A stretch of 64,000 bases of DNA, taken from contig NZ_CP015243.1 in assembly GCF_001648175.1 (NCBI RefSeq), positions 2,976,001-3,040,000 of the forward strand. Direction: 5' to 3'. The translations under genes were made by a program, and so were the position numbers. The stretch's first letter is position 1; every line of letters begins with the position of its first letter. The notes beneath the pieces are model-generated. The model was given only the letters and a program-made list of their open reading frames with translations. It did no database searches and was not told the DNA's origin. The DNA comes from Halotalea alkalilenta. Its GTDB lineage: Bacteria; Pseudomonadota; Gammaproteobacteria; Pseudomonadales; Halomonadaceae. Shown in pieces: positions 1 through 64,000 of this stretch.

Positions 1-298
1 CGGGCACCACACCGAAGTTGAACACCGGCCGCTCATCGCTCAGCAAACGGCGCATGCTGGTCACCATCGCCTCGGTCTTCTGCAGCACTTGTACCGCCTG
101 GTCGTAGAGCAACCGCCCGGCCGGGGTCAGCACCAGCGGTCGTGAGTCCCGGTCGAGGAGCGGCGCACCAACCTCGGCTTCAAGTTCCTGGACGCGCTGG
201 CTCAACGGGGGCTGCGCCATGCGCAACTCCTCGGCTGCACGCGTGAAGCTGCCAAGGCGCGCCACCGTGACGAAATAGCGAAGTCGTTTGAGGTCCAT
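1..298 (-). CDS. LysR-family transcriptional regulator, N-terminal part (cut by window edge)
   Basis: Read leftwards, the frame begins MDLKRLRYFVTVARLGSF and continues through the winged-helix region (FTRAAEELRMAQPPLSQRVQELE) into the linker before running off the window at base 1. About 99 residues are visible, which is the DNA-binding domain and the start of the effector domain. This is the standard start of a LysR regulator. An in-frame ATG lies two codons upstream (304), so the start is 298 or 304. Nothing of the ligand pocket is visible, so the effector cannot be named. The gene faces away from the aldehyde dehydrogenase gene at 893, and a palindrome lies at 363-383, so it may control that gene. 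The family call is secure; the regulatory target is inference. Confidence 0.9.
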   Translation of the reverse strand, partial: MDLKRLRYFVTVARLGSFTRAAEELRMAQPPLSQRVQELEAEVGAPLLDRDSRPLVLTPAGRLLYDQAVQVLQKTEAMVTSMRRLLSDERPVFNFGVVP

Positions 299-362
299 TT
301 TCATATCGATAAACGTATAATGAACGCCGATCCGCCCTACCCGCACGAGTGGCACGACGCTT

Positions 363-383
363 TTCATATCAAATCGATATGAA
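363..383. promoter_or_regulatory. Perfect inverted repeat, candidate LysR operator
   Basis: TTCATATC at 363-370 is the exact reverse complement of GATATGAA at 376-383, with a 5-base spacer. It contains the T-N11-A spacing typical of LysR boxes. A related TTCATATCGAT word overlaps the start of the LysR gene at 300-310. The position, 65 bases upstream of the regulator, fits autoregulation. Binding is inferred. Confidence 0.5.
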
Positions 384-892
384 CCTTATCAAAACGGTGG
401 TTCTTCTACCAACCGCTCGTCTTTATACTACCTGGTCGCATCTCGCCAGAACGCGCGCAAAGCGCTCATCTCCGAAGGGGTCTATCCAGATGGCACCACA
501 GACCAATCGACGGCTGCCCATTATCGCCGCGCTGCTCCAGGTACCGCTCCAAGGACTAGGTTCCGCAGGCGCGGCGCTCGAGGCAGCCCAATCATCGCGG
601 CGAAGGTGAACCTCGGCCATCCTGCGCCAGCGCTTTAATCAAGCAAGAATCGAGCGATCGAACATCATCAGCAGCTGGACCCGATCCAGCTTTGCGACCA
701 ACGCCTGGATATCCGCGACATCGTCGGCGCCGTTCGCCCGATGGCCAAGGTCCATCGTTTCGAAAAAACGCCTCGCGCCATGGACCGAAGCGGCAGCGAC
801 ATCACGATCGAACTCATCCAGCGCTTCGCCGATGCCGCCTGAGCGCAACCCAATGGCCACAATTCCATCCACCACTGTGCAAAGAGAAATTC
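384..892. other. Gene-poor stretch with a degraded coding remnant
   Basis: No complete gene with a convincing start is seen here. From 639 to 842 on the plus strand an open frame without a start codon has codon use like a real gene and reads like a protein C-terminus (HHQQLDPIQLCDQRLDIRD ... ELIQRFADAA, stop at 840-842). It is closed upstream by TAA at 636-638. It looks like the tail of a lost gene of unknown family. The rest shows no recognisable feature. The aldehyde dehydrogenase start follows at 893. Confidence 0.4.
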
Positions 893-2344
893 ATGCAAAC
901 CGAACTCATCATCGACAACCTCTCTCGTCCAGCCGAACACGGTGCCACCTTCGAACGGCGTCATGCGCTCACCCAGGAACTGGTGACCACCGCCGCCGCC
1001 GCCTCTGTCAACGATGCGCTCGCGGCGGCCGAATCCGCGGCCAAGGCGTTTGCATCCTGGTCGGCCACCGGCCCGACCACGCGGCGTACCTTGCTGCTCA
1101 AGGCGGCCGATCTGCTCGAACAGAAGCTGCCGGAGTTCTGCGAGGTCATGGCGGCTGAAGTCGGCGCTCCGGAACTATGGGCCAGATTCAACGTGCTGGG
1201 CTCCGCCGCGCTGTTCCGCGAGGCCGCCGCCCTGGCGACGCAGATCCAGGGTGAAACCCTGCCCACCGACAAGCCCGGCTCGCTGTCGCTCACCGTCCGC
1301 CAGGCGGCCGGCGTGGTGCTGAGCATCGTGCCGTGGAACGGGCCGGTGCTGCTCGGCGCGCGCGCCATCGCCTACCCGCTGGTCTGCGGCAACCCGGTGA
1401 TCCTCAAGGCCTCGGAGAACAGCCCGCGCACTCATGCGCTGCTGGCCTCCTGCCTGTACGAGGCCGGTCTGCCGGCCGGCGTGCTGAACTTCCTGACCAC
1501 CTCGCCCGAAGGCTCGGCGGGGGTGACCGAAGCGCTGATCGCCCATCCAGCCGTGCGCCGGATCAATTTCACCGGCTCGACCCGCGTAGGCCGCATCATC
1601 GCCGAGACTTCGGCCCGCCATTTGAAGCGCTGCCTGCTCGAACTGGGTGGCAAGGCGCCGTTCGTGGTGCTGGATGATGCCGACCTGGACGGCGCGGTGA
1701 ATGCAGCGATGTTCGGTGCATTCCTGTACCAGGGCCAGATTTGCATGTCCACCGAGCGTTTCGTGGTCGATGAAAAGGTCGCCGACGCCTTCGTCGAACG
1801 CTTTGCCGCACGCGCCAGGGACCTGAAAGTGGGCGATCTGACCAATCCCAACCAGTACGCGCTTGGCCCGATGGTCAGCTCGGCCTCGGGCGAACGGCTC
1901 AATCACATGCTCCAGGATGCGGTGGACAAAGGCGCCAAGATCGTCGCCGGCGGCAACGCCCGCGGCGCGGCGATGGATGCCACCATCGTCGACCACGTCG
2001 AGCCCGGCGTGATCATCTATGGAGAGGAGACCTTCGGCCCGGTCACCACCATCGTGAGGGTGCGCGATACCGAAGAGGCCGTGCGCGTGGCCAACGACTC
2101 CGAGTACGGTTTGTCGGCGGCGGTATTCGGCAACAACCTCACCCGCGCCATCTCCGTGGCCTCGCGTATCCAGGCGGGCTGTGTGCACGTCAACGGTGCC
2201 ACGGTGCAAAACGAAGCGCAGGCGCCCTACGGCGGGATGAAGAACAGCGGCTATGGGCGCTTCGACGGCCGTGCGGTCATCGACGAGTTCACCGAGATCA
2301 AGTGGATCACGCTCGAGGATCCTACCCAGCCTTATCCGTTCTGA
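893..2344 (+). CDS. Aldehyde dehydrogenase, salicylaldehyde/vanillin dehydrogenase-like
   Basis: A 483-residue NAD(P)-dependent aldehyde dehydrogenase oxidising aldehydes to acids in the cytosol. Visible signature residues are Asn149 in the PWNGP motif, Lys172 in LKASE, Glu250 in LELGG and the nucleophile Cys284 in GQICMSTER. The GQICMSTER variant is typical of the branch that includes salicylaldehyde (NahF) and vanillin dehydrogenases, so an aromatic aldehyde is the likely substrate. The length is normal. The frame is open further upstream, but the ATG at 893 starts the usual N-terminus (MQTELIIDN). A strong terminator follows. It stands alone between a LysR gene and the formaldehyde cluster. 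The exact substrate cannot be read from sequence. Confidence 0.9.
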
Positions 2345-2368
2345 GCGACGCCACCTGCGTCAAGTGCC

Positions 2369-2406
2369 ACCGCTTGCCCATCACCGATGGGCAAGCGGTT
2401 TTTTTT
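2369..2406 (+). terminator. Rho-independent terminator of the aldehyde dehydrogenase gene
   Basis: A perfect 14-bp stem (ACCGCTTGCCCATC with its complement) closes on a 3-base loop and is followed by a run of eight T. It starts 25 bases after the stop codon. Confidence 0.95.
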
Positions 2407-2490
2407 GCCGTGTCCACTGCTCCGGCGCCGAACGCCCCGAGCCGCAGCCCGCTCTTCGTTCGGATCGGGAGGTTGATCCACATACCCCCC

Positions 2491-2512
2491 GGGAGTATCA
2501 TCGGATACTCCC
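2491..2512. promoter_or_regulatory. Perfect palindrome upstream of frmR, likely FrmR operator
   Basis: GGGAGTATC at 2491-2499 and GATACTCCC at 2504-2512 form a perfect 9-bp inverted repeat with a 4-base spacer, 22 bases before the frmR start. FrmR/CsoR-family repressors bind G/C-tract palindromes with an AT-containing centre, and this has that form. It probably gives autoregulation of frmR-frmA in response to formaldehyde. Confidence 0.75.
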
Positions 2513-2534
2513 CTACAGTATTCAGGAGCACCCC

Positions 2535-3957
<1,423 letters not shown>

Positions 3958-4015
3958 GAAGTCATCGCTCGTCCATGGCGCGGTATACACCGCGCCCTAC
4001 CACCGGGACATCATC

Positions 4016-4593
4016 ATGAATTCGATCAGCATCCACCCCACCGTGGACAAAGGCATTGCACCCGAACAGCAGGGCTTCGCGGGGGGCTCCTGCAATGCCT
4101 CTGCGAGAGCGACAAGGTCGAGGTCAAAATCGAGTCCCAGACCCAGCATAACCACGCCTGCGGCTGCACCAAGTGCTGGAAACCACAAGGCGCGCTGTTC
4201 GCCGTGATCGCCGTCGCACCGCGCGACAAGGTCAGCGTCGTCGCCCACGGCGAGAAGCTCGAGATCGTCGATGAAAGCGCCACCATCCAGCGCCACGCCT
4301 GCCGTGAGTGCGGCGTGCACCTGTTCGGTCGTATCGAAAACAAAGACCACGCCTTCTATGGCCTGGACTTCGTCCATACCGAGCTGTCACCGCAAACCGG
4401 CTGGGCGGCACCGGGCTTCGCCGCCTTCGTGTCGTCTTTGATCGAAGGCGGTACACCACCGTCGCACATGTCTGCGATCCGCGAGCATTTGCAGCAGCTG
4501 GGCCTTGCGCCCTACGACAGCCTCTCGCCCGCGCTGATGGATGCGCTGGCTACCCATGCGGCCAAGCAAAAAGGCACCTACCGCGAAGCATGA
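4016..4593 (+). pseudogene. gfa: S-(hydroxymethyl)glutathione synthase (formaldehyde-activating enzyme), frameshifted
   Basis: The N-terminal frame reads [19 protein letters not shown] then FAGG, as in Gfa proteins, then leaves the family sequence at a run of six G (4081-4086). The matching continuation ([16 protein letters not shown], then [14 protein letters not shown] and the rest up to KGTYREA) lies in the next frame to the stop at 4593. One extra G in that run would restore a normal 192-residue protein with the zinc-binding Cys pairs intact. Gfa speeds the addition of glutathione to formaldehyde, so loss would be mild because the reaction is also spontaneous. Either a real one-base deletion or an assembly error in the G run explains it. 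A short product from an internal ATG at 4204 would lack the N-terminal zinc site. Confidence 0.85.
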
Positions 4594-4602
4594 ACCAAGC
4601 AA

Positions 4603-4635
4603 ACCATTCGTCCGGGAATACCCCGGACGAATGGT
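4603..4635. terminator. Long hairpin between convergent genes
   Basis: ACCATTCGTCCGGG (4603-4616) pairs perfectly with 4622-4635 around a 5-base loop. There is no T run on either side, so it is not a classic intrinsic terminator. It sits between gfa and the leftward isomerase-like operon, where a bidirectional stop would be expected. Confidence 0.5.
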
Positions 4636-4689
4636 CTGTGGCGACAGGCGGCATCGCGCAAGCGCTCGCCTAGCGTCGGTGCACCAGCT

Positions 4690-5499
4690 TCAATGACTGC
4701 CTATGGATGCGGTCCACCCCGGATGCGCCTCCAAGCGCTGGTCGATGGCACGCATCGCCGCCAGGCTGCGGCGAAGCTTCAAGTAGATATCACCGCCATA
4801 GTCCCAGCCCAAGACCCCTATGCTGCCGCTGTAGCCAATCCGGTCCAGGGCCGCGACGACCGTGAAGTTATCGAGTTCGCCCCGATCCGGCGGCTCCATG
4901 GTCGCCACTTGCCCCCACCCCAGCGGCGACATCGCGCTGCCCGACAGCACCACCTGCATCAACCACGGCTCGATCGCGGCCAGACGCTCTTCGAGGCGCC
5001 CTTCCTGGCTTGCGAACCAGTGATAGCCATTGAACGAAGCGCCCAGGCGCGGGTGGTCGAAATGCTCGCACAGGCGCACGACCTGCGAGGTGGTCTGGGT
5101 AACGTGGTGCAGGTGTGGATACAGCGCGATACGCAGGCCACGCCGCTCGGCGATCGGTAGCAGCGATTCGATCATGCGCATGATCGCCCCGGAACCGTTG
5201 ATCGAGGTCTGCACCGCCAGCTCGATCAGCTCCACGCCGTCTACGCGCTCGACGATACGGCGCAGCAGTGCATCATTGCGGCCTTCGTGCAGTACCAGGT
5301 ACAACGCAGCCACATCCAGGCCGTGGCGCTGCTTGACCGTGGGCAGAAGCGAAAGATCGGTGAGCGGCTGTCCGCTCCAGGCCGAGACGGTGATGCCGTC
5401 GTAGCCGAGCTCGGCGAGCATTTCGCACTGCGACTGGAAGGCATAGACGCCCATGGAGCTATAGAAGAACGAATCCAGTGCGTGAATGGGATGAGCCAT
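4690..5499 (-). CDS. TIM-barrel sugar phosphate isomerase/epimerase-like protein, copy 1
   Basis: A 269-residue protein of the xylose-isomerase-like TIM-barrel (AP endonuclease 2) superfamily. Telltale segments are MLAELGYDGITVSAWS, LLPIAERRGLRIALYPH, FNGYHWFASQEG and SPLGWGQVATMEP. It is a clear paralogue of the next gene upstream, from which it is separated by about 16 bases. The ATG at 5499 was preferred over 5505 because the GAGGA site then has normal spacing. The last of three co-directional genes, it probably acts with the luciferase-like monooxygenase on a sugar- or polyol-derived substrate. The specific reaction is not recognised. Confidence 0.75.
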   Translation of the reverse strand: MAHPIHALDSFFYSSMGVYAFQSQCEMLAELGYDGITVSAWSGQPLTDLSLLPTVKQRHGLDVAALYLVLHEGRNDALLRRIVERVDGVELIELAVQTSINGSGAIMRMIESLLPIAERRGLRIALYPHLHHVTQTTSQVVRLCEHFDHPRLGASFNGYHWFASQEGRLEERLAAIEPWLMQVVLSGSAMSPLGWGQVATMEPPDRGELDNFTVVAALDRIGYSGSIGVLGWDYGGDIYLKLRRSLAAMRAIDQRLEAHPGWTASIGSH

Positions 5500-5515
5500 G
5501 ACCATCGTTCCTCGG

Positions 5516-6316
5516 CTAGTTAGGGAGTTCAGTCATGATCGCCCAGTCGGGATGCGCCACCAGCCGCTGCTCCATCGAACGAAACGCGCTCATGGAGCGA
5601 GCCAGGTTGCCGTAGACGTCACCGCCCATGCTCTCCCAGCCCATTACGCCATAGCGGCCGGCATAGCCCCGGCGGCTCAGCGCGCCGAGCAGGACGAAAT
5701 TGTCCATCTCGCCCTCATCCAGCGGCTCGATGGTGGCAACGCCCCCCCAGCCCAGCGGCGACATGCGACAGCCTGCGATGTTGACCTGGCGCAGCCATGG
5801 CCAGAGCGCGTCGAGACGCTGCTCCAGCGCACTCTCCTGCGTGGCGTACCAGTGGTAGCCATTGAACACGATGCCCAGGCGCGGATGGTCGAAGTAGCGG
5901 CAGAGCTCCACCGCTTCAGTCGTGGTCTGCATGCCATAGCGCACGTGCGGATAGAGCGCGATATCGATGCCGCGGCGCTCAGCGATCGGCAGCAGGCGTT
6001 CGAGCATCCGGCGATCACCGTCTTCGACCTTGTCGCCGGAGTGCAGCGCCAACTCGATGCTGGCGCAGCCTTCGAGCGACTCGAAGATGCCAGTGACGAA
6101 CGACTCGAGCCCCGGACGATGGATCAGGTAGAGCGCACCCACGTCCAGCCCCCATTGCGCCTTCACCTGCGGCAGCTGATCCAGCTCTTTGCTCCAGGCC
6201 GAGACGGTGATGCCCTGGTAGCCGAGTTCGGCGAGCATCTCGCACTGCACGGCCAGCGGATAGGTGCCGAGCTTGGTCTGGAAGATGAAATCCATGTGGT
6301 GCAATGGATGGTTCAT
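5516..6316 (-). CDS. TIM-barrel sugar phosphate isomerase/epimerase-like protein, copy 2
   Basis: A 266-residue paralogue of the adjacent protein, sharing CEMLAELGYQGITVSAWS, LLPIAERRGIDIALYPH, VFNGYHWYATQES and SPLGWGGVATIEP. The start at 6316 overlaps the stop of the upstream monooxygenase gene by four bases (ATGA), which implies translational coupling. The two isomerase-like proteins have diverged mainly outside these motifs, so they may handle related substrates or form a heteromer. The family fold is supported; the reaction is unknown. Confidence 0.75.
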   Translation of the reverse strand: MNHPLHHMDFIFQTKLGTYPLAVQCEMLAELGYQGITVSAWSKELDQLPQVKAQWGLDVGALYLIHRPGLESFVTGIFESLEGCASIELALHSGDKVEDGDRRMLERLLPIAERRGIDIALYPHVRYGMQTTTEAVELCRYFDHPRLGIVFNGYHWYATQESALEQRLDALWPWLRQVNIAGCRMSPLGWGGVATIEPLDEGEMDNFVLLGALSRRGYAGRYGVMGWESMGGDVYGNLARSMSAFRSMEQRLVAHPDWAIMTELPN

Positions 6317-7323
6317 GACTGGCCTTCCGAGCTGTCTTGCTGCGGCTTCAGACTGGGGAACACCGGCAGCAGGTATTCGCCCAGTTCGTCGATCACCTCC
6401 CGAGCCGGCCGACGCTGCGGCTTGAAGTGCAGCCCGACGTGCGACACGCCTTGCTCCTGCTGGCGCAGCCATAGCTCGCGCAGGGCGTTGCGCCCACCTC
6501 TCAGCACCCGACCGGGCTGGATCGGCATGTTCGGATCGCGATCGAGGTCGAACAGCGTGCCGTAGCCATAGGGCTTGAACACGCCCGGTTCGCTGACCGC
6601 ACGCCACTGCGCGAGGATCTGCGGAATCCTCAGCGGATCGGCGATGTAGGATATGATCCCGTCGGTGTTGCGCGCCGTCCATTCGAGGGTCTGGCCTGCG
6701 TGACCGATGACGATGCTGGGCAGACGCGGCGCGGCCGGCTTCGGCACCAGGTCCAGGCCACCGTCGAGACGGCCATAGAAGCGCGACGCATGGACCGGCC
6801 AGGCACGCTCGGTGGCAGCGCGGATCATCTCCAGTGCATCGCGAAAGCGCTCGGCGCGGTTGTCGAAGTCGACGCCGAAGGCCGGGTACTCGACCGGACG
6901 GTCACCGGTCGCAAGGCCGAGCAGAAAACGCCCGCCCAGCAGTTGGTCGATCGTCGCCGCCTGCTTGGCCACGATCAGCGGGTCGCGCAGCGGCAGCACG
7001 ATGCCGGCGGTACCGATCGCGATCCGACGAGTGATAGCGGCGAGAAATCCCGCATAGACCAGGGGATCGAGCACCTGGCCGACATCGCCGAAATACGGAT
7101 CATAAAAAGGCACGTCGCGCAGCCACAGCGCGGCAAAGCCAGCCGCATCGACCTTTTGCGCCATCTCGGCATGGTCGGCCAGGGTCGGTCCGGGACTGTC
7201 GGGATAGCTCTCGAGCGGCGCGATGAAACCGAAGGTCAGGTGGCCGGGCTGGAATACCCGGGCATAGCCGGGATGCTGCGCAAGCTCCGACGGGAGCGCG
7301 CCCTGCGGATGGTTCTGGGTCAT
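6313..7323 (-). CDS. LLM-class (luciferase-like) flavin-dependent monooxygenase
   Basis: A 336-residue protein of the bacterial luciferase-like family, which uses reduced FMN or F420 to oxidise small organic substrates. Supporting segments are HLTFGFIAPLESYPDSPGP, AGFAALWLRDVPFYDP, RIAIGTAGIVLPLRDPLIVAKQ, GRFLLGLATGDRPVEYPAFG and RLPSIVIGHAGQTLEW. It is the first gene of a three-gene minus-strand operon with the two isomerase-like genes and is divergent from a LysR gene, 135 bases away, that probably controls it. No dedicated flavin reductase is next to it. The substrate is unknown. Confidence 0.85.
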   Translation of the reverse strand: MTQNHPQGALPSELAQHPGYARVFQPGHLTFGFIAPLESYPDSPGPTLADHAEMAQKVDAAGFAALWLRDVPFYDPYFGDVGQVLDPLVYAGFLAAITRRIAIGTAGIVLPLRDPLIVAKQAATIDQLLGGRFLLGLATGDRPVEYPAFGVDFDNRAERFRDALEMIRAATERAWPVHASRFYGRLDGGLDLVPKPAAPRLPSIVIGHAGQTLEWTARNTDGIISYIADPLRIPQILAQWRAVSEPGVFKPYGYGTLFDLDRDPNMPIQPGRVLRGGRNALRELWLRQQEQGVSHVGLHFKPQRRPAREVIDELGEYLLPVFPSLKPQQDSSEGQS

Positions 7324-7458
7324 GGATATCTCGCCTGTAGGAGGGTCCAGGCATGCAACGGTGCGGCCCGAACGAAGACGATCAATCTAGCCCTCTGCAT
7401 TCGAAAGAAAAATGGGCTAAATTTCCAAACATATCGGAATGAAACGCATCAATCGACC

Positions 7459-8364
7459 ATGAACTACTTTGGCGCACTCGAGGCATTCGTACAGGCGGCC
7501 GAAACCCGCAGCTTCACCCAGGCCGGGCGGCGGCTGGGCGTATCCTCGTCGGCGATCGGCCGCTCGGTGGCCCGGCTGGAGCAGGAGCTCGGTGCCCGGC
7601 TGTTCCACCGCTCCACCCGCGCCATCGCCCTTACCGCCGAAGGCGAGCTGTTCCTGTCGCGCTGCTACCGGATCTTCGCCGAATTCGACAAGGCCAAGAA
7701 CGAGCTCAGCCGATCGACGCAAGAACCGCGGGGCCGGCTGCGAATCAGCCTGCCCCAGCTGGGGGTGCACCTGATGCATCACCTGGCCTCGTTCCAGCAG
7801 CGTTTTCCCCACATCGAGCTGGAAATGGACTTCAGCGACAGGCTGGTCAACGTGATCGAAGAGGGCTTCGACGCGGTGCTTCGGATCGGCGAGGCCGATG
7901 ATTCGCGCTTGACCCTGCGCCGGCTGGGCGGCTACCGCCATCGGTTGATGGCCGCGCCGGACTACCTTTCCCGCCGGGGCACGCCGCGCCGACCAAACGA
8001 CCTGCTCGAGCACGCCTGCCTGCGCTACCGCTACCCAAGCAGCGGCAAACTCGCGCCGTGGCCGCTGCACGCGCACAGCGAGCCGCTCGATCTGGAGCTG
8101 CCGCAGACAGCCATCACCAACTCCATCGACCCATTACTGACCATGGCCGAGGCGGGCCTGGGCATCGCCCTGCTGCCGGATTTCATCGTCGCCGATGCGA
8201 TCACCGCCAAGCGCTTGGTCGCGGTGCTGGACGACTACGTAAGCGACCAGCGCGATTTCTTCATCCTGTGGCCAGCCAGCCGCCAGCCCCAGCCCAAGAT
8301 CAAAGCCTTGGTCGATTTCATGGCCGCCCGGCTCAGCGGCGACGGATGGCAGGAAGAAAGCTGA
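7459..8364 (+). CDS. LysR-family transcriptional regulator
   Basis: A 301-residue LysR regulator. The N-terminal winged helix is clear (MNYFGALEAFVQAAETRSF, TQAGRRLGVSSSAIGRSVARLE), followed by a periplasmic-binding-like effector domain (GRLRISLPQLGVHLMHHLASF, ending ALVDFMAARLSG). It belongs to the CrgA/DmlR-like group by its RLFHRSTRAIALTAEGE segment. It is divergent from the monooxygenase-isomerase operon. The intergenic region holds a TTTCC-N9-GGAA half-symmetric element at about 7422-7440 that could be its site. Effector unknown. Confidence 0.92.
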   Translation: MNYFGALEAFVQAAETRSFTQAGRRLGVSSSAIGRSVARLEQELGARLFHRSTRAIALTAEGELFLSRCYRIFAEFDKAKNELSRSTQEPRGRLRISLPQLGVHLMHHLASFQQRFPHIELEMDFSDRLVNVIEEGFDAVLRIGEADDSRLTLRRLGGYRHRLMAAPDYLSRRGTPRRPNDLLEHACLRYRYPSSGKLAPWPLHAHSEPLDLELPQTAITNSIDPLLTMAEAGLGIALLPDFIVADAITAKRLVAVLDDYVSDQRDFFILWPASRQPQPKIKALVDFMAARLSGDGWQEES

Positions 8365-8440
8365 GCCGCACCCGCCTCGCCCGACGACCCACTTTGTCGG
8401 CACGACCGGCCGCCGGCTGTCGAGCATCGCGCCCGCTATG

Positions 8441-9340
8441 TCACTGCGCCCAGGGCGGCGTGCGCAGCGCATCCACCAGGAAATCCACCAGCCGGCGCAC
8501 TTTCAGCGGTAACTGCTTGCGCGTCGGGTAGACCGCGAAGATGCCCAGTTCCGCTGCATGGAAATCGGGCATCAGCTCGACCAGCGCACCGCTGCGCAGG
8601 TCTTCATGGACCAGGAAATCAGGCTGCAGGATGATCCCTTGATGCGCCAGCGCCGCAGCCCGGCAGGTATCGCCGTTGTTGGCATGGATGCGCGAGCGCG
8701 TACGTACCGTCACCTCGCCGGCGGGCCCCTGGAAGCTCCATACATCTCGGGATGACCAGTAGCTGTACGAGACTACGTCGTGCCGGGCGAGCTCGTGCGG
8801 ATGGGTGGGCGCACCGTGCTTGGCGATATAAGCCGGCGAGGCGCAGAGCACCATGCGCGTGCGGGCGAGCGGGCGGCTCACCAGGCTTGAGTCGGACAGC
8901 CGCGCGATGCGGATCACCAGGTCGTAGCCCTCCTCGACCAGATCGACGACGCGGTCCGACAGCACGATGTCCAGGGAGACCTGCGGGTTCTCCGCGGCGA
9001 AGCGCCCCCAAAGCGCAGCCAGGTGCAGCGCGCCGAAGGTCTGCGGCGCGCCAATGCGTAAAGGCCCCTGCACCTGCAGCGAACTGCACCCCACCTCAGC
9101 CTCGGCCTCCTGCACGGCCAGCAGGATCTCCTTGCAGCGTTGATAGTAGGCCTGGCCCTCGCTGGTCAGCGACAGGCGACGCGTCGTTCGCTGCAAAAGG
9201 CGCGTCCCCAGGTGCTGCTCCAGTTCGGCGACATGGCGTGATATCGCGGGCTTGGACAAGTCGGTTGACTCCATGGCGCCGACGAAGCTGCCGGCCTCGA
9301 CCACGGCAGTGAAGGTTTTCATCGCTTGCAGAAGATCCAT
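8441..9340 (-). CDS. LysR-family transcriptional regulator, separated from its target operon by an IS
   Basis: A 299-residue LysR protein starting MDLLQAMKTFTAVVEAGSF, with helix-turn-helix AISRHVAELEQHLGTRLLQRTTRR and effector domain GPLRIGAPQTFGALHLAAL. The ATG at 9340 is preferred over a TTG at 9355. Its upstream region once faced the F420-reductase-like/DoxX/dioxygenase operon now at 11159, as in many LysR-DoxX loci; the IS110 element at 9494-11154 lies between them. Loss of local regulation of that operon is therefore likely. Convergent with the LysR gene ending at 8364. Confidence 0.92.
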   Translation of the reverse strand: MDLLQAMKTFTAVVEAGSFVGAMESTDLSKPAISRHVAELEQHLGTRLLQRTTRRLSLTSEGQAYYQRCKEILLAVQEAEAEVGCSSLQVQGPLRIGAPQTFGALHLAALWGRFAAENPQVSLDIVLSDRVVDLVEEGYDLVIRIARLSDSSLVSRPLARTRMVLCASPAYIAKHGAPTHPHELARHDVVSYSYWSSRDVWSFQGPAGEVTVRTRSRIHANNGDTCRAAALAHQGIILQPDFLVHEDLRSGALVELMPDFHAAELGIFAVYPTRKQLPLKVRRLVDFLVDALRTPPWAQ

Positions 9341-9501
9341 AATCTCTAAACTCAAAACAATTTGTGCATGATATGCATATTTATCTCGAAATGGATAACC
9401 AATAAAGTTCCCTCACACCAAACGGCCTTGCAGATCACTCACTCTGCCGTCGGATCTCCAAGCGCCGCGACTCAACCAAACTTTGAAAGGACTTTCCATG
9501 A

Positions 9502-9540
9502 ACCCCCTCCGAGTTCTCCTCGACAGGGGGATGATCAGGG
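9502..9540 (-). other. G/C-rich hairpin in the IS110 right end
   Basis: Just after the transposase stop, a CCCCC run near 9503 can pair with either of two G runs further along, enclosing a GAG/CTC stem. The same structure is in the other two copies, where copy 2 has one G fewer. It may end transposase transcription or take part in end recognition. Confidence 0.4.
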
Positions 9541-9579
9541 GGGAGATTGGGCGGTCGTCATATCGTTCTTCCTCAACTT

Positions 9580-10908
9580 TCAGGCAGAAGCATTTTGAGC
9601 TTCAGTCTGGATAGGCGTCACGGAGAACCCGAGCTGCTTGGCGAGTCGACGCATGGAACGTTGCTTGGTTTCCAGCGCCTGTGCCTCGTAGTACTGGAGT
9701 CCGTGTTCGACATAGTCCAATCCTTTGACCATGACGCGCCAGAACAGCGCCGCGAGTTTGCGCGCCAGGGCGATATTGGCGATCAATCCACCTCGGCGAC
9801 CCGCCATCCGACGGTAAAAACCGCCCAGCGCAATGTGTTTGCTGCGAGCGAGGCTGCGGGCCATGACGCAAAACAGGCGCCCAGCACGATTACGCCTGCG
9901 CTTGGCCGAGCGTTGGCGCTTACCGCTCTGATGACTCCCGGGGGCCAGCCCGGCCCAAGCGGTGAAGTGTTTCTCGGTCGGCCACTGGGTCAGGTCGGTT
10001 CCCACTTCACCTATGAGTTGCAGGACGCTGTAGTCCGTATGGGCGGGAAGCACGGTGAGATCATTGCCTCCACACAGAGCCACCAGCATCGGATGCAGGT
10101 CATCGATCTGGGGTGCATTGGCACCGCCTCGCTTGTGCGCCTTGGACGGCGGCGACGTCGGAGGATCGACGTCGATCGAACGGAGCACCGCTTCGATCTG
10201 TTGGTCGCAAGCCCTGATCAAACGCTGGTAGTGCTCCCAGCTTTCCAGCGCCTGGCGCAACGCGAACAGATGCTCCTCGGCCCAGGTCCCTTGCAGAGAG
10301 GCTTTGATCCGTTCGGCCTTCTGCTGGCGGATCTGCACGTCGCACAAAGCCAGCAGTCGCTCAGGATCGCGTTCACCCTCGAGCATCGACCGGATCACCG
10401 CCATGCCGCTGCGGCCCACCAGGTTGCTGATGACATCGTGCAATTTGATGTTCATCCGCTCCAAGGCCTTCTGCAGATGCTGCACATGCCCTGCGGCCAG
10501 CGTGATGTGGTCCTGGCGCAGTCGCAGGTAATCCTGCAAGCGCCGGATCTCGGCTGGGGGCACGAAGCCTGCCCGCAAGAGTCCGTGCGCGTGCAACGTC
10601 GCTCCCCACTGGCAATCCTTCATATCCGTCTTGCGACCCGGCAGATTGCGGGTGTGCTTACCGTTGACCATCAGCACCTGTAGTTTCGCGGCTTCCAGCA
10701 CGCTGTACAGGGGCAGCCAGTAGATCCCCGTGGCCTCCATGGCCACCGACTTCACCTTCTGCGACAACAGCCAGTCGCGTAGCTCATGCAGCTGTGCCGT
10801 GAACGTGCCGAATACCTTCGGCTCCCCCCCGGCAATCGACACATGCATCTGCTCGCTGCCGACATCCACGAAGGCTGCCAATGGATCCAATACCGGTAAG
10901 TGGGCCAT
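9580..10908 (-). CDS. IS110-family transposase (DEDD recombinase), copy 1
   Basis: A 442-residue transposase. The N-terminal RuvC-like domain has the DEDD residues Asp15 (FVDVGSE), Glu58 (AMEATGIYW), Asp95 and Asp98 (GRKTDMKD). The C-terminal Transposase_20 domain has the conserved AGLAPGSHQSGKR motif, with Ser328 the probable nucleophile. In IS110 elements the two domains form a composite active site directed by a bridge RNA. A good AGGAG site lies before the ATG. The protein is identical to that of copy 2 and differs from copy 3 at His22. The frame is intact, so the element may be active. Confidence 0.95.
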   Translation of the reverse strand: MAHLPVLDPLAAFVDVGSEQMHVSIAGGEPKVFGTFTAQLHELRDWLLSQKVKSVAMEATGIYWLPLYSVLEAAKLQVLMVNGKHTRNLPGRKTDMKDCQWGATLHAHGLLRAGFVPPAEIRRLQDYLRLRQDHITLAAGHVQHLQKALERMNIKLHDVISNLVGRSGMAVIRSMLEGERDPERLLALCDVQIRQQKAERIKASLQGTWAEEHLFALRQALESWEHYQRLIRACDQQIEAVLRSIDVDPPTSPPSKAHKRGGANAPQIDDLHPMLVALCGGNDLTVLPAHTDYSVLQLIGEVGTDLTQWPTEKHFTAWAGLAPGSHQSGKRQRSAKRRRNRAGRLFCVMARSLARSKHIALGGFYRRMAGRRGGLIANIALARKLAALFWRVMVKGLDYVEHGLQYYEAQALETKQRSMRRLAKQLGFSVTPIQTEAQNASA

Positions 10909-11154
10909 CTTATAGCTCCTGGGAACGGGTCGATGGAGAAGGGGTTACCGCAAGCCCGGTCGTGTTCTGGGAAGACAAATCTTTCCAACGGGAAGCCAGG
11001 CTCACCATAATGCGCAGCAGCCCACGACCAGAGCCATTCTCACCACCGGGCACCCGGCACCAAAAGACATGCGGCCACGCTGCTTGCGGCAACACAGCCA
11101 TGCTACTCGGGTTCAAGGTCCATGCGCAGTGCCATCGCGATGGCACAGGAGGCT
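10909..11154 (-). ncRNA. Candidate bridge RNA region of IS110 copy 1
   Basis: The long non-coding end lies upstream of the transposase, the layout of IS110-group elements whose left end encodes a bridge (seek) RNA. It holds a 16-base palindrome (TGCCATCGCGATGGCA) near the outer end, a CCGGG/CCCGG hairpin, and two copies of CTCACCA (plus strand 11001-11007 and 11039-11045). These match the CT-CACCA target next to every copy. They are candidate guide segments. The RNA itself and its limits are inferred, not seen. Confidence 0.55.
11147..11152 (+). promoter_or_regulatory. Shine-Dalgarno site supplied by the IS end
   Basis: AGGAGG, the last bases of the IS before its terminal CT, lies six bases upstream of the ATG at 11159. 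The inserted element therefore gives the displaced gene a perfect ribosome binding site in place of the original AAAGGA, which now lies at 9486-9491. Confidence 0.75.
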
Positions 11155-11158
11155 CACC

Positions 11159-11791
11159 ATGAACATCACTCTGGTTGGCGCAGGCAACATGGGCGCGGGT
11201 TTCGTCAAGCAGCTCACTGCGGCGGGCCACCAAGTGCGGGTGACCGCACGCGACCCAGCCAAGGCCCAGGCCCTGGCCGACACCTATGCGGGTGCCACGG
11301 CTGTAACGCCTGCCGAGGCACTGGGTGACTCGCAAGTCGTCATCGTCGCCACCGGCTATGCCGATGCCGTCCCCGCGCTGAAAGCGCTCGGCTCGCTCGA
11401 AGGCCGCATCGTGATCGACATCACCAATCCGCTGACCGCCGACTTCATGGGCCTGACCCTGGGCTACGACACCTCCGCGGCGGAGGAGATCGCCAAGGCG
11501 CTGCCGGGTGCGAAAGTGGTCAAGGCGTTCAATACCGTACTCGCCCAGGTGCTGGCCGAAGGCCCCGTCTTCTCGGGTGGCCAGAGCGTACCGGTGTTCT
11601 ATGCCGGCGACGACGAGCGCGCCAAGCAGACCGTGCATGCACTGGTGGAAAGCATCGGCTTCCAAGCCGTCGACGCAGGTGGCCTGAACAACGCGCGCTA
11701 CCTGGAGCCGGTCGCGGGCCTGAACATCTACTTCGCCTATGGCGCCGGGCACGGCACGCAGATCGCGCCCACCTGGATCCATCGCGCCTGA
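11159..11791 (+). CDS. NADPH-dependent F420 reductase-like NAD(P)-binding protein
   Basis: A 210-residue Rossmann protein with the motif ITLVGAGNMGAGFVKQL and a segment DITNPLTADFMGLTLGYDTS, then VVKAFNTVLAQVLAEGPV, typical of the NADP oxidoreductase/F420-reductase-like family. In organisms without F420 such proteins are thought to act on quinone or flavin substrates, but the reaction here is unknown. It heads an operon with DoxX, an extradiol dioxygenase and an esterase, a set often controlled by LysR regulators of oxidative or aromatic stress. The start ATG is directly after the IS110 end. Transcription now depends on IS-internal or read-through promoters. Confidence 0.85.
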   Translation: MNITLVGAGNMGAGFVKQLTAAGHQVRVTARDPAKAQALADTYAGATAVTPAEALGDSQVVIVATGYADAVPALKALGSLEGRIVIDITNPLTADFMGLTLGYDTSAAEEIAKALPGAKVVKAFNTVLAQVLAEGPVFSGGQSVPVFYAGDDERAKQTVHALVESIGFQAVDAGGLNNARYLEPVAGLNIYFAYGAGHGTQIAPTWIHRA

Positions 11792-11878
11792 CATCTCTCT
11801 TGCCAATAGCGGGGCTTGAGCCCCGCATTCGCTCGAATGGCCATCACACCTCGACACACATGACGTAAGGAAACCGAC

Positions 11879-12274
11879 ATGAATGCAATCCTCTCACTGC
11901 CAGGCCGCATCGGGCTGTCGCTGATCTTCATCATTTCCGGCTGGGGCAAGCTCATCGGCTACGCCGCCACCCAGCAGTACATGGAAGCCATGGGCGTCCC
12001 CTCCGCACTGCTTCCGCTGGTGATCCTGCTCGAACTAGGCGGCGGACTCGCGATCGCCGCGGGTGCGTTCACACGCTGGATCGCCCTGGTCCTCGCGGCC
12101 TTCTCGGTGCTGACAGCGTTGATCTTCCATGCCGACTTCAGCGACGCAGGCCAGGCGATCAACTTCTGGAAGAACGTGGCAATGGCCGGTGGCTTCCTCC
12201 TCCTGGCCGCCAACGGTGCAGGCGAGTTCAGCGTCGATGAACTGCGCAACCGCCGCAGCGCCAAAGCGTCGTAA
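11879..12274 (+). CDS. DoxX-family inner membrane protein
   Basis: A 131-residue protein with four predicted membrane helices and the family signature GLSLIFIISGWGKLIGY, followed by LLELGGGLAIAAG and INFWKNVAMAGGFLLLAA. DoxX-like proteins are linked to thiosulfate:quinone oxidation in archaea and to redox stress in bacteria, but most have no assigned reaction. The gene has an AAGGA site and lies 87 bases after the F420-reductase-like gene and 58 bases before the dioxygenase, consistent with one operon. Confidence 0.9.
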   Translation: MNAILSLPGRIGLSLIFIISGWGKLIGYAATQQYMEAMGVPSALLPLVILLELGGGLAIAAGAFTRWIALVLAAFSVLTALIFHADFSDAGQAINFWKNVAMAGGFLLLAANGAGEFSVDELRNRRSAKAS

Positions 12275-12295
12275 CACGGAGGATAGGCGCTAAAC

Positions 12296-12315
12296 GCGGG
12301 CGGCATGCCGCCCGC
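12296..12315. repeat. 20-bp perfect palindrome between doxX-like and dioxygenase genes
   Basis: GCGGGCGGCA followed directly by its reverse complement TGCCGCCCGC gives a very stable hairpin without T run. It ends 17 bases before the dioxygenase ATG. It may stabilise or attenuate the mRNA between cistrons. Confidence 0.6.
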
Positions 12316-12332
12316 TCATCCTGGAGAACGCC

Positions 12333-13136
12333 ATGTCTCGCATTCCATCTCTATTCGTCTCCCACGGTTCGCCGATGTTCGCGCTCGAGCCCGGCGTGCT
12401 CGGCCCCAACCTCCAGCGCCTCGGTGCATCGCTGCCGGCGCTCTCGGCGATCCTCGTGCTGTCGCCCCACTGGCAGACGCCGCAGTTGCGCGTCTCCTCG
12501 GTGGCGAATCCACAGACCATCCATGATTTCGGCGGCTTCCCGCAGCCCCTGTACGAGCTCAGCTACGAGCCGCCAGGCGCCGTGCAACTCGCCGGAGACG
12601 TGGTCGAAATGCTCGCCCTTGCGGGTATGCCCGCCACGCTCGACACCCAGCGCGGCCTGGACCACGGCGCCTGGGTGCCGCTGCGATACCTGAAACCCGA
12701 TGCCGATATCCCGGTGCTGCAGGTCTCACTGCCGCGCGACATGGACACCGAGGGCGCGCAGCGCTTGGGCCGGGCCCTGGCGCCGCTACGGGACAGAGGG
12801 GTGCTGATCGTCGGCTCCGGTAGCCTGACCCACAATCTCTACGAGTTCCGCAGCCATATCCGCGATCCCGAATACGCCCAGGAGTTCGCCGACTGGGTCG
12901 CGACGGCGATCACCGAGCACGACGACGAGTCGCTGGTCCACTACCGTGCTCGCGCGCCCCACGCCGCGCGCGCGCATCCCACCGAAGAGCACTACCTACC
13001 GCTTCTGGTCGCGGCGGGCGCGAGCACCACGGACGAACCCCGCAGCCGGATCGAGGGAGGCATGACCTACGGCGTACTGTCGATGGATTCCTTCATCTTC
13101 GGACTCGACACCGACGACACGGAGAAAACGCCATGA
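12333..13136 (+). CDS. Extradiol ring-cleavage dioxygenase, YgiD/4,5-DOPA dioxygenase type
   Basis: A 267-residue class III (LigB-type) dioxygenase. Metal and acid-base histidines are seen in FVSHGSPMFAL (His11), LSPHWQTP, GLDHGAWVPLRYL and AHPTEEHYLPLL. Such enzymes open catechol rings next to the hydroxyl pair; YgiD of E. coli acts on DOPA. The true substrate may be another catechol. A GGAGAA site precedes the ATG. The stop overlaps the start of the esterase gene by four bases, so the two are translated together. Confidence 0.88.
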   Translation: MSRIPSLFVSHGSPMFALEPGVLGPNLQRLGASLPALSAILVLSPHWQTPQLRVSSVANPQTIHDFGGFPQPLYELSYEPPGAVQLAGDVVEMLALAGMPATLDTQRGLDHGAWVPLRYLKPDADIPVLQVSLPRDMDTEGAQRLGRALAPLRDRGVLIVGSGSLTHNLYEFRSHIRDPEYAQEFADWVATAITEHDDESLVHYRARAPHAARAHPTEEHYLPLLVAAGASTTDEPRSRIEGGMTYGVLSMDSFIFGLDTDDTEKTP

Positions 13137-13810
13137 ACGACATCGTCTGGTCAGCGCTGCGCGCCGACTTGTCGCTGCCATTTCGGACGACGACATCCGC
13201 CACTGGGCCGGCGAAGCGGCTTTTGATCCTGCTCCATGGGGTGGGTGGCAACGAAACCAACCTCGCACCGCTCGGGTCCGCGCTGGCGAGCGATACCCGG
13301 GTCATTCTGGCGCGTGGCCCCTTGGTCTTGGGACCGGCCCAACATGCCTGGTTCCAGGTATCGTTCGGCCCGCAGGGCCCGCGCCCAGACCTGGCAGCGG
13401 CGGAGAAAAGCCGCCAGCAGCTGGCGACGTTCATTGCCGAACTGCAGGCGGAGTACTCCGTCGCACCGTACAAGACCGTAGTGGCCGGCTTCAGCCAGGG
13501 CGGCATCATGAGCGCAAGCATCGGATTGACGCGCCCCGAACTGGTCGAAGGCTTCGGCATTCTCTCCGGGCGCATTCTCCCCGAGATCAGACCACAGGTC
13601 GCGGACCGCGCCGCCCTTGGCAAGGTGCAGGGTTTCATCAGCCATGGCCGGGACGATACCAAGCTGGTGGTGGAATGGGCCCACCGAGCCGACGAGATGC
13701 TGACGGAACTGGGCGTCGCGCATGAAACTCGCCTTTACCCGGGCGATCATGGCATTACGCCTGCGATGCAGCAGGACTTCTTCGCCTGGTTCGAACGGCT
13801 GACCCGCTGA
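13133..13810 (+). CDS. Phospholipase/carboxylesterase-family alpha/beta hydrolase
   Basis: A 225-residue serine hydrolase like YpfH/acyl-protein thioesterase-related esterases. The oxyanion segment is LLILLHGVGGNE, the nucleophile elbow GFSQGG, the Asp lies in SHGRDD and the His in GDHGIT. Substrates of this family are short acyl esters. It is coupled to the dioxygenase gene by an ATGA overlap and ends the operon. Dioxygenase, esterase, DoxX and reductase together suggest handling of aromatic or quinone compounds, but that is inference. Confidence 0.87.
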   Translation: MNDIVWSALRADLSLPFRTTTSATGPAKRLLILLHGVGGNETNLAPLGSALASDTRVILARGPLVLGPAQHAWFQVSFGPQGPRPDLAAAEKSRQQLATFIAELQAEYSVAPYKTVVAGFSQGGIMSASIGLTRPELVEGFGILSGRILPEIRPQVADRAALGKVQGFISHGRDDTKLVVEWAHRADEMLTELGVAHETRLYPGDHGITPAMQQDFFAWFERLTR

Positions 13811-14553
13811 TCCGCCGCGCCAGAGGGTCGGCGCGGCCTATCACTGGTGAAGGCGCTACTCCTTGAGTGGGAATCCACCGAGGAGCAGCCTGCGCTTCCT
13901 TCCTATCCAGAAGCGCCGACATGAACACGACGCGAGTGCCGTCGACGCTCTCCCTGGCGGCGACCACCTCGGCCAACAGTGGGCCGAGCCCCGCCGCCAC
14001 GCTCCAGCTGGAGCTGACTTCGTCAGCGGTACCAGCCAGGGGTGAGTCGACGCCTACCTCGGCATCCCCTATGCAACCCCGCCCGTCGACCCCAACCGAT
14101 GGCGAAGGCTTCGGCCCCTACACAGCTCACCAACCTGGAAACTTTTCAGAAGCGCCGGCCACATGATTTCATCGCGCAGGCGGATGCACTGGATGCAGCA
14201 CTGACTGCGGCTCAACCATAAGCGCTCACAGCAGCCCATGCCCGGCGATCGTCGGCAGCCATTGCAGGTAAATGGTCAGGTGCGTGCTGGCGATCATGCG
14301 TGAAGTTCGCGATCACCCCCCATAGTCGAGATACGAGCACTCGAGGTGCGGATTGGTCGCTGATTTATCCAGGGGAACCTGCCATTTCAGCGAAGATACG
14401 AGATGAACGCTCACCGACATGGAGCGACGCTTCCATCCACTGGCTTGGTTTCATTACGCATCAATGGATCGAGCGGGAGACTTACGACCAGGTCCAGTAA
14501 GTGAAGGGTAATGTACCTTGGCTTACTTTTAGGCAGTCTCTGGATCGTGGAAC
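13811..14553 (+). pseudogene. Decayed region with a type-B carboxylesterase N-terminal remnant
   Basis: No intact gene is seen. About 14009-14150 can be read as ADFVSGTSQG, stop, then VDAYLGIPYATPPVDPNRW, which matches the conserved N-terminus of type-B carboxylesterases (GIPYA.PPV...RW). The stop and loss of the rest show it is dead. On the minus strand near 14227-14297 a short tail reads THLTIYLQWLPTIAGHGLL, like the end of a membrane protein. From about 14300 to 14553 I see nothing further. Confidence 0.55.
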
Positions 14554-14629
<76 letters not shown>

Positions 14630-14727
14630 TTTTTTTGGTGGGAACCGGCCCCTTGGGGCGAAACGCGGGCAACACTATAACGTGGAGAAACAAGCTTGTA
14701 TAGCGCTTGCCGGCTTCACCATAATTA

Positions 14728-14743
14728 GACTAAAGTATTAGTC
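14728..14743. promoter_or_regulatory. Inverted repeat, candidate MarR operator
   Basis: GACTAA-AGTA-TTAGTC is a perfect 6-bp inverted repeat 22 bases upstream of the MarR-family start, followed by a third related half-site TTAGT at 14746-14750. MarR proteins commonly bind such AT-containing palindromes over their own promoter. Confidence 0.6.
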
Positions 14744-14765
14744 GATTAGTAAGGATTCCGAACAT

Positions 14766-15257
14766 ATGGACTTGGGCGACTCCCTCGAGCTCCTGGACAG
14801 CTATCTCTGGCGTCATTGGCGCCGCAATTTCAAGCACAACGAGGTGGAGCAATTCACTTTCGCTGAGGCGGACTACCTGCGCTGCATCGCCAATCTGGGC
14901 AGCAGTCGGCTCACCGACATCGCTCATCTACTGGGCGTGTCGAAATCGTCGGCCAGTGAAATGCTCGGCAAGCTCGCTGATCGCGGTTGGGTGGAGGTCG
15001 AGCCCTGCGAGCTGGATTCCCGCTCGCGCCTTTACTCGCTCAGCGACAAGGGGGATGCGATCAAGCAGGAGTGCTTGCGCTGCTATGACCTGATGGTCGA
15101 GCGCCTGAGTGAAAGTCTCCCGCCGGAGGAGTTCGGCGAGCTCAACGAACTCCTCGCGCGAGCCACCGAGATCATTTGGCAGAGCACCGACCGGCGCTCA
15201 TCGCGGCCAGCTCTCCCGCAGCTCGTGAACGCCCACCCGGCTCAATCGCCGAGATAA
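14766..15257 (+). CDS. MarR-family transcriptional regulator
   Basis: A 163-residue winged-helix protein. The core is FTFAEADYLRCIANLGSSRLTDIAHLL, recognition region VSKSSASEMLGKLADRGWVEVEP and the wing DSRSRLYSLSDKG, as in MarR regulators. The C-terminus has a dimer helix and a short polar tail. No effector can be assigned. The gene is convergent with a secreted small protein, overlapping it by 16 bases. An inverted repeat upstream suggests autoregulation. Confidence 0.87.
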   Translation: MDLGDSLELLDSYLWRHWRRNFKHNEVEQFTFAEADYLRCIANLGSSRLTDIAHLLGVSKSSASEMLGKLADRGWVEVEPCELDSRSRLYSLSDKGDAIKQECLRCYDLMVERLSESLPPEEFGELNELLARATEIIWQSTDRRSSRPALPQLVNAHPAQSPR

Positions 15258-15601
15258 CGATGATATTCGTCCATGTAGCCGTTGAGTCGATCTGTATCGG
15301 CCTGGAGCTTGGCCAACCGCGGATCGTTGGCCGGCAAGCCGCGCTGGGCATCGCGCATGCCCTGGTTGAGCCGGTCGCTCTCGTCGAGGACGATGGCGTA
15401 GGCCTGTTCGAAGGAGCGGCACTGGGGGGTGGATTCACCGCTGTCGCCCGCGAGCGAGTCAACGCAAGGCTCGCCTAGTTGGTTGGCGGTATCGACGACG
15501 AACTGCATCGAGGAGAAGTATTCGTCGATCAGCTGGTCGGCAAAGGCGGGGGTGGCGAGGCAGACGGAAAAAGTAGCGGCAAAGGCCAAACGCTTGTACA
15601 T
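15242..15601 (-). CDS. Small secreted/periplasmic protein of unknown function
   Basis: A 119-residue protein with a classic signal peptide (MYKRLAFAATFSVCLATPAFA, cut before DQ). The mature part of about 98 residues is acidic, helical and holds two Cys (EPCVDSL and PQCRSFEQ), which could form a disulfide in the periplasm. I do not recognise the family. The codon use and the signal peptide support a real gene. Its end overlaps the end of the MarR gene. Confidence 0.7.
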   Translation of the reverse strand: MYKRLAFAATFSVCLATPAFADQLIDEYFSSMQFVVDTANQLGEPCVDSLAGDSGESTPQCRSFEQAYAIVLDESDRLNQGMRDAQRGLPANDPRLAKLQADTDRLNGYMDEYHRYLGD

Positions 15602-15742
15602 GCGAGTTTCTCTTGGATGGCGCGCCCGGGCGAATATGGCCCGAGTTTCAGGTCGAGACGAAGGATCGAACATCGTTCGACCCCCCGGGTTCGGTCCATT
15701 CCAAGCTACCACGCGGGCGTGGATGCCGGCTACGGTCGCGAC

Positions 15743-15970
15743 TCAGCCTGGTGCACTGCGCCGCTGCAAGGCCCCTTCACTGTGCATCGCCAGTAGCGCG
15801 CGGGAGAGGATCTCCTCTTCGCTCCATTCGGTATAGCTTTCACCCTCGCATGGCACCGCAATGCTGGACTCCCCTCCATCGGGAGCGCGCAACAGCGCCA
15901 TCACCTCCTCTCCCGGTTGGCCGAAGTAGCTGTAAGCGATGAGATACCATCCAGCCTGGTTCACGGTCAC
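15743..15970 (-). CDS. Small acidic hypothetical protein
   Basis: A 75-residue open frame from GTG at 15970 with a strong GAGGAGG site seven bases upstream. The product (MTVNQAGWYLIAYSYFGQP ... EWSEEEILSRALLAMHSEG) is acidic and soluble. No family is recognised. The ribosome binding site makes it more likely than not to be translated. Confidence 0.5.
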   Translation of the reverse strand: MTVNQAGWYLIAYSYFGQPGEEVMALLRAPDGGESSIAVPCEGESYTEWSEEEILSRALLAMHSEGALQRRSAPG

Positions 15971-16189
15971 ACCCTCCTCGGTCGAAGTTCATCGATAGCT
16001 TAAGCATCAAGCATGCCGAACGCTCGGAGTGCTCACCAACGGATACGTTTCGTCAACACAATGGCACGTGCGAACGGAACGATACTTTGGTCTTTGCTGA
16101 CTAAAAGCGTATGGCGACACAATTCCGTAACATCGATACTTCGCTTCGACAAACGCACACATTCATTCCCGTGCGTGGAGGATGAACCC

Positions 16190-16297
16190 ATGTTGATCGC
16201 AACGTTGCTCACCTTTGCCGCAGCCAGCCTGCTCGCAACCCTGTTTGCCGCCACACTGCTTTCAGGCAGCCATGTAGACGGCCTTTATAAAGACTGA
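16190..16297 (+). CDS. Very small single-helix membrane protein
   Basis: A 35-residue frame starting at ATG 16190 after a GGAGG site. It is almost entirely one hydrophobic helix (MLIATLLTFAAASLLATLFA) with a short polar tail GSHVDGLYKD. The frame is open further upstream, but the residues before do not look like protein. A strong hairpin follows at 16327. Function unknown. Confidence 0.5.
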   Translation: MLIATLLTFAAASLLATLFAATLLSGSHVDGLYKD

Positions 16298-16326
16298 CCG
16301 AACCTCCACAAAAACAATTTCCCTTG

Positions 16327-16364
16327 GAAGCGGCCGGCATCAGACGATGCCGGCCGCTTCTTTA
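16327..16364. terminator. Strong bidirectional hairpin terminator
   Basis: GAAGCGGCCGGCATC (16327-16341) pairs perfectly over 15 bp with 16346-16360 around a 4-base loop, followed by TTTA. On the other strand the hairpin is followed by AAGGGAAATTGTTTTTG. It sits between the small membrane protein and the end of the adenine deaminase gene and can serve both. Confidence 0.85.
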
Positions 16365-16402
16365 CATGGGTTCACCCATCCAGGTTCACCCACGCCTCTC
16401 GT

Positions 16403-17401
16403 TCAGCCCACGTAGCGCGACAGGGCGTCGTGCATCTCCCGCTTGCGCGTGGGCTCGGCGAAGCTCGCCTCGATCGCATTGCGGCTCAGCTCGATCCAGG
16501 TACCACGACCGAATCCGAATGCCTCCTGGACGGCGAGGAAATTGTCGTTCATGTAGCCGCCGAAGTAGGCGGGATCGTCCGAATTGAGCGTCACCTTGAT
16601 ACCCGCTTCGAGCATCCGAGGCAGCGAATGCTCGCTCATCTGTCCGAACACCTTCAGATACAGGTTGGACAGCGGGCAGACCGTGAGCGGCGTGCCGCGT
16701 TCGGCGAGCAGCGACATCAGCGCGGGAGATTCGACGCAGCGTACCCCGTGGTCGATCCGCTCGACCCCGAGCTCATCGAGCGCGGCGCTGATGTAGTGAT
16801 GCGGCCCTTCCTCGCCTGCGTGGGCAACCAGCCTCAAGCCCTCCTGCCGCGCCCTGGCGAAGGCGCGGACGAACTTCTCAGGCGGATGATCCCGCTCGGC
16901 GGAGTCGAGCCCGACGCCGATGAAGCGATGCCGATGGGCCAGTGCCACCTCGAGGGTCTCGAGCGCGGACTCCTCGCTCATGTCGCGCAGGAAACTCAGG
17001 ATCACGTGACTGGTGATCCCGAACCGTCGCAGCGCCTCCTGGCAACCTCGCTCGATACCGGCGAGCTGGGTCGCGATCGGCACGCCGCGGGCGAGATGCG
17101 CCTGCGGGTCGAAGAACAGCTCGCAGTGCATCACGTTGTCGCGGGCGACGCGCGCGAAATAGCTCAGTGTCAGGTCGAAGAAGTCCTCCTCGGTGAGCAG
17201 TACCTGCATGTTGCTGTAATAAAGATCGAGGAACGACTGCAGATCGGAGAAGGCGTAGGCGCTCTTGAGCGCGGCCACATCGGGAAAGTCGAGCGTCATA
17301 CCGTTGCGCTCGGCGAGAGCGAAGATCAGTTCGGGCTCGAGCGCGCCTTCTATGTGCAGGTGCAGTTCGACCTTCGGCAAGCCACGAATGAACTCTTCCA
17401 T
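16403..17401 (-). CDS. Adenine deaminase (adenosine deaminase-like)
   Basis: A 332-residue metal-dependent purine deaminase. Metal ligands are His14 and His16 in VELHLHIEGALEPEL, a His in LVAHAGEEGPHHY, catalytic His in IDHGVRC and Asp in LNSDDPAYFGG. The motif CELFFDPQAH and overall length match the bacterial adenine deaminase branch (the P. aeruginosa PA0148 type) better than adenosine deaminase, so adenine to hypoxanthine is the likely reaction in purine salvage. The ATG at 17401 follows a GGAG site; longer frames upstream lack family similarity. Confidence 0.85.
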   Translation of the reverse strand: MEEFIRGLPKVELHLHIEGALEPELIFALAERNGMTLDFPDVAALKSAYAFSDLQSFLDLYYSNMQVLLTEEDFFDLTLSYFARVARDNVMHCELFFDPQAHLARGVPIATQLAGIERGCQEALRRFGITSHVILSFLRDMSEESALETLEVALAHRHRFIGVGLDSAERDHPPEKFVRAFARARQEGLRLVAHAGEEGPHHYISAALDELGVERIDHGVRCVESPALMSLLAERGTPLTVCPLSNLYLKVFGQMSEHSLPRMLEAGIKVTLNSDDPAYFGGYMNDNFLAVQEAFGFGRGTWIELSRNAIEASFAEPTRKREMHDALSRYVG

Positions 17402-17764
17402 GAAGAGACTCCAATCCATCAATGATAAGGGTAGCGCGGACACTATCACCGACCCGCGACGACGGCGAGCGAGGCGCGCGACCAGCACGCCGGATAATGC
17501 AATTTTTCCTTAATATACAAAATATTGGCAGGCACTTCAGCGCGCCGGTGGATTTGCTTCTCATCCACTAGTCAAGTGTTGCAGAAGTCCATAGACTGGC
17601 AACTTCCCAATCACATGGAACACCCTGCTTGAACGCATCCACAGACGGGCCCTGTAGACGCTCAACGATGAGCCTCGCCCCGACTTCTCCCACGTGCGCG
17701 ACCCTAGCGCCCTACGCTTTCCCCACCACCCGCACTTCGCGCTCCTCCTCCACGGAGGCACACC
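17402..17764. other. Divergent intergenic region of adenine deaminase and TerC/CBS genes
   Basis: No gene is seen. An AT-rich patch at 17496-17527, unlike the GC-rich surroundings, is the probable promoter zone for the deaminase. A GGAGG site lies just before the ATG at 17765. Confidence 0.4.
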
Positions 17765-19366
17765 ATGTTTGAGTGGCTGATGGATCCCACCGTCTGGGCC
17801 GGACTGCTGACGCTGATCCTGCTCGAGCTGGTGCTCGGCATCGACAACCTGGTGTTCATCGCCATCCTCGCCGATAAACTGCCTCCCGAGCAGCGTGACC
17901 GCGCGCGAGTGATCGGTCTGTCGCTGGCGCTTTTGATGCGCCTGGGACTGCTCGCCAGCATCTCCTGGCTGATGGGCATGACCCAGCCACTGTTCAGCAT
18001 TGCGGATCTCGAGGTCAGCGTACGCGACCTGATCCTGATCGTTGGCGGCTTGTTCTTGATCTACAAGGCGACCAGTGAACTGCACGAACACATCTCGCCG
18101 GCGAGTCACCGCGCCAGCGGCAAGAGCGTCGTCTATTCGAGCTTCGGCGTAGTGGTGATGCAGATCGTCGTGCTCGACGCGGTGTTCTCGATCGACTCGG
18201 TGATCACCGCGGTCGGCATGGTCCAGCACATCGAAGTGATGATGATCGCGGTGGTGATCGCGGTCGTGGTGATGCTGATCGCCAGCAAGCCGCTGACGGT
18301 CTTCGTCAGCAAGCATCCGACGGTGATCCTGCTGTGCCTCGGCTTCCTGCTGATGATCGGCTTCAGCCTGGTCTGCGAAGGCCTCGGCATCCATATTCCG
18401 AAGGGCTACCTGTACGGCGCGATCGTCTTCTCGCTTTTGATCGAGATGCTCCAGGAGTTGCGTCGGCGCAGCTCGAAGTCCGATCAGTCCTGGCGCGGCG
18501 GCCGCCGTGCCCGCACCACCGAAGCGGTAATGCGGCTGATCGGTGGGAGCGATCTGTCGGTGCACACCAACAGCGTCTTCAATTCACAGCAGGAGCACGC
18601 CAGCAGGGGCGACGAGCCGGTGGCACTGTTCGACGCCAACGAACGCCGCATGGTCATGGGGGTACTGTCGCTCGCCGACAAGCCGATCGAGGCGATCATC
18701 ACCCTGCGCCGCGAGCTCGAGACCCTCGATGTGCTCGACCCGATAGAGCAACAGCTCGAGACGCTGGCCAACAGCCGGCACTCCTGGCTGGTTGCGATCG
18801 AGGACGGACATACCGACGAGCCGCTCGGGGTGATCAGCAAGAAGCGACTGCTGGCGCCGCTGCTGGCGGGTGAAAAGCCCGAAGACCTGCGCGAGATGAT
18901 CGAGCAGCCGCTGGTGCTGCTGGAGAACGTGTCGGTGATCGACGCGGTGGAACACTTCCGCGCCTCCGGCAAGAGCTTCGCCTTCGTGGTCGATGAGTTC
19001 GGCACCCTGACCGGGATCGCCACTACCACCGACATCCTCGAGGAGATCGCCGGCGAGCTGCCGGAACCAGGCGAGGCGACGACGCCAGCGGTTACCGAGG
19101 TGTCACCCGACTGCTACGACGTCGATGCCAGCGAGGACATCCACGACATCAACCAGTACCTGCCGGTCCCGCTGCCGACCGGGCGCGACTACACTACCCT
19201 TGCAGGCTTGGTGCTCGACCGCCTCGAGTCGCTGCCCTACATCGGTGCGGTGACCAGCGTCGAGGGCTGGCGCCTGGAGGTCAGCGACGTCGAGCGCCAT
19301 CGGATCATGCGCGTGCGGCTGGTACGCGAAGAAGCCAATGAGGAGCACGAGCAGCCCACCCACTGA
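17765..19366 (+). CDS. TerC-family membrane protein with CBS and transporter-associated domains
   Basis: A 533-residue protein. Residues 1-240 form a TerC domain of about seven helices with the acidic motifs [16 protein letters not shown] and [22 protein letters not shown] pair lies near 300-435 ([21 protein letters not shown]), and a CorC/HlyC domain follows to about 525 ([23 protein letters not shown]). This is the YegH/YoaE architecture. TerC proteins are linked to metal (Mn) efflux or metalation of exported proteins. No neighbours share the role, and a terminator follows. Confidence 0.88.
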
Positions 19367-19387
19367 GCCTGCCCGAGCGACACGATC

Positions 19388-19421
19388 GAAAGCCCCGAAG
19401 CGCCCGCGTTTCGGGGCTTTC
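19388..19421 (+). terminator. Hairpin terminator after the TerC/CBS gene
   Basis: GAAAGCCCCGAA (19388-19399) pairs perfectly with TTCGGGGCTTTC (19410-19421). The T run is weak (CTTTCT a few bases later). Confidence 0.75.
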
Positions 19422-19551
19422 GCGCTTTCTCTCGCGGGTATACATGTTAATCTGCGCCTCTCATTCGGCGCCGAAGCTGGCGACGCGTCCGCGCAGGCGC
19501 GGTACTCGCCGGTCGTCGGGCCGCGTAGACATGGATGCAAGGATGTCGAGC

Positions 19552-20055
19552 ATGACACGCGATACGCAAGACCTGGACGCTTTTCGCTGGTACGCGATCC
19601 AGTGCAAGGGAGGCGAGTCGATCCGCGCAGCGGAGAACCTCGCCCGTCAGGAGTTCGAGATATTCCATCCCTTGGTGAGCAATCCATCCCCGCGCGGTGG
19701 GCGTGCTCCCCGTCGCGTCGAGCCGCTGTTTCCCTACTACCTCTTCATCCGCCTCAACCGCGTCGACAGCAACTGGCGCCCGATCCGCTCGACCCGCGGC
19801 GTGCTGCGGCTGGTGAGCTTCGGGCTCGAGCCGACGCCGGTGCCGGACGAACTGATCGAGATGCTCAAATCCCATGCCGAGCGTCGCGAGGACGATCCGA
19901 TCAACCATTACGTCTCCCTGCGCCCGCGGCTTGCTCCGCTCGACCCCGCCGAGCATTCGCCGCTGGCGCTGATCCTGGACAAGCGAAGCGGCGAGGAGCG
20001 AGTGATCGCCCTGCTCAACCTGATCGAATCGCTCAACGATCCGAGCGCACTCTAG
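19552..20055 (+). CDS. rfaH: Transcription antiterminator RfaH (NusG paralogue)
   Basis: A 167-residue NusG-like protein. The N-terminal NGN domain reads FRWYAIQCKGGESIRAAENL and VEPLFPYYLFIRL, then STRGVLRLVSFG, which matches RfaH rather than NusG. The C-terminal part ending ERVIALLNLIESLNDPSAL corresponds to the RfaH fold-switching KOW/hairpin region. RfaH rides on RNA polymerase at ops sites and boosts long operons for envelope polysaccharide or secretion genes. No such operon is in the window. The start is uncertain: ATG codons at 19531, 19543 and 19552 are in frame; 19552 gives the usual length. Confidence 0.88.
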   Translation: MTRDTQDLDAFRWYAIQCKGGESIRAAENLARQEFEIFHPLVSNPSPRGGRAPRRVEPLFPYYLFIRLNRVDSNWRPIRSTRGVLRLVSFGLEPTPVPDELIEMLKSHAERREDDPINHYVSLRPRLAPLDPAEHSPLALILDKRSGEERVIALLNLIESLNDPSAL

Positions 20056-20358
20056 CGCCTCGGCACACGACGTACGCAAATAATTAAGCTCGGTCCTCTA
20101 CACCGTGGACCGATGATCATAGAGTATCTGTTTAGACCAAGGTGTTAGCGGCGCAGCGACCCTACCGCCATGGTGCCCAGCGCAGCCAACGACAAGAATT
20201 CCTTTCAAGACCGGCTCGTCCGAGTGAAGCGAGGCTCGACGAGCTTTGGCGCATCCCGAGCCCGCCGACGGACACTCACGGCGAGTCGAGGGATATGAAC
20301 CGGTTTTGCGAGGAATTCCGAGGCAGCGCCATAGACGAGTAACGATTGGAGACGATTG
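20056..20358. other. Intergenic region with an imperfect inverted repeat
   Basis: No gene is seen. Two 19-base arms, GAATTCCTTTCAAGACCGG at 20196-20214 and the complement of GAATTCCTCGCAAAACCGG at 20300-20318, match at 15 positions and flank an 85-base core. The core ends with GAGTCGAGGGAT, a word shared with the dispersed repeats elsewhere in the window. It may be a small degenerate repeat element or a regulatory structure upstream of the CoA-transferase. Confidence 0.4.
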
Positions 20359-21891
20359 ATGAGCGAGCAACGCTGCCGGCTACCGGGTTGGCGCAACAAG
20401 TTGATGAGCGCCGCGCAGGCAGCCGAACTGATCGATGACGGCATGATCGTCGGGATGAGCGGCTTCACCCGCGCAGGAGAGGCCAAGGCGGTCCCCCTGG
20501 CGCTGGCCGAGCGGGCACACTCGACACCGCTTTCGATCACCCTGATGACCGGCGCCTCGCTCGGCAACGACATCGACGCCAAGCTGACCGAAGCCGGCGT
20601 GCTCGCCCGACGGATGCCGTTCCAGGTCGATACCACGCTGCGCCGGGCGATCAACCGCGGCGAGGTGATGTTCATCGACCAGCACCTCTCCGAAACGGTC
20701 GAGCTGCTGCGCAACAAGCAGCTCGGCAACCTCGACATCGCGGTGATCGAAGCCTGCGCCATCACCGAGGAAGGCGGCATCGTGCCAACCGCGTCGGTCG
20801 GCAACTCGGCGAGTTTCGCGATCCTCGCGGAGCGTGTGATCATCGAGCTCAATCTCAACTCACCCATGGCGCTCGAAGGGCTCCACGACATCTACATCCC
20901 GCAGATGCGCCCCAAGCGCACCCCGATCCCGATCACCGCACCGAACAGCCGTATCGGCCTGCCTTACATTCCGATCGACCCGGCCAAGATCGCCGCCATC
21001 GTACTTACCGACGGCTACGACAGCCCATCGAACTGCAAGCCCGCCGATCCCGACACTCAGCGGATCGCCGACCACCTGATCGAATTCTTCGTCTCCGAAG
21101 TGGCGCAGGGGCGCCTTTCCAACTCCCTGCTCCCGCTTCAGGCCGGCATCGGCACGATGGCCAACGCAGTGATGGAAGGGCTGCTCTCGGCGCCGTTCGA
21201 GGGCCTGACGATGTACTCCGAAGTACTCCAGGACAGCACCTTCGCCCTGCTCGACAGCGGCAAGATGAGCTTCGCCTCCGGCAGCTCGATCACCCTCACC
21301 GAGGAGTGCGGCGCACGGGTCTGGGCCAACCTGGACGCCTATCGTGACCGCCTGGTGCTGCGCCCGCAGGAGCTCTCCAACCACCCCGGCGTAGTGCGTC
21401 GGCTCGGGGTGATCGCGGTCAACACCGCGCTCGAGATCGACATCTATGGCAACGTCAACTCGACCCACGTCTGCGGCACCCGGATGATGAACGGCATCGG
21501 CGGCTCGGGCGACTTCGCCCGCAACGGCCAGCTCTCGATCTTCATCACCAAGGCCCTGGCCAAGGACGGAGACATCTCGAGCCTGGTGCCGTTCGCAAGC
21601 CACGTCGACCACTGCGAGCACGATGTCGACATCATCGTCACCGAGCATGGCCTCGCCGACCTGCGCGGTCTCGCACCGCGCGAGCGCGCACCGCTTTTGA
21701 TCGACAACTGCGCCGACCCGCTCTATCGCGACGCGCTGCGCGACTACTTCGAGCGCGCCTGCGCTCGCGGCGGTCAGACCCCGCACTGCCTCGAGCAGGC
21801 CCTTGCCTGGCACCAGGCGCTGGAGCGCGATGGCAGTATGCGCGTCTTCAGCAGCGCTGGTCGAAAGCCGGATTCCATCGACAAGAACTAG
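20359..21891 (+). CDS. Succinyl-CoA:acetate CoA-transferase
   Basis: A 510-residue class I CoA-transferase of the AarC/SucCoA:acetate type, which moves CoA from succinyl-CoA to acetate. Typical segments are GMIVGMSGFTRAGEAKAVP, PLQAGIGTMANAVMEGL, the probable catalytic glutamate in MYSEVLQDSTFALL, and NGIGGSGDFARNGQ. The ATG at 20359 follows a GGAG site. Such enzymes replace succinyl-CoA synthetase in acetate-resistant bacteria or work in acetate overflow. The gene stands alone, followed by a sigma28 promoter for the next gene. Confidence 0.9.
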   Translation: MSEQRCRLPGWRNKLMSAAQAAELIDDGMIVGMSGFTRAGEAKAVPLALAERAHSTPLSITLMTGASLGNDIDAKLTEAGVLARRMPFQVDTTLRRAINRGEVMFIDQHLSETVELLRNKQLGNLDIAVIEACAITEEGGIVPTASVGNSASFAILAERVIIELNLNSPMALEGLHDIYIPQMRPKRTPIPITAPNSRIGLPYIPIDPAKIAAIVLTDGYDSPSNCKPADPDTQRIADHLIEFFVSEVAQGRLSNSLLPLQAGIGTMANAVMEGLLSAPFEGLTMYSEVLQDSTFALLDSGKMSFASGSSITLTEECGARVWANLDAYRDRLVLRPQELSNHPGVVRRLGVIAVNTALEIDIYGNVNSTHVCGTRMMNGIGGSGDFARNGQLSIFITKALAKDGDISSLVPFASHVDHCEHDVDIIVTEHGLADLRGLAPRERAPLLIDNCADPLYRDALRDYFERACARGGQTPHCLEQALAWHQALERDGSMRVFSSAGRKPDSIDKN

Positions 21892-21898
21892 AAAAAGG

Positions 21899-21925
21899 TC
21901 AAGTTTACGGGCGCTCGGTCGATCT
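21899..21925 (+). promoter_or_regulatory. Sigma28 (FliA) promoter of the chemoreceptor gene
   Basis: TCAAGTTT, 11 bases, GTCGATCT. This follows the FliA consensus TAAAGTTT-N11-GCCGATAA at 12 of 16 positions with exact spacing and lies 36 bases upstream of the start codon. Confidence 0.75.
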
Positions 21926-21960
21926 ATCGGAATACACATTCCTGGATCATCGGGCGTCCC

Positions 21961-23661
21961 ATGAAAAACCTCCGTTTGACTCTTCAGCTCGGTATAGCGC
22001 TGTCGGTGAGCTTCGCGCTCTTCGTGCTGGTGATAAGCATCGCCATGCTGAGTTTCTCCTCGATGGACCGGCTACGGGAGGACACCGCCCGCCAGGCGCA
22101 ACTGTCCGAAAGCATGATCAATGCCTACAGCCAGCTGCGCCAGGTTCGGTTGACGTCGATTCGCGCAGCCATCGCCGGTCGAAGCGGTGATCTCGCCCAG
22201 CAGCGCCAAGCGCTCCAGAGCGCGGAGCAATTGCTCGCGGAGGTGCAGCAGTCGTTCGATGCCTATCTCTCCCGTGAAGGCACCTCCAGCGCCGTCAACG
22301 TCATCGACCAGCAGCTGGGCGCCGCTTTCGCCGGCTACGTCGCCAATATCATAGAACCGACGCTCAACTATGCGCGCCGCTCGGATGTCGACGGGTTGAA
22401 TGCGCTGACGCTCAATGCGGTGCAGCCCAACGCCGATTTCAACCAAGCGATCCGGGCGATCCTGGACTTCCGCAATCAGCGCGCGGCCGAAGTCGAAGCC
22501 GCTACGGACCGAACCAACTTGCGCAACACCCTGGTGATGGCCGCCTGCCTGCTCTTCTCGCTGATGCTTTGCGTCGTCACCTTCCTGATGCTGCGCCGCA
22601 GCGTGGTCACCCCGCTCGTCCGCGCCCAGTCGCACTTCGAGCGTATCGCCCAGGGTGATCTCTCCAGGCCGATCGAGACACTGGGACGCAACGAGATCGG
22701 CCAGCTCTACGCCGCGCTCGGCAAGATGCAGAACATGCTGAAGGACAACGTCTCCCAGGTCCGCGAAGGCGCGCAGGCGATCCATCACGGCGCACGCGAA
22801 ATCGCTCAAGGCAACACCGACCTCTCGAGTCGTACCGAGCAGCAGGCCGCATCGCTCGAGGAGACCGCCTCGAGCATGGAGCAGATGACCTCCACCGTGC
22901 GCCAGAACGCCGCCAATGCCGAACAGGCACGCAGCCTTGCCAATCGCGCCACCGGCGTCGCCGAACGCGGCGGCGAGGAGATGAAGCAAGTGGTCGGCGG
23001 GATGGAGGACATCTCGAATACCGCAGGCCAGATCTCATCGATCATCGCGATGATCGACGGTATCGCCTTCCAGACCAACATCCTCGCCCTCAACGCCTCG
23101 GTGGAAGCAGCCCGCGCCGGCGAGCACGGCCGCGGCTTCGCAGTGGTGGCCGGCGAAGTACGCAACCTCGCCACCCGATCGGCCGAAGCGGCCGGCGAGA
23201 TCAAGAACCTGATCGAGAACGTCAGCGGCAAGATCGACGCCGGCAGCCAGATTGCGCTGAGCGCAGGCAAGACCATGCAGGAAGTGGTCGACGGCATTCG
23301 CGAGGTCAACCAGTTGGTCAGTGAGATCGCCTCCGCCTCCAAGGAGCAGAGCGACGGCATCGAACAGGTCAACCAAGCGGTCAGCGAAATGGACAGCGTG
23401 ACCCAGCAGAACGCCGCGCTGGTCGAGCAGGCCGCCGCCGCCGCCGCCTCACTCGAACGTCAGGCCGCCGAGCTTGCCGAGACCGTAGAGCGCTTCCGCC
23501 TGGGTGACGAAAATGCCCGCGAGACCAGCCAAGCGCCGTCGCTGCCCCGCCCCTCCTCCACGTTGCCATCGGCGACCAAAGTGCCAGCACTCAGGACACC
23601 GGTAGGTGACAAACGAGTGGCATCGAAGAGCGAATCAGTCGAAGAGTGGACCGAGTTCTGA
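21961..23661 (+). CDS. Methyl-accepting chemotaxis protein
   Basis: A 566-residue transmembrane chemoreceptor. A first membrane helix spans about residues 10-31, a four-helix-bundle periplasmic ligand domain follows, the second membrane helix is at about 183-206, then HAMP, and the cytoplasmic signalling hairpin with tip [19 protein letters not shown]. It ends EEWTEF, matching the xWxxF pentapeptide that tethers CheR and CheB in Tar/Tsr. The ligand is not predictable. A sigma28 promoter upstream places it in the late flagellar regulon; a terminator follows. Confidence 0.93.
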
Positions 23662-23684
23662 CCCCCGCGCAAACGAACACCTCC

Positions 23685-23708
23685 AGCCCGCCAGCGTGCG
23701 GGCTTTTT
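23685..23708 (+). terminator. Rho-independent terminator of the chemoreceptor gene
   Basis: AGCCCGC (23685-23691) pairs with GCGGGCT (23698-23704), followed directly by a T run. It starts 24 bases after the stop codon. Confidence 0.88.
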
Positions 23709-23726
23709 GACGTCCGCCAGGCGGCG

Positions 23727-24017
23727 AGCATTATAGGAAGACGCTCGGGGTTCTCGGCCGAGGAAGCCACCCGGCTGCACGCCGCTTCGCGCCAGCAGAT
23801 CAACGACACGCGGCGGCTCAAAGAGCAACTGCTGTCGGCGCTGGCCGAGTGGATTACGCAGCATCACCTGAAGCAGGCCGAGGCCGCGAAGATCATGAGG
23901 GTATCGCGCCCGCGTGTGTCCGATGTGGTGAACAAGAAAACCGAGAAGTTCACCATCGACGCGCTAGTGGAGATGCTGAGCCGGGTTGGGGAGCCGGTCC
24001 GGCTGGCGATAGGGTGA
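23727..24017 (+). CDS. Orphan XRE/HigA-like helix-turn-helix protein
   Basis: The frame ending at 24017 encodes an XRE-type domain (LKEQLLSALAEWITQHHLKQAEAAKIM, VSRPRVSDVVNKKTEKFTIDALVEMLSRVG) like HigA-type antitoxins. No ATG lies between the terminator at 23708 and the domain, and the open frame back to an ATG at 23646 crosses that terminator, so the start is unclear and the gene may have lost its beginning. The start given here is only the approximate beginning of plausible protein. No HigB-like toxin is next to it. It could be a remnant of a toxin-antitoxin pair. Confidence 0.55.
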   Translation, partial: SIIGRRSGFSAEEATRLHAASRQQINDTRRLKEQLLSALAEWITQHHLKQAEAAKIMRVSRPRVSDVVNKKTEKFTIDALVEMLSRVGEPVRLAIG

Positions 24018-24056
24018 CACAGGCAACCACGCGCTCGCGCAGAGATGACAGCCCGG

Positions 24057-24770
24057 CTACCAGCGAAGCTTCACCCGCAGTCGAGCGACCGCCTGGGAAT
24101 GCAGCTGGCTGACCCTGGACTCGGTGACGCCGAGCACCGCACCGACCTCCTTGAGGTTCAACTGCTCCTGGTAGTACAGCGCCAGCAGCACCCGCTCGCG
24201 CTCCGGCAGCATCTCGATCGCATCATGCAAACGCTTGCGCTGCTCGGCATCGAGGCAGGCCTGGTCCGGCGCGACGAAGGGAGCCAGCTCCTCATCGACC
24301 CTGCTGGTGGGCTGATCGTCCTCACTGCTTTCGGTGAAGGTCGAGAACAACCCGTCGTTGACCTCGCCGATCAGCTGGCGATAGGCCTCGAGCGACATAT
24401 CGAGATACTCGGCGATCTCCCGCTCGCTCGCCGCGCGGCCGTGACGCTGCTCGAGCTCGCGCATCGCTCGCTCGACCTCGCGATAGCCCCGACGCACACT
24501 GCGCGGCAGCCAGTCGCGCGAGCGCAGCTCATCGACCATCGCGCCGTGCACGCGCTGGGAGGCATAGGTAGGAAAACTGGTGCCCAGGCTCGGATCGAAA
24601 CGCTCGAGCGCATCCAGCAGCCCGATCATCCCGGACTGGATCAAATCCTCGAGCTCGACGCTCGAGGGTAGCCGCACGGAAAGCGACAGCGCCTGACGGC
24701 GCACCATGGGCAGGTAGCGTTCGATCAGTGCGGCGCGCTCCAGCCGCCCCTTCGCGGTGTAGATCGCCAC
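24057..24770 (-). CDS. fliA: Flagellar sigma factor sigma28 (FliA)
   Basis: A 237-residue sigma factor that directs RNA polymerase to late flagellar genes. Region 2 reads RYLPMVRRQALSLSVRLPSSVELEDLIQSGMIGLLDALERFD and FPTYASQRVHGAMVDELRSRDW; region 3 EREIAEYLDMSLEAYRQL; region 4 LKEVGAVLGVTESRVSQLHSQA. The start is GTG at 24770 behind a GGAGG site, giving the family length. It is divergent from fliC. Its anti-sigma factor FlgM is at 52008, and four matching promoters are found in the window. Confidence 0.95.
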   Translation of the reverse strand: MAIYTAKGRLERAALIERYLPMVRRQALSLSVRLPSSVELEDLIQSGMIGLLDALERFDPSLGTSFPTYASQRVHGAMVDELRSRDWLPRSVRRGYREVERAMRELEQRHGRAASEREIAEYLDMSLEAYRQLIGEVNDGLFSTFTESSEDDQPTSRVDEELAPFVAPDQACLDAEQRKRLHDAIEMLPERERVLLALYYQEQLNLKEVGAVLGVTESRVSQLHSQAVARLRVKLRW

Positions 24771-25093
24771 TTCTCGATACCTCCAGCGAAGCGGGCCAAC
24801 GCCCGCGGATGATGACAATCCTGTGCTCCCGTGCCCGCGGGTATCGAAACCGCGAAAGCGAGCACTTTGCCCATTGTCATCCTGATGGCCACCCCGCCAT
24901 CGCCGGAAAAACCGCGCTTTTACCCCCCTGACCGAACGATGACGCAGCCCAGGATCGATGACCGCCACGCAAAGAATGCGCAATTTTCCTAAAGCAAAGT
25001 CGATCCACGTCGATAACCACTATGCGACGGCGAGCAGCGCCGAAGACCCAAGCCCGCGCCCACAAGGGCCCAAGCATTCAAGGACATAGAGCC
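24771..25093. other. Divergent fliA-fliC intergenic region
   Basis: No gene is seen. The right half holds the sigma28 promoter of fliC at 24990-25016, with a 77-base leader before the fliC start. I do not see a second clear promoter for fliA. Confidence 0.5.
24990..25016 (+). promoter_or_regulatory. Sigma28 (FliA) promoter of fliC
   Basis: TAAAGCAA, 11 bases, GTCGATAA. This has the TAAA box and the GCCGATAA box with a single mismatch, at exact spacing, the best sigma28 match in the window. Confidence 0.9.
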
Positions 25094-25912
25094 ATGGCAC
25101 AAGTCATCTCCACCAACACTCTGTCGCTGATGACACAGAACAACCTCAGCAGATCGCAGAGCCAGCTCAACACCGCGATCGAGCGTCTTTCCTCGGGCCA
25201 GCGGATCAACGGTGCCAAGGACGACGCGGCCGGCCTCGGCATCGCCAACCGCCTGAGCGCCCAGATCACCGGCCTCAACCAGGCTAACCGCAACGCCAAC
25301 GACGGCCTGTCGATGGCGCAGACCGCCGACTCCACCCTTGGCCAGGTGCAGGACAACATCCAGCGCATCCGTGAACTGACGGTCCAGGCCAGCAACGGTA
25401 CGCTGACCGAAGATGACCGCGCCTCGATCCAATCCGAAGTCGACCAGCGTCTCGAGGAAATCACCCGCCTCACCGAACAGACCCAGTTCAACGGGATCAA
25501 CCTGCTGGATGGCACCAACGCAAGCGTCACCATCCAGGTCGGCGCCAATGACGGCCAGACCATCGAACTGACACTGCAGGACACTTCCCTCGCTACGCTG
25601 GCACTTGATGGGTTCGCCGTCGAAGAAGGTGGCGATGCCTCCACGCAGCTCGCGACCCTCGACGCCGCGCTGAACACCATCGACAACGCGCGCGGCGTGC
25701 TCGGTGCCCAGCAGAACCGTCTGGAATCGGCGATCGACGGCAACGCAGCGCTTTCGACCAACCTCTCGGCGGCCCGTTCGCAGATCGCCGATGCCGACTA
25801 CGCCCAGGAAGTGTCGAACATGACCACCGCCAACATCCTCCAGCAGGCTGGCACCTCGGTACTGGCGCAGGCCAACCAGCGTCCGCAGAACGTCCTGTCC
25901 CTGCTGCAGTAA
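25094..25912 (+). CDS. fliC: Flagellin
   Basis: A 272-residue flagellin, the filament subunit exported through the flagellar type III system. The conserved D0/D1 ends are complete: MAQVISTNTLSLMTQNNLSRS, LNTAIERLSSGQRINGAKDDAAGLGIANRL at the start and ADADYAQEVSNMTTANILQQAG, ending NVLSLLQ. The surface-exposed D2/D3 part is almost absent, so this is a minimal flagellin. A sigma28 promoter lies upstream and a terminator after it. flaG follows; fliD and fliS do not. Confidence 0.97.
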   Translation: MAQVISTNTLSLMTQNNLSRSQSQLNTAIERLSSGQRINGAKDDAAGLGIANRLSAQITGLNQANRNANDGLSMAQTADSTLGQVQDNIQRIRELTVQASNGTLTEDDRASIQSEVDQRLEEITRLTEQTQFNGINLLDGTNASVTIQVGANDGQTIELTLQDTSLATLALDGFAVEEGGDASTQLATLDAALNTIDNARGVLGAQQNRLESAIDGNAALSTNLSAARSQIADADYAQEVSNMTTANILQQAGTSVLAQANQRPQNVLSLLQ

Positions 25913-25932
25913 GCGAGCGAGAGCAGGCAACG

Positions 25933-25958
25933 AAAAGGGCGCCGCGGCGCCCTTTTTT
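25933..25958 (+). terminator. Rho-independent terminator of fliC
   Basis: AAAAGGGCGCC and GGCGCCCTTTT form a strong hairpin followed by TTTTTT, 20 bases after the stop codon. Confidence 0.93.
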
Positions 25959-26021
25959 CATCCCCCAGGTTCGCTTCCCGCTTGATGCATGACGCTTGAT
26001 AACTAGATCAAGGAGCGTGGC

Positions 26022-26393
26022 ATGACCCTTCCGCCGATTCCGCCGCAGTCGACCCAACTCCCCAGCGCCACCCTCCCAGCCGCGACAGAGCCCCTCGCCA
26101 CTGCTCTACCCCAGGTCGAGGCGCCTCAAGCCGAACGGAACTCACCCGCCGTGGAGCGGGAGATGGAACCGCAAGCGCCATTGAACGCACTGGAAATCGC
26201 CCAGCAAGCGTTCGCCGACCTCGGCGTGACCTTCGAGATCGACGAAGGCAGCGATCGGCTGATCATCAAAGTGGTCGATCGCACCAGCGGCGAGCTGATC
26301 CGTCAAATCCCCTCCGAAGAGATGCTCAGAATCGCAACGCGCCTGGAAACCGGCAGCGTCACCCCCGGCAGCCTGTTGGATGAGTGGGCGTAA
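26022..26393 (+). CDS. flaG: Flagellar protein FlaG
   Basis: A 123-residue protein with a proline- and alanine-rich variable N-terminus and the conserved FlaG C-terminal half (VTFEIDEGSDRLIIKVVDRTSGELIRQIPSEEMLRIATRL). FlaG influences filament length in some species. A strong AAGGAG site precedes the ATG. It lies after fliC, the usual place. The gene is followed within 25 bases by mosaic repeat sequence and IS110 copy 2, where fliD-fliS would be expected. Confidence 0.9.
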   Translation: MTLPPIPPQSTQLPSATLPAATEPLATALPQVEAPQAERNSPAVEREMEPQAPLNALEIAQQAFADLGVTFEIDEGSDRLIIKVVDRTSGELIRQIPSEEMLRIATRLETGSVTPGSLLDEWA

Positions 26394-26414
26394 GACCGAC
26401 TGTTCGCCACCCTC

Positions 26415-26474
26415 CGATCGTCCCGAGCGGCGGCGGTGAGGCCGTGGTTCGACTCGGCTCGTTCCTCGCCGGCT
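26415..26474 (+). repeat. Mosaic repeat fragment left of IS110 copy 2
   Basis: The stretch ending GGTTCGACTCGGCTCG then TTCCTCGCCGGCT is the same as the end of the 287-bp repeat unit at 28135-28421. The IS therefore inserted at a junction between two repeat units. Its last two bases are the CT core. Confidence 0.85.
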
Positions 26475-26559
26475 TTCCATGAACCCCCTCCGAGTTCTCC
26501 TCGACAGGGGGATGATCAGGGGGAGATTGGGCGGTCGTCATATCGTTCTTCCTCAACTT

Positions 26560-27888
26560 TCAGGCAGAAGCATTTTGAGCTTCAGTCTGGATAGGCGTCA
26601 CGGAGAACCCGAGCTGCTTGGCGAGTCGACGCATGGAACGTTGCTTGGTTTCCAGCGCCTGTGCCTCGTAGTACTGGAGTCCGTGTTCGACATAGTCCAA
26701 TCCTTTGACCATGACGCGCCAGAACAGCGCCGCGAGTTTGCGCGCCAGGGCGATATTGGCGATCAATCCACCTCGGCGACCCGCCATCCGACGGTAAAAA
26801 CCGCCCAGCGCAATGTGTTTGCTGCGAGCGAGGCTGCGGGCCATGACGCAAAACAGGCGCCCAGCACGATTACGCCTGCGCTTGGCCGAGCGTTGGCGCT
26901 TACCGCTCTGATGACTCCCGGGGGCCAGCCCGGCCCAAGCGGTGAAGTGTTTCTCGGTCGGCCACTGGGTCAGGTCGGTTCCCACTTCACCTATGAGTTG
27001 CAGGACGCTGTAGTCCGTATGGGCGGGAAGCACGGTGAGATCATTGCCTCCACACAGAGCCACCAGCATCGGATGCAGGTCATCGATCTGGGGTGCATTG
27101 GCACCGCCTCGCTTGTGCGCCTTGGACGGCGGCGACGTCGGAGGATCGACGTCGATCGAACGGAGCACCGCTTCGATCTGTTGGTCGCAAGCCCTGATCA
27201 AACGCTGGTAGTGCTCCCAGCTTTCCAGCGCCTGGCGCAACGCGAACAGATGCTCCTCGGCCCAGGTCCCTTGCAGAGAGGCTTTGATCCGTTCGGCCTT
27301 CTGCTGGCGGATCTGCACGTCGCACAAAGCCAGCAGTCGCTCAGGATCGCGTTCACCCTCGAGCATCGACCGGATCACCGCCATGCCGCTGCGGCCCACC
27401 AGGTTGCTGATGACATCGTGCAATTTGATGTTCATCCGCTCCAAGGCCTTCTGCAGATGCTGCACATGCCCTGCGGCCAGCGTGATGTGGTCCTGGCGCA
27501 GTCGCAGGTAATCCTGCAAGCGCCGGATCTCGGCTGGGGGCACGAAGCCTGCCCGCAAGAGTCCGTGCGCGTGCAACGTCGCTCCCCACTGGCAATCCTT
27601 CATATCCGTCTTGCGACCCGGCAGATTGCGGGTGTGCTTACCGTTGACCATCAGCACCTGTAGTTTCGCGGCTTCCAGCACGCTGTACAGGGGCAGCCAG
27701 TAGATCCCCGTGGCCTCCATGGCCACCGACTTCACCTTCTGCGACAACAGCCAGTCGCGTAGCTCATGCAGCTGTGCCGTGAACGTGCCGAATACCTTCG
27801 GCTCCCCCCCGGCAATCGACACATGCATCTGCTCGCTGCCGACATCCACGAAGGCTGCCAATGGATCCAATACCGGTAAGTGGGCCAT
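26560..27888 (-). CDS. IS110-family transposase (DEDD recombinase), copy 2
   Basis: The protein is identical over all 442 residues to that of copy 1, with Asp15, Glu58, Asp95, Asp98 and Ser328 all present. Identity at the DNA level in the coding part points to very recent transposition. No frameshift or stop. Confidence 0.95.
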   Translation of the reverse strand: MAHLPVLDPLAAFVDVGSEQMHVSIAGGEPKVFGTFTAQLHELRDWLLSQKVKSVAMEATGIYWLPLYSVLEAAKLQVLMVNGKHTRNLPGRKTDMKDCQWGATLHAHGLLRAGFVPPAEIRRLQDYLRLRQDHITLAAGHVQHLQKALERMNIKLHDVISNLVGRSGMAVIRSMLEGERDPERLLALCDVQIRQQKAERIKASLQGTWAEEHLFALRQALESWEHYQRLIRACDQQIEAVLRSIDVDPPTSPPSKAHKRGGANAPQIDDLHPMLVALCGGNDLTVLPAHTDYSVLQLIGEVGTDLTQWPTEKHFTAWAGLAPGSHQSGKRQRSAKRRRNRAGRLFCVMARSLARSKHIALGGFYRRMAGRRGGLIANIALARKLAALFWRVMVKGLDYVEHGLQYYEAQALETKQRSMRRLAKQLGFSVTPIQTEAQNASA

Positions 27889-28134
27889 CTTATAGCTCCT
27901 GGGAACGGGTCGATGGAGAAGGGGTTACCGCAAGCCCGGTCGTGTTCTGGGAAGACAAATCTTTCCAACGGGAAGCCAGGCTCACCATAATGCGCAGCAG
28001 CCCACGACCAGAGCCATTCTCACCACCGGGCACCCGGCACCAAAAGACATGCGGCCACGCTGCTTGCGGCAACACAGCCATGCTACTCGGGTTCAAGGTC
28101 CATGCGCAGTGCCATCGCGATGGCACAGGAGGCT
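27889..28134 (-). ncRNA. Candidate bridge RNA region of IS110 copy 2
   Basis: Same 246-base non-coding left end as copy 1, with the two CTCACCA words at plus-strand 27981-27987 and 28019-28025 and the same 16-base palindrome near the outer end. The adjoining target is CT-CACCACGAAC. Confidence 0.55.
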
Positions 28135-28745
28135 CACCACGAACGGCCTGGGGGTGGCTCATTCCTCGCCGGCTCACCACGAACGGCCTGGGTGGCTCGT
28201 TCCTCGCCGGCTATCCGAGCATCCCGAGTAAGCGAAGCGCATCGAAGGGCGCGAATGAGGTTTTCCGGATCCAGGGCTCGGCAACCACACCTACCCGTTC
28301 GTCCCGAGCGGCGTTCCTACTCACCGAGGTGCCGGCTCATCGCGACAGTTGGGAACGCCAGTCGAGGGATCGAGCGGCAGCGCCAAGGCCGTGGTTCGAC
28401 TCGGCTCGTTCCTCGCCGGCTCACCACGAACGGCCTGGGGGTGGCTCATTCCTCGCCGGCTCACCACGAACGGCCTGGGTGGCTCATTCCTCGCCGGCTA
28501 TCCGAGCATCCCGAGTAAGCGAAGCGCATCGAAGGGCGCGAATGAGGTTTTCCGGATCCAGGGTTCGGCAACCACACCTACCCGTTCGTCCCGAGCGGCG
28601 TTCCTACTCACCGAGGTGCCGGCTCATCGCGACAGTCGGGAACGCCAGTCGAGGGATCGAGCGGCAGCGCCAAGGCCGTGGTTCGAGACGAGATGTTCTC
28701 CGAGCGCCCTGAGCGAGCGCAGCGAATCGAAGGACACGAACGCCA
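28135..28745 (+). repeat. Mosaic repeat block with a 287-bp tandem duplication
   Basis: Unit 1 starts at 28135 and unit 2 at 28422; the units differ at only a few bases. Each holds two CACCACGAACGGCCTGGG words, GCCGGCTATCCGAGCATCCC, CGTCCCGAGCGGCGTTCCTA, GAACGCCAGTCGAGGGATCG and GCCGTGGTTCGA. The same words, rearranged, make the repeats at 36581, 41176, 56651 and 58400. The block is in a gene-free stretch. Frames read across it encode no credible protein. Confidence 0.92.
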
Positions 28746-28759
28746 TTCCCCCGTCGGAT

Positions 28760-29139
28760 TCAACCCCTGCGCTGCTCACGCAGTGCCCGCACCTGCTCGG
28801 CCGGTAGGCCCACCAAGTCGGCGATCGTCGCATCATCCATCTCGGTTCGACTGATCATGCTGAGCGCAGTGGCGATGAGCGCACTCTCGCGTCCCTGCTC
28901 ACGCCCTTTGGCGAGCCCTTTCTCCAACCCTTCCTCCAGCCACCGCTGCGGCCATTTCTTCGCCCGTTCGGTCAACATACCTTGCACCTCGCTGAGTTCA
29001 TCCAGAGTGGTCCAATCCTGCAACTCGTCGGCGGGAACCCACTGCGGCAGCAGTACACGCTTGATCCAGCCAACGAAATGACGGCGCAGCTGCGCTTGTT
29101 CCTGACCTTGCAGTGAGTTGGAGTCATCTTCAGTCGCCA
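28760..29139 (-). pseudogene. C-terminal fragment of an Rpn-family nuclease/transposase-like gene
   Basis: The frame encodes LRRHFVGWIKRVLLPQWVPADE, a charged helix MLTERAKKWPQRWLEEGLEKGLAKGREQGRES and a tail MDDATIADLVGLPAEQVRALRE. These are typical of the C-terminus of Rpn (recombination-promoting PD-(D/E)XK nuclease) proteins. The N-terminal nuclease domain of about 180 residues is missing; fliE begins about 70 bases beyond. A short product from ATG 29139 or 29155 could still be made, but without the catalytic domain. Confidence 0.7.
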
Positions 29140-29207
29140 TGCTGTGAATGTGCAAAAGTCACAACGGCCGATCCAGACGACGCTTCAACCCAAGGGGAAA
29201 GCGACCC

Positions 29208-29546
29208 TCACACCTGCATGTTCATCACTTCACGATAGGCGCTGACCAGCCGGTTACGCACCTGGACGCTCATGTTCAGCGCGATGCTGCCCTTTTGCAG
29301 ATCGATCATCACGTCGTTGAGCGAGACGCCGGGGTCACCGCGTTCGTAGGCCTGGGACTGGATCTCGGCGCTTTGACGCACGCTATCGACGCGATCGATC
29401 GAACGCTTGAGCGAGGCGGCGAAGTCGAGCCCATCGCGGTTCGCATCATCGGCCCGGAGCATGCGGGTTACGCCACCGGCAGCTTGGGCGGCGGTGGCCT
29501 CCAGCGCCTGCAGGGCGCTGGCTAGGGCGCCAGAGGCAACGGTCAT
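29208..29546 (-). CDS. fliE: Flagellar hook-basal body adaptor FliE
   Basis: A 112-residue protein joining the MS ring to the rod. The conserved C-terminus is clear: YERGDPGVSLNDVMIDLQKGSIALNMSVQVRNRLVSAYREVMNMQV. The ATG at 29546 gives near-family length; ATG 29558 or TTG 29573 in the same frame are possible. It is transcribed away from fliFGHIJK, as in enteric bacteria. Confidence 0.95.
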   Translation of the reverse strand: MTVASGALASALQALEATAAQAAGGVTRMLRADDANRDGLDFAASLKRSIDRVDSVRQSAEIQSQAYERGDPGVSLNDVMIDLQKGSIALNMSVQVRNRLVSAYREVMNMQV

Positions 29547-29923
29547 GGCATCTCTCATTGCAGCGAGGCTCAATCAACGATCGATCACCGATCCATCGAT
29601 GAGACCCAGGAAGGAAACTCACCCTCGAACGCCGGGCATGCCGCCGGATCAGACCCAGGCGGATGCGACGAGACGAGGATGTCGATCGCAGGCTACCACT
29701 GGCGCGTCAGTTCGATCGGCGTAAATGAGCCCGATTTATCGACCTACTCGTCGGTTTGCTACGCAGGCCCGGGGCCAATAATGGGTGACATCTGTATTTA
29801 CACACCGTTACACCCAATGCACCGCGATCGCAGCGGGTGCTTCGTGCCAAGGACGTCCCACCCGGTGATCTTGATCAGCTACCAGCCTTCGTCTCGCTCC
29901 CTCGCCGCTTGCGAGCGCCAGAC
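29547..29923. other. Divergent fliE-fliF intergenic region
   Basis: No gene is seen. An AT-richer part at about 29775-29815 (GTGACATCTGTATTTACACACC) probably carries the class II promoters for both directions. I cannot identify an FlhDC box with confidence. Confidence 0.4.
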
Positions 29924-31612
29924 ATGACTTCAGCGAACGCCCGCACCGGGCTGGACCCCGCCCGACTGAAAGAGGCGCTGGCCAAGCTACGCACAGCGCC
30001 ACTGATCGGTGTGGCGGTAGCCATCGCTGCGTCCCTCGCGATTCTCATCGTACTGCTGCTGTGGGCGCGCTCGCCCGACTACAAGCCGCTCTACTCCAAC
30101 CTGAGCGACCGGGACGGCGGCGCCATCGTCGCCCAGCTCGAGCAGATGCAGATTCCCTATCGCTTCTCCGCCAGCGGTTCCACGGTGTTGATTCCCGCGG
30201 AGCAGATCGACCGTACCCGATTGACGCTCGCGGGCCTCGGGCTGCCGAAAGGCGGCGCGGTAGGCTTCGAGCTGATGGATGCCCAGCCGTTCGGGGTCAG
30301 CCAGTTCACCGAGCACGTCAACTACCAGCGTGCGCTCGAAGGCGAGCTCGCCCGCTCGATCGAGACGCTGGGTCCCGTCGCCTCGGCGCGCGTCCATCTG
30401 GCGATCCCGCAGCCGACGGTGTTCGTTCGCGATCGCCGCACGCCAAGCGCTTCGGTAGTGGTCGAACTCCATCCGGGCAGGGCGCTGGATACTTCCCAGG
30501 TCGCCGCGGTGACCCACCTGGTGTCCAGCAGCGTCTCCGAAATGCCGATCGATGGCATCAGCGTGGTGGACCAGAACGGCAACCTGCTGACCAGAAGCGG
30601 CCTCGGCGACGCCGGTGCGGACGATGCCCGGCTCAAATACACCCAGGAGGTCGAGGAGCGGCTGCGCAAGCGGATCGAGGCCTTGATCGGCGCCCTGGTC
30701 GGCCGCGACAACGTGCTTACCACGGTCACCGCCGACATCGACTACTCGAGCGCCGAGCACACCCAGGAACACTACGATCCCAACGCGGATCCACAGTCGA
30801 CCGCGGTGCGCAGCCGCCAGTCCAACGATGCCGAGCAGCTCGGTGCCAATGGCATCGGCGGCGTACCCGGTGCGCTTTCCAACCAGGCTCCCGAATCACA
30901 GCCACAGACGATCAACGCCCAGCAGGGCGAGCAGGCCGAGGGCGACGAGCAGGACGAACCCAACCGGCCACCCTCCTCGATGCAGCGCAGTGAAACGGTC
31001 AACTACGAACTCAACCGCATGGTGCGCCATGTCAGGGAAGCGCGCGGGGCGATCAACCGGCTCTCCGTCGCGGTGGCAGTCAATTATCGCGCGGACGCGG
31101 AAGGCGTGGCCCAGCCGCTCGAAGCCGAGGTGCTGGAGCGGATCAGCCGCTTGGTACGCGAGACGATGGGATTCTCGGAAAGCCGCGGCGATAGCCTCGA
31201 AGTGGTCAATGCCCCATTCAGCGAATCGATCGACGTCGTGGCCGAATCGAACTGGTGGCAAGACCCGCGCCTGATCGAGCTGGCACTGGAGTATGCCCGC
31301 TACCTCGCGATCGCCCTGGTTGCATGGCTGCTGTGGCGACGGCTGGTCCGGCCGGCCCTGAACCGCCAGCGCGTCGAGCGCGAGGAGCGAACACGCATAG
31401 TCGCCGAGGCCGAAAGCGAGGCGATGCAGACCGCCAGCCGCGTGGAAGCCGAGCAGCAGGCGCAGATCCACGAGCAGCGCAATCAGCTGGCCCGCAAACG
31501 CCAGGACGAACAGCGGATCCAACGGGTCCGCGAAAAGGCACGCAAGGATCCCCGCCTGATCGCGATGATCCTCAAGGGATGGATGAACGAAGATGACCAG
31601 CGCCAACGTTGA
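29924..31612 (+). CDS. fliF: Flagellar MS-ring protein FliF
   Basis: A 562-residue inner-membrane ring protein. It has an N-terminal membrane helix (VAVAIAASLAILIVLLLWA), the ring-building segments WARSPDYKPLYSNLSDRDGGAIVAQL and FGVSQFTEHVNYQRALEGELARSIETL, a second membrane helix near residue 460 (YLAIALVAWLLWRRLV), and the C-terminal FliG-binding tail KARKDPRLIAMILKGWMNED. It is the first gene of fliFGHIJK. Its end overlaps fliG by 20 bases. Confidence 0.97.
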   Translation: MTSANARTGLDPARLKEALAKLRTAPLIGVAVAIAASLAILIVLLLWARSPDYKPLYSNLSDRDGGAIVAQLEQMQIPYRFSASGSTVLIPAEQIDRTRLTLAGLGLPKGGAVGFELMDAQPFGVSQFTEHVNYQRALEGELARSIETLGPVASARVHLAIPQPTVFVRDRRTPSASVVVELHPGRALDTSQVAAVTHLVSSSVSEMPIDGISVVDQNGNLLTRSGLGDAGADDARLKYTQEVEERLRKRIEALIGALVGRDNVLTTVTADIDYSSAEHTQEHYDPNADPQSTAVRSRQSNDAEQLGANGIGGVPGALSNQAPESQPQTINAQQGEQAEGDEQDEPNRPPSSMQRSETVNYELNRMVRHVREARGAINRLSVAVAVNYRADAEGVAQPLEAEVLERISRLVRETMGFSESRGDSLEVVNAPFSESIDVVAESNWWQDPRLIELALEYARYLAIALVAWLLWRRLVRPALNRQRVEREERTRIVAEAESEAMQTASRVEAEQQAQIHEQRNQLARKRQDEQRIQRVREKARKDPRLIAMILKGWMNEDDQRQR

Positions 31613-32606
31613 GTTCAACCTCACCGCCGGGCTCGAGCGCAGCGCGATTCTGATGCTGGCGCTCGAGGAAGAGACCGCGGTCCATGTGTTCAAGCACCTC
31701 AGCATGCACGACGTGCAGCGCTTGAGCCGGGCGATGGCCGGCCTCGGCCCGCTCTCCAACGAGCGCGTCACCGAGGTGATGAACGACTTCGACGACGAGC
31801 TCGACCAGTTCAGCGCGATCAACATCGACTCGACCGAGCACCTCAAGGGCATCCTGACCAAGACCCTCGGCGAGGATCGCGCCACCGAGCTGCTCTCGGA
31901 CATTCTCGAGGCCAGCAACAGCACCGGGCTCGACTCGCTCAACGGCATGGAAGCGAAGGTGATCGCCGAGCTGATCCGCGACGAACATCCGCAGATCATC
32001 GCCACCATCATCGTCCATCTCGAGCGCGGCCACGCCGCCAACGTGCTCAACCTGCTCGACGACGACCAGCGCAGCGACATCCTGCTGCGCATCGCCACCT
32101 TCGGCGGCGTTCAGCCCGCCGCACTCGCCGAGCTCGACCAGGTGCTCGGCGGCATGCTCAGCGGCAAACAGGTCAAGCGCGACAAGCTCGGCGGCGTACG
32201 TCCCGCAGCCGAGATCCTCAACCTGATGAGCAGCTCCTTCGAGGAGCAGGTGATCTCCCGGGTACGCGCCTACGACGAGGAGCTGGCCCAGCAGATCGTC
32301 GATCAGATGTTCGTGTTCGACAACCTGATCGACCTCGACGGCCAAGCGATCCAGCGGATCATCCAGGAGGTCGACAGCAACTCGCTGGCGATCGCGCTCA
32401 AGGGAACCGACGAGGCGCTGCGCGAGCACTTCTTCTCGTTCATGTCGAACCGCGCCGCCGAGATCCTCCGCGACGACATCCAGATGCGCGGCCCGATCCG
32501 GGTCACCCTGGTCGAGGCCGAACAGAAGGCGATCACCCAGCTGGCCCGCCGACTCGCCGAAAGGGGCGAAATCAACCTCGGCCACAGCGAGGAGGACTAT
32601 GTCTGA
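31593..32606 (+). CDS. fliG: Flagellar motor switch protein FliG
   Basis: A 337-residue rotor protein that meets the stator and controls rotation sense. The N-terminal domain binds FliF, the middle has the EHPQIIATIIVHL motif (EHPQ) for FliM binding and the C-terminal domain carries the charged helix IQRIIQEVDSNSLAIALKG, then RAAEILRDDIQMRGPIRVTLVEAEQK. Overlaps fliF at the start and fliH by eight bases at the end. Confidence 0.97.
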   Translation: MTSANVEFNLTAGLERSAILMLALEEETAVHVFKHLSMHDVQRLSRAMAGLGPLSNERVTEVMNDFDDELDQFSAINIDSTEHLKGILTKTLGEDRATELLSDILEASNSTGLDSLNGMEAKVIAELIRDEHPQIIATIIVHLERGHAANVLNLLDDDQRSDILLRIATFGGVQPAALAELDQVLGGMLSGKQVKRDKLGGVRPAAEILNLMSSSFEEQVISRVRAYDEELAQQIVDQMFVFDNLIDLDGQAIQRIIQEVDSNSLAIALKGTDEALREHFFSFMSNRAAEILRDDIQMRGPIRVTLVEAEQKAITQLARRLAERGEINLGHSEEDYV

Positions 32607-33276
32607 CCATCCTCGCCACTGGCGCCCCTGGCGGCTCCACGACCTGGGTTCCGCGCAGCCGACGCCCGCGGACAAGCTCGCGCCGGCGCGTACCAAGCGC
32701 AACGCCGAGGCGGAGATCAGCCGCGCACTGTTCGAACAAGCCAAGGAACGCGCTTGCGCCCAGGGTTTCGAACAGGGTCGCGAAGAGGGCTTCAAGCAGG
32801 GGCAGCGGGAAGGATTCGAGGCCGCGCAGCGAGCCGGGCTAGAGGGTCTTGACCAGCGCCTGGACACCCTGGTGGCACCGCTCGCCGAACTGGCACGGCG
32901 CTTCGAAGCCGCGCTGCGCGAGGAGAACGACACCATCGCTCGCGCCACCACGGAGCTTGCGCTAGAGGTCGGTCGAGTGCTCGCGGGAGACGCACTGCGA
33001 CTGGCGCCTGAATACATCGTCGATGATGTCCAGGCACTGCTCGAAGAACCGTTCGAGTCCAACGCCCCACCAACGCTGCTGCTTCATCCTGAGGATCTAG
33101 CGCTGGTCGAGACACGCCTCGACGCCGAGCTGCGCGCGGCGGGCTGGCAGCTGCGCGCCAACCCCGCTCTCGAACGCGGCGACTGCCAGCTCGAAAGCAT
33201 GTACCAGGTGATCGACGCCAGCCGCAGCGACCGCTGGGAACGACTGCGCCTGGCCGTCGGCCACAAGGCGCACTGA
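32599..33276 (+). CDS. fliH: Flagellar export ATPase regulator FliH
   Basis: A 225-residue negative regulator and tether of the FliI ATPase. It shows a Gly-repeat helix with the periodic pattern [19 protein letters not shown], typical of FliH, and a C-terminal domain ([33 protein letters not shown]) as in V-ATPase E-like subunits. It overlaps fliG and is followed one base later by the fliI start. Confidence 0.93.
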
Positions 33277-33277
33277 G

Positions 33278-34678
33278 ATGAGCACCTCGTTCGATACCCA
33301 GACGCTGCGCACCGAGCGCCTCGACCGGCTCGCTCGCGCGAGTGCCGCGGTCGCCGCACTCCCCCGCTGGCGCACCTGCGGCCGGCTGCTGCGGGCGACC
33401 GGCCTGGTACTCGAGGCCGGCGGCCTGCGCCTGCCGCTGGGCGCCAGCTGCCGAGTGGAGCTAGCGAATGAAGGCGGCTTCGCCGAGGCCGAGGTGGTGG
33501 GTTTCACCCGCGACACGCTCTATCTGATGCCGTTCGAGGAGATCGCCGGCGTAGTGCCCGGCGCTCGGGTCTGGCCGCTCGACGAAAAAGGGGGCATGTC
33601 CCAGCGTCTGCCGGTGGGAGACGGTCTGCTCGGGCGCGTCGTCGACGCGCGAGGCCGCCCGCTCGACGGCCAGGGAGCGCTTCGCGACGTGGTCTCGCAA
33701 TCCCTTGGCGGCACCTCCCTCAACCCGTTGGAGCGCGCACCGATCCGTGAGCCGCTCGATGTCGGGGTGCGCGCGATCAACGCGATGCTCACCGTTGGCC
33801 GCGGCCAGCGTCTCGGGCTCTTCGCAGGCTCAGGGGTCGGCAAGAGCGTGCTGCTGGGGATGATGGCCCGATTCACCGAGGCGGAGGTGATCGTGGTCGG
33901 ACTGATCGGCGAGCGCGGACGCGAGGTCAAGGACTTCATCGAGAACATCCTCGGCGAATCGGGACTCTCCCGGGCCGCGGTGGTCGCCGCACCCGCCGAC
34001 TGCTCGCCGCTGCTGCGCCTCCAGGGCGCGGCCTACGCCACCCGGCTGGCGGAGAACTTTCGCCAGCAGGGGCGCAATGTGCTGCTGATCATGGATTCGC
34101 TGACCCGCTATGCGATGGCGATCCGCGAGATCGCGCTGGCGATCGGCGAGCCCCCCGCCACCAAGGGCTACCCGCCCTCGGTATTCGCCCGGCTACCGGC
34201 ACTGGTCGAACGCGCGGGCAACGCAGCGCCCGGCGGCGGCTCGATTACCGCTTTCTACACCGTGCTCACCGAAGGCGACGACCAGCAGGACCCGATCGCC
34301 GACGCGGCTCGAGCGATCCTCGATGGGCACTTCGTACTGTCGCGCTCGCTGGCCGAAGCCGGCCACTATCCGGCGATCGACATCGAAGCCTCGATCAGCC
34401 GCGCGATGACGGCGCTGGTCGATAGTCGTCATTTCGACTGTGTCCAGGGTCTCAAGCGGCTGATCTCCCACTACCAGCGCAACCGCGACCTGGTCAACGT
34501 CGGTGCCTACGTCTCCGGCAGCGACCCACTGCTCGACCAGGCGATCGCGCTGCAACCGATGATCGAGGCCTTCCTCTGCCAGCGAATCGACGAACGCGCC
34601 GATTTCGATACAGCCGTCCAGGCCCTCTTCGACTTGATCGAGCAGGGCAACAGTGCGTCAAGGAGCCGACCAAGATGA
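33278..34678 (+). CDS. fliI: Flagellum-specific export ATPase FliI
   Basis: A 466-residue F1-beta-like ATPase that powers the export apparatus. Walker A is [13 protein letters not shown], Walker B is [15 protein letters not shown], and the family motif [18 protein letters not shown] is present. Length and order are normal. The stop overlaps fliJ by four bases. Confidence 0.97.
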
Positions 34679-35112
34679 GCGAGCAGTCACTCAAGATGCT
34701 GATCGATCTCGCCACCGAGCGCCGCGATAGTGCGACGCTCGCGCTGGCCGAACTGAAACGCGCGCTGGGCGCGAGTGAAAGCCAGCTAAGCCAGCTCGAA
34801 GAGTATCGCCAGGGCTATCGTAACCGTCTGCGCGAGGCGATGGCCCAGGGGGTATCGCCCGGCCAGCTCGATAACCAGCGCCGCTTCCTCGAAGCGCTCG
34901 ATACCGCGATCGCGCATCAGCGACAGCGCCGCGACGACGACCAGGTACGCCGCGAACAGGGGCTCGCGACCTGGCGACAGGACCAGCGCAAGGTCGACGC
35001 ACTCTCCACCCTCGCCAGCCGACGCAAGCAGGATGCGAACCACCGCGAGCGACGCCTGGAGCAGCTTCGCAACGATGAGTACGCCAGTCGCGCCCAGTCG
35101 CAGTACACCTAG
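34675..35112 (+). CDS. fliJ: Flagellar export chaperone FliJ
   Basis: A 145-residue, almost fully helical coiled-coil protein, rich in Gln, Arg and Leu. It forms the stalk in the FliI ring and helps recycle export chaperones. The family is recognised by size, coiled coil and position after fliI. Overlaps the fliI stop by four bases. Confidence 0.9.
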
Positions 35113-35174
35113 GACGCATCGACCCTCATCCCGGCCGCGCCGACAAGTTTCGCTTCACGCAGGGGAAAAACGCC

Positions 35175-36566
35175 ATGCAGATCGCCTTCAATCCGAGCCC
35201 GAACATCGACACGACGCGCGACCTCGTTCCCCGTGCGGAGCAAGACGCGAGCTTCTCCTCGCTGCTCGATCAGGCAAGTTCATCACTCTCGCCGCAGCCG
35301 GGGCTGGCCCATCAGCCGCACTCATCCGCGGATGTCGGCCAGCCACGCACGATCGCCCCAGAAGGCGGCGATCACGACCAGGGCGGGACGAGCGAAACCG
35401 AAGCCGCTGAAGCGCTCCCGGACATCGCCCTGGTCAACCCGCCCTCCTCGAGCTCGGCCGATGCCCCATCGGTGAGGACCGAATCGCCAAACCAAGCCGG
35501 CGTCGCCAAAGACGCCGCGACTGCGCTCCCCGTGGAAGCACTCCCCGCGGAGAACGGTGTCTCGAGCAGGCCGCAAGCGACGGTCGCGCCAGCTCCCGCC
35601 GCAGCGTCCGCAGATCACCAGCCCGACACCCCGGCGACCATGCGAGCGGTCATCGACTCACGCGTCCTACCGCAAGAAGCACGAGCGCTCGTCCAACAGG
35701 CATCGGGTATCGCCACGACCGCGAACACCGCCTCTGACAGCGTTGACGACACCGCGGTCGAGCGCCCCCAAACCGAAGTGCGCTCGGCGCCCAGCACCGC
35801 GCGTGAGGCATTCAGCCCAGCCAGCTCATCCACGCTCCGGTCGCGTGCGGACCTGAGCCTTGAAGACAGTCTCAACCGGTTTCGCTCATTCAAGCCCGCC
35901 AGCGCAGAGGTCAGTGGGCGCGCCGCCGACACGATCACCACCGTGCCAGCGGCTGCGTTGACGGCCTCACCGCAGGGACAATCCAGTTCCATCCCAGCGG
36001 CCAGCAGCAGCGAAGTGCCCAGTGCCACCTTGACCGAGCAGGTTGGCGAGCAGGAATGGACCAACTCGCTGGCCACCCGCCTGACCGGCCTCGGCAATAC
36101 CCCTGGCGTGCGCACGCTCGAACTGAGCCTCAACCCGGCAGAGCTTGGGCCGCTGTCGGTATCGCTGAGCGTCGATACCAAATCCCAAGCCGTACTCCGT
36201 CTCGAAATGGCCCACCCACAGACCCGCAAAGCGCTGGACGACTCGCTCGACAAGCTGCGCGAGGCCTTCAGCGAACGCGGCCTGACCCTTGCCCAGGCAC
36301 AGCTCGTCGAACGCCCCTCGGCCACCGCCACGACGACTCAGCAGCAAAACGGCGCACAGCCGCAGTTCTCCCAGAACGGCGACACGAGCGGGTTCGCGGG
36401 TCAGCAGCAAGCGTTTCAGCAAGGCAGCGGCCAGCGCCCGGATGCCCCCCTCACTCAGCCTGACTCGATCGAAGCGGCTGCGTCCGCAGGAGCCACCGAC
36501 GAACAAGCGACGGGTGCCAGTCAGCAGACACCCCGGCTCTCGGGGGGAGTCGATCTATTCGCCTGA
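35175..36566 (+). CDS. fliK: Flagellar hook-length control protein FliK
   Basis: A 463-residue exported ruler protein. The long low-complexity N-terminal part is rich in Ala, Ser, Pro, Thr and Gln. The conserved C-terminal domain begins near 295 (EWTNSLATRLTGL then VRTLELSLNPAELGPLSVSLSV, ALDDSLDKLREAFSERGL) and triggers the export switch at FlhB. It closes the fliFGHIJK operon; mosaic repeat sequence follows at once. Confidence 0.94.
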   Translation: MQIAFNPSPNIDTTRDLVPRAEQDASFSSLLDQASSSLSPQPGLAHQPHSSADVGQPRTIAPEGGDHDQGGTSETEAAEALPDIALVNPPSSSSADAPSVRTESPNQAGVAKDAATALPVEALPAENGVSSRPQATVAPAPAAASADHQPDTPATMRAVIDSRVLPQEARALVQQASGIATTANTASDSVDDTAVERPQTEVRSAPSTAREAFSPASSSTLRSRADLSLEDSLNRFRSFKPASAEVSGRAADTITTVPAAALTASPQGQSSSIPAASSSEVPSATLTEQVGEQEWTNSLATRLTGLGNTPGVRTLELSLNPAELGPLSVSLSVDTKSQAVLRLEMAHPQTRKALDDSLDKLREAFSERGLTLAQAQLVERPSATATTTQQQNGAQPQFSQNGDTSGFAGQQQAFQQGSGQRPDAPLTQPDSIEAAASAGATDEQATGASQQTPRLSGGVDLFA

Positions 36567-36580
36567 CCACCGCACATCGC

Positions 36581-36750
36581 GAACCACGGCCTTGGTGCGT
36601 AGCAACGCCGCTCGGGACGAACGGGTAGGTGTAAACCGTTCGTGCCCCTCGATGCGCTTCGCTTACTCGGGATGCTCGGATAGCCGGCGAGGACCCTTCG
36701 ACTCGCGGTACTCGCTCAGGGCGCTCGGAGACATCCCGTCTCGAATCACC
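36581..36750 (-). repeat. Mosaic repeat fragment between fliK and fliL, inverted orientation
   Basis: The minus strand carries the same words as the block at 28135 (GCCGGCTATCCGAGCATCCC, GTAAGCGAAGCGCATCGA, CGTCCCGAGCGGCGTT) in reverse. The gap from 36567 to 36889 holds this repeat and about 140 bases of leader before fliL. No gene is seen in it. Confidence 0.85.
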
Positions 36751-36889
36751 ACCGCAAAGCCACGAGTTGAACCCGCCATCGCCCTCTGTTCGGGCCATCG
36801 CTCCCGGCAGCAGGTTCTACCATGGTTGCGGTGTATGCCTGCTACTTCGATCCTCTTCCGGCCTGTCCGGACCGCCTGAGAAACGTTTC

Positions 36890-37360
36890 ATGTCCGATCC
36901 CACAGCCGCCAAGCCGGCACCCAACTCCAGCAAAAAATGGCTGGTCATCGGCTTGGTGCTGATGCTTGCACTGCTCGGAGCCGGTGCAGCCGGTTGGTTC
37001 TTCCTCTCATCCCAGGCACCCAACGAAGCGCCCAGCGCGGCCCCCGCTCAGCCGCCGACCTTCTATGCGCTTCAGCCGTTCACGGTCAATTTCAACGACG
37101 ACAGCGGCAGGATGCTCCATCTCGGTCTCAGCCTCGAGCTCGAAGACCCGTCCAGCGCCCAGCATCTGGCCAACTACATGCCAGAGATCCGCAACCGCAT
37201 CCTGCTGCTGCTTGCCGAGCAGCCCGCGGATCGGCTCGAAACCGCTAACGACAAGCGTCGGCTCGCCGAGGAACTGCGCGCGCTGTTCTCCCAGCCCTTC
37301 GATGGTGTCAACGGGTTTCCAGTACGCCAGGTACTGTTCACCGATTTCATCGTGCAGTGA
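36890..37360 (+). CDS. fliL: Flagellar basal body-associated protein FliL
   Basis: A 156-residue single-pass inner-membrane protein near the stator. A short cytoplasmic start, one membrane helix (WLVIGLVLMLALLGAGAAGWFFL) and the conserved periplasmic domain YALQPFTVNFNDDSGRMLHLGLSLEL, then EIRNRILLLLAEQPADRL are seen, ending VLFTDFIVQ. It starts the fliLMNOPQR operon, three bases before fliM. Confidence 0.95.
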   Translation: MSDPTAAKPAPNSSKKWLVIGLVLMLALLGAGAAGWFFLSSQAPNEAPSAAPAQPPTFYALQPFTVNFNDDSGRMLHLGLSLELEDPSSAQHLANYMPEIRNRILLLLAEQPADRLETANDKRRLAEELRALFSQPFDGVNGFPVRQVLFTDFIVQ

Positions 37361-37363
37361 TCC

Positions 37364-38431
37364 ATGGCCAACGACCAGCTTTCCCAGGAAGAGATCGATG
37401 CGCTGCTCAACGCCGGTGACGACGACGGCGACGAACGTCCGAAAGAGCAGTTCCACAACGGCAAGCGAATCCTGCCCTTCGACCCCGCATCGGCGAAGCG
37501 CAGTATCAGAATCAGCCGGCTGCCAGGGCTCGAGCTGATCAACGAGCGTTTCGCTCGCCGCTTTCGCAACTCTCTGTTCGATCTGATCAGGCGCGGATCC
37601 GACATCACCGTGATGTCCCAGCGGCTCGAGAAGCACGTCGACTTCGCCCGCAACCTGCCGGTGCCGGCGAACCTCAACGTGATCAGCCTGTCTCCTCTGC
37701 ACGGCCAGGCGCTGGTGGTCTTTCCACCCGAGTTCGTGCTGCTGGTGGTCGATAGCCTGTTCGGCGGCGACGGTCGCTTTGCGCTGAAGACCGAGGGCCG
37801 CGATTTCACCCGCACCGAACAAAGGATCATCAGCCGGCTACTGGGCATCGCGCTGCAGTGCTATGGCGAAGCGTGGGAAGAGATCTACGTGGTCGCGCCG
37901 CTCCACCAGCGCTCAGAGACCCAGGCCAAGTTCGCCAGCATCGTCAATATGCCGAGCGAGCTGGTGGTACATACCACCTTCCGCCTCGAAGTCGGCGCTT
38001 TCGGCAGCGATTTCCACATCTGCATGCCCTATTCGATGATCGAACCGATCCGGGAACTGCTCAGCGGACCGATGCAGCGCGGAGCACCCGAGCAGGAGCG
38101 TGTACGTATCGAGCGCCTCAGCCGCGAGGTCGAGAACTCGAGCGTGGATCTGGTCGCCGAGTTCACCAAGCTCGAACTCTCACTCAGCGAAGTCGCAAGC
38201 CTCGAATGCGGCCAGATACTACCTATCGACCTGCCCCAGACCTTGACCGCCAACATCGATGGCGTGGCCGTGATGGAGTGCGAATTCGGTCGCTTGAACG
38301 ACCGCAAGGCGCTGCGCGTCACCCGCTTGATCGACCATCCGGCACCGACGCTGGATCGCCTCGCGCGCAGCCAGGCCGCGCGCGACGGCGATGCGAAACA
38401 GGACCGGACGACGACTGATAAGGAAGCTTGA
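37364..38431 (+). CDS. fliM: Flagellar motor switch protein FliM
   Basis: A 355-residue switch protein. The N-terminal CheY-P binding peptide is MANDQLSQEEIDALLN, the middle CheC-like domain begins around LINERFARRFRNSLFDLIR, and the C-terminal SpoA domain contains the segment SLECGQILPIDLPQTLTANIDG. It receives the signal from CheY at 59576. Followed directly by fliN. Confidence 0.97.
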   Translation: MANDQLSQEEIDALLNAGDDDGDERPKEQFHNGKRILPFDPASAKRSIRISRLPGLELINERFARRFRNSLFDLIRRGSDITVMSQRLEKHVDFARNLPVPANLNVISLSPLHGQALVVFPPEFVLLVVDSLFGGDGRFALKTEGRDFTRTEQRIISRLLGIALQCYGEAWEEIYVVAPLHQRSETQAKFASIVNMPSELVVHTTFRLEVGAFGSDFHICMPYSMIEPIRELLSGPMQRGAPEQERVRIERLSREVENSSVDLVAEFTKLELSLSEVASLECGQILPIDLPQTLTANIDGVAVMECEFGRLNDRKALRVTRLIDHPAPTLDRLARSQAARDGDAKQDRTTTDKEA

Positions 38432-38433
38432 CC

Positions 38434-38856
38434 ATGAGTGATGAGAAGAAGACCTCAGAGCAGGAAGAACTCGATGATATCTGGGGCGAGGCGATGGCCG
38501 AGCAGCAGGCTGAGCCGACGGATGACGCCTCCCCGCCGAGTGAGGAGGTTTTCAAACCGCTGCAGGAGAGTACCGCCGAAGGCGATCCACGCGATCTGAG
38601 CATGGTGATGGACATCCCAGTGACCCTGTCGGTCGAGCTTGGCCGCACGCGACTGACGATCCGGGAGCTGCTCGATCTCGCCAAGGGCTCGGTGGTCGAG
38701 CTCGAAGGCCTCGCCGGCGAGCCGATGGATATCATGATCAACGGTTATCTGGTCGCACAAGGCGAAGTGGTGGTGATCGAGGAGCGCTACGGTATCCGTA
38801 TCACCGACATCGTCACTCCCTCTGAACGGCTGCAGCGGTTGAAACGCCGCGGATGA
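38434..38856 (+). CDS. fliN: Flagellar motor switch protein FliN
   Basis: A 140-residue C-ring protein with an acidic, variable N-terminus and the SpoA domain VMDIPVTLSVELGRTRLTIRELL, LAKGSVVELEGLAGEPMDI, YLVAQGEVVVIEERYGIRITD. The ATG at 38434 has an AAGGA site; the fliM stop is just upstream. Overlaps fliO by four bases. Confidence 0.97.
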   Translation: MSDEKKTSEQEELDDIWGEAMAEQQAEPTDDASPPSEEVFKPLQESTAEGDPRDLSMVMDIPVTLSVELGRTRLTIRELLDLAKGSVVELEGLAGEPMDIMINGYLVAQGEVVVIEERYGIRITDIVTPSERLQRLKRRG

Positions 38857-39287
38857 GCGAGACCATTTCCATCGCGGCGAACGACAATGGCGCCGCCCAT
38901 GTCGAACAGCCCGCCGCCGACTATGGGCAGATCGGTGCCGGTGTCGCCGACCCGCTGGTAGGCGCGGGCAAGACCGCTCTCGCACTCGTGGTGGTGATCG
39001 CGCTGATCCTCATCGTATGCGCGGCGCTGAAGCGCTTCTCGCCGCAGCGGCCCCGCGGCGGCGGCGCGCTCAAGGTGGTCGCCAGCCAGCCGGTCGGCCA
39101 GCGCGAGCGGGTGGTGCTGGTCGAGGTCGATGACACCTGGCTGGTACTGGGGGTCGGTGCCGGCCGGGTGGAAAAGCTCCACAGCCTTCCGGCCAGGCGC
39201 GACCCGCAAGACGCTCCCTCCACACCGGGCAGCTTCGCTCGAGTGCTTGCCCATGCTCGTGGCCACAAGGGTGGGCAGGATGGTTGA
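38853..39287 (+). CDS. fliO: Flagellar export protein FliO
   Basis: A 144-residue membrane protein with one strong helix ([19 protein letters not shown]) and a cytoplasmic domain ([33 protein letters not shown]) typical of FliO, which helps assemble the FliP ring. Overlaps fliN at the start and fliP at the end. Confidence 0.93.
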
Positions 39288-40032
39288 TCGTCATCGCGCG
39301 ATCGGGGTGTTCGCCACTGCGCTATTCGTCGTGCTGCCGGATATCGCCGCCGCCCAGGCCCTGCCAGGGATAGTCAGCCAGCCCACCGCCGATGGCGGAC
39401 AAAGCTGGTCGCTGCCGATCCAGACGCTGGTACTGCTCACTTCGCTGACCTTTCTGCCAGCGGCGCTGCTGATGATGACCGCCTTCACCCGGATCGTGAT
39501 CGTGCTGGGCCTGCTGCGTACCGCACTCGGCACACCGACCACGCCTCCCAACCAGGTGCTGATCGGACTGGCGTTGTTTCTGACCTTCTTCGTCATGTCA
39601 CCGGTCTTCGAGCAGATCTACGATCGCGCCTACCTGCCGCTGGCCAGCGAAGAGATCACCTTCCAGCAGGCGATCGAGGAAGGCGTGGAGCCGCTCAAGA
39701 CCTTCATGCTCCACCAGACCCGCGAAACCGATCTGGCAATGTTCGCGCGGATCAGCAACGCGCCGGAACTGGAAAGTCCAGAAAGCGTGCCGCTGCGACT
39801 GCTGATGCCCGCCTTTCTCACCAGCGAGCTGAAAAGCGCATTCCAGATCGGCTTCATGATCTTCATTCCATTTTTGATCATCGACCTGGTGGTGGCGAGC
39901 GTGCTGATGGCGCTGGGGATGATGATGGTGCCGCCAGTGACCATCTCGCTTCCTTTCAAGCTGATGCTGTTCGTGCTGGTCGACGGCTGGGGCCTGCTGA
40001 TCGGCTCGCTGGCCCAGAGCTTCTACATATGA
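39280..40032 (+). CDS. fliP: Flagellar export gate protein FliP
   Basis: A 250-residue export gate protein with a signal peptide ([20 protein letters not shown]) and the signature [25 protein letters not shown], then [36 protein letters not shown]. The ATG at 39280 overlaps fliO by eight bases and gives the normal length. The frame is open further upstream inside fliO, which I treat as chance. Confidence 0.96.
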
Positions 40033-40078
40033 GCGCACCAGTGAGCAACCCCCGCGGGCGCCTGGAGGAGAATCGCCA

Positions 40079-40348
40079 ATGACCCCGGAAATGGTGATGA
40101 GCCTGGGATTCCAGAGCATGAAAATGACCCTGCTGGTAGCCGCGCCGATGCTGCTCGCGGCGCTCTCCGTCGGCCTCCTGGTCAGCCTGTTTCAGGCCGC
40201 GACGCAGATCAATGAGATGACCCTGTCGTTCATTCCCAAGATCCTGGCGGTGATCGGGACGATGATCCTCGCCGGTCCCTGGATACTCGGCCTGCTGGCG
40301 GACTATACCCGCGAGCTGTTCCAGCGTATCCCGCTGCTGGTCAGCTGA
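40079..40348 (+). CDS. fliQ: Flagellar export gate protein FliQ
   Basis: An 89-residue protein with two membrane helices and the family core MTLLVAAPMLLAALSVGLLVSLFQAATQINEMTLSFIPK. It packs around FliP in the export gate. A GGAGGAG site precedes the ATG. Confidence 0.96.
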   Translation: MTPEMVMSLGFQSMKMTLLVAAPMLLAALSVGLLVSLFQAATQINEMTLSFIPKILAVIGTMILAGPWILGLLADYTRELFQRIPLLVS

Positions 40349-40355
40349 GCGGCCC

Positions 40356-41144
40356 GTGGTAGAGGTCACCTCCGCGCAGCTCTATGGCTGGCTGGCGCTC
40401 TACTTCTGGCCATTCGTGCGCATCCTCGGGCTGCTTTCCGTAGCACCGGTGTTCGGTGAAAACCAGGTACCGGCGCGCACCAAGGTGGTGCTGGCAGGAC
40501 TGATCGCACTGCTGCTCGCCCCGATGCTCCCGCCGCCGCCGGCAATACCGCCGGTATCCTGGCCAGGGCTGTGGCTGATCGCCCGCGAGCTGGTCATCGG
40601 CATCGCAATGGGGCTTACCATGCGCCTCGCCCTGGCCGCGGTCCAGGCCGCGGGTGAGTACATTGGCCTGCAGATGGGACTTTCCTACGCCTCGTTCTTC
40701 TCCCCAGACGCCGGCGGCACCACCACCGTGCTGTCGCGGCTGCTGCATCTGTTCGCCATGCTGCTGCTGCTCGCCTTCGACATCCACCTGATGATGATCC
40801 AGGTCCTGGTCGACAGCTTCCAACTGGTACCCATCGGCCCAGGAGGATTGGCCGCCGAGGGCAGCTGGCGACTAGCGAGCTTCGGCACCACCATCTTCGC
40901 TACCGGGCTATTGCTCTCGCTGCCCCTGGTGGCAGCGCTTTTGATCATCAACCTGGCAATGGGCATCCTCAACCGCGCATCGCCCCAGTTCTCGGTCTTT
41001 TCGGTGGGTTTTCCGATCACGCTACTGGCGGGATTGCTGCTACTGATGGTGATGCTCCCCGAGCTCGGCGGATACTTCTCTCGCCTGTTCAGCGACGCAC
41101 TGCGCACCATGCAGAGCATCGCCGCGGGATTCGCCGGCGGTTGA
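40356..41144 (+). CDS. fliR: Flagellar export gate protein FliR
   Basis: A 262-residue protein with about six membrane helices. It starts at GTG 40356 (MVEVTSAQLYGWLALYFWPFVRI) seven bases after fliQ. Segments LVIGIAMGLTMRLALAAVQAAGEYIGLQMGLSYA and LIINLAMGILNRASPQFSVFSVGFP are diagnostic. Last gene of fliLMNOPQR. Confidence 0.96.
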   Translation: MVEVTSAQLYGWLALYFWPFVRILGLLSVAPVFGENQVPARTKVVLAGLIALLLAPMLPPPPAIPPVSWPGLWLIARELVIGIAMGLTMRLALAAVQAAGEYIGLQMGLSYASFFSPDAGGTTTVLSRLLHLFAMLLLLAFDIHLMMIQVLVDSFQLVPIGPGGLAAEGSWRLASFGTTIFATGLLLSLPLVAALLIINLAMGILNRASPQFSVFSVGFPITLLAGLLLLMVMLPELGGYFSRLFSDALRTMQSIAAGFAGG

Positions 41145-41175
41145 GACTTGCCCAGAGGAACCCGGCGTCAGAGAC

Positions 41176-41409
41176 GAAACCGTGGTTCGACTCGAGATAT
41201 TTCCGAGCGCCCTGAGCGAGTACCGCGAGTCGAAGGGTCCTCGCCGGCTATCCGAGTATCCCGAGTAAGCGAAGCGCATCGAGGGGCACGAACGTACAGA
41301 TAAGCCCGTTCGTCCCGAGCGGCGTTCCTACACGCCAACACATCGGTTCGACGCAACGAATGGGAACGCCAGTCGAGGGACCCGAAGCTAGCGCCGGGCC
41401 CGTGGCTCC
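41176..41409 (+). repeat. Mosaic repeat fragment between fliR and flgL
   Basis: Carries the words GTGGTTCGACTCG, CGAGTCGAAGGG, GCCGGCTATCCGAG, CGTCCCGAGCGGCGTTCCTA and GGGAACGCCAGTCGAGGGA of the other blocks. It fills the gap between two convergent operons and could act as a stop for both. Confidence 0.88.
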
Positions 41410-41411
41410 AC

Positions 41412-42296
41412 TCAGCCGTTGAGCAGATCGAACATCGACAGCTGCTGACTCTGGGCGATGCTCCTCATCGCGACCTCGAGCGCGAGACTGGTCATGGCCG
41501 CCTCGGAGAGCGCCTGGGCGTAGTCGACGTCGCGTAGCCCGCTGATCTCGTCCTGCCGGGAAACGTCGCGGTCGCTGCTGAGTTCGTCGAGCCGTTCGAG
41601 CTGGTTGAGGCGGCTGCCGCCCAGTGCGCGGATACCTAGCACGTTGTCGAGTCCCGCATCCAAATCAGCCAGGGCGGTATCCGAGATGACATCGACATCG
41701 CCGGCCAGGAGACCATCGGCGACCTCGCGCAGCCACTCGACCAGGTCGGGTCCGTCCTCGCCCGCCGGGGACATCAGCTGATCGCGATTGACCGGACCAT
41801 CGATGGTCAGGCCATCGTCGATGCGATAGCTGCGCGGCTCGGCGTTGGCGCCGTCGCCCAATGGGTCCGCCGTGCCCTGCTGGCCGGAAAAGAGATAATT
41901 ACCATCTGCGTCGCGGGTACGCAGCGTGTCCTCGATCCGATCCACCAGCACGGAGAGCTGCTCGCCAAGCCCTGCCACCGTCGCGCTGTCGAGCGTGCCG
42001 CTACCGGCCTGGACCAGCAGCGAGCGGGCGGAATGGAGCGTATCGGTGAGATCGGCGAGCGCGCTCTCCTGCAGCATCAGGGCACTGGTAGCAGCCGTGC
42101 GGCTAGAGGCGTACTGCTCGCTGCGCACCTGCGCCTGGGTCAGTTCGATCACTCGCGCGGCGCCCTGCGGATCGTCGGACGGACGGTTGATCCGTTGGTT
42201 GGTGGCAAGACGCTCCAGCGCGGCGTTATCGCGGGACTGCTGGCTTTGGAGCAGCTCGATGTTGCGCTGGAACATCCCGGCGGTGCTGACTCGCAT
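41412..42296 (-). CDS. flgL: Flagellar hook-filament junction protein FlgL
   Basis: A 294-residue flagellin-like junction protein. N-terminus MRVSTAGMFQRNIELLQSQQ, ALERLATNQRINRPSDDPQGAARVIEL; C-terminus DVDYAQALSEAAMTSLALEVAMRSIAQSQQLSMFDLL. It follows flgK by ten bases in one sigma28-driven unit. Confidence 0.96.
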   Translation of the reverse strand: MRVSTAGMFQRNIELLQSQQSRDNAALERLATNQRINRPSDDPQGAARVIELTQAQVRSEQYASSRTAATSALMLQESALADLTDTLHSARSLLVQAGSGTLDSATVAGLGEQLSVLVDRIEDTLRTRDADGNYLFSGQQGTADPLGDGANAEPRSYRIDDGLTIDGPVNRDQLMSPAGEDGPDLVEWLREVADGLLAGDVDVISDTALADLDAGLDNVLGIRALGGSRLNQLERLDELSSDRDVSRQDEISGLRDVDYAQALSEAAMTSLALEVAMRSIAQSQQLSMFDLLNG

Positions 42297-42306
42297 GTCA
42301 TATCTC

Positions 42307-43545
42307 CTAACGAATCGCGAGAATCGTATCGAGCAGGTTGGTGGCGGTCTGAATCACCTGCGCATTGGCCTGGTAGAAGCGCTGGTACTGGGCCAGCCGC
42401 ACCGCCTCCTCGTTGAGGTCCACGCCGCTGATCGACTGCATCGCACCGCTCAGCTCACTGGTCAGGCTCTGCTGGGTCGAGAGGCGTGCCTCCACGTTGG
42501 CCGCCGAGGTGCCGACCCTGGAGACCATGGCGGCATACTGATCACCGAAACGCTCGCTATCCTGCAGATCGGCGATCGCGCGCATCCGGCTGCCATCGAG
42601 CACACCGCCCTCTCCGGTGATCAGATCGTCGGCATCGGTGACCTCGAGCGTCAGCCGCCCGACGTCACCTTCCTGCTGCGGGGCCTGATAGCCAAAAAGC
42701 GGCGCCGAATAGGCTTCCTCGACGCTGTCGGCGAAGTCCCTCATCAGCCCATCCAATCCGCTGCGCGCTTCAGCCAAAGCGCCCTGGTTGAACTCGTTCA
42801 ACCCGCCCAGGGTACCTCCCTGGACCCGCTGCCATGCATCTTCAGGAACCGCGACCGTACGCTCGCCGAGCACCAGCGCGGTGCCATCGGCGAGCGAGAG
42901 ATTGTAGAGGCCGTCCTGCTCGAACACCCGCACCTCTGCAAGCTCGCTGAGGTCGCTGACCAGCTGATCACGCTGGTCGAGCAGTTCGTTGGGTTCGCTG
43001 CCGGTCTGGGCACGAACGCGGACGATCTGCTTGTTGAGTTCGGCAAGCCGCGCCGCACCATCCTCAATCTGCCCCTGGGTGGACGCGAGCTGCTTATCGA
43101 CAGTGGTGGAAATCTCGTCGAGCTGGCTGGCATAGGCGTTGAAACGACTGACCAGCGCCTCGGCGTCGCCGATCAGCGCCTGGCGCGAGGAGCTCGAACT
43201 CGGCGCGTCGGCGAGCGAGGCGCTCGCGGAGAAGAAGTCGTTGAGGCTCTGATCGAGCCCGCCGCTGCCATAGAGCGACTCAAGCGTAGCGAGCGAGCTG
43301 CTCTGAGCCTGCAGCGAGGCCTGGCGCGACAGCGCCGCGTTCAACTGCTCGCCGATCGCCCGCGAATAGTCACGCCCGATACCGCTGATCGATACTCCCG
43401 AACCGCCCCCGAAACCGCTGGAGAGCAGGGCGTTCTGGCGGCTGTAGCCAGGGGCATCGACATTGGCGATGTTGTTGCTCGACGCGTTCAGCTGGGCCTG
43501 CGCTGCACGCAGCCCGCTGCTGCCAATGGAGTAGAGGTTGCTCAT
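42307..43545 (-). CDS. flgK: Flagellar hook-associated protein FlgK (short form)
   Basis: A 412-residue first junction protein between hook and filament. The N-terminus SNLYSIGSSGLRAAQAQLNASSNNIANVDAPGYSRQ and the end SGVDLNEEAVRLAQYQRFYQANAQVIQTATNLLDTIL are complete, but the middle is about 130 residues shorter than in E. coli (547). The outer D2/D3 parts are therefore reduced, as in the flagellin. A sigma28 promoter lies at 43604-43630. Confidence 0.95.
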   Translation of the reverse strand: MSNLYSIGSSGLRAAQAQLNASSNNIANVDAPGYSRQNALLSSGFGGGSGVSISGIGRDYSRAIGEQLNAALSRQASLQAQSSSLATLESLYGSGGLDQSLNDFFSASASLADAPSSSSSRQALIGDAEALVSRFNAYASQLDEISTTVDKQLASTQGQIEDGAARLAELNKQIVRVRAQTGSEPNELLDQRDQLVSDLSELAEVRVFEQDGLYNLSLADGTALVLGERTVAVPEDAWQRVQGGTLGGLNEFNQGALAEARSGLDGLMRDFADSVEEAYSAPLFGYQAPQQEGDVGRLTLEVTDADDLITGEGGVLDGSRMRAIADLQDSERFGDQYAAMVSRVGTSAANVEARLSTQQSLTSELSGAMQSISGVDLNEEAVRLAQYQRFYQANAQVIQTATNLLDTILAIR

Positions 43546-43603
43546 CGTATCCGGGTCTTCGTCGGTCGCGGCGGTGCACCGCGGGAATGATTGCCTGTTC
43601 AAG

Positions 43604-43630
43604 CTATCGGCCACGCGAGGAGAAGCTTGA
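43604..43630 (-). promoter_or_regulatory. Sigma28 (FliA) promoter of flgKL
   Basis: On the minus strand: TCAAGCTT, 11 bases, GCCGATAG. Spacing is exact and the -10 box GCCGATA is a seven-base match. It lies about 60 bases upstream of flgK and so lets late flagellar genes be made with sigma28. Confidence 0.88.
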
Positions 43631-43668
43631 GCATCCAATCCCGCATTGGCCTTGGAGATCGGACCAGG

Positions 43669-44673
43669 TCAGAACAGCGCCGTAGGGTTGCGCGCGAGAT
43701 CGCCCAGTGCATCGAGCGGTGTCGCTCGGCCGGTCGCGCTGCCGCTCGCCCAGCCGTGCTCGAGCGAAGCCGGCAGCTGACGGAGGATACTGATCAGCTT
43801 GTCGGCGTAGTCCGGATCGGTGGCATAGCCGCCGGCCTGCAACTGGCGGGCGCCCTCTTCGCTGCTGGCTCCTTTGATCCCGGCATAGCGCGGGCTCTCG
43901 GTTAGAAGCCGCGCGTAATCCTCGAGCGACTGCTCGATCGAGGCGTAGCTGCGAAAACGCTCTTCGCGCTTCACCATGGCGCCGCCTTCGAATTCGTGGG
44001 TAGTCGCCAGCGTACTGTCGCCCTGCCAGCCACCCGTGGCTTTGATCCCAAACAGGTTATGGCTGCTCTCGCCGTTTCCGTTGTCGGCCACCGACCGCCC
44101 CCAGCCGGTTTCGAGTGCGGCCTGGGCAAGAATCAGCCGCGCCGGAATACCGCTACTCTCGGCCACGCGCAGCGCCGGACCCGCAAGGCGGTCGAGAAAC
44201 GCCTGGACGTGGGGCGCCACCTCGCCGAGCAATCGATCGAGCCGGTCCTGGATGCCGGCGTCGGTCGCTTGCATCTGCGCGCCCTGCCTGGTGCTGGCGA
44301 GCTCGGGAGGAATCCGCCAAGGCACACCGCTCTCGCCCAGCGCGGCCTGGTCGTCGCGGGTAGCGACTGCTTCGCCGCGACGGGCGGAGAGCTGCTCGAC
44401 CAGCAGATCGGCAAGCCCAATGCCCTTTCCCGCCAGCGCCTGGGCGAACTGCTGATCGCGCATGGAACCAAGCGTATCCAATGCGGGACTCTGGACCAGA
44501 TCGCCCTTGGGAATCGCCTCGCGCATGCTCTTCAGCATCATGTTGAGAAACAGCGCCTCGAACTGCTGCGCCACCGGACGCAGGCCGGCGCCCTGCTCCG
44601 CGCTCTCGGCGCGGCGAATCCTGCTCAAGCCGTTGACGTCGAGGGCGAAGCCCGTGGTCGAATCCAGGCTCAT
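43669..44673 (-). CDS. flgJ: Flagellar rod-assembly muramidase FlgJ
   Basis: A 334-residue two-domain protein. Residues 30-95 form the rod-binding domain (QQFEALFLNMMLKSMREAIPKGDL), and about 165-315 a glucosaminidase/muramidase domain (ILAQAALETGWGRS with the likely catalytic Glu, NLFGIKATGGWQG, FRSYASIEQSLEDYARLL). It opens the peptidoglycan for the rod. Its start overlaps the flgI stop. Confidence 0.96.
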   Translation of the reverse strand: MSLDSTTGFALDVNGLSRIRRAESAEQGAGLRPVAQQFEALFLNMMLKSMREAIPKGDLVQSPALDTLGSMRDQQFAQALAGKGIGLADLLVEQLSARRGEAVATRDDQAALGESGVPWRIPPELASTRQGAQMQATDAGIQDRLDRLLGEVAPHVQAFLDRLAGPALRVAESSGIPARLILAQAALETGWGRSVADNGNGESSHNLFGIKATGGWQGDSTLATTHEFEGGAMVKREERFRSYASIEQSLEDYARLLTESPRYAGIKGASSEEGARQLQAGGYATDPDYADKLISILRQLPASLEHGWASGSATGRATPLDALGDLARNPTALF

Positions 44674-45806
44674 CAGATCACCTCCAGCTCGGCTTGCAGC
44701 GACCCCGAGGCCTTGAGCGCCTCGAGAATCGAGATCAGGTCACCAGGTGTGGCACCGAGCAGGTTCAGCGCGTTGACCACATCGAGCAGGTCGGGGCTCG
44801 CATTGAGCATCTGCAGCGCACCGCCCTGCTGCTGCATGGTGATGTTGGCATTCGGCACCACCGCGGTCTGGCCGCCGCCGAACGGATTGGGCTGGCTGAC
44901 GATGGGCTGCGCATCGATCACGATCGAGAGGCTGCCGTGCGCCACCGCGGCGCGGCGCAGCCTGACGTCGGAGTTCATCACCACCGAGCCGGTGCGAGCG
45001 TTGATCGTCACTTTGGGCGACGGTGCCGCGGATTCCATCCGGATGTTCTGCACCTGCGAGATGAAGGCGACCCGCGCGGAAGGGTCGGTCGGGGCCTGCA
45101 GCATCAGCGTGCGCCCATCGATCGCCGAGGCCACGTTGCGACCGAAATAGCCGTTGATCGCATTCATCGCGGTGGTGGCGGTAGTGAAGTCGGCACGTTT
45201 GAGGTCGAGCCCGAGCAGCCCGTCGCTGCCGAGATCCAGCGGCACCCCTCGTTCGATCGTGGCACCGTTCGGGATACGTCCGGCCGAGAGCTGGTTGACG
45301 GTGATGCTCGAGCCCGCGGCCTGGGCGCCGGCGCCGCCGATCACCAGATTGCCCTGGGCCAGCGCATAGACCTGGCCGTCCGCGCCCTTGAGCGGGGTCA
45401 TCAGCAGCGTGCCGCCGCGCAGGCTGCGCGCGGTGCCCACCGATGAGACGGTGACGTCGATCTGCTGGCCGGGGCTCGCGAACGCCGGCAGCTGGGCGGT
45501 GACCATCGCCGCGGCGACGTTGCGCAACTGCATGTTGACCCCGGACGGCACGGTGATGCCGAGCTCGGACATCATGTTGTTGAGGGTCTGGGCGGTGAAC
45601 GGTGTCTGGGTGGTCTGGTCACCGGTGTTGTCGAGACCGACCACCAGCCCATAACCGATGATGGCGTTGTCGCGCACCCCTTGGATGGTGGCGATGTCGC
45701 CGATCCGCTCGGCCGCCGCGCTGCCGGGAAGCGCGCTCGCAAGTACTGCGGACAGCGCCAGCACGAAAGGGAAAAACGAGCGAACGAATCGTACGGGCTG
45801 TGGCAT
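44673..45806 (-). CDS. flgI: Flagellar P-ring protein FlgI
   Basis: A 377-residue periplasmic ring protein with a signal peptide (FFPFVLALSAVLASALPGSAAA) and conserved ERIGDIATIQGVRDNAIIGYGLVVGLDNTGDQT, then NVAAAMVTAQLPAFASPGQQIDV. The ATG at 45806 gives a normal signal peptide. Downstream of flgH, upstream of flgJ. Confidence 0.96.
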   Translation of the reverse strand: MPQPVRFVRSFFPFVLALSAVLASALPGSAAAERIGDIATIQGVRDNAIIGYGLVVGLDNTGDQTTQTPFTAQTLNNMMSELGITVPSGVNMQLRNVAAAMVTAQLPAFASPGQQIDVTVSSVGTARSLRGGTLLMTPLKGADGQVYALAQGNLVIGGAGAQAAGSSITVNQLSAGRIPNGATIERGVPLDLGSDGLLGLDLKRADFTTATTAMNAINGYFGRNVASAIDGRTLMLQAPTDPSARVAFISQVQNIRMESAAPSPKVTINARTGSVVMNSDVRLRRAAVAHGSLSIVIDAQPIVSQPNPFGGGQTAVVPNANITMQQQGGALQMLNASPDLLDVVNALNLLGATPGDLISILEALKASGSLQAELEVI

Positions 45807-45814
45807 GGGTCTGC

Positions 45815-46480
45815 TCAGAACGGTGAGATATTGAGGAAAAAGCGCTGCAGCCAACCCATGCGCTGCGCTTCGTCGATGTAGCCATCGCCGTAGTACTCCA
45901 GGCGCGCATCGGCGACCTGGCTCGACTGCACGGTGTTGGCTGAGGTGATGAAGCGCGGGTTGATCACCCCGGAGAAGCGGATGTACTCGGTGCCCTGGTT
46001 GATCCCTATCTGCTTTTCGCCACTGACCCTGAAGTTGCCGTTGGGCAGCAGTTCGAGCACCGTGGTGGTGATCGTGCCGGTGAACACGTTGTTAGCGCTC
46101 GCCCCGCCGCCGCCGGAGAAGGTGTTGGTCCCGGTGATGTCGGTATCCTGCCCGTTGAGCAGCCCGCCGGTGAGCCGCGGCACGGCGGTGAGCTCGAGCC
46201 CCACTGAGCCGGTGCGATTGGCATTGGCCGCCGAGTTCCTGGTCGCGCTGACGTTTTCGTTCAGCACGATGGTGAGAATGTCGCCGACCCCACGCGGGCG
46301 GCGGTCCTCGAACAGCGGCCGGGTGTAGTTGGCCTGGTAGATCGAGCCATTGGCGATCGGCATCGGCGCCGGCTGCGGTGGCGAGCTGGTCGGGCCTTGG
46401 ACCACGTTCTGTCGCGGCACGTAGGCACAGGCCCCGAGCGCGAGCGCCAGCAGCGCGATCGCCAGTCGCCGATGCATCAT
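45815..46480 (-). CDS. flgH: Flagellar L-ring lipoprotein FlgH
   Basis: A 221-residue outer-membrane ring lipoprotein. The lipobox is LALGAC with Cys18 as lipidation site. Diagnostic segments are [40 protein letters not shown] and [31 protein letters not shown]. Start codons at 46477, 46480 and GTG 46486 are possible; all keep the lipobox. Confidence 0.95.
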
Positions 46481-46482
46481 CC

Positions 46483-47265
46483 TCACAGCTGGGTCAGCCT
46501 CGCGAGCATCTGATCAGACGTGCTCACCGCTCTGGAGTTGATCTCATAGGCGCGCTGGGTCTCGATCATCGCGACCATCTCCTCGACCACGTTGACGTTC
46601 GAGGTCTCGACGTAGCTCTGGTAGAGCACGCCCGCGCCGTTGAGCCCCGGCTCGCTGTCGTTGGCCGCGCCCGAGGCTTCGGTCTCGAGATAGAGGTTGT
46701 CGCCGATGCTCTGCAATCCGGTCGGGTTGACGAACATCGACAGCTGCAGCTGGCCGACCTGGACGTTGGCGGTGGTTCCCGGCTGGGTCACCGTGACCGC
46801 GCCGTCCCTCGCCACGCTGACCGACAGCGCGTTGGGTGGGATCACGATCGCGGGCTGGAGCGGATAGCCGCTGGCGGTCACCATCTGCCCGTTCTGGTCG
46901 ACCTGAAACGAGCCGTCGCGGGTGTAGCCAAGCGTACCGTCGGGCATCTGCACGGCGAAGAAGCCCTGGCCGTTGATCGCCAGGTCCTTCGAGTTACCGG
47001 TCTCCTCGAGGTTGCCCTGGGTATGGATGCGCTCGGTGGCGACGGTGCGCACCCCGGTTCCGAGCTGCAACCCCGATGGCAGGTTGGTCTGGTTGGAGGA
47101 GAGCGCGCCGGGCTGGCGCATGTTCTGGTAGAGCAGATCCTGGAACACCGCGCGCGAGCGCTTGAAACCGTTGGTGCCGACGTTGGCCAGGTTGTTGGCG
47201 GTCACGTCGAGCTGGGTCTGCTGGGCCTCGAGCCCGGTCTTTGCGATCCACAGGGAGCGAATCAT
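46483..47265 (-). CDS. flgG: Flagellar distal rod protein FlgG
   Basis: A 260-residue rod protein. N-terminus [41 protein letters not shown], core [26 protein letters not shown] and C-terminus [31 protein letters not shown] are as in the family. Family length is exact (260). Confidence 0.97.
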
Positions 47266-47297
47266 CGAATCAATCCTCGGTCGAGAGCCTGCCCGGC

Positions 47298-48071
47298 TCA
47301 GCCATTGCTGGGCCCGAGCAGGGCGTTGGCACGGTTGGCATTGTCATCAGCGGTGGAGATCGCCTTCATGTTCAGCTCGAAGCGGCGAGCATTGGTGATC
47401 ATCGCCATCATCGCGTCGACCGCGGAGACGTTGCTCGCCTCGAGCGCGCCGCTGACCAGCCGTACCGTTTCTGAAAGCGGTGCCGCCTGGGGCTCTCCCT
47501 GGGCGTTGGCGGCCAGAGCGAAGAGCCCATCCTCACCGCGTGCGAGACTGGCGGGGTCAGGGTCGACCAGCTTGATCCTGCCGACTTCGGCGATGGTCGC
47601 GGGCGGATCACCCAGCCCAAGCGCGGAGACGGTGCCGTCGGCTGCGATCTCGACCCTTGAACCAGGAGGGATGACCAGCGGATTGCCGTCCTCGCCATGA
47701 ACCGGGCGCCCACTGCCCGTGACCAGCATGCCGAAATCGTCGAGCTGCAAGCCGCCGTCGCGGGTGTAGGCCTCGCTGCCATCCTCGCGCCCCACCGCCA
47801 GCCAGCCGGCGCCATCGATGGCAATATCGAGGCCGCGCCCAGTGGTCCTGAGTTCGCCTGCCTCGAGCTTCATGCCCGGTGTGGTCATCACCGTCGCCAC
47901 TCGGGTCGACACGCCCTCCCCGGCTTCATCGCGCACCGGCAAGGCGCGAAACGCCGACAGCTGGGCACGAAAACCGGTGGTCGATACGTTGGCCATGTTG
48001 TTGCTGGCCACCGACTGCTGGGCGAGGGACTGCTTGGCGCCCGAAAGCGCGGTGTAGATCATCCGGTCCAT
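47298..48071 (-). CDS. flgF: Flagellar proximal rod protein FlgF
   Basis: A 257-residue rod protein related to Flg[68 protein letters not shown]-terminus [26 protein letters not shown]. Between flgE and flgG. Confidence 0.96.
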
Positions 48072-48095
48072 CGAAGAGCTCCGTTAACCGCGGGA

Positions 48096-49295
48096 TCAGC
48101 GCATGCTGATCAGGGTCTGCATGATCTGGTCCTGGGTTTGGATCGTCTGCGAGTTGGCCTGATAGTTGCGCTGCGCGATGATCATCGACACCAGCTGCTC
48201 CGACAGATCGACATTGGAACTCTCCAGGGCGCCGGCCAGGAGGCTGCCGAGCTGGCCACTGCCCACGGCACCGACCAGAGCCTGCCCCGACTCGACGGTT
48301 TCGCGCCATGCGTTGTCGCCGGTCGATTCCAGCCCCTGGGGGTTGCGGAAATCAGCCAGTGCGATACGACCGAGGGTCTCGGTCTGGTTGTTCGAATAGC
48401 GCCCGATCAGCAGGCCGTCTTCACTGACACTGACCCCGATCAAGTCTCCCGCGGCGTAGCCGTCCTGCTCGATGGAGGTATTGGCGAAGTCACGGGCGTA
48501 CTGGGTGGTCCCGGTGAGATCGAGGGCGACCGTCATGTCGTTGGCGCCGGTGCCGGGAGCACCGATGTTCAGGGAGAGCGGCATTTCGCTGGTCAGGGCA
48601 CCCGCGCCGTCGAAGGTCATTTGCTGAGCAAACAAGGCCTCGCCGTCTGCGCTCTCACCCAGCTGGATCTGCTCGCCATTGAGCGAGGCGCTGAGCTGCC
48701 AGGCGTTGGCAGGCACGGCGGGGACGGCATCAGCGTCTTCGGCCAGTTTGGTGAAGGTCAGCTGTACGGCATGGGCGTTGCCCAGCGAATCGTAGACCGT
48801 CATGCTGCTGGTACTGCTGCTGCCGGCAGCCGTGCTGGCATCGAGGTTGTAGACCGCGCCCGCGGTGGTGGTCGCCTGGGCCGCGCTCGAGGCGTTGTCG
48901 ACCTGCAGCGCGATCGGGTCGCCGCCGGCGCTATCGCCAGCGTAGCCAGTCAACCGCCCGCCGGTGGCATTGACCAGATAGCCCTGGTTGTCGACGTTGA
49001 ACTGGCCGTTGCGCGAATAGACGACTTCATTGCCCTGTTCGAGGCGGAAGAAGCCATTGCCGTTGATCGCCAGATCCAGGGTACGGTCGGTCTGCTCGAT
49101 CGCACCCGAGCCGAAGCTCTGGGTGACGCCGGCGACGCGCGTGCCCATGCCCGCCATCGCTCCGGCGTACATGTCGGCGAACTCTGCGCGCGAGGATTTG
49201 AAACCCACCGTCTGCGAGTTGGCGATGTTGTTGCCGATCACATCGAGGCTGACGGATGCGGACTTGAGGCCACTGACGCCTTGTGAAAATGCCAT
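48096..49295 (-). CDS. flgE: Flagellar hook protein FlgE
   Basis: A 399-residue hook subunit. N-terminus MAFSQGVSGLKSASVSLDVIGNNIANSQTVGFKSSRAEF and C-terminus SSNVDLSEQLVSMIIAQRNYQANSQTIQTQDQIMQTL are conserved, with a variable Ala/Ser/Thr-rich middle exposed on the hook. The ATG at 49295 was chosen over the longer frame, which lacks similarity. Confidence 0.97.
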   Translation of the reverse strand: MAFSQGVSGLKSASVSLDVIGNNIANSQTVGFKSSRAEFADMYAGAMAGMGTRVAGVTQSFGSGAIEQTDRTLDLAINGNGFFRLEQGNEVVYSRNGQFNVDNQGYLVNATGGRLTGYAGDSAGGDPIALQVDNASSAAQATTTAGAVYNLDASTAAGSSSTSSMTVYDSLGNAHAVQLTFTKLAEDADAVPAVPANAWQLSASLNGEQIQLGESADGEALFAQQMTFDGAGALTSEMPLSLNIGAPGTGANDMTVALDLTGTTQYARDFANTSIEQDGYAAGDLIGVSVSEDGLLIGRYSNNQTETLGRIALADFRNPQGLESTGDNAWRETVESGQALVGAVGSGQLGSLLAGALESSNVDLSEQLVSMIIAQRNYQANSQTIQTQDQIMQTLISMR

Positions 49296-49381
49296 GTGCG
49301 GACCGCCTCCCTGGCGGGTTGAGGAAATTGAGACACCGGGACGCCCTCTTTCGGACGAGCCTCCCGGGCGAAGCAAATCAA

Positions 49382-50062
49382 TCAGAGAATCTGGTAGATC
49401 TCGTCGAGCGCGGCGTCGCCCGCAGTGCCGAGATCGAGCCTCGATGCACCACTACCGGCGGTGATCACACCGCTGACGTAGGCATAGTTGAGCGCGGTGA
49501 CGGTCACCGCCTGCCCATCGCTCGACGCGCTGATCACCACCCGATAGCTGCCAGCCTCGGCCACGCCGCCGCTCGCGGTGCTGCCATCCCAGCTGAGCGA
49601 ATGCACGCCGGTCGGCTGGGCACCCAGGTCGTAGGCCTGCACCTCCTGGCCGGCGGCATCGAGAATCGAGACCCGAACATCGCTCGCGGCGCTGTCGAGG
49701 CTGAACCCGAACGGCGTGGTGACCGCTTCGCCGTCCGCCTCGCCGACCACGATCCTGTCGCCCTCGACCAACACTCCACGGCCGATCAGCGAGCTGGCCT
49801 GCAGCCGCTGGCTGGCGTCGATCTGACTGGTCACCGAGCTGAGCGTTTGATTGAGTTCCTGGATCCCGCTGACGGTGTTGATCTGCGCCAGCTGCGAGGT
49901 GAGATCGGCATTGCTGGTGGGATTCAGCGGGTCCTGGTTCTGCATCTGTGCGATCAGCAGGGTGAGAAACTGCGTAGAGAGCTCCGCCGCAGAGTCGGTG
50001 CCGGTCTGGCTACTGCCCGCACTGGCGTTGATGTTGGCGAGGGTGGCGTCACCGATGACCAT
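49382..50062 (-). CDS. flgD: Flagellar hook capping protein FlgD
   Basis: A 226-residue hook scaffold. The N-terminal export region contains FLTLLIAQMQNQDPLNPTSNADLTSQLAQINTVSGIQELN; the C-terminal half is a FlgD Ig-like/Tudor fold (FGFSLDSAASDVRVSILDAAGQEVQAY, HSLSWDGSTASGG). Between flgC and flgE. Confidence 0.96.
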   Translation of the reverse strand: MVIGDATLANINASAGSSQTGTDSAAELSTQFLTLLIAQMQNQDPLNPTSNADLTSQLAQINTVSGIQELNQTLSSVTSQIDASQRLQASSLIGRGVLVEGDRIVVGEADGEAVTTPFGFSLDSAASDVRVSILDAAGQEVQAYDLGAQPTGVHSLSWDGSTASGGVAEAGSYRVVISASSDGQAVTVTALNYAYVSGVITAGSGASRLDLGTAGDAALDEIYQIL

Positions 50063-50107
50063 TCAAGCAGCGCTCCTGAGACGAAGTGAAAGGGTTCGCA
50101 TTGCCGC

Positions 50108-50515
50108 TCATCCCTGGCCGAGCGACAGAGTCATGCTGACCAGGCTTCTTTGGGTATTGAGCACCTCGAGATTGGCCTGGTAGGAGCGCGAAGCGGAGAT
50201 CATGTTGACCATCTCGTCGCTCGGGTCGACGTTGGGCATCTCGATGTAGCCCTCCTCGTCGGCGAGCGGGCTGGAGGGGTCGAACTCACGGCGCAGAGGG
50301 CTCTGGTCCTCGATCACCCGTGCCACCCGCACGCCACCGACCGCCGCGCCGGGAGCCGCGTCGAGCTCGAACACCACCTGACGAGCACGATAGGGCCGGC
50401 CATCGGGACCAGCGACGCTATCGGCGTTGGCCAGATTGCTGGCGATCGCGTTCATCCGCTGAGACTGGGCGGTCAAGGCGGATCCGGCGATGGAGAAGAT
50501 CGAAGAAAACGACAT
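50108..50515 (-). CDS. flgC: Flagellar proximal rod protein FlgC
   Basis: A 135-residue rod protein: [40 protein letters not shown] at the start and [33 protein letters not shown] at the end. Start ATG 50515 gives the family length. Confidence 0.97.
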
Positions 50516-50532
50516 CGGAAAGCTCCTGGCGG

Positions 50533-50940
50533 TCACTCCGCCTGCATGACGGTGTTGAGGCCTCTGATCTTGCTGTTGAGCAGCCCGAGGGTGGACTCTA
50601 TGTGCTGGCTGTTATCGGCGAAATTGAGCCGTTCGAGATCCATATCGACGGTGTTGCCGTCGAGACTGGGCTGGGCCGGGATCCGATAGGCGAGATCCAG
50701 CTCGGCACCGACGCTGGAAGAGGCCGGAATGTGCGCGGACGAGGTGAGTTGGAGCGAAAGGCTCCGCGCTCCCGCCTGGCTCATCGCGCTGTCCAGCGCC
50801 TGCTTGAAGTCGAAGTCCCGTGCCTTGTAGTGAGGGGTATCGGCATTGGCGATGTTCGCCGACAGCACTTCCTGGCGACGACTGCGCAAGTCGAGCGCGC
50901 CCTGCAGGAAAGAGAAGGATTCATTGAGCCGATCGATCAC
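50533..50940 (-). CDS. flgB: Flagellar proximal rod protein FlgB
   Basis: A 135-residue rod protein beginning at GTG 50940 behind a GGGAG site. Core segments are [38 protein letters not shown] and [30 protein letters not shown]. First gene of the flgBCDEFGHIJ unit, divergent from flgA. Confidence 0.96.
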
Positions 50941-51073
50941 GTGGTGTTCTCCCCAGCGGATTCGAAACGCAGGGCGCGCAGGTGTCGCAGCGCCCATGGC
51001 GACATAGGAGCAGGATAGAGCGCCGCTCGCATCGGCGGTCGACGGAAAAGCCGTTCGTTTCGCGGCTATTTCC

Positions 51074-51118
51074 TCGTTTGGGGAAACGATCGAGCGCTTA
51101 GAATGCTACTCGAAGTGC
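51074..51118 (+). promoter_or_regulatory. Possible promoter for flgA
   Basis: TAGAAT at 51095-51100 has the form of a sigma70 -10 box about 50 bases upstream of flgA. The candidate -35 (TTTGGG near 51074) is weak, as usual for promoters that need an activator such as FlhDC. Low confidence. Confidence 0.3.
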
Positions 51119-51151
51119 GCAGCCCCCCGAGCCCAGTTCCAAGAGCCAGCC

Positions 51152-51847
51152 ATGTCGCCACCGCGCTTCATCACTCCTCTTCTTCTTTGCGCCGCGCTAA
51201 TGCTTTGTCCCGCCATCGCACAGGCGGCGCAGACTCGCGCCGAGTTGGCCGCGGCGCGAACCCTGCTGGAGCAGCGGCTGGCAGCAGTGCCTGGGCGCGT
51301 CGAGATCGAGCTCCGCGCCCCGCAGGCGACGCTGCCCGAGTGCCTCGAGCCGGAGGCTTTCATTCCCGGCAACCCCAATCTCATCGGCCAGCTCACCGTC
51401 GGCGTACGCTGCGTGTCGCCTAGCGGCGCGACCACCACCCGCTACCTGCGGGCAATGCTGCGACGCTTCGCCCCCTACTGGGTGGCCGACCGCGACATCG
51501 ACGCCGGAGCTCTGCTGAGCCTGAGTGATCTGGAGCGGCGCGAAGGGGATCTCAGCCAGCTGCCGGGCCGGCTGGTCACCGACCCCGCCCAGCTGATCGG
51601 CCAGCAGACGGTACGCCGGATCAATCGTGGTACCGCCTTGTTGGAGGGCATGACCCGCGCGCCCAGCGTGATCCAGCGCAATGACCGGGTCGAGGTGCGC
51701 GCCGAGGGAAACGGCTTCACCATCCTCACCGAGGGCGTCGCCCTCGAGGACGCGGCGCTCGAGCAGCGCTTGCGTGTTCGCTTGGCCTCGGGCAGCGTAG
51801 TGGGTGTCACCGCAAGCGGTGCCAACAGCGCCACGCTGTCGCGATGA
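51152..51847 (+). CDS. flgA: Flagellar P-ring assembly chaperone FlgA
   Basis: A 231-residue periplasmic chaperone with signal peptide (FITPLLLCAALMLCPAIAQAA) and C-terminal SAF domain (YWVADRDIDAGALLSLSDLERREGDLSQLPGRLVTD, GQQTVRRINRGTALLEGM, VIQRNDRVEVRAEGNGFTI). It helps FlgI form the P ring. Divergent from flgB. Confidence 0.95.
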   Translation: MSPPRFITPLLLCAALMLCPAIAQAAQTRAELAAARTLLEQRLAAVPGRVEIELRAPQATLPECLEPEAFIPGNPNLIGQLTVGVRCVSPSGATTTRYLRAMLRRFAPYWVADRDIDAGALLSLSDLERREGDLSQLPGRLVTDPAQLIGQQTVRRINRGTALLEGMTRAPSVIQRNDRVEVRAEGNGFTILTEGVALEDAALEQRLRVRLASGSVVGVTASGANSATLSR

Positions 51848-51896
51848 CGGGTGGCGCCGGGAACGCTCTTTCGTCCGCGATACTGTCAGGCGAAGC

Positions 51897-51923
51897 TAAA
51901 GTTAACTCCCCAATGGCCGATGA
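51897..51923 (+). promoter_or_regulatory. Sigma28 (FliA) promoter of flgMN
   Basis: TAAAGTTA, 11 bases, GCCGATGA, at exact spacing; two mismatches to the full consensus. It lies about 85 bases upstream of flgM and allows FlgM to be made under FliA control, independent of flgA, a feedback known in enteric bacteria. Confidence 0.88.
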
Positions 51924-52007
51924 AGCTGTTCGTGTTATGGGGACGAGGCGACGGGCAGCATGTACCGGCACGCCCATTCCAAGACAGCATTCTCAGGAGT
52001 AAAGCGC

Positions 52008-52280
52008 GTGAAAATCGACCCGCGTCAAGGGCTGCGGCCTTCGACGGCACCCACCGAGATCGGTGTGCATCGCCCGCCCACGTCAGCCTCGGATGCCGAG
52101 CGCGCCGAAGGCGTCACCGCCCTGCACCATGCGGGCACGGTGCAGGACACAACCCAGGACGTCGACGTCCAGCGGGTCAACGAGCTACGCCAGCTGATCA
52201 GCGAGGGGCAGTTCGAGATCGATACCGATCGCATCGCCGACGGCCTGATCACCGACGTGCGCAGCTTCGTTCAAGAGTGA
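52008..52280 (+). CDS. flgM: Anti-sigma28 factor FlgM
   Basis: A 90-residue protein starting at GTG 52008 behind an AGGAG site. N-terminus VKIDPRQGLRPSTAPTEI (first residue Met in the protein) is disordered and exported; the C-terminal helices DVDVQRVNELRQLISEGQFEIDTDRIADGLI bind FliA. It holds FliA inactive until the hook is complete. Nine bases before flgN. Confidence 0.94.
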   Translation: MKIDPRQGLRPSTAPTEIGVHRPPTSASDAERAEGVTALHHAGTVQDTTQDVDVQRVNELRQLISEGQFEIDTDRIADGLITDVRSFVQE

Positions 52281-52288
52281 CCGCTGAG

Positions 52289-52765
52289 ATGGACAACGAC
52301 ATCGACGCGCTCTCGGCGCTGCTCACTGCGCAGGAGACGGACCTGCGGGCGCTCAATGCACTGCTGGAGGAGGAGCGCGCCGGACTTCCCTCCCTCTCGG
52401 CCACCCCGCTCGAGCACTTCGAACGACTACGAGAAGCCAAGGTGCACCAACTGGCCAAGCTCGAACGAAACGAGCAGGCACGACGGGCGCTGCTACGCAG
52501 CCAGGGCTATCCGCACGGTGATCGCACCGATACCGACGCCTGCGTGGCACTCTTCGGCCTCGAGCCCCAGTGGCGGCGCCTGCTCGCCGAACTCGAACGC
52601 GCGCGCCGCCTTAACGCCCAGCTCGCGGGGCTGGTCGAGGAGCTATCCGACTTCAACGCCCACCGCCTGGCCTGGGCGCAACGCCAGCACGGCGAATCGC
52701 TCTACGATGCCCACGGCCGCCGCTCGACGATGCCGCCGCCGAATAGCGGGGAGCCGAATAGATAA
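52289..52765 (+). CDS. flgN: Flagellar export chaperone FlgN
   Basis: A 158-residue helical chaperone for FlgK and FlgL. Segments are LLTAQETDLRALNALLEEERAGL and VEELSDFNAHRLAWAQRQHGESLYDAHGR, as in the family. Position after flgM is standard. Confidence 0.92.
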   Translation: MDNDIDALSALLTAQETDLRALNALLEEERAGLPSLSATPLEHFERLREAKVHQLAKLERNEQARRALLRSQGYPHGDRTDTDACVALFGLEPQWRRLLAELERARRLNAQLAGLVEELSDFNAHRLAWAQRQHGESLYDAHGRRSTMPPPNSGEPNR

Positions 52766-52840
52766 TCCCGGCCGGCCCGCGCTTGGCTCGAGGCGCCTTC
52801 GCGCTCCCGGGCTCGCCGAAGATAGGCGCGGGCTGCGCAG

Positions 52841-53266
52841 CTAGGAATCGGGGTGATACTCCACCGTCAGCGACAGCTCACCGCTCGCCGCCATGCTCGC
52901 CCTCCTCCCTCCCGCCTTTGCGGCCTGCCTCTGCAGCTCGAAGTAAAAACCCGCGCCGGCCGGCAGGCCGGCGAAAGCGACGCTGGCGCCGCTCGACGAG
53001 GGTAGCGTGACGCAGCGGCTTCGCTGGCACAGCCTGGCGAGCACTGGAACTTCCCCGTAGTCCACCCGCCAGCGCATGCGAGTGACGCGCCCCTTCGCCC
53101 CTTCGCCCAATACCGGGCTGCGCGCGGTGGCGCCAGGTGCTCCGAGCATGGGAGCTGCGAGCTGGGTCGACCAGCTCGCGCCCGCCGCGAACGAGCCCGG
53201 AGACAGCGCCATCGACACCGTCGCCAGGAAGATGGCGCCCAGCCACCCGCCGCCCCTACTGGCCAC
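52841..53266 (-). CDS. flhE: Flagellar protein FlhE
   Basis: A 141-residue secreted protein beginning at GTG 53266 inside the end of flhA. A signal peptide (LGAIFLATVSMALSPGSFA) leads to a small domain with GASWSTQLAAPMLGAPGATARSPVL, two Cys in RLCQRSRCVTLP and FAGLPAGAGFYFELQ. FlhE is thought to plug the export gate and limit proton leak; it occurs mainly in peritrichously flagellated gammaproteobacteria. Confidence 0.82.
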   Translation of the reverse strand: MASRGGGWLGAIFLATVSMALSPGSFAAGASWSTQLAAPMLGAPGATARSPVLGEGAKGRVTRMRWRVDYGEVPVLARLCQRSRCVTLPSSSGASVAFAGLPAGAGFYFELQRQAAKAGGRRASMAASGELSLTVEYHPDS

Positions 53267-55331
53267 CAACGAATACCTCGACCTTGAGCGTGCGGTCATC
53301 GGGAATCTCTGCCTGGGACATCACCACCAGCCGCTCGAGACGTCGCCGCAGGAAACGCGATAGCAGCGGCCGAAGCGGGTGCGCCACCACCATCACCGGC
53401 GCCAACCCGCGTCCCTCTTGATGGTCGATCGCCGCCTGGGCCTGCGCGAGCAACACATCGGCAAGCCCCGGCTCGAGGCCACCTCCGTTGTTGAGTGCCT
53501 GCCCCAGCAGTTTCTCGAGCCCGAACTCGAGACCTATGACCTCGAGAGTGCTGGAAGCGCCGAACCACTGCTGGGTAATGGCGCGGCCCAGTGCGATTCG
53601 CACCAGGGCGTTGAGTTCGAACGGATCGGTGGTAGTGGATGCATGCTCGGCCAGGGTCGCAAGGATGGTGCGCATGTCGCGGATCGGCACCTCCTCGGCG
53701 AGCAGCAGTTGGAGGACCCGGTTGATCACGCCGACGCCGAGCGGCTGCGGTACCACTTCATCGACCAGCGGTTTCGCCGACTCTCCCACCCTGTCGAGCA
53801 GCTGCTGGGTCTCCTGACGACCCAGCAGTTCGCTGGCATGTCGACCGAGCAGATGGTTGAGATGGGTGGCGATCACCGTGCTGGCATCCACCACGGTGTA
53901 GCCAAGCACCTGCGCGCGATCGCGCAGCTCGGCGGAGATCCACACCGCCTCGAGGCCGAAGGCCGGCTCTCGCGTCGGCCGCCCTTCGAGCGAACCGCTG
54001 ACACCGCCGGGATCGATGGCCAGGAAGCTGCCAGGCCAGGCCTCGCCCGTGCCGATCTCGACCCCGTTCAGCGTGATCCGATAGCCCTGCGGCGCGAGGC
54101 CAAGGTCGTCGCGAATATGGACGACCGGGGGAAGAAAGCCCAAGTCCTGGGCGAACTTCTTACGCACACCCTTGATCCGCCCGAGGAGTTCACCGCCCTG
54201 GCTCCGATCGACCAGCGGAATCAATCTATAGCCTACCTCGAGACCCAAGGGATCGATCAGCGCGACGTCCTCCCAGCTGGCATCGAGCGTCTGGTCGTCT
54301 TCAGGCCGCGCCACGGGCTCTGCCTGCTCAGGCGCCTCGGGGCGGCGCATCAGGTACCAGCCGAGACCACCTAGCATCGCGGTGAAGAAAAGGAACACCA
54401 GGTTGGGCATGCCCGGCACCATGCCCAGCAGCCCGAGCACGCCGGCGGAGAGCAGCAGCACCCGCGGATTGGTGAACAGTTGCCCGATCAGCTGGCTGCC
54501 GACGTCCTGCTCGGTACGCACACGGGATACCGTCACCCCGGCGGCGGTGGAGATCACCAGCGCGGGGATCTGGGCGACCAGACCGTCGCCGATGGTCAAA
54601 AGCGTGTAGGCGTGGGCTGCGTCGGAGACCGACATGCCGTGCTGGCCAACGCCGACGATCAGCCCACCGACGATGTTGACCACCATGATCAGGATGCCGG
54701 CGATCGCATCGCCGCGAACGAACTTGCTCGCACCGTCCATCGAACCGAAGAAATCAGCTTCCTGGGTGACCTCCGCGCGCCGAGCGCGAGCGGTCTTTTC
54801 ATCGATCAAGCCGGCATTGAGGTCAGCGTCGATCGCCATCTGCTTGCCCGGCATCGCATCGAGGATGAAACGCGCGCCGACTTCGGCGATACGTCCCGCC
54901 CCCTTGGTGATGACCATGAAGTTGATCAGCACCAGGATGACGAAGACCACCAGGCCGACGGCGAAGTTGCCACCGACGAGAAAGTCGGCGAATGCCTCGA
55001 TCACCCGCCCCGCGGCATCGCTACCCTCATGGCCGTGCATCAGGATCACCCGGGTGGAAGCGACGTTGAGCGACAGCCTGAGCAAGGTGGTGAACAGCAG
55101 TACCGCCGGGAAGGCGGCGAAATCGAGCGGCCGAGTGGTGAACATGGCGACCAGCAGCACCATGATCGACAGCGCGATGTTGAAGGTGAACAGCAAATCC
55201 AGCGCGACGGGAGGCAGCGGCAGCACCATCATCGCCAGGATGAGGATGATCAGCACCGGGCCGGCGAGAATCTTGAGCGAAGCGCCGGAGGCGAAGCCGC
55301 GTTCTCTGGATAGGGTAGCGAGGGGCTTCAT
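53256..55331 (-). CDS. flhA: Flagellar export gate protein FlhA
   Basis: A 691-residue gate protein. Eight membrane helices occupy about residues 20-315, with the proton-channel loop AEVGARFILDAMPGKQMAIDADLNAG (FHIPEP signature region) and the cytoplasmic ring domain from about 350 (YRLIPLVDRSQGGELLGRI, to KVEVFVGGQ). Overlaps flhB by four bases and flhE at its end. Confidence 0.97.
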   Translation of the reverse strand: MKPLATLSRERGFASGASLKILAGPVLIILILAMMVLPLPPVALDLLFTFNIALSIMVLLVAMFTTRPLDFAAFPAVLLFTTLLRLSLNVASTRVILMHGHEGSDAAGRVIEAFADFLVGGNFAVGLVVFVILVLINFMVITKGAGRIAEVGARFILDAMPGKQMAIDADLNAGLIDEKTARARRAEVTQEADFFGSMDGASKFVRGDAIAGILIMVVNIVGGLIVGVGQHGMSVSDAAHAYTLLTIGDGLVAQIPALVISTAAGVTVSRVRTEQDVGSQLIGQLFTNPRVLLLSAGVLGLLGMVPGMPNLVFLFFTAMLGGLGWYLMRRPEAPEQAEPVARPEDDQTLDASWEDVALIDPLGLEVGYRLIPLVDRSQGGELLGRIKGVRKKFAQDLGFLPPVVHIRDDLGLAPQGYRITLNGVEIGTGEAWPGSFLAIDPGGVSGSLEGRPTREPAFGLEAVWISAELRDRAQVLGYTVVDASTVIATHLNHLLGRHASELLGRQETQQLLDRVGESAKPLVDEVVPQPLGVGVINRVLQLLLAEEVPIRDMRTILATLAEHASTTTDPFELNALVRIALGRAITQQWFGASSTLEVIGLEFGLEKLLGQALNNGGGLEPGLADVLLAQAQAAIDHQEGRGLAPVMVVAHPLRPLLSRFLRRRLERLVVMSQAEIPDDRTLKVEVFVGGQ

Positions 55332-56488
55332 CGGTCAGCGCTTCCTGGCATGGAGGGGTCGGGGTCGACGCTGAGCGCCGGGGGAATGGGCAGGTCGACG
55401 GGGGCCGTGGGAGGCGCCTCGCCCTCGCGCGCGGCGAGCGCCAGCCGGTGGACCCAGGCCAGCACCTCGGCCACCGCGGCATAGAGCCCAGCGGGAATTT
55501 CACGCTCCAGGTCGCAATGACGATAGAGCGCACGCGCCAGCGGCGGCGCCTCGAGCAGCGGCACTCGATGCTCCCCCGCCACCGCCCGGATCCTGGCCGC
55601 GATCTCGTCGGCCCCCTTGGCCACCAGCCGGGGAGCCGCCATGCCCGCTTCGTAGCGCAGCGCCACCGCATAGTGGCTGGGGTTGGTGATCACCACGCTG
55701 GCCTTGGGTACCTCGCTCATCATCCGCCGCCCCGCGACCGCCTGCTGCTGCTGGCGAATCCGCGCCTTTAGATGGGGATCGCCCTCGCTTTCCTTATGTT
55801 CGCGGCGTATCTCATCGCGGCTCATGCGCAGCTTGCGATGATGGCTGAAGAGCTGATACGGAACGTCGATCAGCACGACGATGATGAACGCGAGCAGGAT
55901 CAGCACCGAACACATCGCGACCAGCCCCAACGCATCCGCGATCGCCGAGCCGATCGACTGCTGCGCCAACCCGAGCAGCGCCTGGCGTTGATAGCCGATG
56001 AACAACCAAGCGACACAGGCGATAAGAACCGTCTTCGCCACCGCCTTGGCGAGCTCGGCGAGCGCCTGGTGGGAGAAGATGCGCTTGAACCCCTTGAGCG
56101 GGTTGAGCCGCTTGGGATCGGGAGAGAGCGACTTGGCCGACATCAACCAGCCGCCCAGAGCCAGCGGCGCGATGAGCGCCGCGATCGCCAACGCCCCCAA
56201 GACCGGCGCCAGCGCCAATCCGGCCTGGATCAGCAGCCCCCCGACGTGCCGCATGGCAAGGGAAGGGTCGAAGACCAACGCATGGTCGAAGCGCAATCCC
56301 TCAGTGACCGCCACCCCCATACGATCGAACATCCACGGGGCGAGAAACCACATCGAAGCGACGCCAGTGACCAGCACCATGAAAGTGGAGAGCTCGCGGG
56401 AACGGGCAATCTGGCCATCCTCGCGCGCCTTGTCGAGCCGCCTTGGAGTGGCCTGTTCGGTCTTTTCCTGATCGTTCTCTTCCGCCAT
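55328..56488 (-). CDS. flhB: Flagellar export gate protein FlhB
   Basis: A 386-residue export switch. N-terminal part begins AEENDQEKTEQATPRRLDKAREDGQIARSREL; four membrane helices follow; the cytoplasmic tail has the self-cleavage site as NPSH (VVITNPSHYAVALRY), where most FlhB proteins have NPTH. Asn-Pro, the scissile pair, is kept. The ATG at 56488 gives the family start. Interacts with FliK for hook length. Confidence 0.96.
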   Translation of the reverse strand: MAEENDQEKTEQATPRRLDKAREDGQIARSRELSTFMVLVTGVASMWFLAPWMFDRMGVAVTEGLRFDHALVFDPSLAMRHVGGLLIQAGLALAPVLGALAIAALIAPLALGGWLMSAKSLSPDPKRLNPLKGFKRIFSHQALAELAKAVAKTVLIACVAWLFIGYQRQALLGLAQQSIGSAIADALGLVAMCSVLILLAFIIVVLIDVPYQLFSHHRKLRMSRDEIRREHKESEGDPHLKARIRQQQQAVAGRRMMSEVPKASVVITNPSHYAVALRYEAGMAAPRLVAKGADEIAARIRAVAGEHRVPLLEAPPLARALYRHCDLEREIPAGLYAAVAEVLAWVHRLALAAREGEAPPTAPVDLPIPPALSVDPDPSMPGSADR

Positions 56489-56650
56489 CGAATGCTGCCG
56501 CTTCGCGCAGCGCCGCGCGCGCCGCCTCTTTTCGATCCTGCGATCATAGAAGCAGCGAGAACGCACGCATTGGCCGAACAAAACACCCAACGATGGGCTA
56601 TTCGAGCGATAGGGCCTCACACCCACCCGAGCGAGAACGGATAATTCCCA

Positions 56651-56738
56651 CCCCTTCGCCCCGAGGGTGGGCAACGAGCATCGAGGGATCGGACGGCGGC
56701 GCCGAGGCCGTGGTTCGAGACGCTCGTTCCTCGCTCCT
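56651..56738 (+). repeat. Mosaic repeat fragment left of IS110 copy 3
   Basis: It contains GAGGCCGTGGTTCGAGACGC followed by TCGTTCCTCGCTCCT, which matches 58585-58619 exactly and so shows the left half of an intact target. The last two bases are the CT core. Confidence 0.87.
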
Positions 56739-56824
56739 TTCCATGAACCCCCTCCGAGTTCTCCTCGACAGGGGGATGATCAGGGGGGAGATTGGGCGGT
56801 CGTCATATCGTTCTTCCTCAACTT

Positions 56825-58153
56825 TCAGGCAGAAGCATTTTGAGCTTCAGTCTGGATAGGCGTCACGGAGAACCCGAGCTGCTTGGCGAGTCGACGCATG
56901 GAACGTTGTTTGGTTTCCAGCGCCTGTGCCTCGTAGTACTGGAGTCCGTGTTCGACATAGTCCAATCCTTTGACCATGACGCGCCAGAACAGCGCCGCGA
57001 GTTTGCGCGCCAGGGCGATATTGGCGATCAATCCACCTCGGCGACCCGCCATCCGACGGTAAAAACCGCCCAGCGCAATGTGTTTGCTGCGGGCGAGGCT
57101 GCGGGCCATGACGCAAAACAGGCGCCCAGCACGATTACGCCTGCGCTTGGCCGAGCGTTGGCGCTTACCGCTCTGATGACTCCCGGGGGCCAGCCCGGCC
57201 CAAGCGGTGAAGTGTTTCTCGGTCGGCCACTGGGTCAGGTCGGTTCCCACTTCACCTATGAGTTGCAGGACGCTGTAGTCCGTATGGGCGGGAAGCACGG
57301 TGAGATCATTGCCTCCACACAGAGCCACCAGCATCGGATGCAGGTCATCGATCTGGGGTGCATTGGCACCGCCTCGCTTGTGCGCCTTGGACGGCGGCGA
57401 CGTCGGAGGATCGACGTCGATCGAACGGAGCACCGCTTCGATCTGTTGGTCGCAAGCCCTGATCAAACGCTGGTAGTGCTCCCAGCTTTCCAGCGCCTGG
57501 CGCAACGCGAACAGATGCTCCTCGGCCCAGGTCCCTTGCAGAGAGGCTTTGATCCGTTCGGCCTTCTGCTGGCGGATCTGCACGTCGCACAAAGCCAGCA
57601 GTCGCTCAGGATCGCGTTCACCCTCGAGCATCGACCGGATCACCGCCATGCCGCTGCGGCCCACCAGGTTGCTGATGACATCGTGCAATTTGATGTTCAT
57701 CCGCTCCAAGGCCTTCTGCAGATGCTGCACATGCCCTGCGGCCAGCGTGATGTGGTCCTGACGCAATCGCAGGTAATCCTGCAAGCGCCGGATCTCGGCT
57801 GGGGGCACGAAGCCTGCCCGCAAGAGTCCGTGCGCGTGCAACGTCGCTCCCCACTGGCAATCCTTCATATCCGTCTTGCGACCCGGCAGATTGCGGGTGT
57901 GCTTACCGTTGACCATCAGCACCTGTAGCTTCGCGGCTTCCAGCACGCTGTACAGAGGCAGCCAGTAGATCCCCGTGGCCTCCATGGCCACCGACTTCAC
58001 CTTCTGCGACAACAGCCAGTCACGTAGCTCATGCAGCTGTGCCGTGAACGTGCCGAAGACCTTCGGCTCCCCCCCGGCAATCGACACATACATCTGCTCG
58101 CTGCCGACATCCACGAAGGCTGCCAATGGATCCAATACCGGTAAGTGGGCCAT
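56825..58153 (-). CDS. IS110-family transposase (DEDD recombinase), copy 3
   Basis: 442 residues, intact, with Tyr instead of His at residue 22 and several silent changes. All DEDD residues and Ser328 are kept, so it should still be active. Confidence 0.94.
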   Translation of the reverse strand: MAHLPVLDPLAAFVDVGSEQMYVSIAGGEPKVFGTFTAQLHELRDWLLSQKVKSVAMEATGIYWLPLYSVLEAAKLQVLMVNGKHTRNLPGRKTDMKDCQWGATLHAHGLLRAGFVPPAEIRRLQDYLRLRQDHITLAAGHVQHLQKALERMNIKLHDVISNLVGRSGMAVIRSMLEGERDPERLLALCDVQIRQQKAERIKASLQGTWAEEHLFALRQALESWEHYQRLIRACDQQIEAVLRSIDVDPPTSPPSKAHKRGGANAPQIDDLHPMLVALCGGNDLTVLPAHTDYSVLQLIGEVGTDLTQWPTEKHFTAWAGLAPGSHQSGKRQRSAKRRRNRAGRLFCVMARSLARSKHIALGGFYRRMAGRRGGLIANIALARKLAALFWRVMVKGLDYVEHGLQYYEAQALETKQRSMRRLAKQLGFSVTPIQTEAQNASA

Positions 58154-58399
58154 CTCATAGCTCCTGGGAACGGGTCGATGGAGAAAGGGTTACCGCAAGC
58201 CCGGTCGTGTTCTGGGAAGACAAATCTTTCCAACGGGAAGCCAGGCTCACCATAATGCGCAGCAGCCCACGACCAGAGCCATTCTCACCACCGGGCACCC
58301 GGCACCAAAAGACATGCGGCCACGCTGCTTGCGGCAACACAGCCATGCTACTCGGGTTCAAGGTCCATGCGCAGTGCCATCGCGATGGCACAGGAGGCT
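58154..58399 (-). ncRNA. Candidate bridge RNA region of IS110 copy 3
   Basis: The 246-base left end again carries CTCACCA at plus-strand 58246-58252 and 58284-58290 and the outer 16-base palindrome. These parts are unchanged although the coding part has diverged, which fits selection on an RNA. Confidence 0.55.
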
Positions 58400-58850
58400 C
58401 ACCACGAACGGACTGGGAGGCTCGTTCCTCGCCGGCTATCCGACCATCCCGAGTAAGCGAAGCGAGTCGAAGGACACGAACGGATCAATAAACCCGTTCG
58501 TCCCGAGCGGCGTTCCTACACGCCAAGACATCGGTTCAATGCGACAGTTGGGAACGCCAGTCGAGGGATCGAGCAGCGGCGACGAGGCCGTGGTTCGAGA
58601 CGCTCGTTCCTCGCTCCTCACCACGAACGGACTGGGAGACTCGTTCCTCGCCGGCTATCCGAGCATCCTGAGCGAGCGAAGCGAGTCGAAGGACACGAAC
58701 GGACTGAGTGGCTCGTCCCTCGCCGGCTATCCGAGCATCCTGAGCGAGCGAAGCGAGTCGAAGGACACGAACGGGCTGGGTGGCTCGTCCCTCGCCGGCT
58801 ATCCGAGCATCTCCAACAAGAAGCACGACGAGAGACACGAACGATCAGGG
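58400..58850 (+). repeat. Mosaic repeat block between IS110 copy 3 and cheZ
   Basis: Several units of 63-72 bases share CACGAACGGACTGGGAG, CTCGTTCCTCGCCGG, CTATCCGAGCATCCTGAGCG and AGCGAAGCGAGTCGAAGGAC. Three near-tandem units lie at about 58624-58820. The block also holds CGTCCCGAGCGGCGTTCCTA and GGGAACGCCAGTCGAGGGA. No protein is encoded. Confidence 0.9.
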
Positions 58851-58852
58851 TT

Positions 58853-59527
58853 TCAGAAGCCGAGGCTGTCCAGCAGGTCGTCGACCTGGCTCTGGTTGCT
58901 GGCGACGTCGTCCCTACGCGTGGGATTGAGCTGCGGGCCCTCGAGATCTTCTTCCTTCGGGCTCGGCTTGGTGTCACCACTGCGTTCGGGCATGTAGTCG
59001 AGCAGCACCTGGATCAGCTCGCTCTCAAGCGTTCGCATGCTCTCCACCATCCGCATGACCATCTGGCCACTGAGATCCTGGAACTCCTGGGCCATGACCA
59101 CTTCGAGCAGCCGCTGGCTGGTCGCGTCGGTATCCGCTGGCACATTGCCTAGATAGCGGCGGGTGTCGTTGACCAGGTGTTTGGCCTGCTCGCTGTCCAG
59201 CGGCGCGTCGAACCACTGCTGCCAGCGCTCGTCGAGCAACTTGGCCTGCCGGCCGAGACGATCCTGCAGCGGCTGGGCGGCTTCGATCGCGTTGAGCGAG
59301 CGGTTGGCGGCGTTCTCCATGGCGCTCGAGATGTAGTGGAGCCGATCGCAAACGTCGGGAATCGCTTCGGCGGCATGCTCGACGTGCTGATCAAGCCCGA
59401 GCCCCTTGAGACTCTCATGCAGTGAACGCGCAAGCCGCCCGATCCGATCGAGAAGCTCCTCTTCGTCTACGTCACTCTGTTGTTGCGCGCCACGACGCTT
59501 GGCGCCCTTGTCAGCCCTAGTGCTCAT
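58853..59527 (-). CDS. cheZ: Chemotaxis protein phosphatase CheZ
   Basis: A 224-residue helical phosphatase of CheY-P. The active-site helix has FQDLSGQMVMRMV (DxxxQ) and the C-terminal CheY-binding peptide is QVDDLLDSLGF, the same as in E. coli. The ATG at 59527 follows an AGGAGG site. It ends the che operon seen here; the repeat block follows. Confidence 0.96.
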   Translation of the reverse strand: MSTRADKGAKRRGAQQQSDVDEEELLDRIGRLARSLHESLKGLGLDQHVEHAAEAIPDVCDRLHYISSAMENAANRSLNAIEAAQPLQDRLGRQAKLLDERWQQWFDAPLDSEQAKHLVNDTRRYLGNVPADTDATSQRLLEVVMAQEFQDLSGQMVMRMVESMRTLESELIQVLLDYMPERSGDTKPSPKEEDLEGPQLNPTRRDDVASNQSQVDDLLDSLGF

Positions 59528-59575
59528 CGCTTCCTCCTGCACGTATCCCTTCCAGCCGGCTCTACCACACCCGCG

Positions 59576-59965
59576 TCATTTTTCGAGCTTGGCGAATATC
59601 TTGTTGAGCTTTTCCTCGAGCGTGCCCGCGGTGAAAGGCTTCACCACATAGCCGTTGGCTCCCGCCTGCGCCGCGGCGATGATGTTCTCTTTGCGCGCCT
59701 CGGCGGTGACCATCAGCACCGGCAGGGAAGCGAGCGCAGGGTCGGCGCGGATCTGCTTGAGCATCTCCAGGCCATCGAGGTTGGGCATGTTCCAGTCCGA
59801 AACGACGAAGTCGAAGCCTCCCGCGCGCAGCCGCTCGAGCGCCTGCTGCCCATCTTCGGCCTCTTCGACGTTCTGGTAGCCGAGCTCCTTGAGTAGATTG
59901 CGCACGATGCGCCGCATAGTGGGAAAATCATCCACTACCAGGAAGTTGATTTGCTTGTCGGCCAT
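59576..59965 (-). CDS. cheY: Chemotaxis response regulator CheY
   Basis: A 129-residue receiver protein very close to E. coli CheY. The acid pocket Asp12/Asp13, phospho-acceptor Asp57 ([12 protein letters not shown]), Thr87 and Lys109 are all present. CheY-P binds FliM to reverse the motor. Upstream of cheZ by 48 bases, with a strong AAGGAG site. Confidence 0.98.
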
Positions 59966-60053
59966 GGGTATCTCCTTACCGCAGCCAGATGGAGGTCGAA
60001 CCGGTCATCAATGTCGCCGTACCGCCCGCCGGTTCGGGCGCTGGCCTAACCAA

Positions 60054-61127
60054 TCAGTCGAGCACGCCGCGCTCGGGCGGCTCGAGCAAAGCGCCGGCGA
60101 TCGATCCTATCGGCAGTACGCGGGCGATCGCGCCGCATGCCGCGGCTTCCCGCGGCATGCCGTAGACCACCGAGCTCGCCTCGTCCTGGCCGATCGTCAT
60201 CGCCCCCTTTCGGCGCAGCGCGAGCATCTCGCGCGCGCCATCGCGCCCCATACCGGTCAAGATCACCGCGCACAGGCTCGGGCCGGCGAAACGCTTGAGC
60301 GACTCGAACATCGAGTCGACAGAGGGCCGATGCCGATTCACCGGCTCGCCGTCGTCGAGCGCCAAGTGCCAATGATCTGCGGTGCCGAGCACGCGCAGAT
60401 GATGGCTGCCCGGCGCGATGTAGACGGTTCCAGCCCGCAGCGGCTCCCCATGCTCCGCTTCCTTGACGTGGAGTCGACATAGCCGGTCGAGCCGCTCGGC
60501 GAACGAGTGGGTGAATCCAGCGGGCATGTGCTGGGTGATCACGATCGGCGGCATATCGGCCGGCAGCGGTTCTAGCACTTGCCGGATCGCTTCGGTACCG
60601 CCTGTGGAGGCACCAATCGCGATCAGCCGGAAGCCGGCGCCCGCACGTCGCGTCAGCATCGGGCTCGCCTGCCCGCCCACATGCAGACGGCGCGGTTTGG
60701 ACTGCGCCGCTGCGCGCAGTTTGTCCGCCACCCGTTGGGCGTAGTGCTCCATGCCCTCGCCGCGCGAGCTGCCGGGCTTGGCGACGAAGTCGACCGCGCC
60801 CAGCTCGAGTGCCCGAAGCGTGATCTCCGACCCCCGCTGGGTCAGCGTCGAGACCATCACGACCGGCATCGGCCGCAGCCGCATCAAACGCTCGAGGAAG
60901 TCGAGCCCGTCCATGTGCGGCATCTCGACGTCGAGCGTGATCACATCCGGCGTATGACGCTTGATCAGGTCCCGCGCGACCAGTGGATCAGGCGCTGTCG
61001 CGACCATCTCCATATCCGGTTCGGCATTGACCATATCGGTCAGCAGGCGCCGCATCAGCGCCGAGTCATCCACCGCCAGCACGCGGATTTTCCGCCCGTC
61101 TTCCTGCTTCACCCCTTCGCCATTCAT
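60054..61127 (-). CDS. cheB: Chemoreceptor glutamate methylesterase/deamidase CheB
   Basis: A 357-residue two-domain protein: receiver domain ([35 protein letters not shown]) and esterase domain with the Ser in [15 protein letters not shown], the His in [16 protein letters not shown] and the Asp in [11 protein letters not shown]. It demethylates receptors when phosphorylated. Start overlaps cheD stop by four bases. Confidence 0.97.
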
Positions 61128-61741
61128 GGCGCCTCCCTTCTTGCACCTGGCTCGATTAAACCGGTGACGGTGACCTGATCGATCTTTCCTTCACGTACGC
61201 CCAAACGCCGCACCCTCACCCGCCCAGACTCGGTATCGAACAGCACCCTGCGTGCTTGCCGGCCTTCCAGATCGCTCGCGACCAGCCGAAGGCCGTGGGC
61301 CGCGACGAATGCCTCCCCGCAGCGGGCGTTCAGCTCGCCCACCCTCAATACCGACTGAGCGACGCCGGTCAATCCTGAAGCGCCTCCGAACAGCTTGGCT
61401 TCGAGCCGTTCGGGCCGGGCCCCGGCGCGTACCATCGTCGCGATCAGCACCGCGCAGGAGGTATTGCCATAGCGCATGCCATGCGCACGCTTCACCGCCA
61501 TCGGTGCATCGCCCGGGAGCAGGAAATGGTTCATCGCCGCCACCTTGGTCACCGGGTCGAACAGGCACAGCGCAACGCATGAGCCCAGTACGGTGCACAA
61601 CGCCTCGCCAGCGACGCTGACGTAATACTCACCGGGCAGCAGCTTGACCGCGGCCGCGTTGACCAGCGGCTCGTAGTAGCGATGCGTGGCCCGCCATCCC
61701 TCGAGCTCGACGCCCTCGATCGCCCCGGAGAGCCGTCTCAA
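61124..61741 (-). CDS. cheD: Chemoreceptor glutamine deamidase CheD
   Basis: A 205-residue deamidase with the catalytic Cys55 in [12 protein letters not shown] and His72 in MNHFLLPG. The only reasonable start is TTG at 61741, which overlaps the cheR stop by four bases, so it is probably translated by coupling. E. coli lacks CheD; its presence together with CheZ is typical of Halomonas-like bacteria. Confidence 0.93.
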
Positions 61742-62583
61742 GACGCCACTCGCTGGTAGATCGTGTTGCGGGTCAGGCGCAGCGCCTGGGTCTGGCGGCT
61801 GAAATTCTCCGAATGACCGGCGAAGAACAGCCCCCCCGGCACCAGCCGCTGGGCGAACCGCTCGAGCAGCCGGGTCTGCGCTTCGCGATCGAAATAGATC
61901 ATGATGTTGCGGCAGAAGATCGCATCGAACCCTTCATCGATCCCCCACTGCGGCTCCATCAGATTGAGCCTTCGGTACTCGATCATGCCCAGCAGCTCGG
62001 GGCGCGCCTTGGCCCAGCCGGATCGCTCGCCGGTGCCACGCAGGAAGAAGCGCCGCAGCCGCGCCTCGCCCATCGCCTGCGCTGCGGCAAGCGGGTAGAC
62101 CCCGGCCCTGGCACGCTCCAGCGCCTGGGTATCGATGTCGGTTGCCAGCAGGCGCGAGCGGGAGGCCGATTCGCCGAGCGTCTCGCACAGCGTCATCGCG
62201 ATCGACAGCGGCTCCTCTCCGGTCGAGCTGGCGCAGCACCAGATCCGCGGCGGGCGACCCAAGCCGCGCACATGGTCGGCCAGCAAGGGAAAGTGGGCCG
62301 GCTCGCGAAAGAAGGCGGTCAGATTGGTGGTCAGCGCATTGACGAAGTACTCCCACTCCTCGGCGTCGGCACGCTCGAGCAGCGCCAAGTAACTGTCGAA
62401 GCGCGCCAGCCCCAGCGCCCTCAACCGCTTGGCGAGCCGCGAGTAGGCCATCTCGCGCTTGTGCGGGGCCAGGGAGATGCCCGCCCGACGCCTGATGTAG
62501 TCACGGATGCGCTCGAAGTCCTCATCGCTCATCACCAGATCCCGGGTCACGGACTCCGTCGCACCCACTCCCCGCGACTGCAT
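61738..62583 (-). CDS. cheR: Chemoreceptor methyltransferase CheR
   Basis: A 281-residue SAM-dependent methyltransferase that adds methyl groups to receptor glutamates. N-terminal CheR helices (RRRAGISLAPHKREMAYSRLAKRLRALGL), SAM motif (IWCCASSTGEEPLSIAM) and FDAIFCRNIMIYFD are clear. Start ATG 62583 (or TTG 62589) directly at the receptor stop. The MCP at 21961 has the pentapeptide for its docking. Confidence 0.96.
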   Translation of the reverse strand: MQSRGVGATESVTRDLVMSDEDFERIRDYIRRRAGISLAPHKREMAYSRLAKRLRALGLARFDSYLALLERADAEEWEYFVNALTTNLTAFFREPAHFPLLADHVRGLGRPPRIWCCASSTGEEPLSIAMTLCETLGESASRSRLLATDIDTQALERARAGVYPLAAAQAMGEARLRRFFLRGTGERSGWAKARPELLGMIEYRRLNLMEPQWGIDEGFDAIFCRNIMIYFDREAQTRLLERFAQRLVPGGLFFAGHSENFSRQTQALRLTRNTIYQRVAS

Positions 62584-62585
62584 GC

Positions 62586-64000
62586 TCAATGGACCATGTC
62601 GGTGGCTGCGACCGCGCCTGTACCCGCGCCAAGGCCGCGGGTAAGACGACGCCCTTTCTGCCTGGCGCCGGCGCGGAAACCGGCGATCGTGGCATCGAGC
62701 GCATCGGCCTCGGACTTGAGCTCGCGCCCGGAGATGCCTAGCCTCTCCACCAATGCGACGTTCTGCTGCACCGCACTGTCGACGCTTCGCATCGCATCGC
62801 CGACCTGAGTGATACCTTCGCTCTGCTCTTTCGAAACGGAGGAGATCTCGGCAATGATCCGGTTGACCCGCTGGGTCGAATCGACGATCGCGCGCATGGT
62901 CTCTCCCGCGGCTGCAGCCTCCTGGCTGCCACCATCGATCTTGGTGCGGGTGTCCTCGACCAGCGAAGCGACACGGCGCGCGGCATCGGCGCTTTTGTTC
63001 GCCAGCGCCCGAACCTCGCCGGCCACCACCGCGAAGCCTCGCCCTTGCTCGCCGGCGCGCGCAGCCTCGACCGATGCATTGAGCGCAAGCAGGTTGGTCT
63101 GGAAAGCGATCGAGTCGATCATCCCGACGATCTCGCTGATCTGGCGAGAAGACGCACGCACTTCATCCATCGTCGTCACCATCCGCTCGATGTCCCGGCC
63201 GCCGCGTTCCACCGTGGTGCTCGCCTGCTCGACCAGGTCATGCGCCTGGCGGGCACGCTCGGCATTCAGCTCTACCGCCTCGGTGAGACGATCGAGACTG
63301 GCGCTGGTCTGGCGCATCGATACCAACTCCTCCTGGGTCCGATGCTCCAGCTCGCGACTCCCTGTACTGACAGTCTCGCAGCGCCCGTGCAGGGTCGCCG
63401 AGGCGCTATGAACCCCTTCCAACAGGTTGAGCTGGCTCTTGGCCTGGAGCGCCTGGGCGGCGAACAGCCGCCCGAGCTCGTCATCGCCGCGGCTGCCGAA
63501 CTCGACCAGCAGATCCCCCGCGGCAAGGCGGATGGACATCTCGCGCAGTTGGCGCAACCCGGACAATACCCGCCGCTCCACTCGCCAAATGGCGCAAGCG
63601 ACCAGCGCGATCGCCGCGCACAGGGCCGCGAAGACGATCCCTGAGGGATGCTCCTGCTGGAAAGCAACGCCCAGCAGCGCCAGCAACAGGAGCATGGCGC
63701 CAGCCAAAGGCAGCGTCAGCGATTTGCTCAGGCTGGGCCTGCGCCAGCGCATCAGCCAGCCGAGCACGCCCGGGCGAGCGAAGCCACCATCGCGCACTTT
63801 GATGCGCGCGCCGCGCTGGATCGCCGCATAGCCGCGCGCGGCCTGGGATATCTCCTCGATGCTCGGTTTGACGCGAATAGAGGCATAGCCAATGCATCGA
63901 CCGGCCTCGAACACCGGACTCACATAGGCGCGAACCCAGTAGAAACCGCCGTTCTTGCGCCGATTCTTGACCAGCCCCACCCAGGTACGCCCGGCGCGCA
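62586..64000 (-). CDS. aer: Aerotaxis receptor Aer-like chemoreceptor, C-terminal part (cut by window edge)
   Basis: About 471 residues are visible, without the start. The first part is the end of a PAS domain (WVGLVKNRRKNGGFYWVRAYVSPV, GYASIRVKPS), very like FAD-binding Aer. Then come two membrane helices near LPLAGAMLLLLALLGVAF and IVFAALCAAIALVACAIW, a HAMP-like segment and a signalling domain with tip [19 protein letters not shown]. There is no CheR-docking pentapeptide at its end, as in E. coli Aer. It senses redox state or oxygen. Start lies outside the window. Confidence 0.9.
   Translation of the reverse strand, partial: RAGRTWVGLVKNRRKNGGFYWVRAYVSPVFEAGRCIGYASIRVKPSIEEISQAARGYAAIQRGARIKVRDGGFARPGVLGWLMRWRRPSLSKSLTLPLAGAMLLLLALLGVAFQQEHPSGIVFAALCAAIALVACAIWRVERRVLSGLRQLREMSIRLAAGDLLVEFGSRGDDELGRLFAAQALQAKSQLNLLEGVHSASATLHGRCETVSTGSRELEHRTQEELVSMRQTSASLDRLTEAVELNAERARQAHDLVEQASTTVERGGRDIERMVTTMDEVRASSRQISEIVGMIDSIAFQTNLLALNASVEAARAGEQGRGFAVVAGEVRALANKSADAARRVASLVEDTRTKIDGGSQEAAAAGETMRAIVDSTQRVNRIIAEISSVSKEQSEGITQVGDAMRSVDSAVQQNVALVERLGISGRELKSEADALDATIAGFRAGARQKGRRLTRGLGAGTGAVAATDMVH

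What the first reader, a model, noticed from the sequence alone, without database searches (positions are those of the whole stretch)
9494..58399. Three IS110 elements with surviving empty sites show a shared guide-like target CT-CACCAYGAAC
The 1.66-kb elements at 9494-11154, 26475-28134 and 56739-58399 abut CT-CACCATGAAC, CT-CACCACGAAC and CT-CACCACGAAC. Intact junctions at 28415-28431 and 58611-58632 show the state before insertion, so the ends (TTCCATG... to ...GGAGGCT) and a 2-base CT core are seen directly. Bases left of the core differ among the sites (GGA, CGG, TCC), so specificity lies mainly on one side. IS110-family elements are known to recombine at a short core using a bridge RNA. 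Two targets are in a dispersed repeat, like known IS110 elements that enter REP sequences.
Basis: partly seen in the sequence, partly recalled or inferred. Interest (0 to 1): 0.75.

Follow-up and report, generated by a model that had tools for sequence, protein, structure and literature searches.

The report
Jumping gene with one-sided RNA guide
Twenty copies of a bacterial jumping gene sit at one short DNA word that matches a guide in their own predicted RNA; unlike the studied relatives, this RNA seems to read only one side of the landing site.

Summary
The genome carries 20 intact copies of the element, not three. Read along the transposase, the landing site is GTTCRTGGTG-AG with varied bases to the right; 18 of 20 copies fit exactly, and 70 empty sites remain, 47 of them in local arrays. 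The protein is an IS110 bridge recombinase. An RNA predicted upstream of its gene carries a left target guide (TGGTGAG) and a left donor guide (TGGAAAG). Across relatives both guides change with their own sites: target guide 0 of 2000 permutations, donor guide 2 of 5000. No guide for the right side was found: right flanks show no clear covariation, and in this element the covarying fold leaves no free bases where that guide would lie. So this is a bridge-RNA element with an apparently one-sided target loop, a new variant of a known kind. Caveats: no RNA was observed; GTTC in the target is not explained by the guide; the only orthologous empty site examined is two bases longer than expected.

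The parts
9494..11154 (-). IS110-type element, copy 1 (1661 bp; transposase direction is minus)
   Evidence: 20 copies in genome, 99-100% identical
26475..28134 (-). copy 2 (1660 bp)
56739..58399 (-). copy 3 (1661 bp)
9580..10908 (-). transposase of copy 1, 442 aa, DEDD + Transposase_20; also 26560-27888 and 56825-58153
10944..11093 (-). core of the predicted bridge RNA in the left end (outer helix to outer helix)
11039..11046 (-). left target guide, GTGGTGAG read on the minus strand (copies 2, 3: 28019-28026, 58284-58291)
   Evidence: changes with the left target across relatives
10981..10988 (-). left donor guide, TTGGAAAG on the minus strand; its last seven bases match right end TGGAAAG
11023..11034 (-). 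5' strand of helix P2
10954..10964 (-). 3' strand of helix P2, abutting the outer helix (3' strand 10944-10955) with no free bases between
11010..11017 (-). 5' strand of donor loop (CTGCGCAT), same sequence as left-end segment 11122-11129
   Evidence: inflated by shared descent
11122..11129 (-). left-end segment CTGCGCAT, just outside the subterminal repeat
11109..11118 (-). left subterminal inverted repeat (CCTTGAACCC)
   Evidence: 32 of 34 left/right rows differ by at most one base in nine
9496..9505 (-). right subterminal inverted repeat (GGGTTCATGG)
11129..11146 (.). palindrome 6 bases from the core at the left end (GTGCCATCGCGATGGCAC)
   Evidence: read; similar dyads visible in many but not all relatives, energy not unusual
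11153..11164 (-). core AG and left target of copy 1 (CT-CACCATGAAC on plus)
28133..28144 (-). core and left target of copy 2
58398..58409 (-). core and left target of copy 3
28173..28184 (-). unoccupied target in repeat
28420..28431 (-). unoccupied target in next 287-bp repeat unit
28460..28471 (-). unoccupied target in repeat
58617..58628 (-). unoccupied target in repeat

Best explanation
These are active-looking copies of an IS110-family bridge-RNA element. Shown: 20 copies with whole transposase genes and identical guides sit at GTTCRTGGTG-AG (one at its own right end, one with GCTC); AG stands at both ends of each; the left target guide and left donor guide change with target and right end in relatives. 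Inferred: the left end is transcribed; the RNA binds the transposase; its left guide pairs with the bottom strand over five bases plus the AG core; its donor loop pairs with the right end next to the subterminal repeat; strands are exchanged at AG. The target loop lacks a right target guide, so the right half-site is free, and it encloses the donor loop instead of lying beside it. Abundant, probably neutral repeats supply most of the targets.
For: 20 of 20 copies have a whole transposase and both guides. In 18 distinct sites left positions -10 to -1 and the core are invariant or nearly so, apart from R at -6, while +1 shows all four bases. 88 GTTCRTGGTGAG sites, 0 with the pattern reversed. 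Adjacent empty repeat units. Left guide against left flank: mean 4.90 of 6 non-core matches against 2.97 permuted, 0 of 2000, 39 rows, 21 guides. All-columns scan over 23 elements: LT-4, -3, -2 against the guide rank first to third, LT-1 and LT-5 high, donor guide next; no right-target diagonal among the 45 strongest signals. Right-target run tests 250 of 3000 (borderline) and 879 of 3000. Seven copies of FR_27 element A, one guide, have unrelated right flanks. Helix P2: 7 of 7 pairs change on both sides; outer helix 0 of 1000 permutations. In L096, 31% identical, counting AG once rejoins an ABC-ATPase reading frame. E58, D95, D98, S328 invariant and D15 in at least 90% of 23 aligned proteins; fold.
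Against: No transcript or RNA-protein complex was seen. GTTC, beyond the guide, is kept in 18 of 19 non-self targets and the guide does not explain it; GTTC sites look over-used (18 of 88 against 1 of about 67, p 0.0003, scaled from a 400-kb sample with crude gene calling). The orthologous empty site of copy 1 reads GTTCATGGTG-AA-AGTCC, two bases longer. Rfam has no matching family. Relatives are not independent, so permutation counts are inflated by shared descent. In one search the left boundaries were taken from the best guide match, so its left-target signal is not independent. Isolated right-target signals (RT+5, z 3.3; RT+2, z 3.2) stand in that list without forming a diagonal. By the ungapped measure some relatives have up to about five unpaired bases between P2 and the outer helix, so a very short right guide is not excluded. 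The native RNA alone folds no better than shuffles.
Confidence: 0.73

Rival explanations
1. An ordinary two-sided bridge RNA as in IS621, whose right target guide is only core plus about two bases and pairs loosely; the fold drawn here hides it.
For: In IS621 the right guide is only 4 bases with the core (passages of PMC11208160). The RNA has GGGCT just 3' of P2 in this element, which could pair with AG-CCC; 6 of 18 distinct sites have AG-CC, one of them the dimer junction. The 3' run test is borderline (250 of 3000), and some relatives have a few unpaired bases there.
Against: GGCT is absent in several relatives (GGGCCAGG, GGGCACGG), and GGC is paired in the RNAalifold helix. Right flanks differ among copies of one element. 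No right-target diagonal.
Confidence: 0.22
2. The transposase itself reads DNA resembling its subterminal repeat (GTTCATGG); the target is an end-mimic and the RNA only fine-tunes the two bases beside the core.
For: Target GTTCRTGG-TG-AG equals own right end GTTCATGG-AA-AG except two bases and R. Elements with TGG in the guide (this one, FR_27 A and B, L141) tend to have GTTC-like targets. GTTC sites over-used.
Against: Many relatives insert at sites with no GTTCATGG, for example GTCGTGAG, TGTAGGAG, ATCCTGAG, ACGAAAG, each matching its guide.
Confidence: 0.12
3. The copies were spread by recombination and duplication of repeat arrays rather than by guided insertion.
For: L015 and L016 are identical copies in neighbouring units.
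Against: 18 distinct site contexts; neighbouring pairs L001/L010 and L004/L008 differ by 9 and 6 bases; one copy lies at a gene start.
Confidence: 0.03

Closest known systems
IS621 (IS110 group; bridge RNA, REP target, Escherichia coli)
   Different: Only 19% identity in the structural alignment; predicted RNA nested instead of tandem; donor guide 3' instead of 5' of the donor stem-loop; no right target guide found; core AG in this reading, CT in IS621; nine-base subterminal repeat
ISCro4 bridge recombinase (PDB 9t56)
   Different: 20% identity; shorter protein (341 residues in the chain sequence); its RNA was not compared here
ISPpu9 and ISPpu10 (IS110 family in Pseudomonas putida REP sequences)
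   Same: All copies in REP sequences, 2-bp direct repeats (passages of PMC1525189)
   Different: Conserved target spans almost the whole REP there; here it lies on one side of the core
ISEc21 and the IS1111 group with seekRNAs
   Same: Non-coding RNA reads the target; IS1111 elements have subterminal repeats (PMC11187229, sections 12 and 13 read; passages)
   Different: Their RNAs match both target strands; in IS1111 the RNA region is usually downstream of the gene

Membership tests
IS110 family (DEDD RNA-guided recombinase) | DEDD RuvC-like domain plus Transposase_20 domain with catalytic serine | tested here: met
   Pfam and NCBIfam NF033542 above cut-off; E58, D95, D98, S328 invariant, D15 at least 90% in 23 proteins; fold match. 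That these are the catalytic residues follows IS621 (passages of PMC11208158), by alignment.
IS110 family (DEDD RNA-guided recombinase) | short core shared by target and element ends | tested here: met
   AG at both ends of 20 copies, once in empty repeat units and in L096; the orthologous site of copy 1 does not fit simply
IS110 group (IS621-like) | long left end with the RNA upstream of the gene | tested here: met
   246-base left end holding both guides, 86-base right end
IS110 group (IS621-like) | subterminal repeat of only 2-3 bp | tested here: not met
   nine-base repeat with at most one mismatch in 32 of 34 rows; rows include related copies
IS1111 group | RNA in the right end, downstream of the gene | tested here: not met
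   guides lie upstream
IS1111 group | subterminal inverted repeats of 7-17 bp | tested here: met
   but the left repeat lies 28-36 bases from the core
bridge RNA as defined in IS621 | left target guide and left donor guide | tested here: met
bridge RNA as defined in IS621 | right target guide pairing with the right top strand | tested here: not met
   no right-target diagonal, run tests 250 and 879 of 3000, no free bases in this element's fold; a 2-base guide could escape
bridge RNA as defined in IS621 | right donor guide pairing with the right donor top strand | tested here: inconclusive
   no such diagonal; instead a same-sense match of the donor loop's 5' strand to the left end
bridge RNA as defined in IS621 | transcript bound by the recombinase | not testable with these tools
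   needs RNA sequencing of the purified complex

The most novel reading that the evidence does not exclude
A broad branch of IS110 elements uses half-guided bridge RNAs: a left guide of five bases plus core, no right target guide, and a donor loop nested inside the target loop whose two strands match the two element ends next to the subterminal repeats. Such loose targeting lets elements drift to end-mimic targets, up to two elements that insert into each other's right ends, as in the A-B-A-B array of a Verrucomicrobia genome.
Probability: 0.48. Interest if true: 0.72.

Novelty: new variant of a known kind. Interest (0 to 1): 0.56.

Why it matters
In the bridge RNAs and seekRNAs described in the papers seen here both target strands are read, and one-sided target logos have been put down to wrongly drawn element ends (PMC11187229, section 13). 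Here empty repeat units fix the ends, so one-sided targeting can be tested directly. If real, it shows a simpler guide design with relaxed specificity, useful for understanding how these recombinases evolve and for engineering them. The genome itself offers a natural assay: 18 filled and 70 empty sites of one word.

Tried and rejected
Folding the native left end alone gave no signal (z 0.24); only the alignment did. The second TGGTGAG in the RNA (11001-11007) was considered as guide and rejected: relatives with other targets keep the same scaffold. GCCC:GGGC as the stem closing the target loop was first assumed; RNAalifold instead extends P2 into GGC, and its pair 22-114 covaries. A DNA hairpin at the left end is visible in many relatives but its energy is not unusual (mean z -0.5 over 22). 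Class search: 1 of 369 genomes, the window's own, matched at E 1e-110; family search: 6 of 275, own included, at 1e-60, so the nearest full-length relatives lie elsewhere (at most 80 loci listed). The joined right-left end was not found in plasmids. Literature: in the held library listed no report of a target loop without right guide; of the two Nature papers I saw passages and one section, of the seekRNA paper two sections and passages; figures and supplements were not seen. Rows left out: one search used 39 of 42 rows (3 lacked the left flank); in 4 of the 39 (L145, two L171, L169) the best match lay away from the usual boundary. One search used 23 of 24 listed elements, with the boundary set by hand for L145, L171 and L169. 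One search lost 4 rows to a pattern that was too strict and compares 19 distinct pairs. Three of 35 rows break the donor-guide match. One search is an automatic look at 41 distant relatives in which many rows fail; it is used only as a hint. Failed scripts were redone: 11 as 12, 37 as 38, 54 as 55.
Full report
What is there. The window lies in a 4.39-Mb single-contig genome. The host is probably a Halotalea: element fragments of 97-100% identity lie in H. alkalilenta contigs, and a genome of the same genus is 94% identical at one locus. The three elements are at the stated places; their transposase genes are on the minus strand, so below everything is read in that direction. The genome holds 20 copies of 1660-1661 bases, all with a whole 442-codon transposase gene; the 18 of 1661 bases differ by 0 to 13 bases. 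There is also one short relic.

Target. All 20 copies have AG at both ends. Left of it, 18 read exactly GTTCRTGGTG; L013 has GCTCGTGGTG; L017 sits in the right end of L012, a head-to-tail dimer. In 18 distinct sites, positions -5, -4, -3 and the core are invariant, -2 and -1 deviate only in the self-insertion, and +1 is G 7, C 9, T 1, A 1. Fifteen of the 18 have one of three recurring right flanks (GAGC, CCGG, CG[C/T]C), as expected of repeats. The word occurs 88 times in the genome and never with the pattern reversed. Eighteen of these are filled and 70 empty; 47 of 70 empty and 9 of 18 filled sites have another such site within 300 bases once element copies are taken out. Of GTTCGTGGTGAG sites 15 of 79 are filled, of GTTCATGGTGAG 3 of 9, no difference (p 0.38). 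In five arrays filled and empty units stand side by side, with spacings of 34, 149, about 202-207 and 249 bases, and share only AG. In the window the repeats have periods of 38-40 and 287 bases.

A caution on the core. The flanks of copy 1 are in none of the repeat families found in the window. Its site in a congener is empty and lies in matching sequence, but reads GTTCATGGTG-AA-AGTCC, two bases more than the rejoined window flanks. This is either an indel between the species, an excision scar, or a sign that end joining is less exact than the repeats suggest. Against the last: in L096, a relative of 31% identity in Mesorhizobium, counting AG once rejoins an ABC-ATPase frame through its conserved motifs.

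Guides. The left end before the transposase is 246 bases. Relatives of about 58-76% identity in Verrucomicrobia, Chlorobi and several Proteobacteria share two blocks there: an eight-base variable word ending AG after GCCCG or a near form, and CCCG[T/C]TGGNNAG. The first matches each element's own left flank: mean 4.90 of 6 non-core positions against 2.97 when guides are permuted, 0 of 2000 (39 rows, 21 guides). The second equals the right end over seven bases in 32 of 35 rows; 2 of 5000 permutations of 10 distinct pairs reach the observed match. A scan of DNA columns against RNA columns over 23 elements puts LT-4, -3, -2 against the guide on top, with LT-1 and LT-5 high and the donor guide among the strong signals; it stops at five bases plus core. 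Its left boundaries were taken from the guide matches, so it maps the pairing but is no independent proof of it. Position -6, where the target is G or A, faces a G in the guide, which could pair with either through a G-T wobble.

No right target guide found. No right-target diagonal is among the 45 strongest signals of that scan; two isolated right-target columns are. Run tests give 250 of 3000 for the 3' part (borderline) and 879 of 3000 for the whole. Copies of one element with one RNA have unrelated right flanks, here and in seven copies of FR_27 element A. The fold offers a reason. A helix P2 follows the guide; all 7 of its tested pairs change on both sides, and the structure exceeds all 500 shuffles and every slid version. 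RNAalifold extends it to the GGC that follows. An outer helix is supported by 0 of 1000 permutations; in this element and several relatives its 3' strand begins at once after P2, in others after up to about five bases by the ungapped measure. So in this element the 3' side of the target loop has no free bases. The donor guide lies inside P2, 3' of a stem-loop, so the donor loop is nested within the target loop. In IS621 the order is stem, left guide, stem-loop, right guide for each of two loops in a row (passages of PMC11208158).

A third match. The 5' strand of the donor loop (CTGCGCAT here) repeats, in the same sense, a left-end segment just outside the subterminal repeat, and both change together (0 of 5000, 19 pairs; diagonal). 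Shared descent inflates this. [quoted passage not shown] I leave it open.

What remains unexplained. GTTC is beyond the guide yet nearly invariant. Most targets are repeats that contain it, but copy 1, outside the window's repeats, has it too. In a 400-kb sample, 6 TGGTGAG sites fell outside crude gene calls and lacked GTTC, about 67 per genome with L013, of which 1 is filled, against 18 of 88 with GTTC (p 0.0003). All 11 GTTC sites of that sample fell inside crude gene calls, which shows how poor the calling is in repeats, so this is only suggestive. The target differs from the element's own right end by little more than two bases; end mimicry may matter.

Known or new. Membership in the IS110 family is clear, and REP targeting with 2-bp repeats is old knowledge (PMC1525189, passages). 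New, as far as searches of the held library show, is the apparent lack of a right target guide together with the nested fold and a nine-base subterminal repeat in an element whose RNA lies upstream. I therefore call it a new variant of a known kind.

Noticed in passing
L173:930-7417 (Verrucomicrobia MAG FR_27): Two related elements in an A-B-A-B head-to-tail array: A's guide (GTGGAGAG) fits B's right end and B's guide (GTGGGAAG) fits A's right end, so each inserts into the other. The last B ends GGGAAG instead of GGAGAG.
   Followed up: partly
window 11148-11161: Copy 1 sits between the ribosome-binding site and the ATG of an F420-oxidoreductase-like gene; the element's own end (GGAGG, 11148-11152) stands where GAAAGGA stood, so the gene may still be translated.
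   Followed up: no
G000:C1:3122641-3125962 (L012, L017): Head-to-tail dimer made by insertion into the element's own right end; similar head-to-tail pairs in Caballeronia (L171) and Chlorobiaceae (L147, L161).
   Followed up: partly
L021 (G000:C1:4268653-4268696): Relic in which a left end is joined almost directly to a right end of a sister element, leaving 11-base subterminal arms around 4 bases.
   Followed up: no
G000:C1:894851-896550, 1665031-1665760, 3142555-3144082: Tandem arrays of about 180-202 base units, each with the target word; of their 24 listed sites one is filled.
   Followed up: partly
window 11010-11017 and 11122-11129: Same eight bases in the donor loop and at the left end, changing together in relatives; role unknown.
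   Followed up: partly
L056, L057 (Bacteroidota relatives, 42% identity): Guides CATTGAG and TTGCGAG match left flanks that look like repeats, so the same design may target repeats in another phylum.
   Followed up: no
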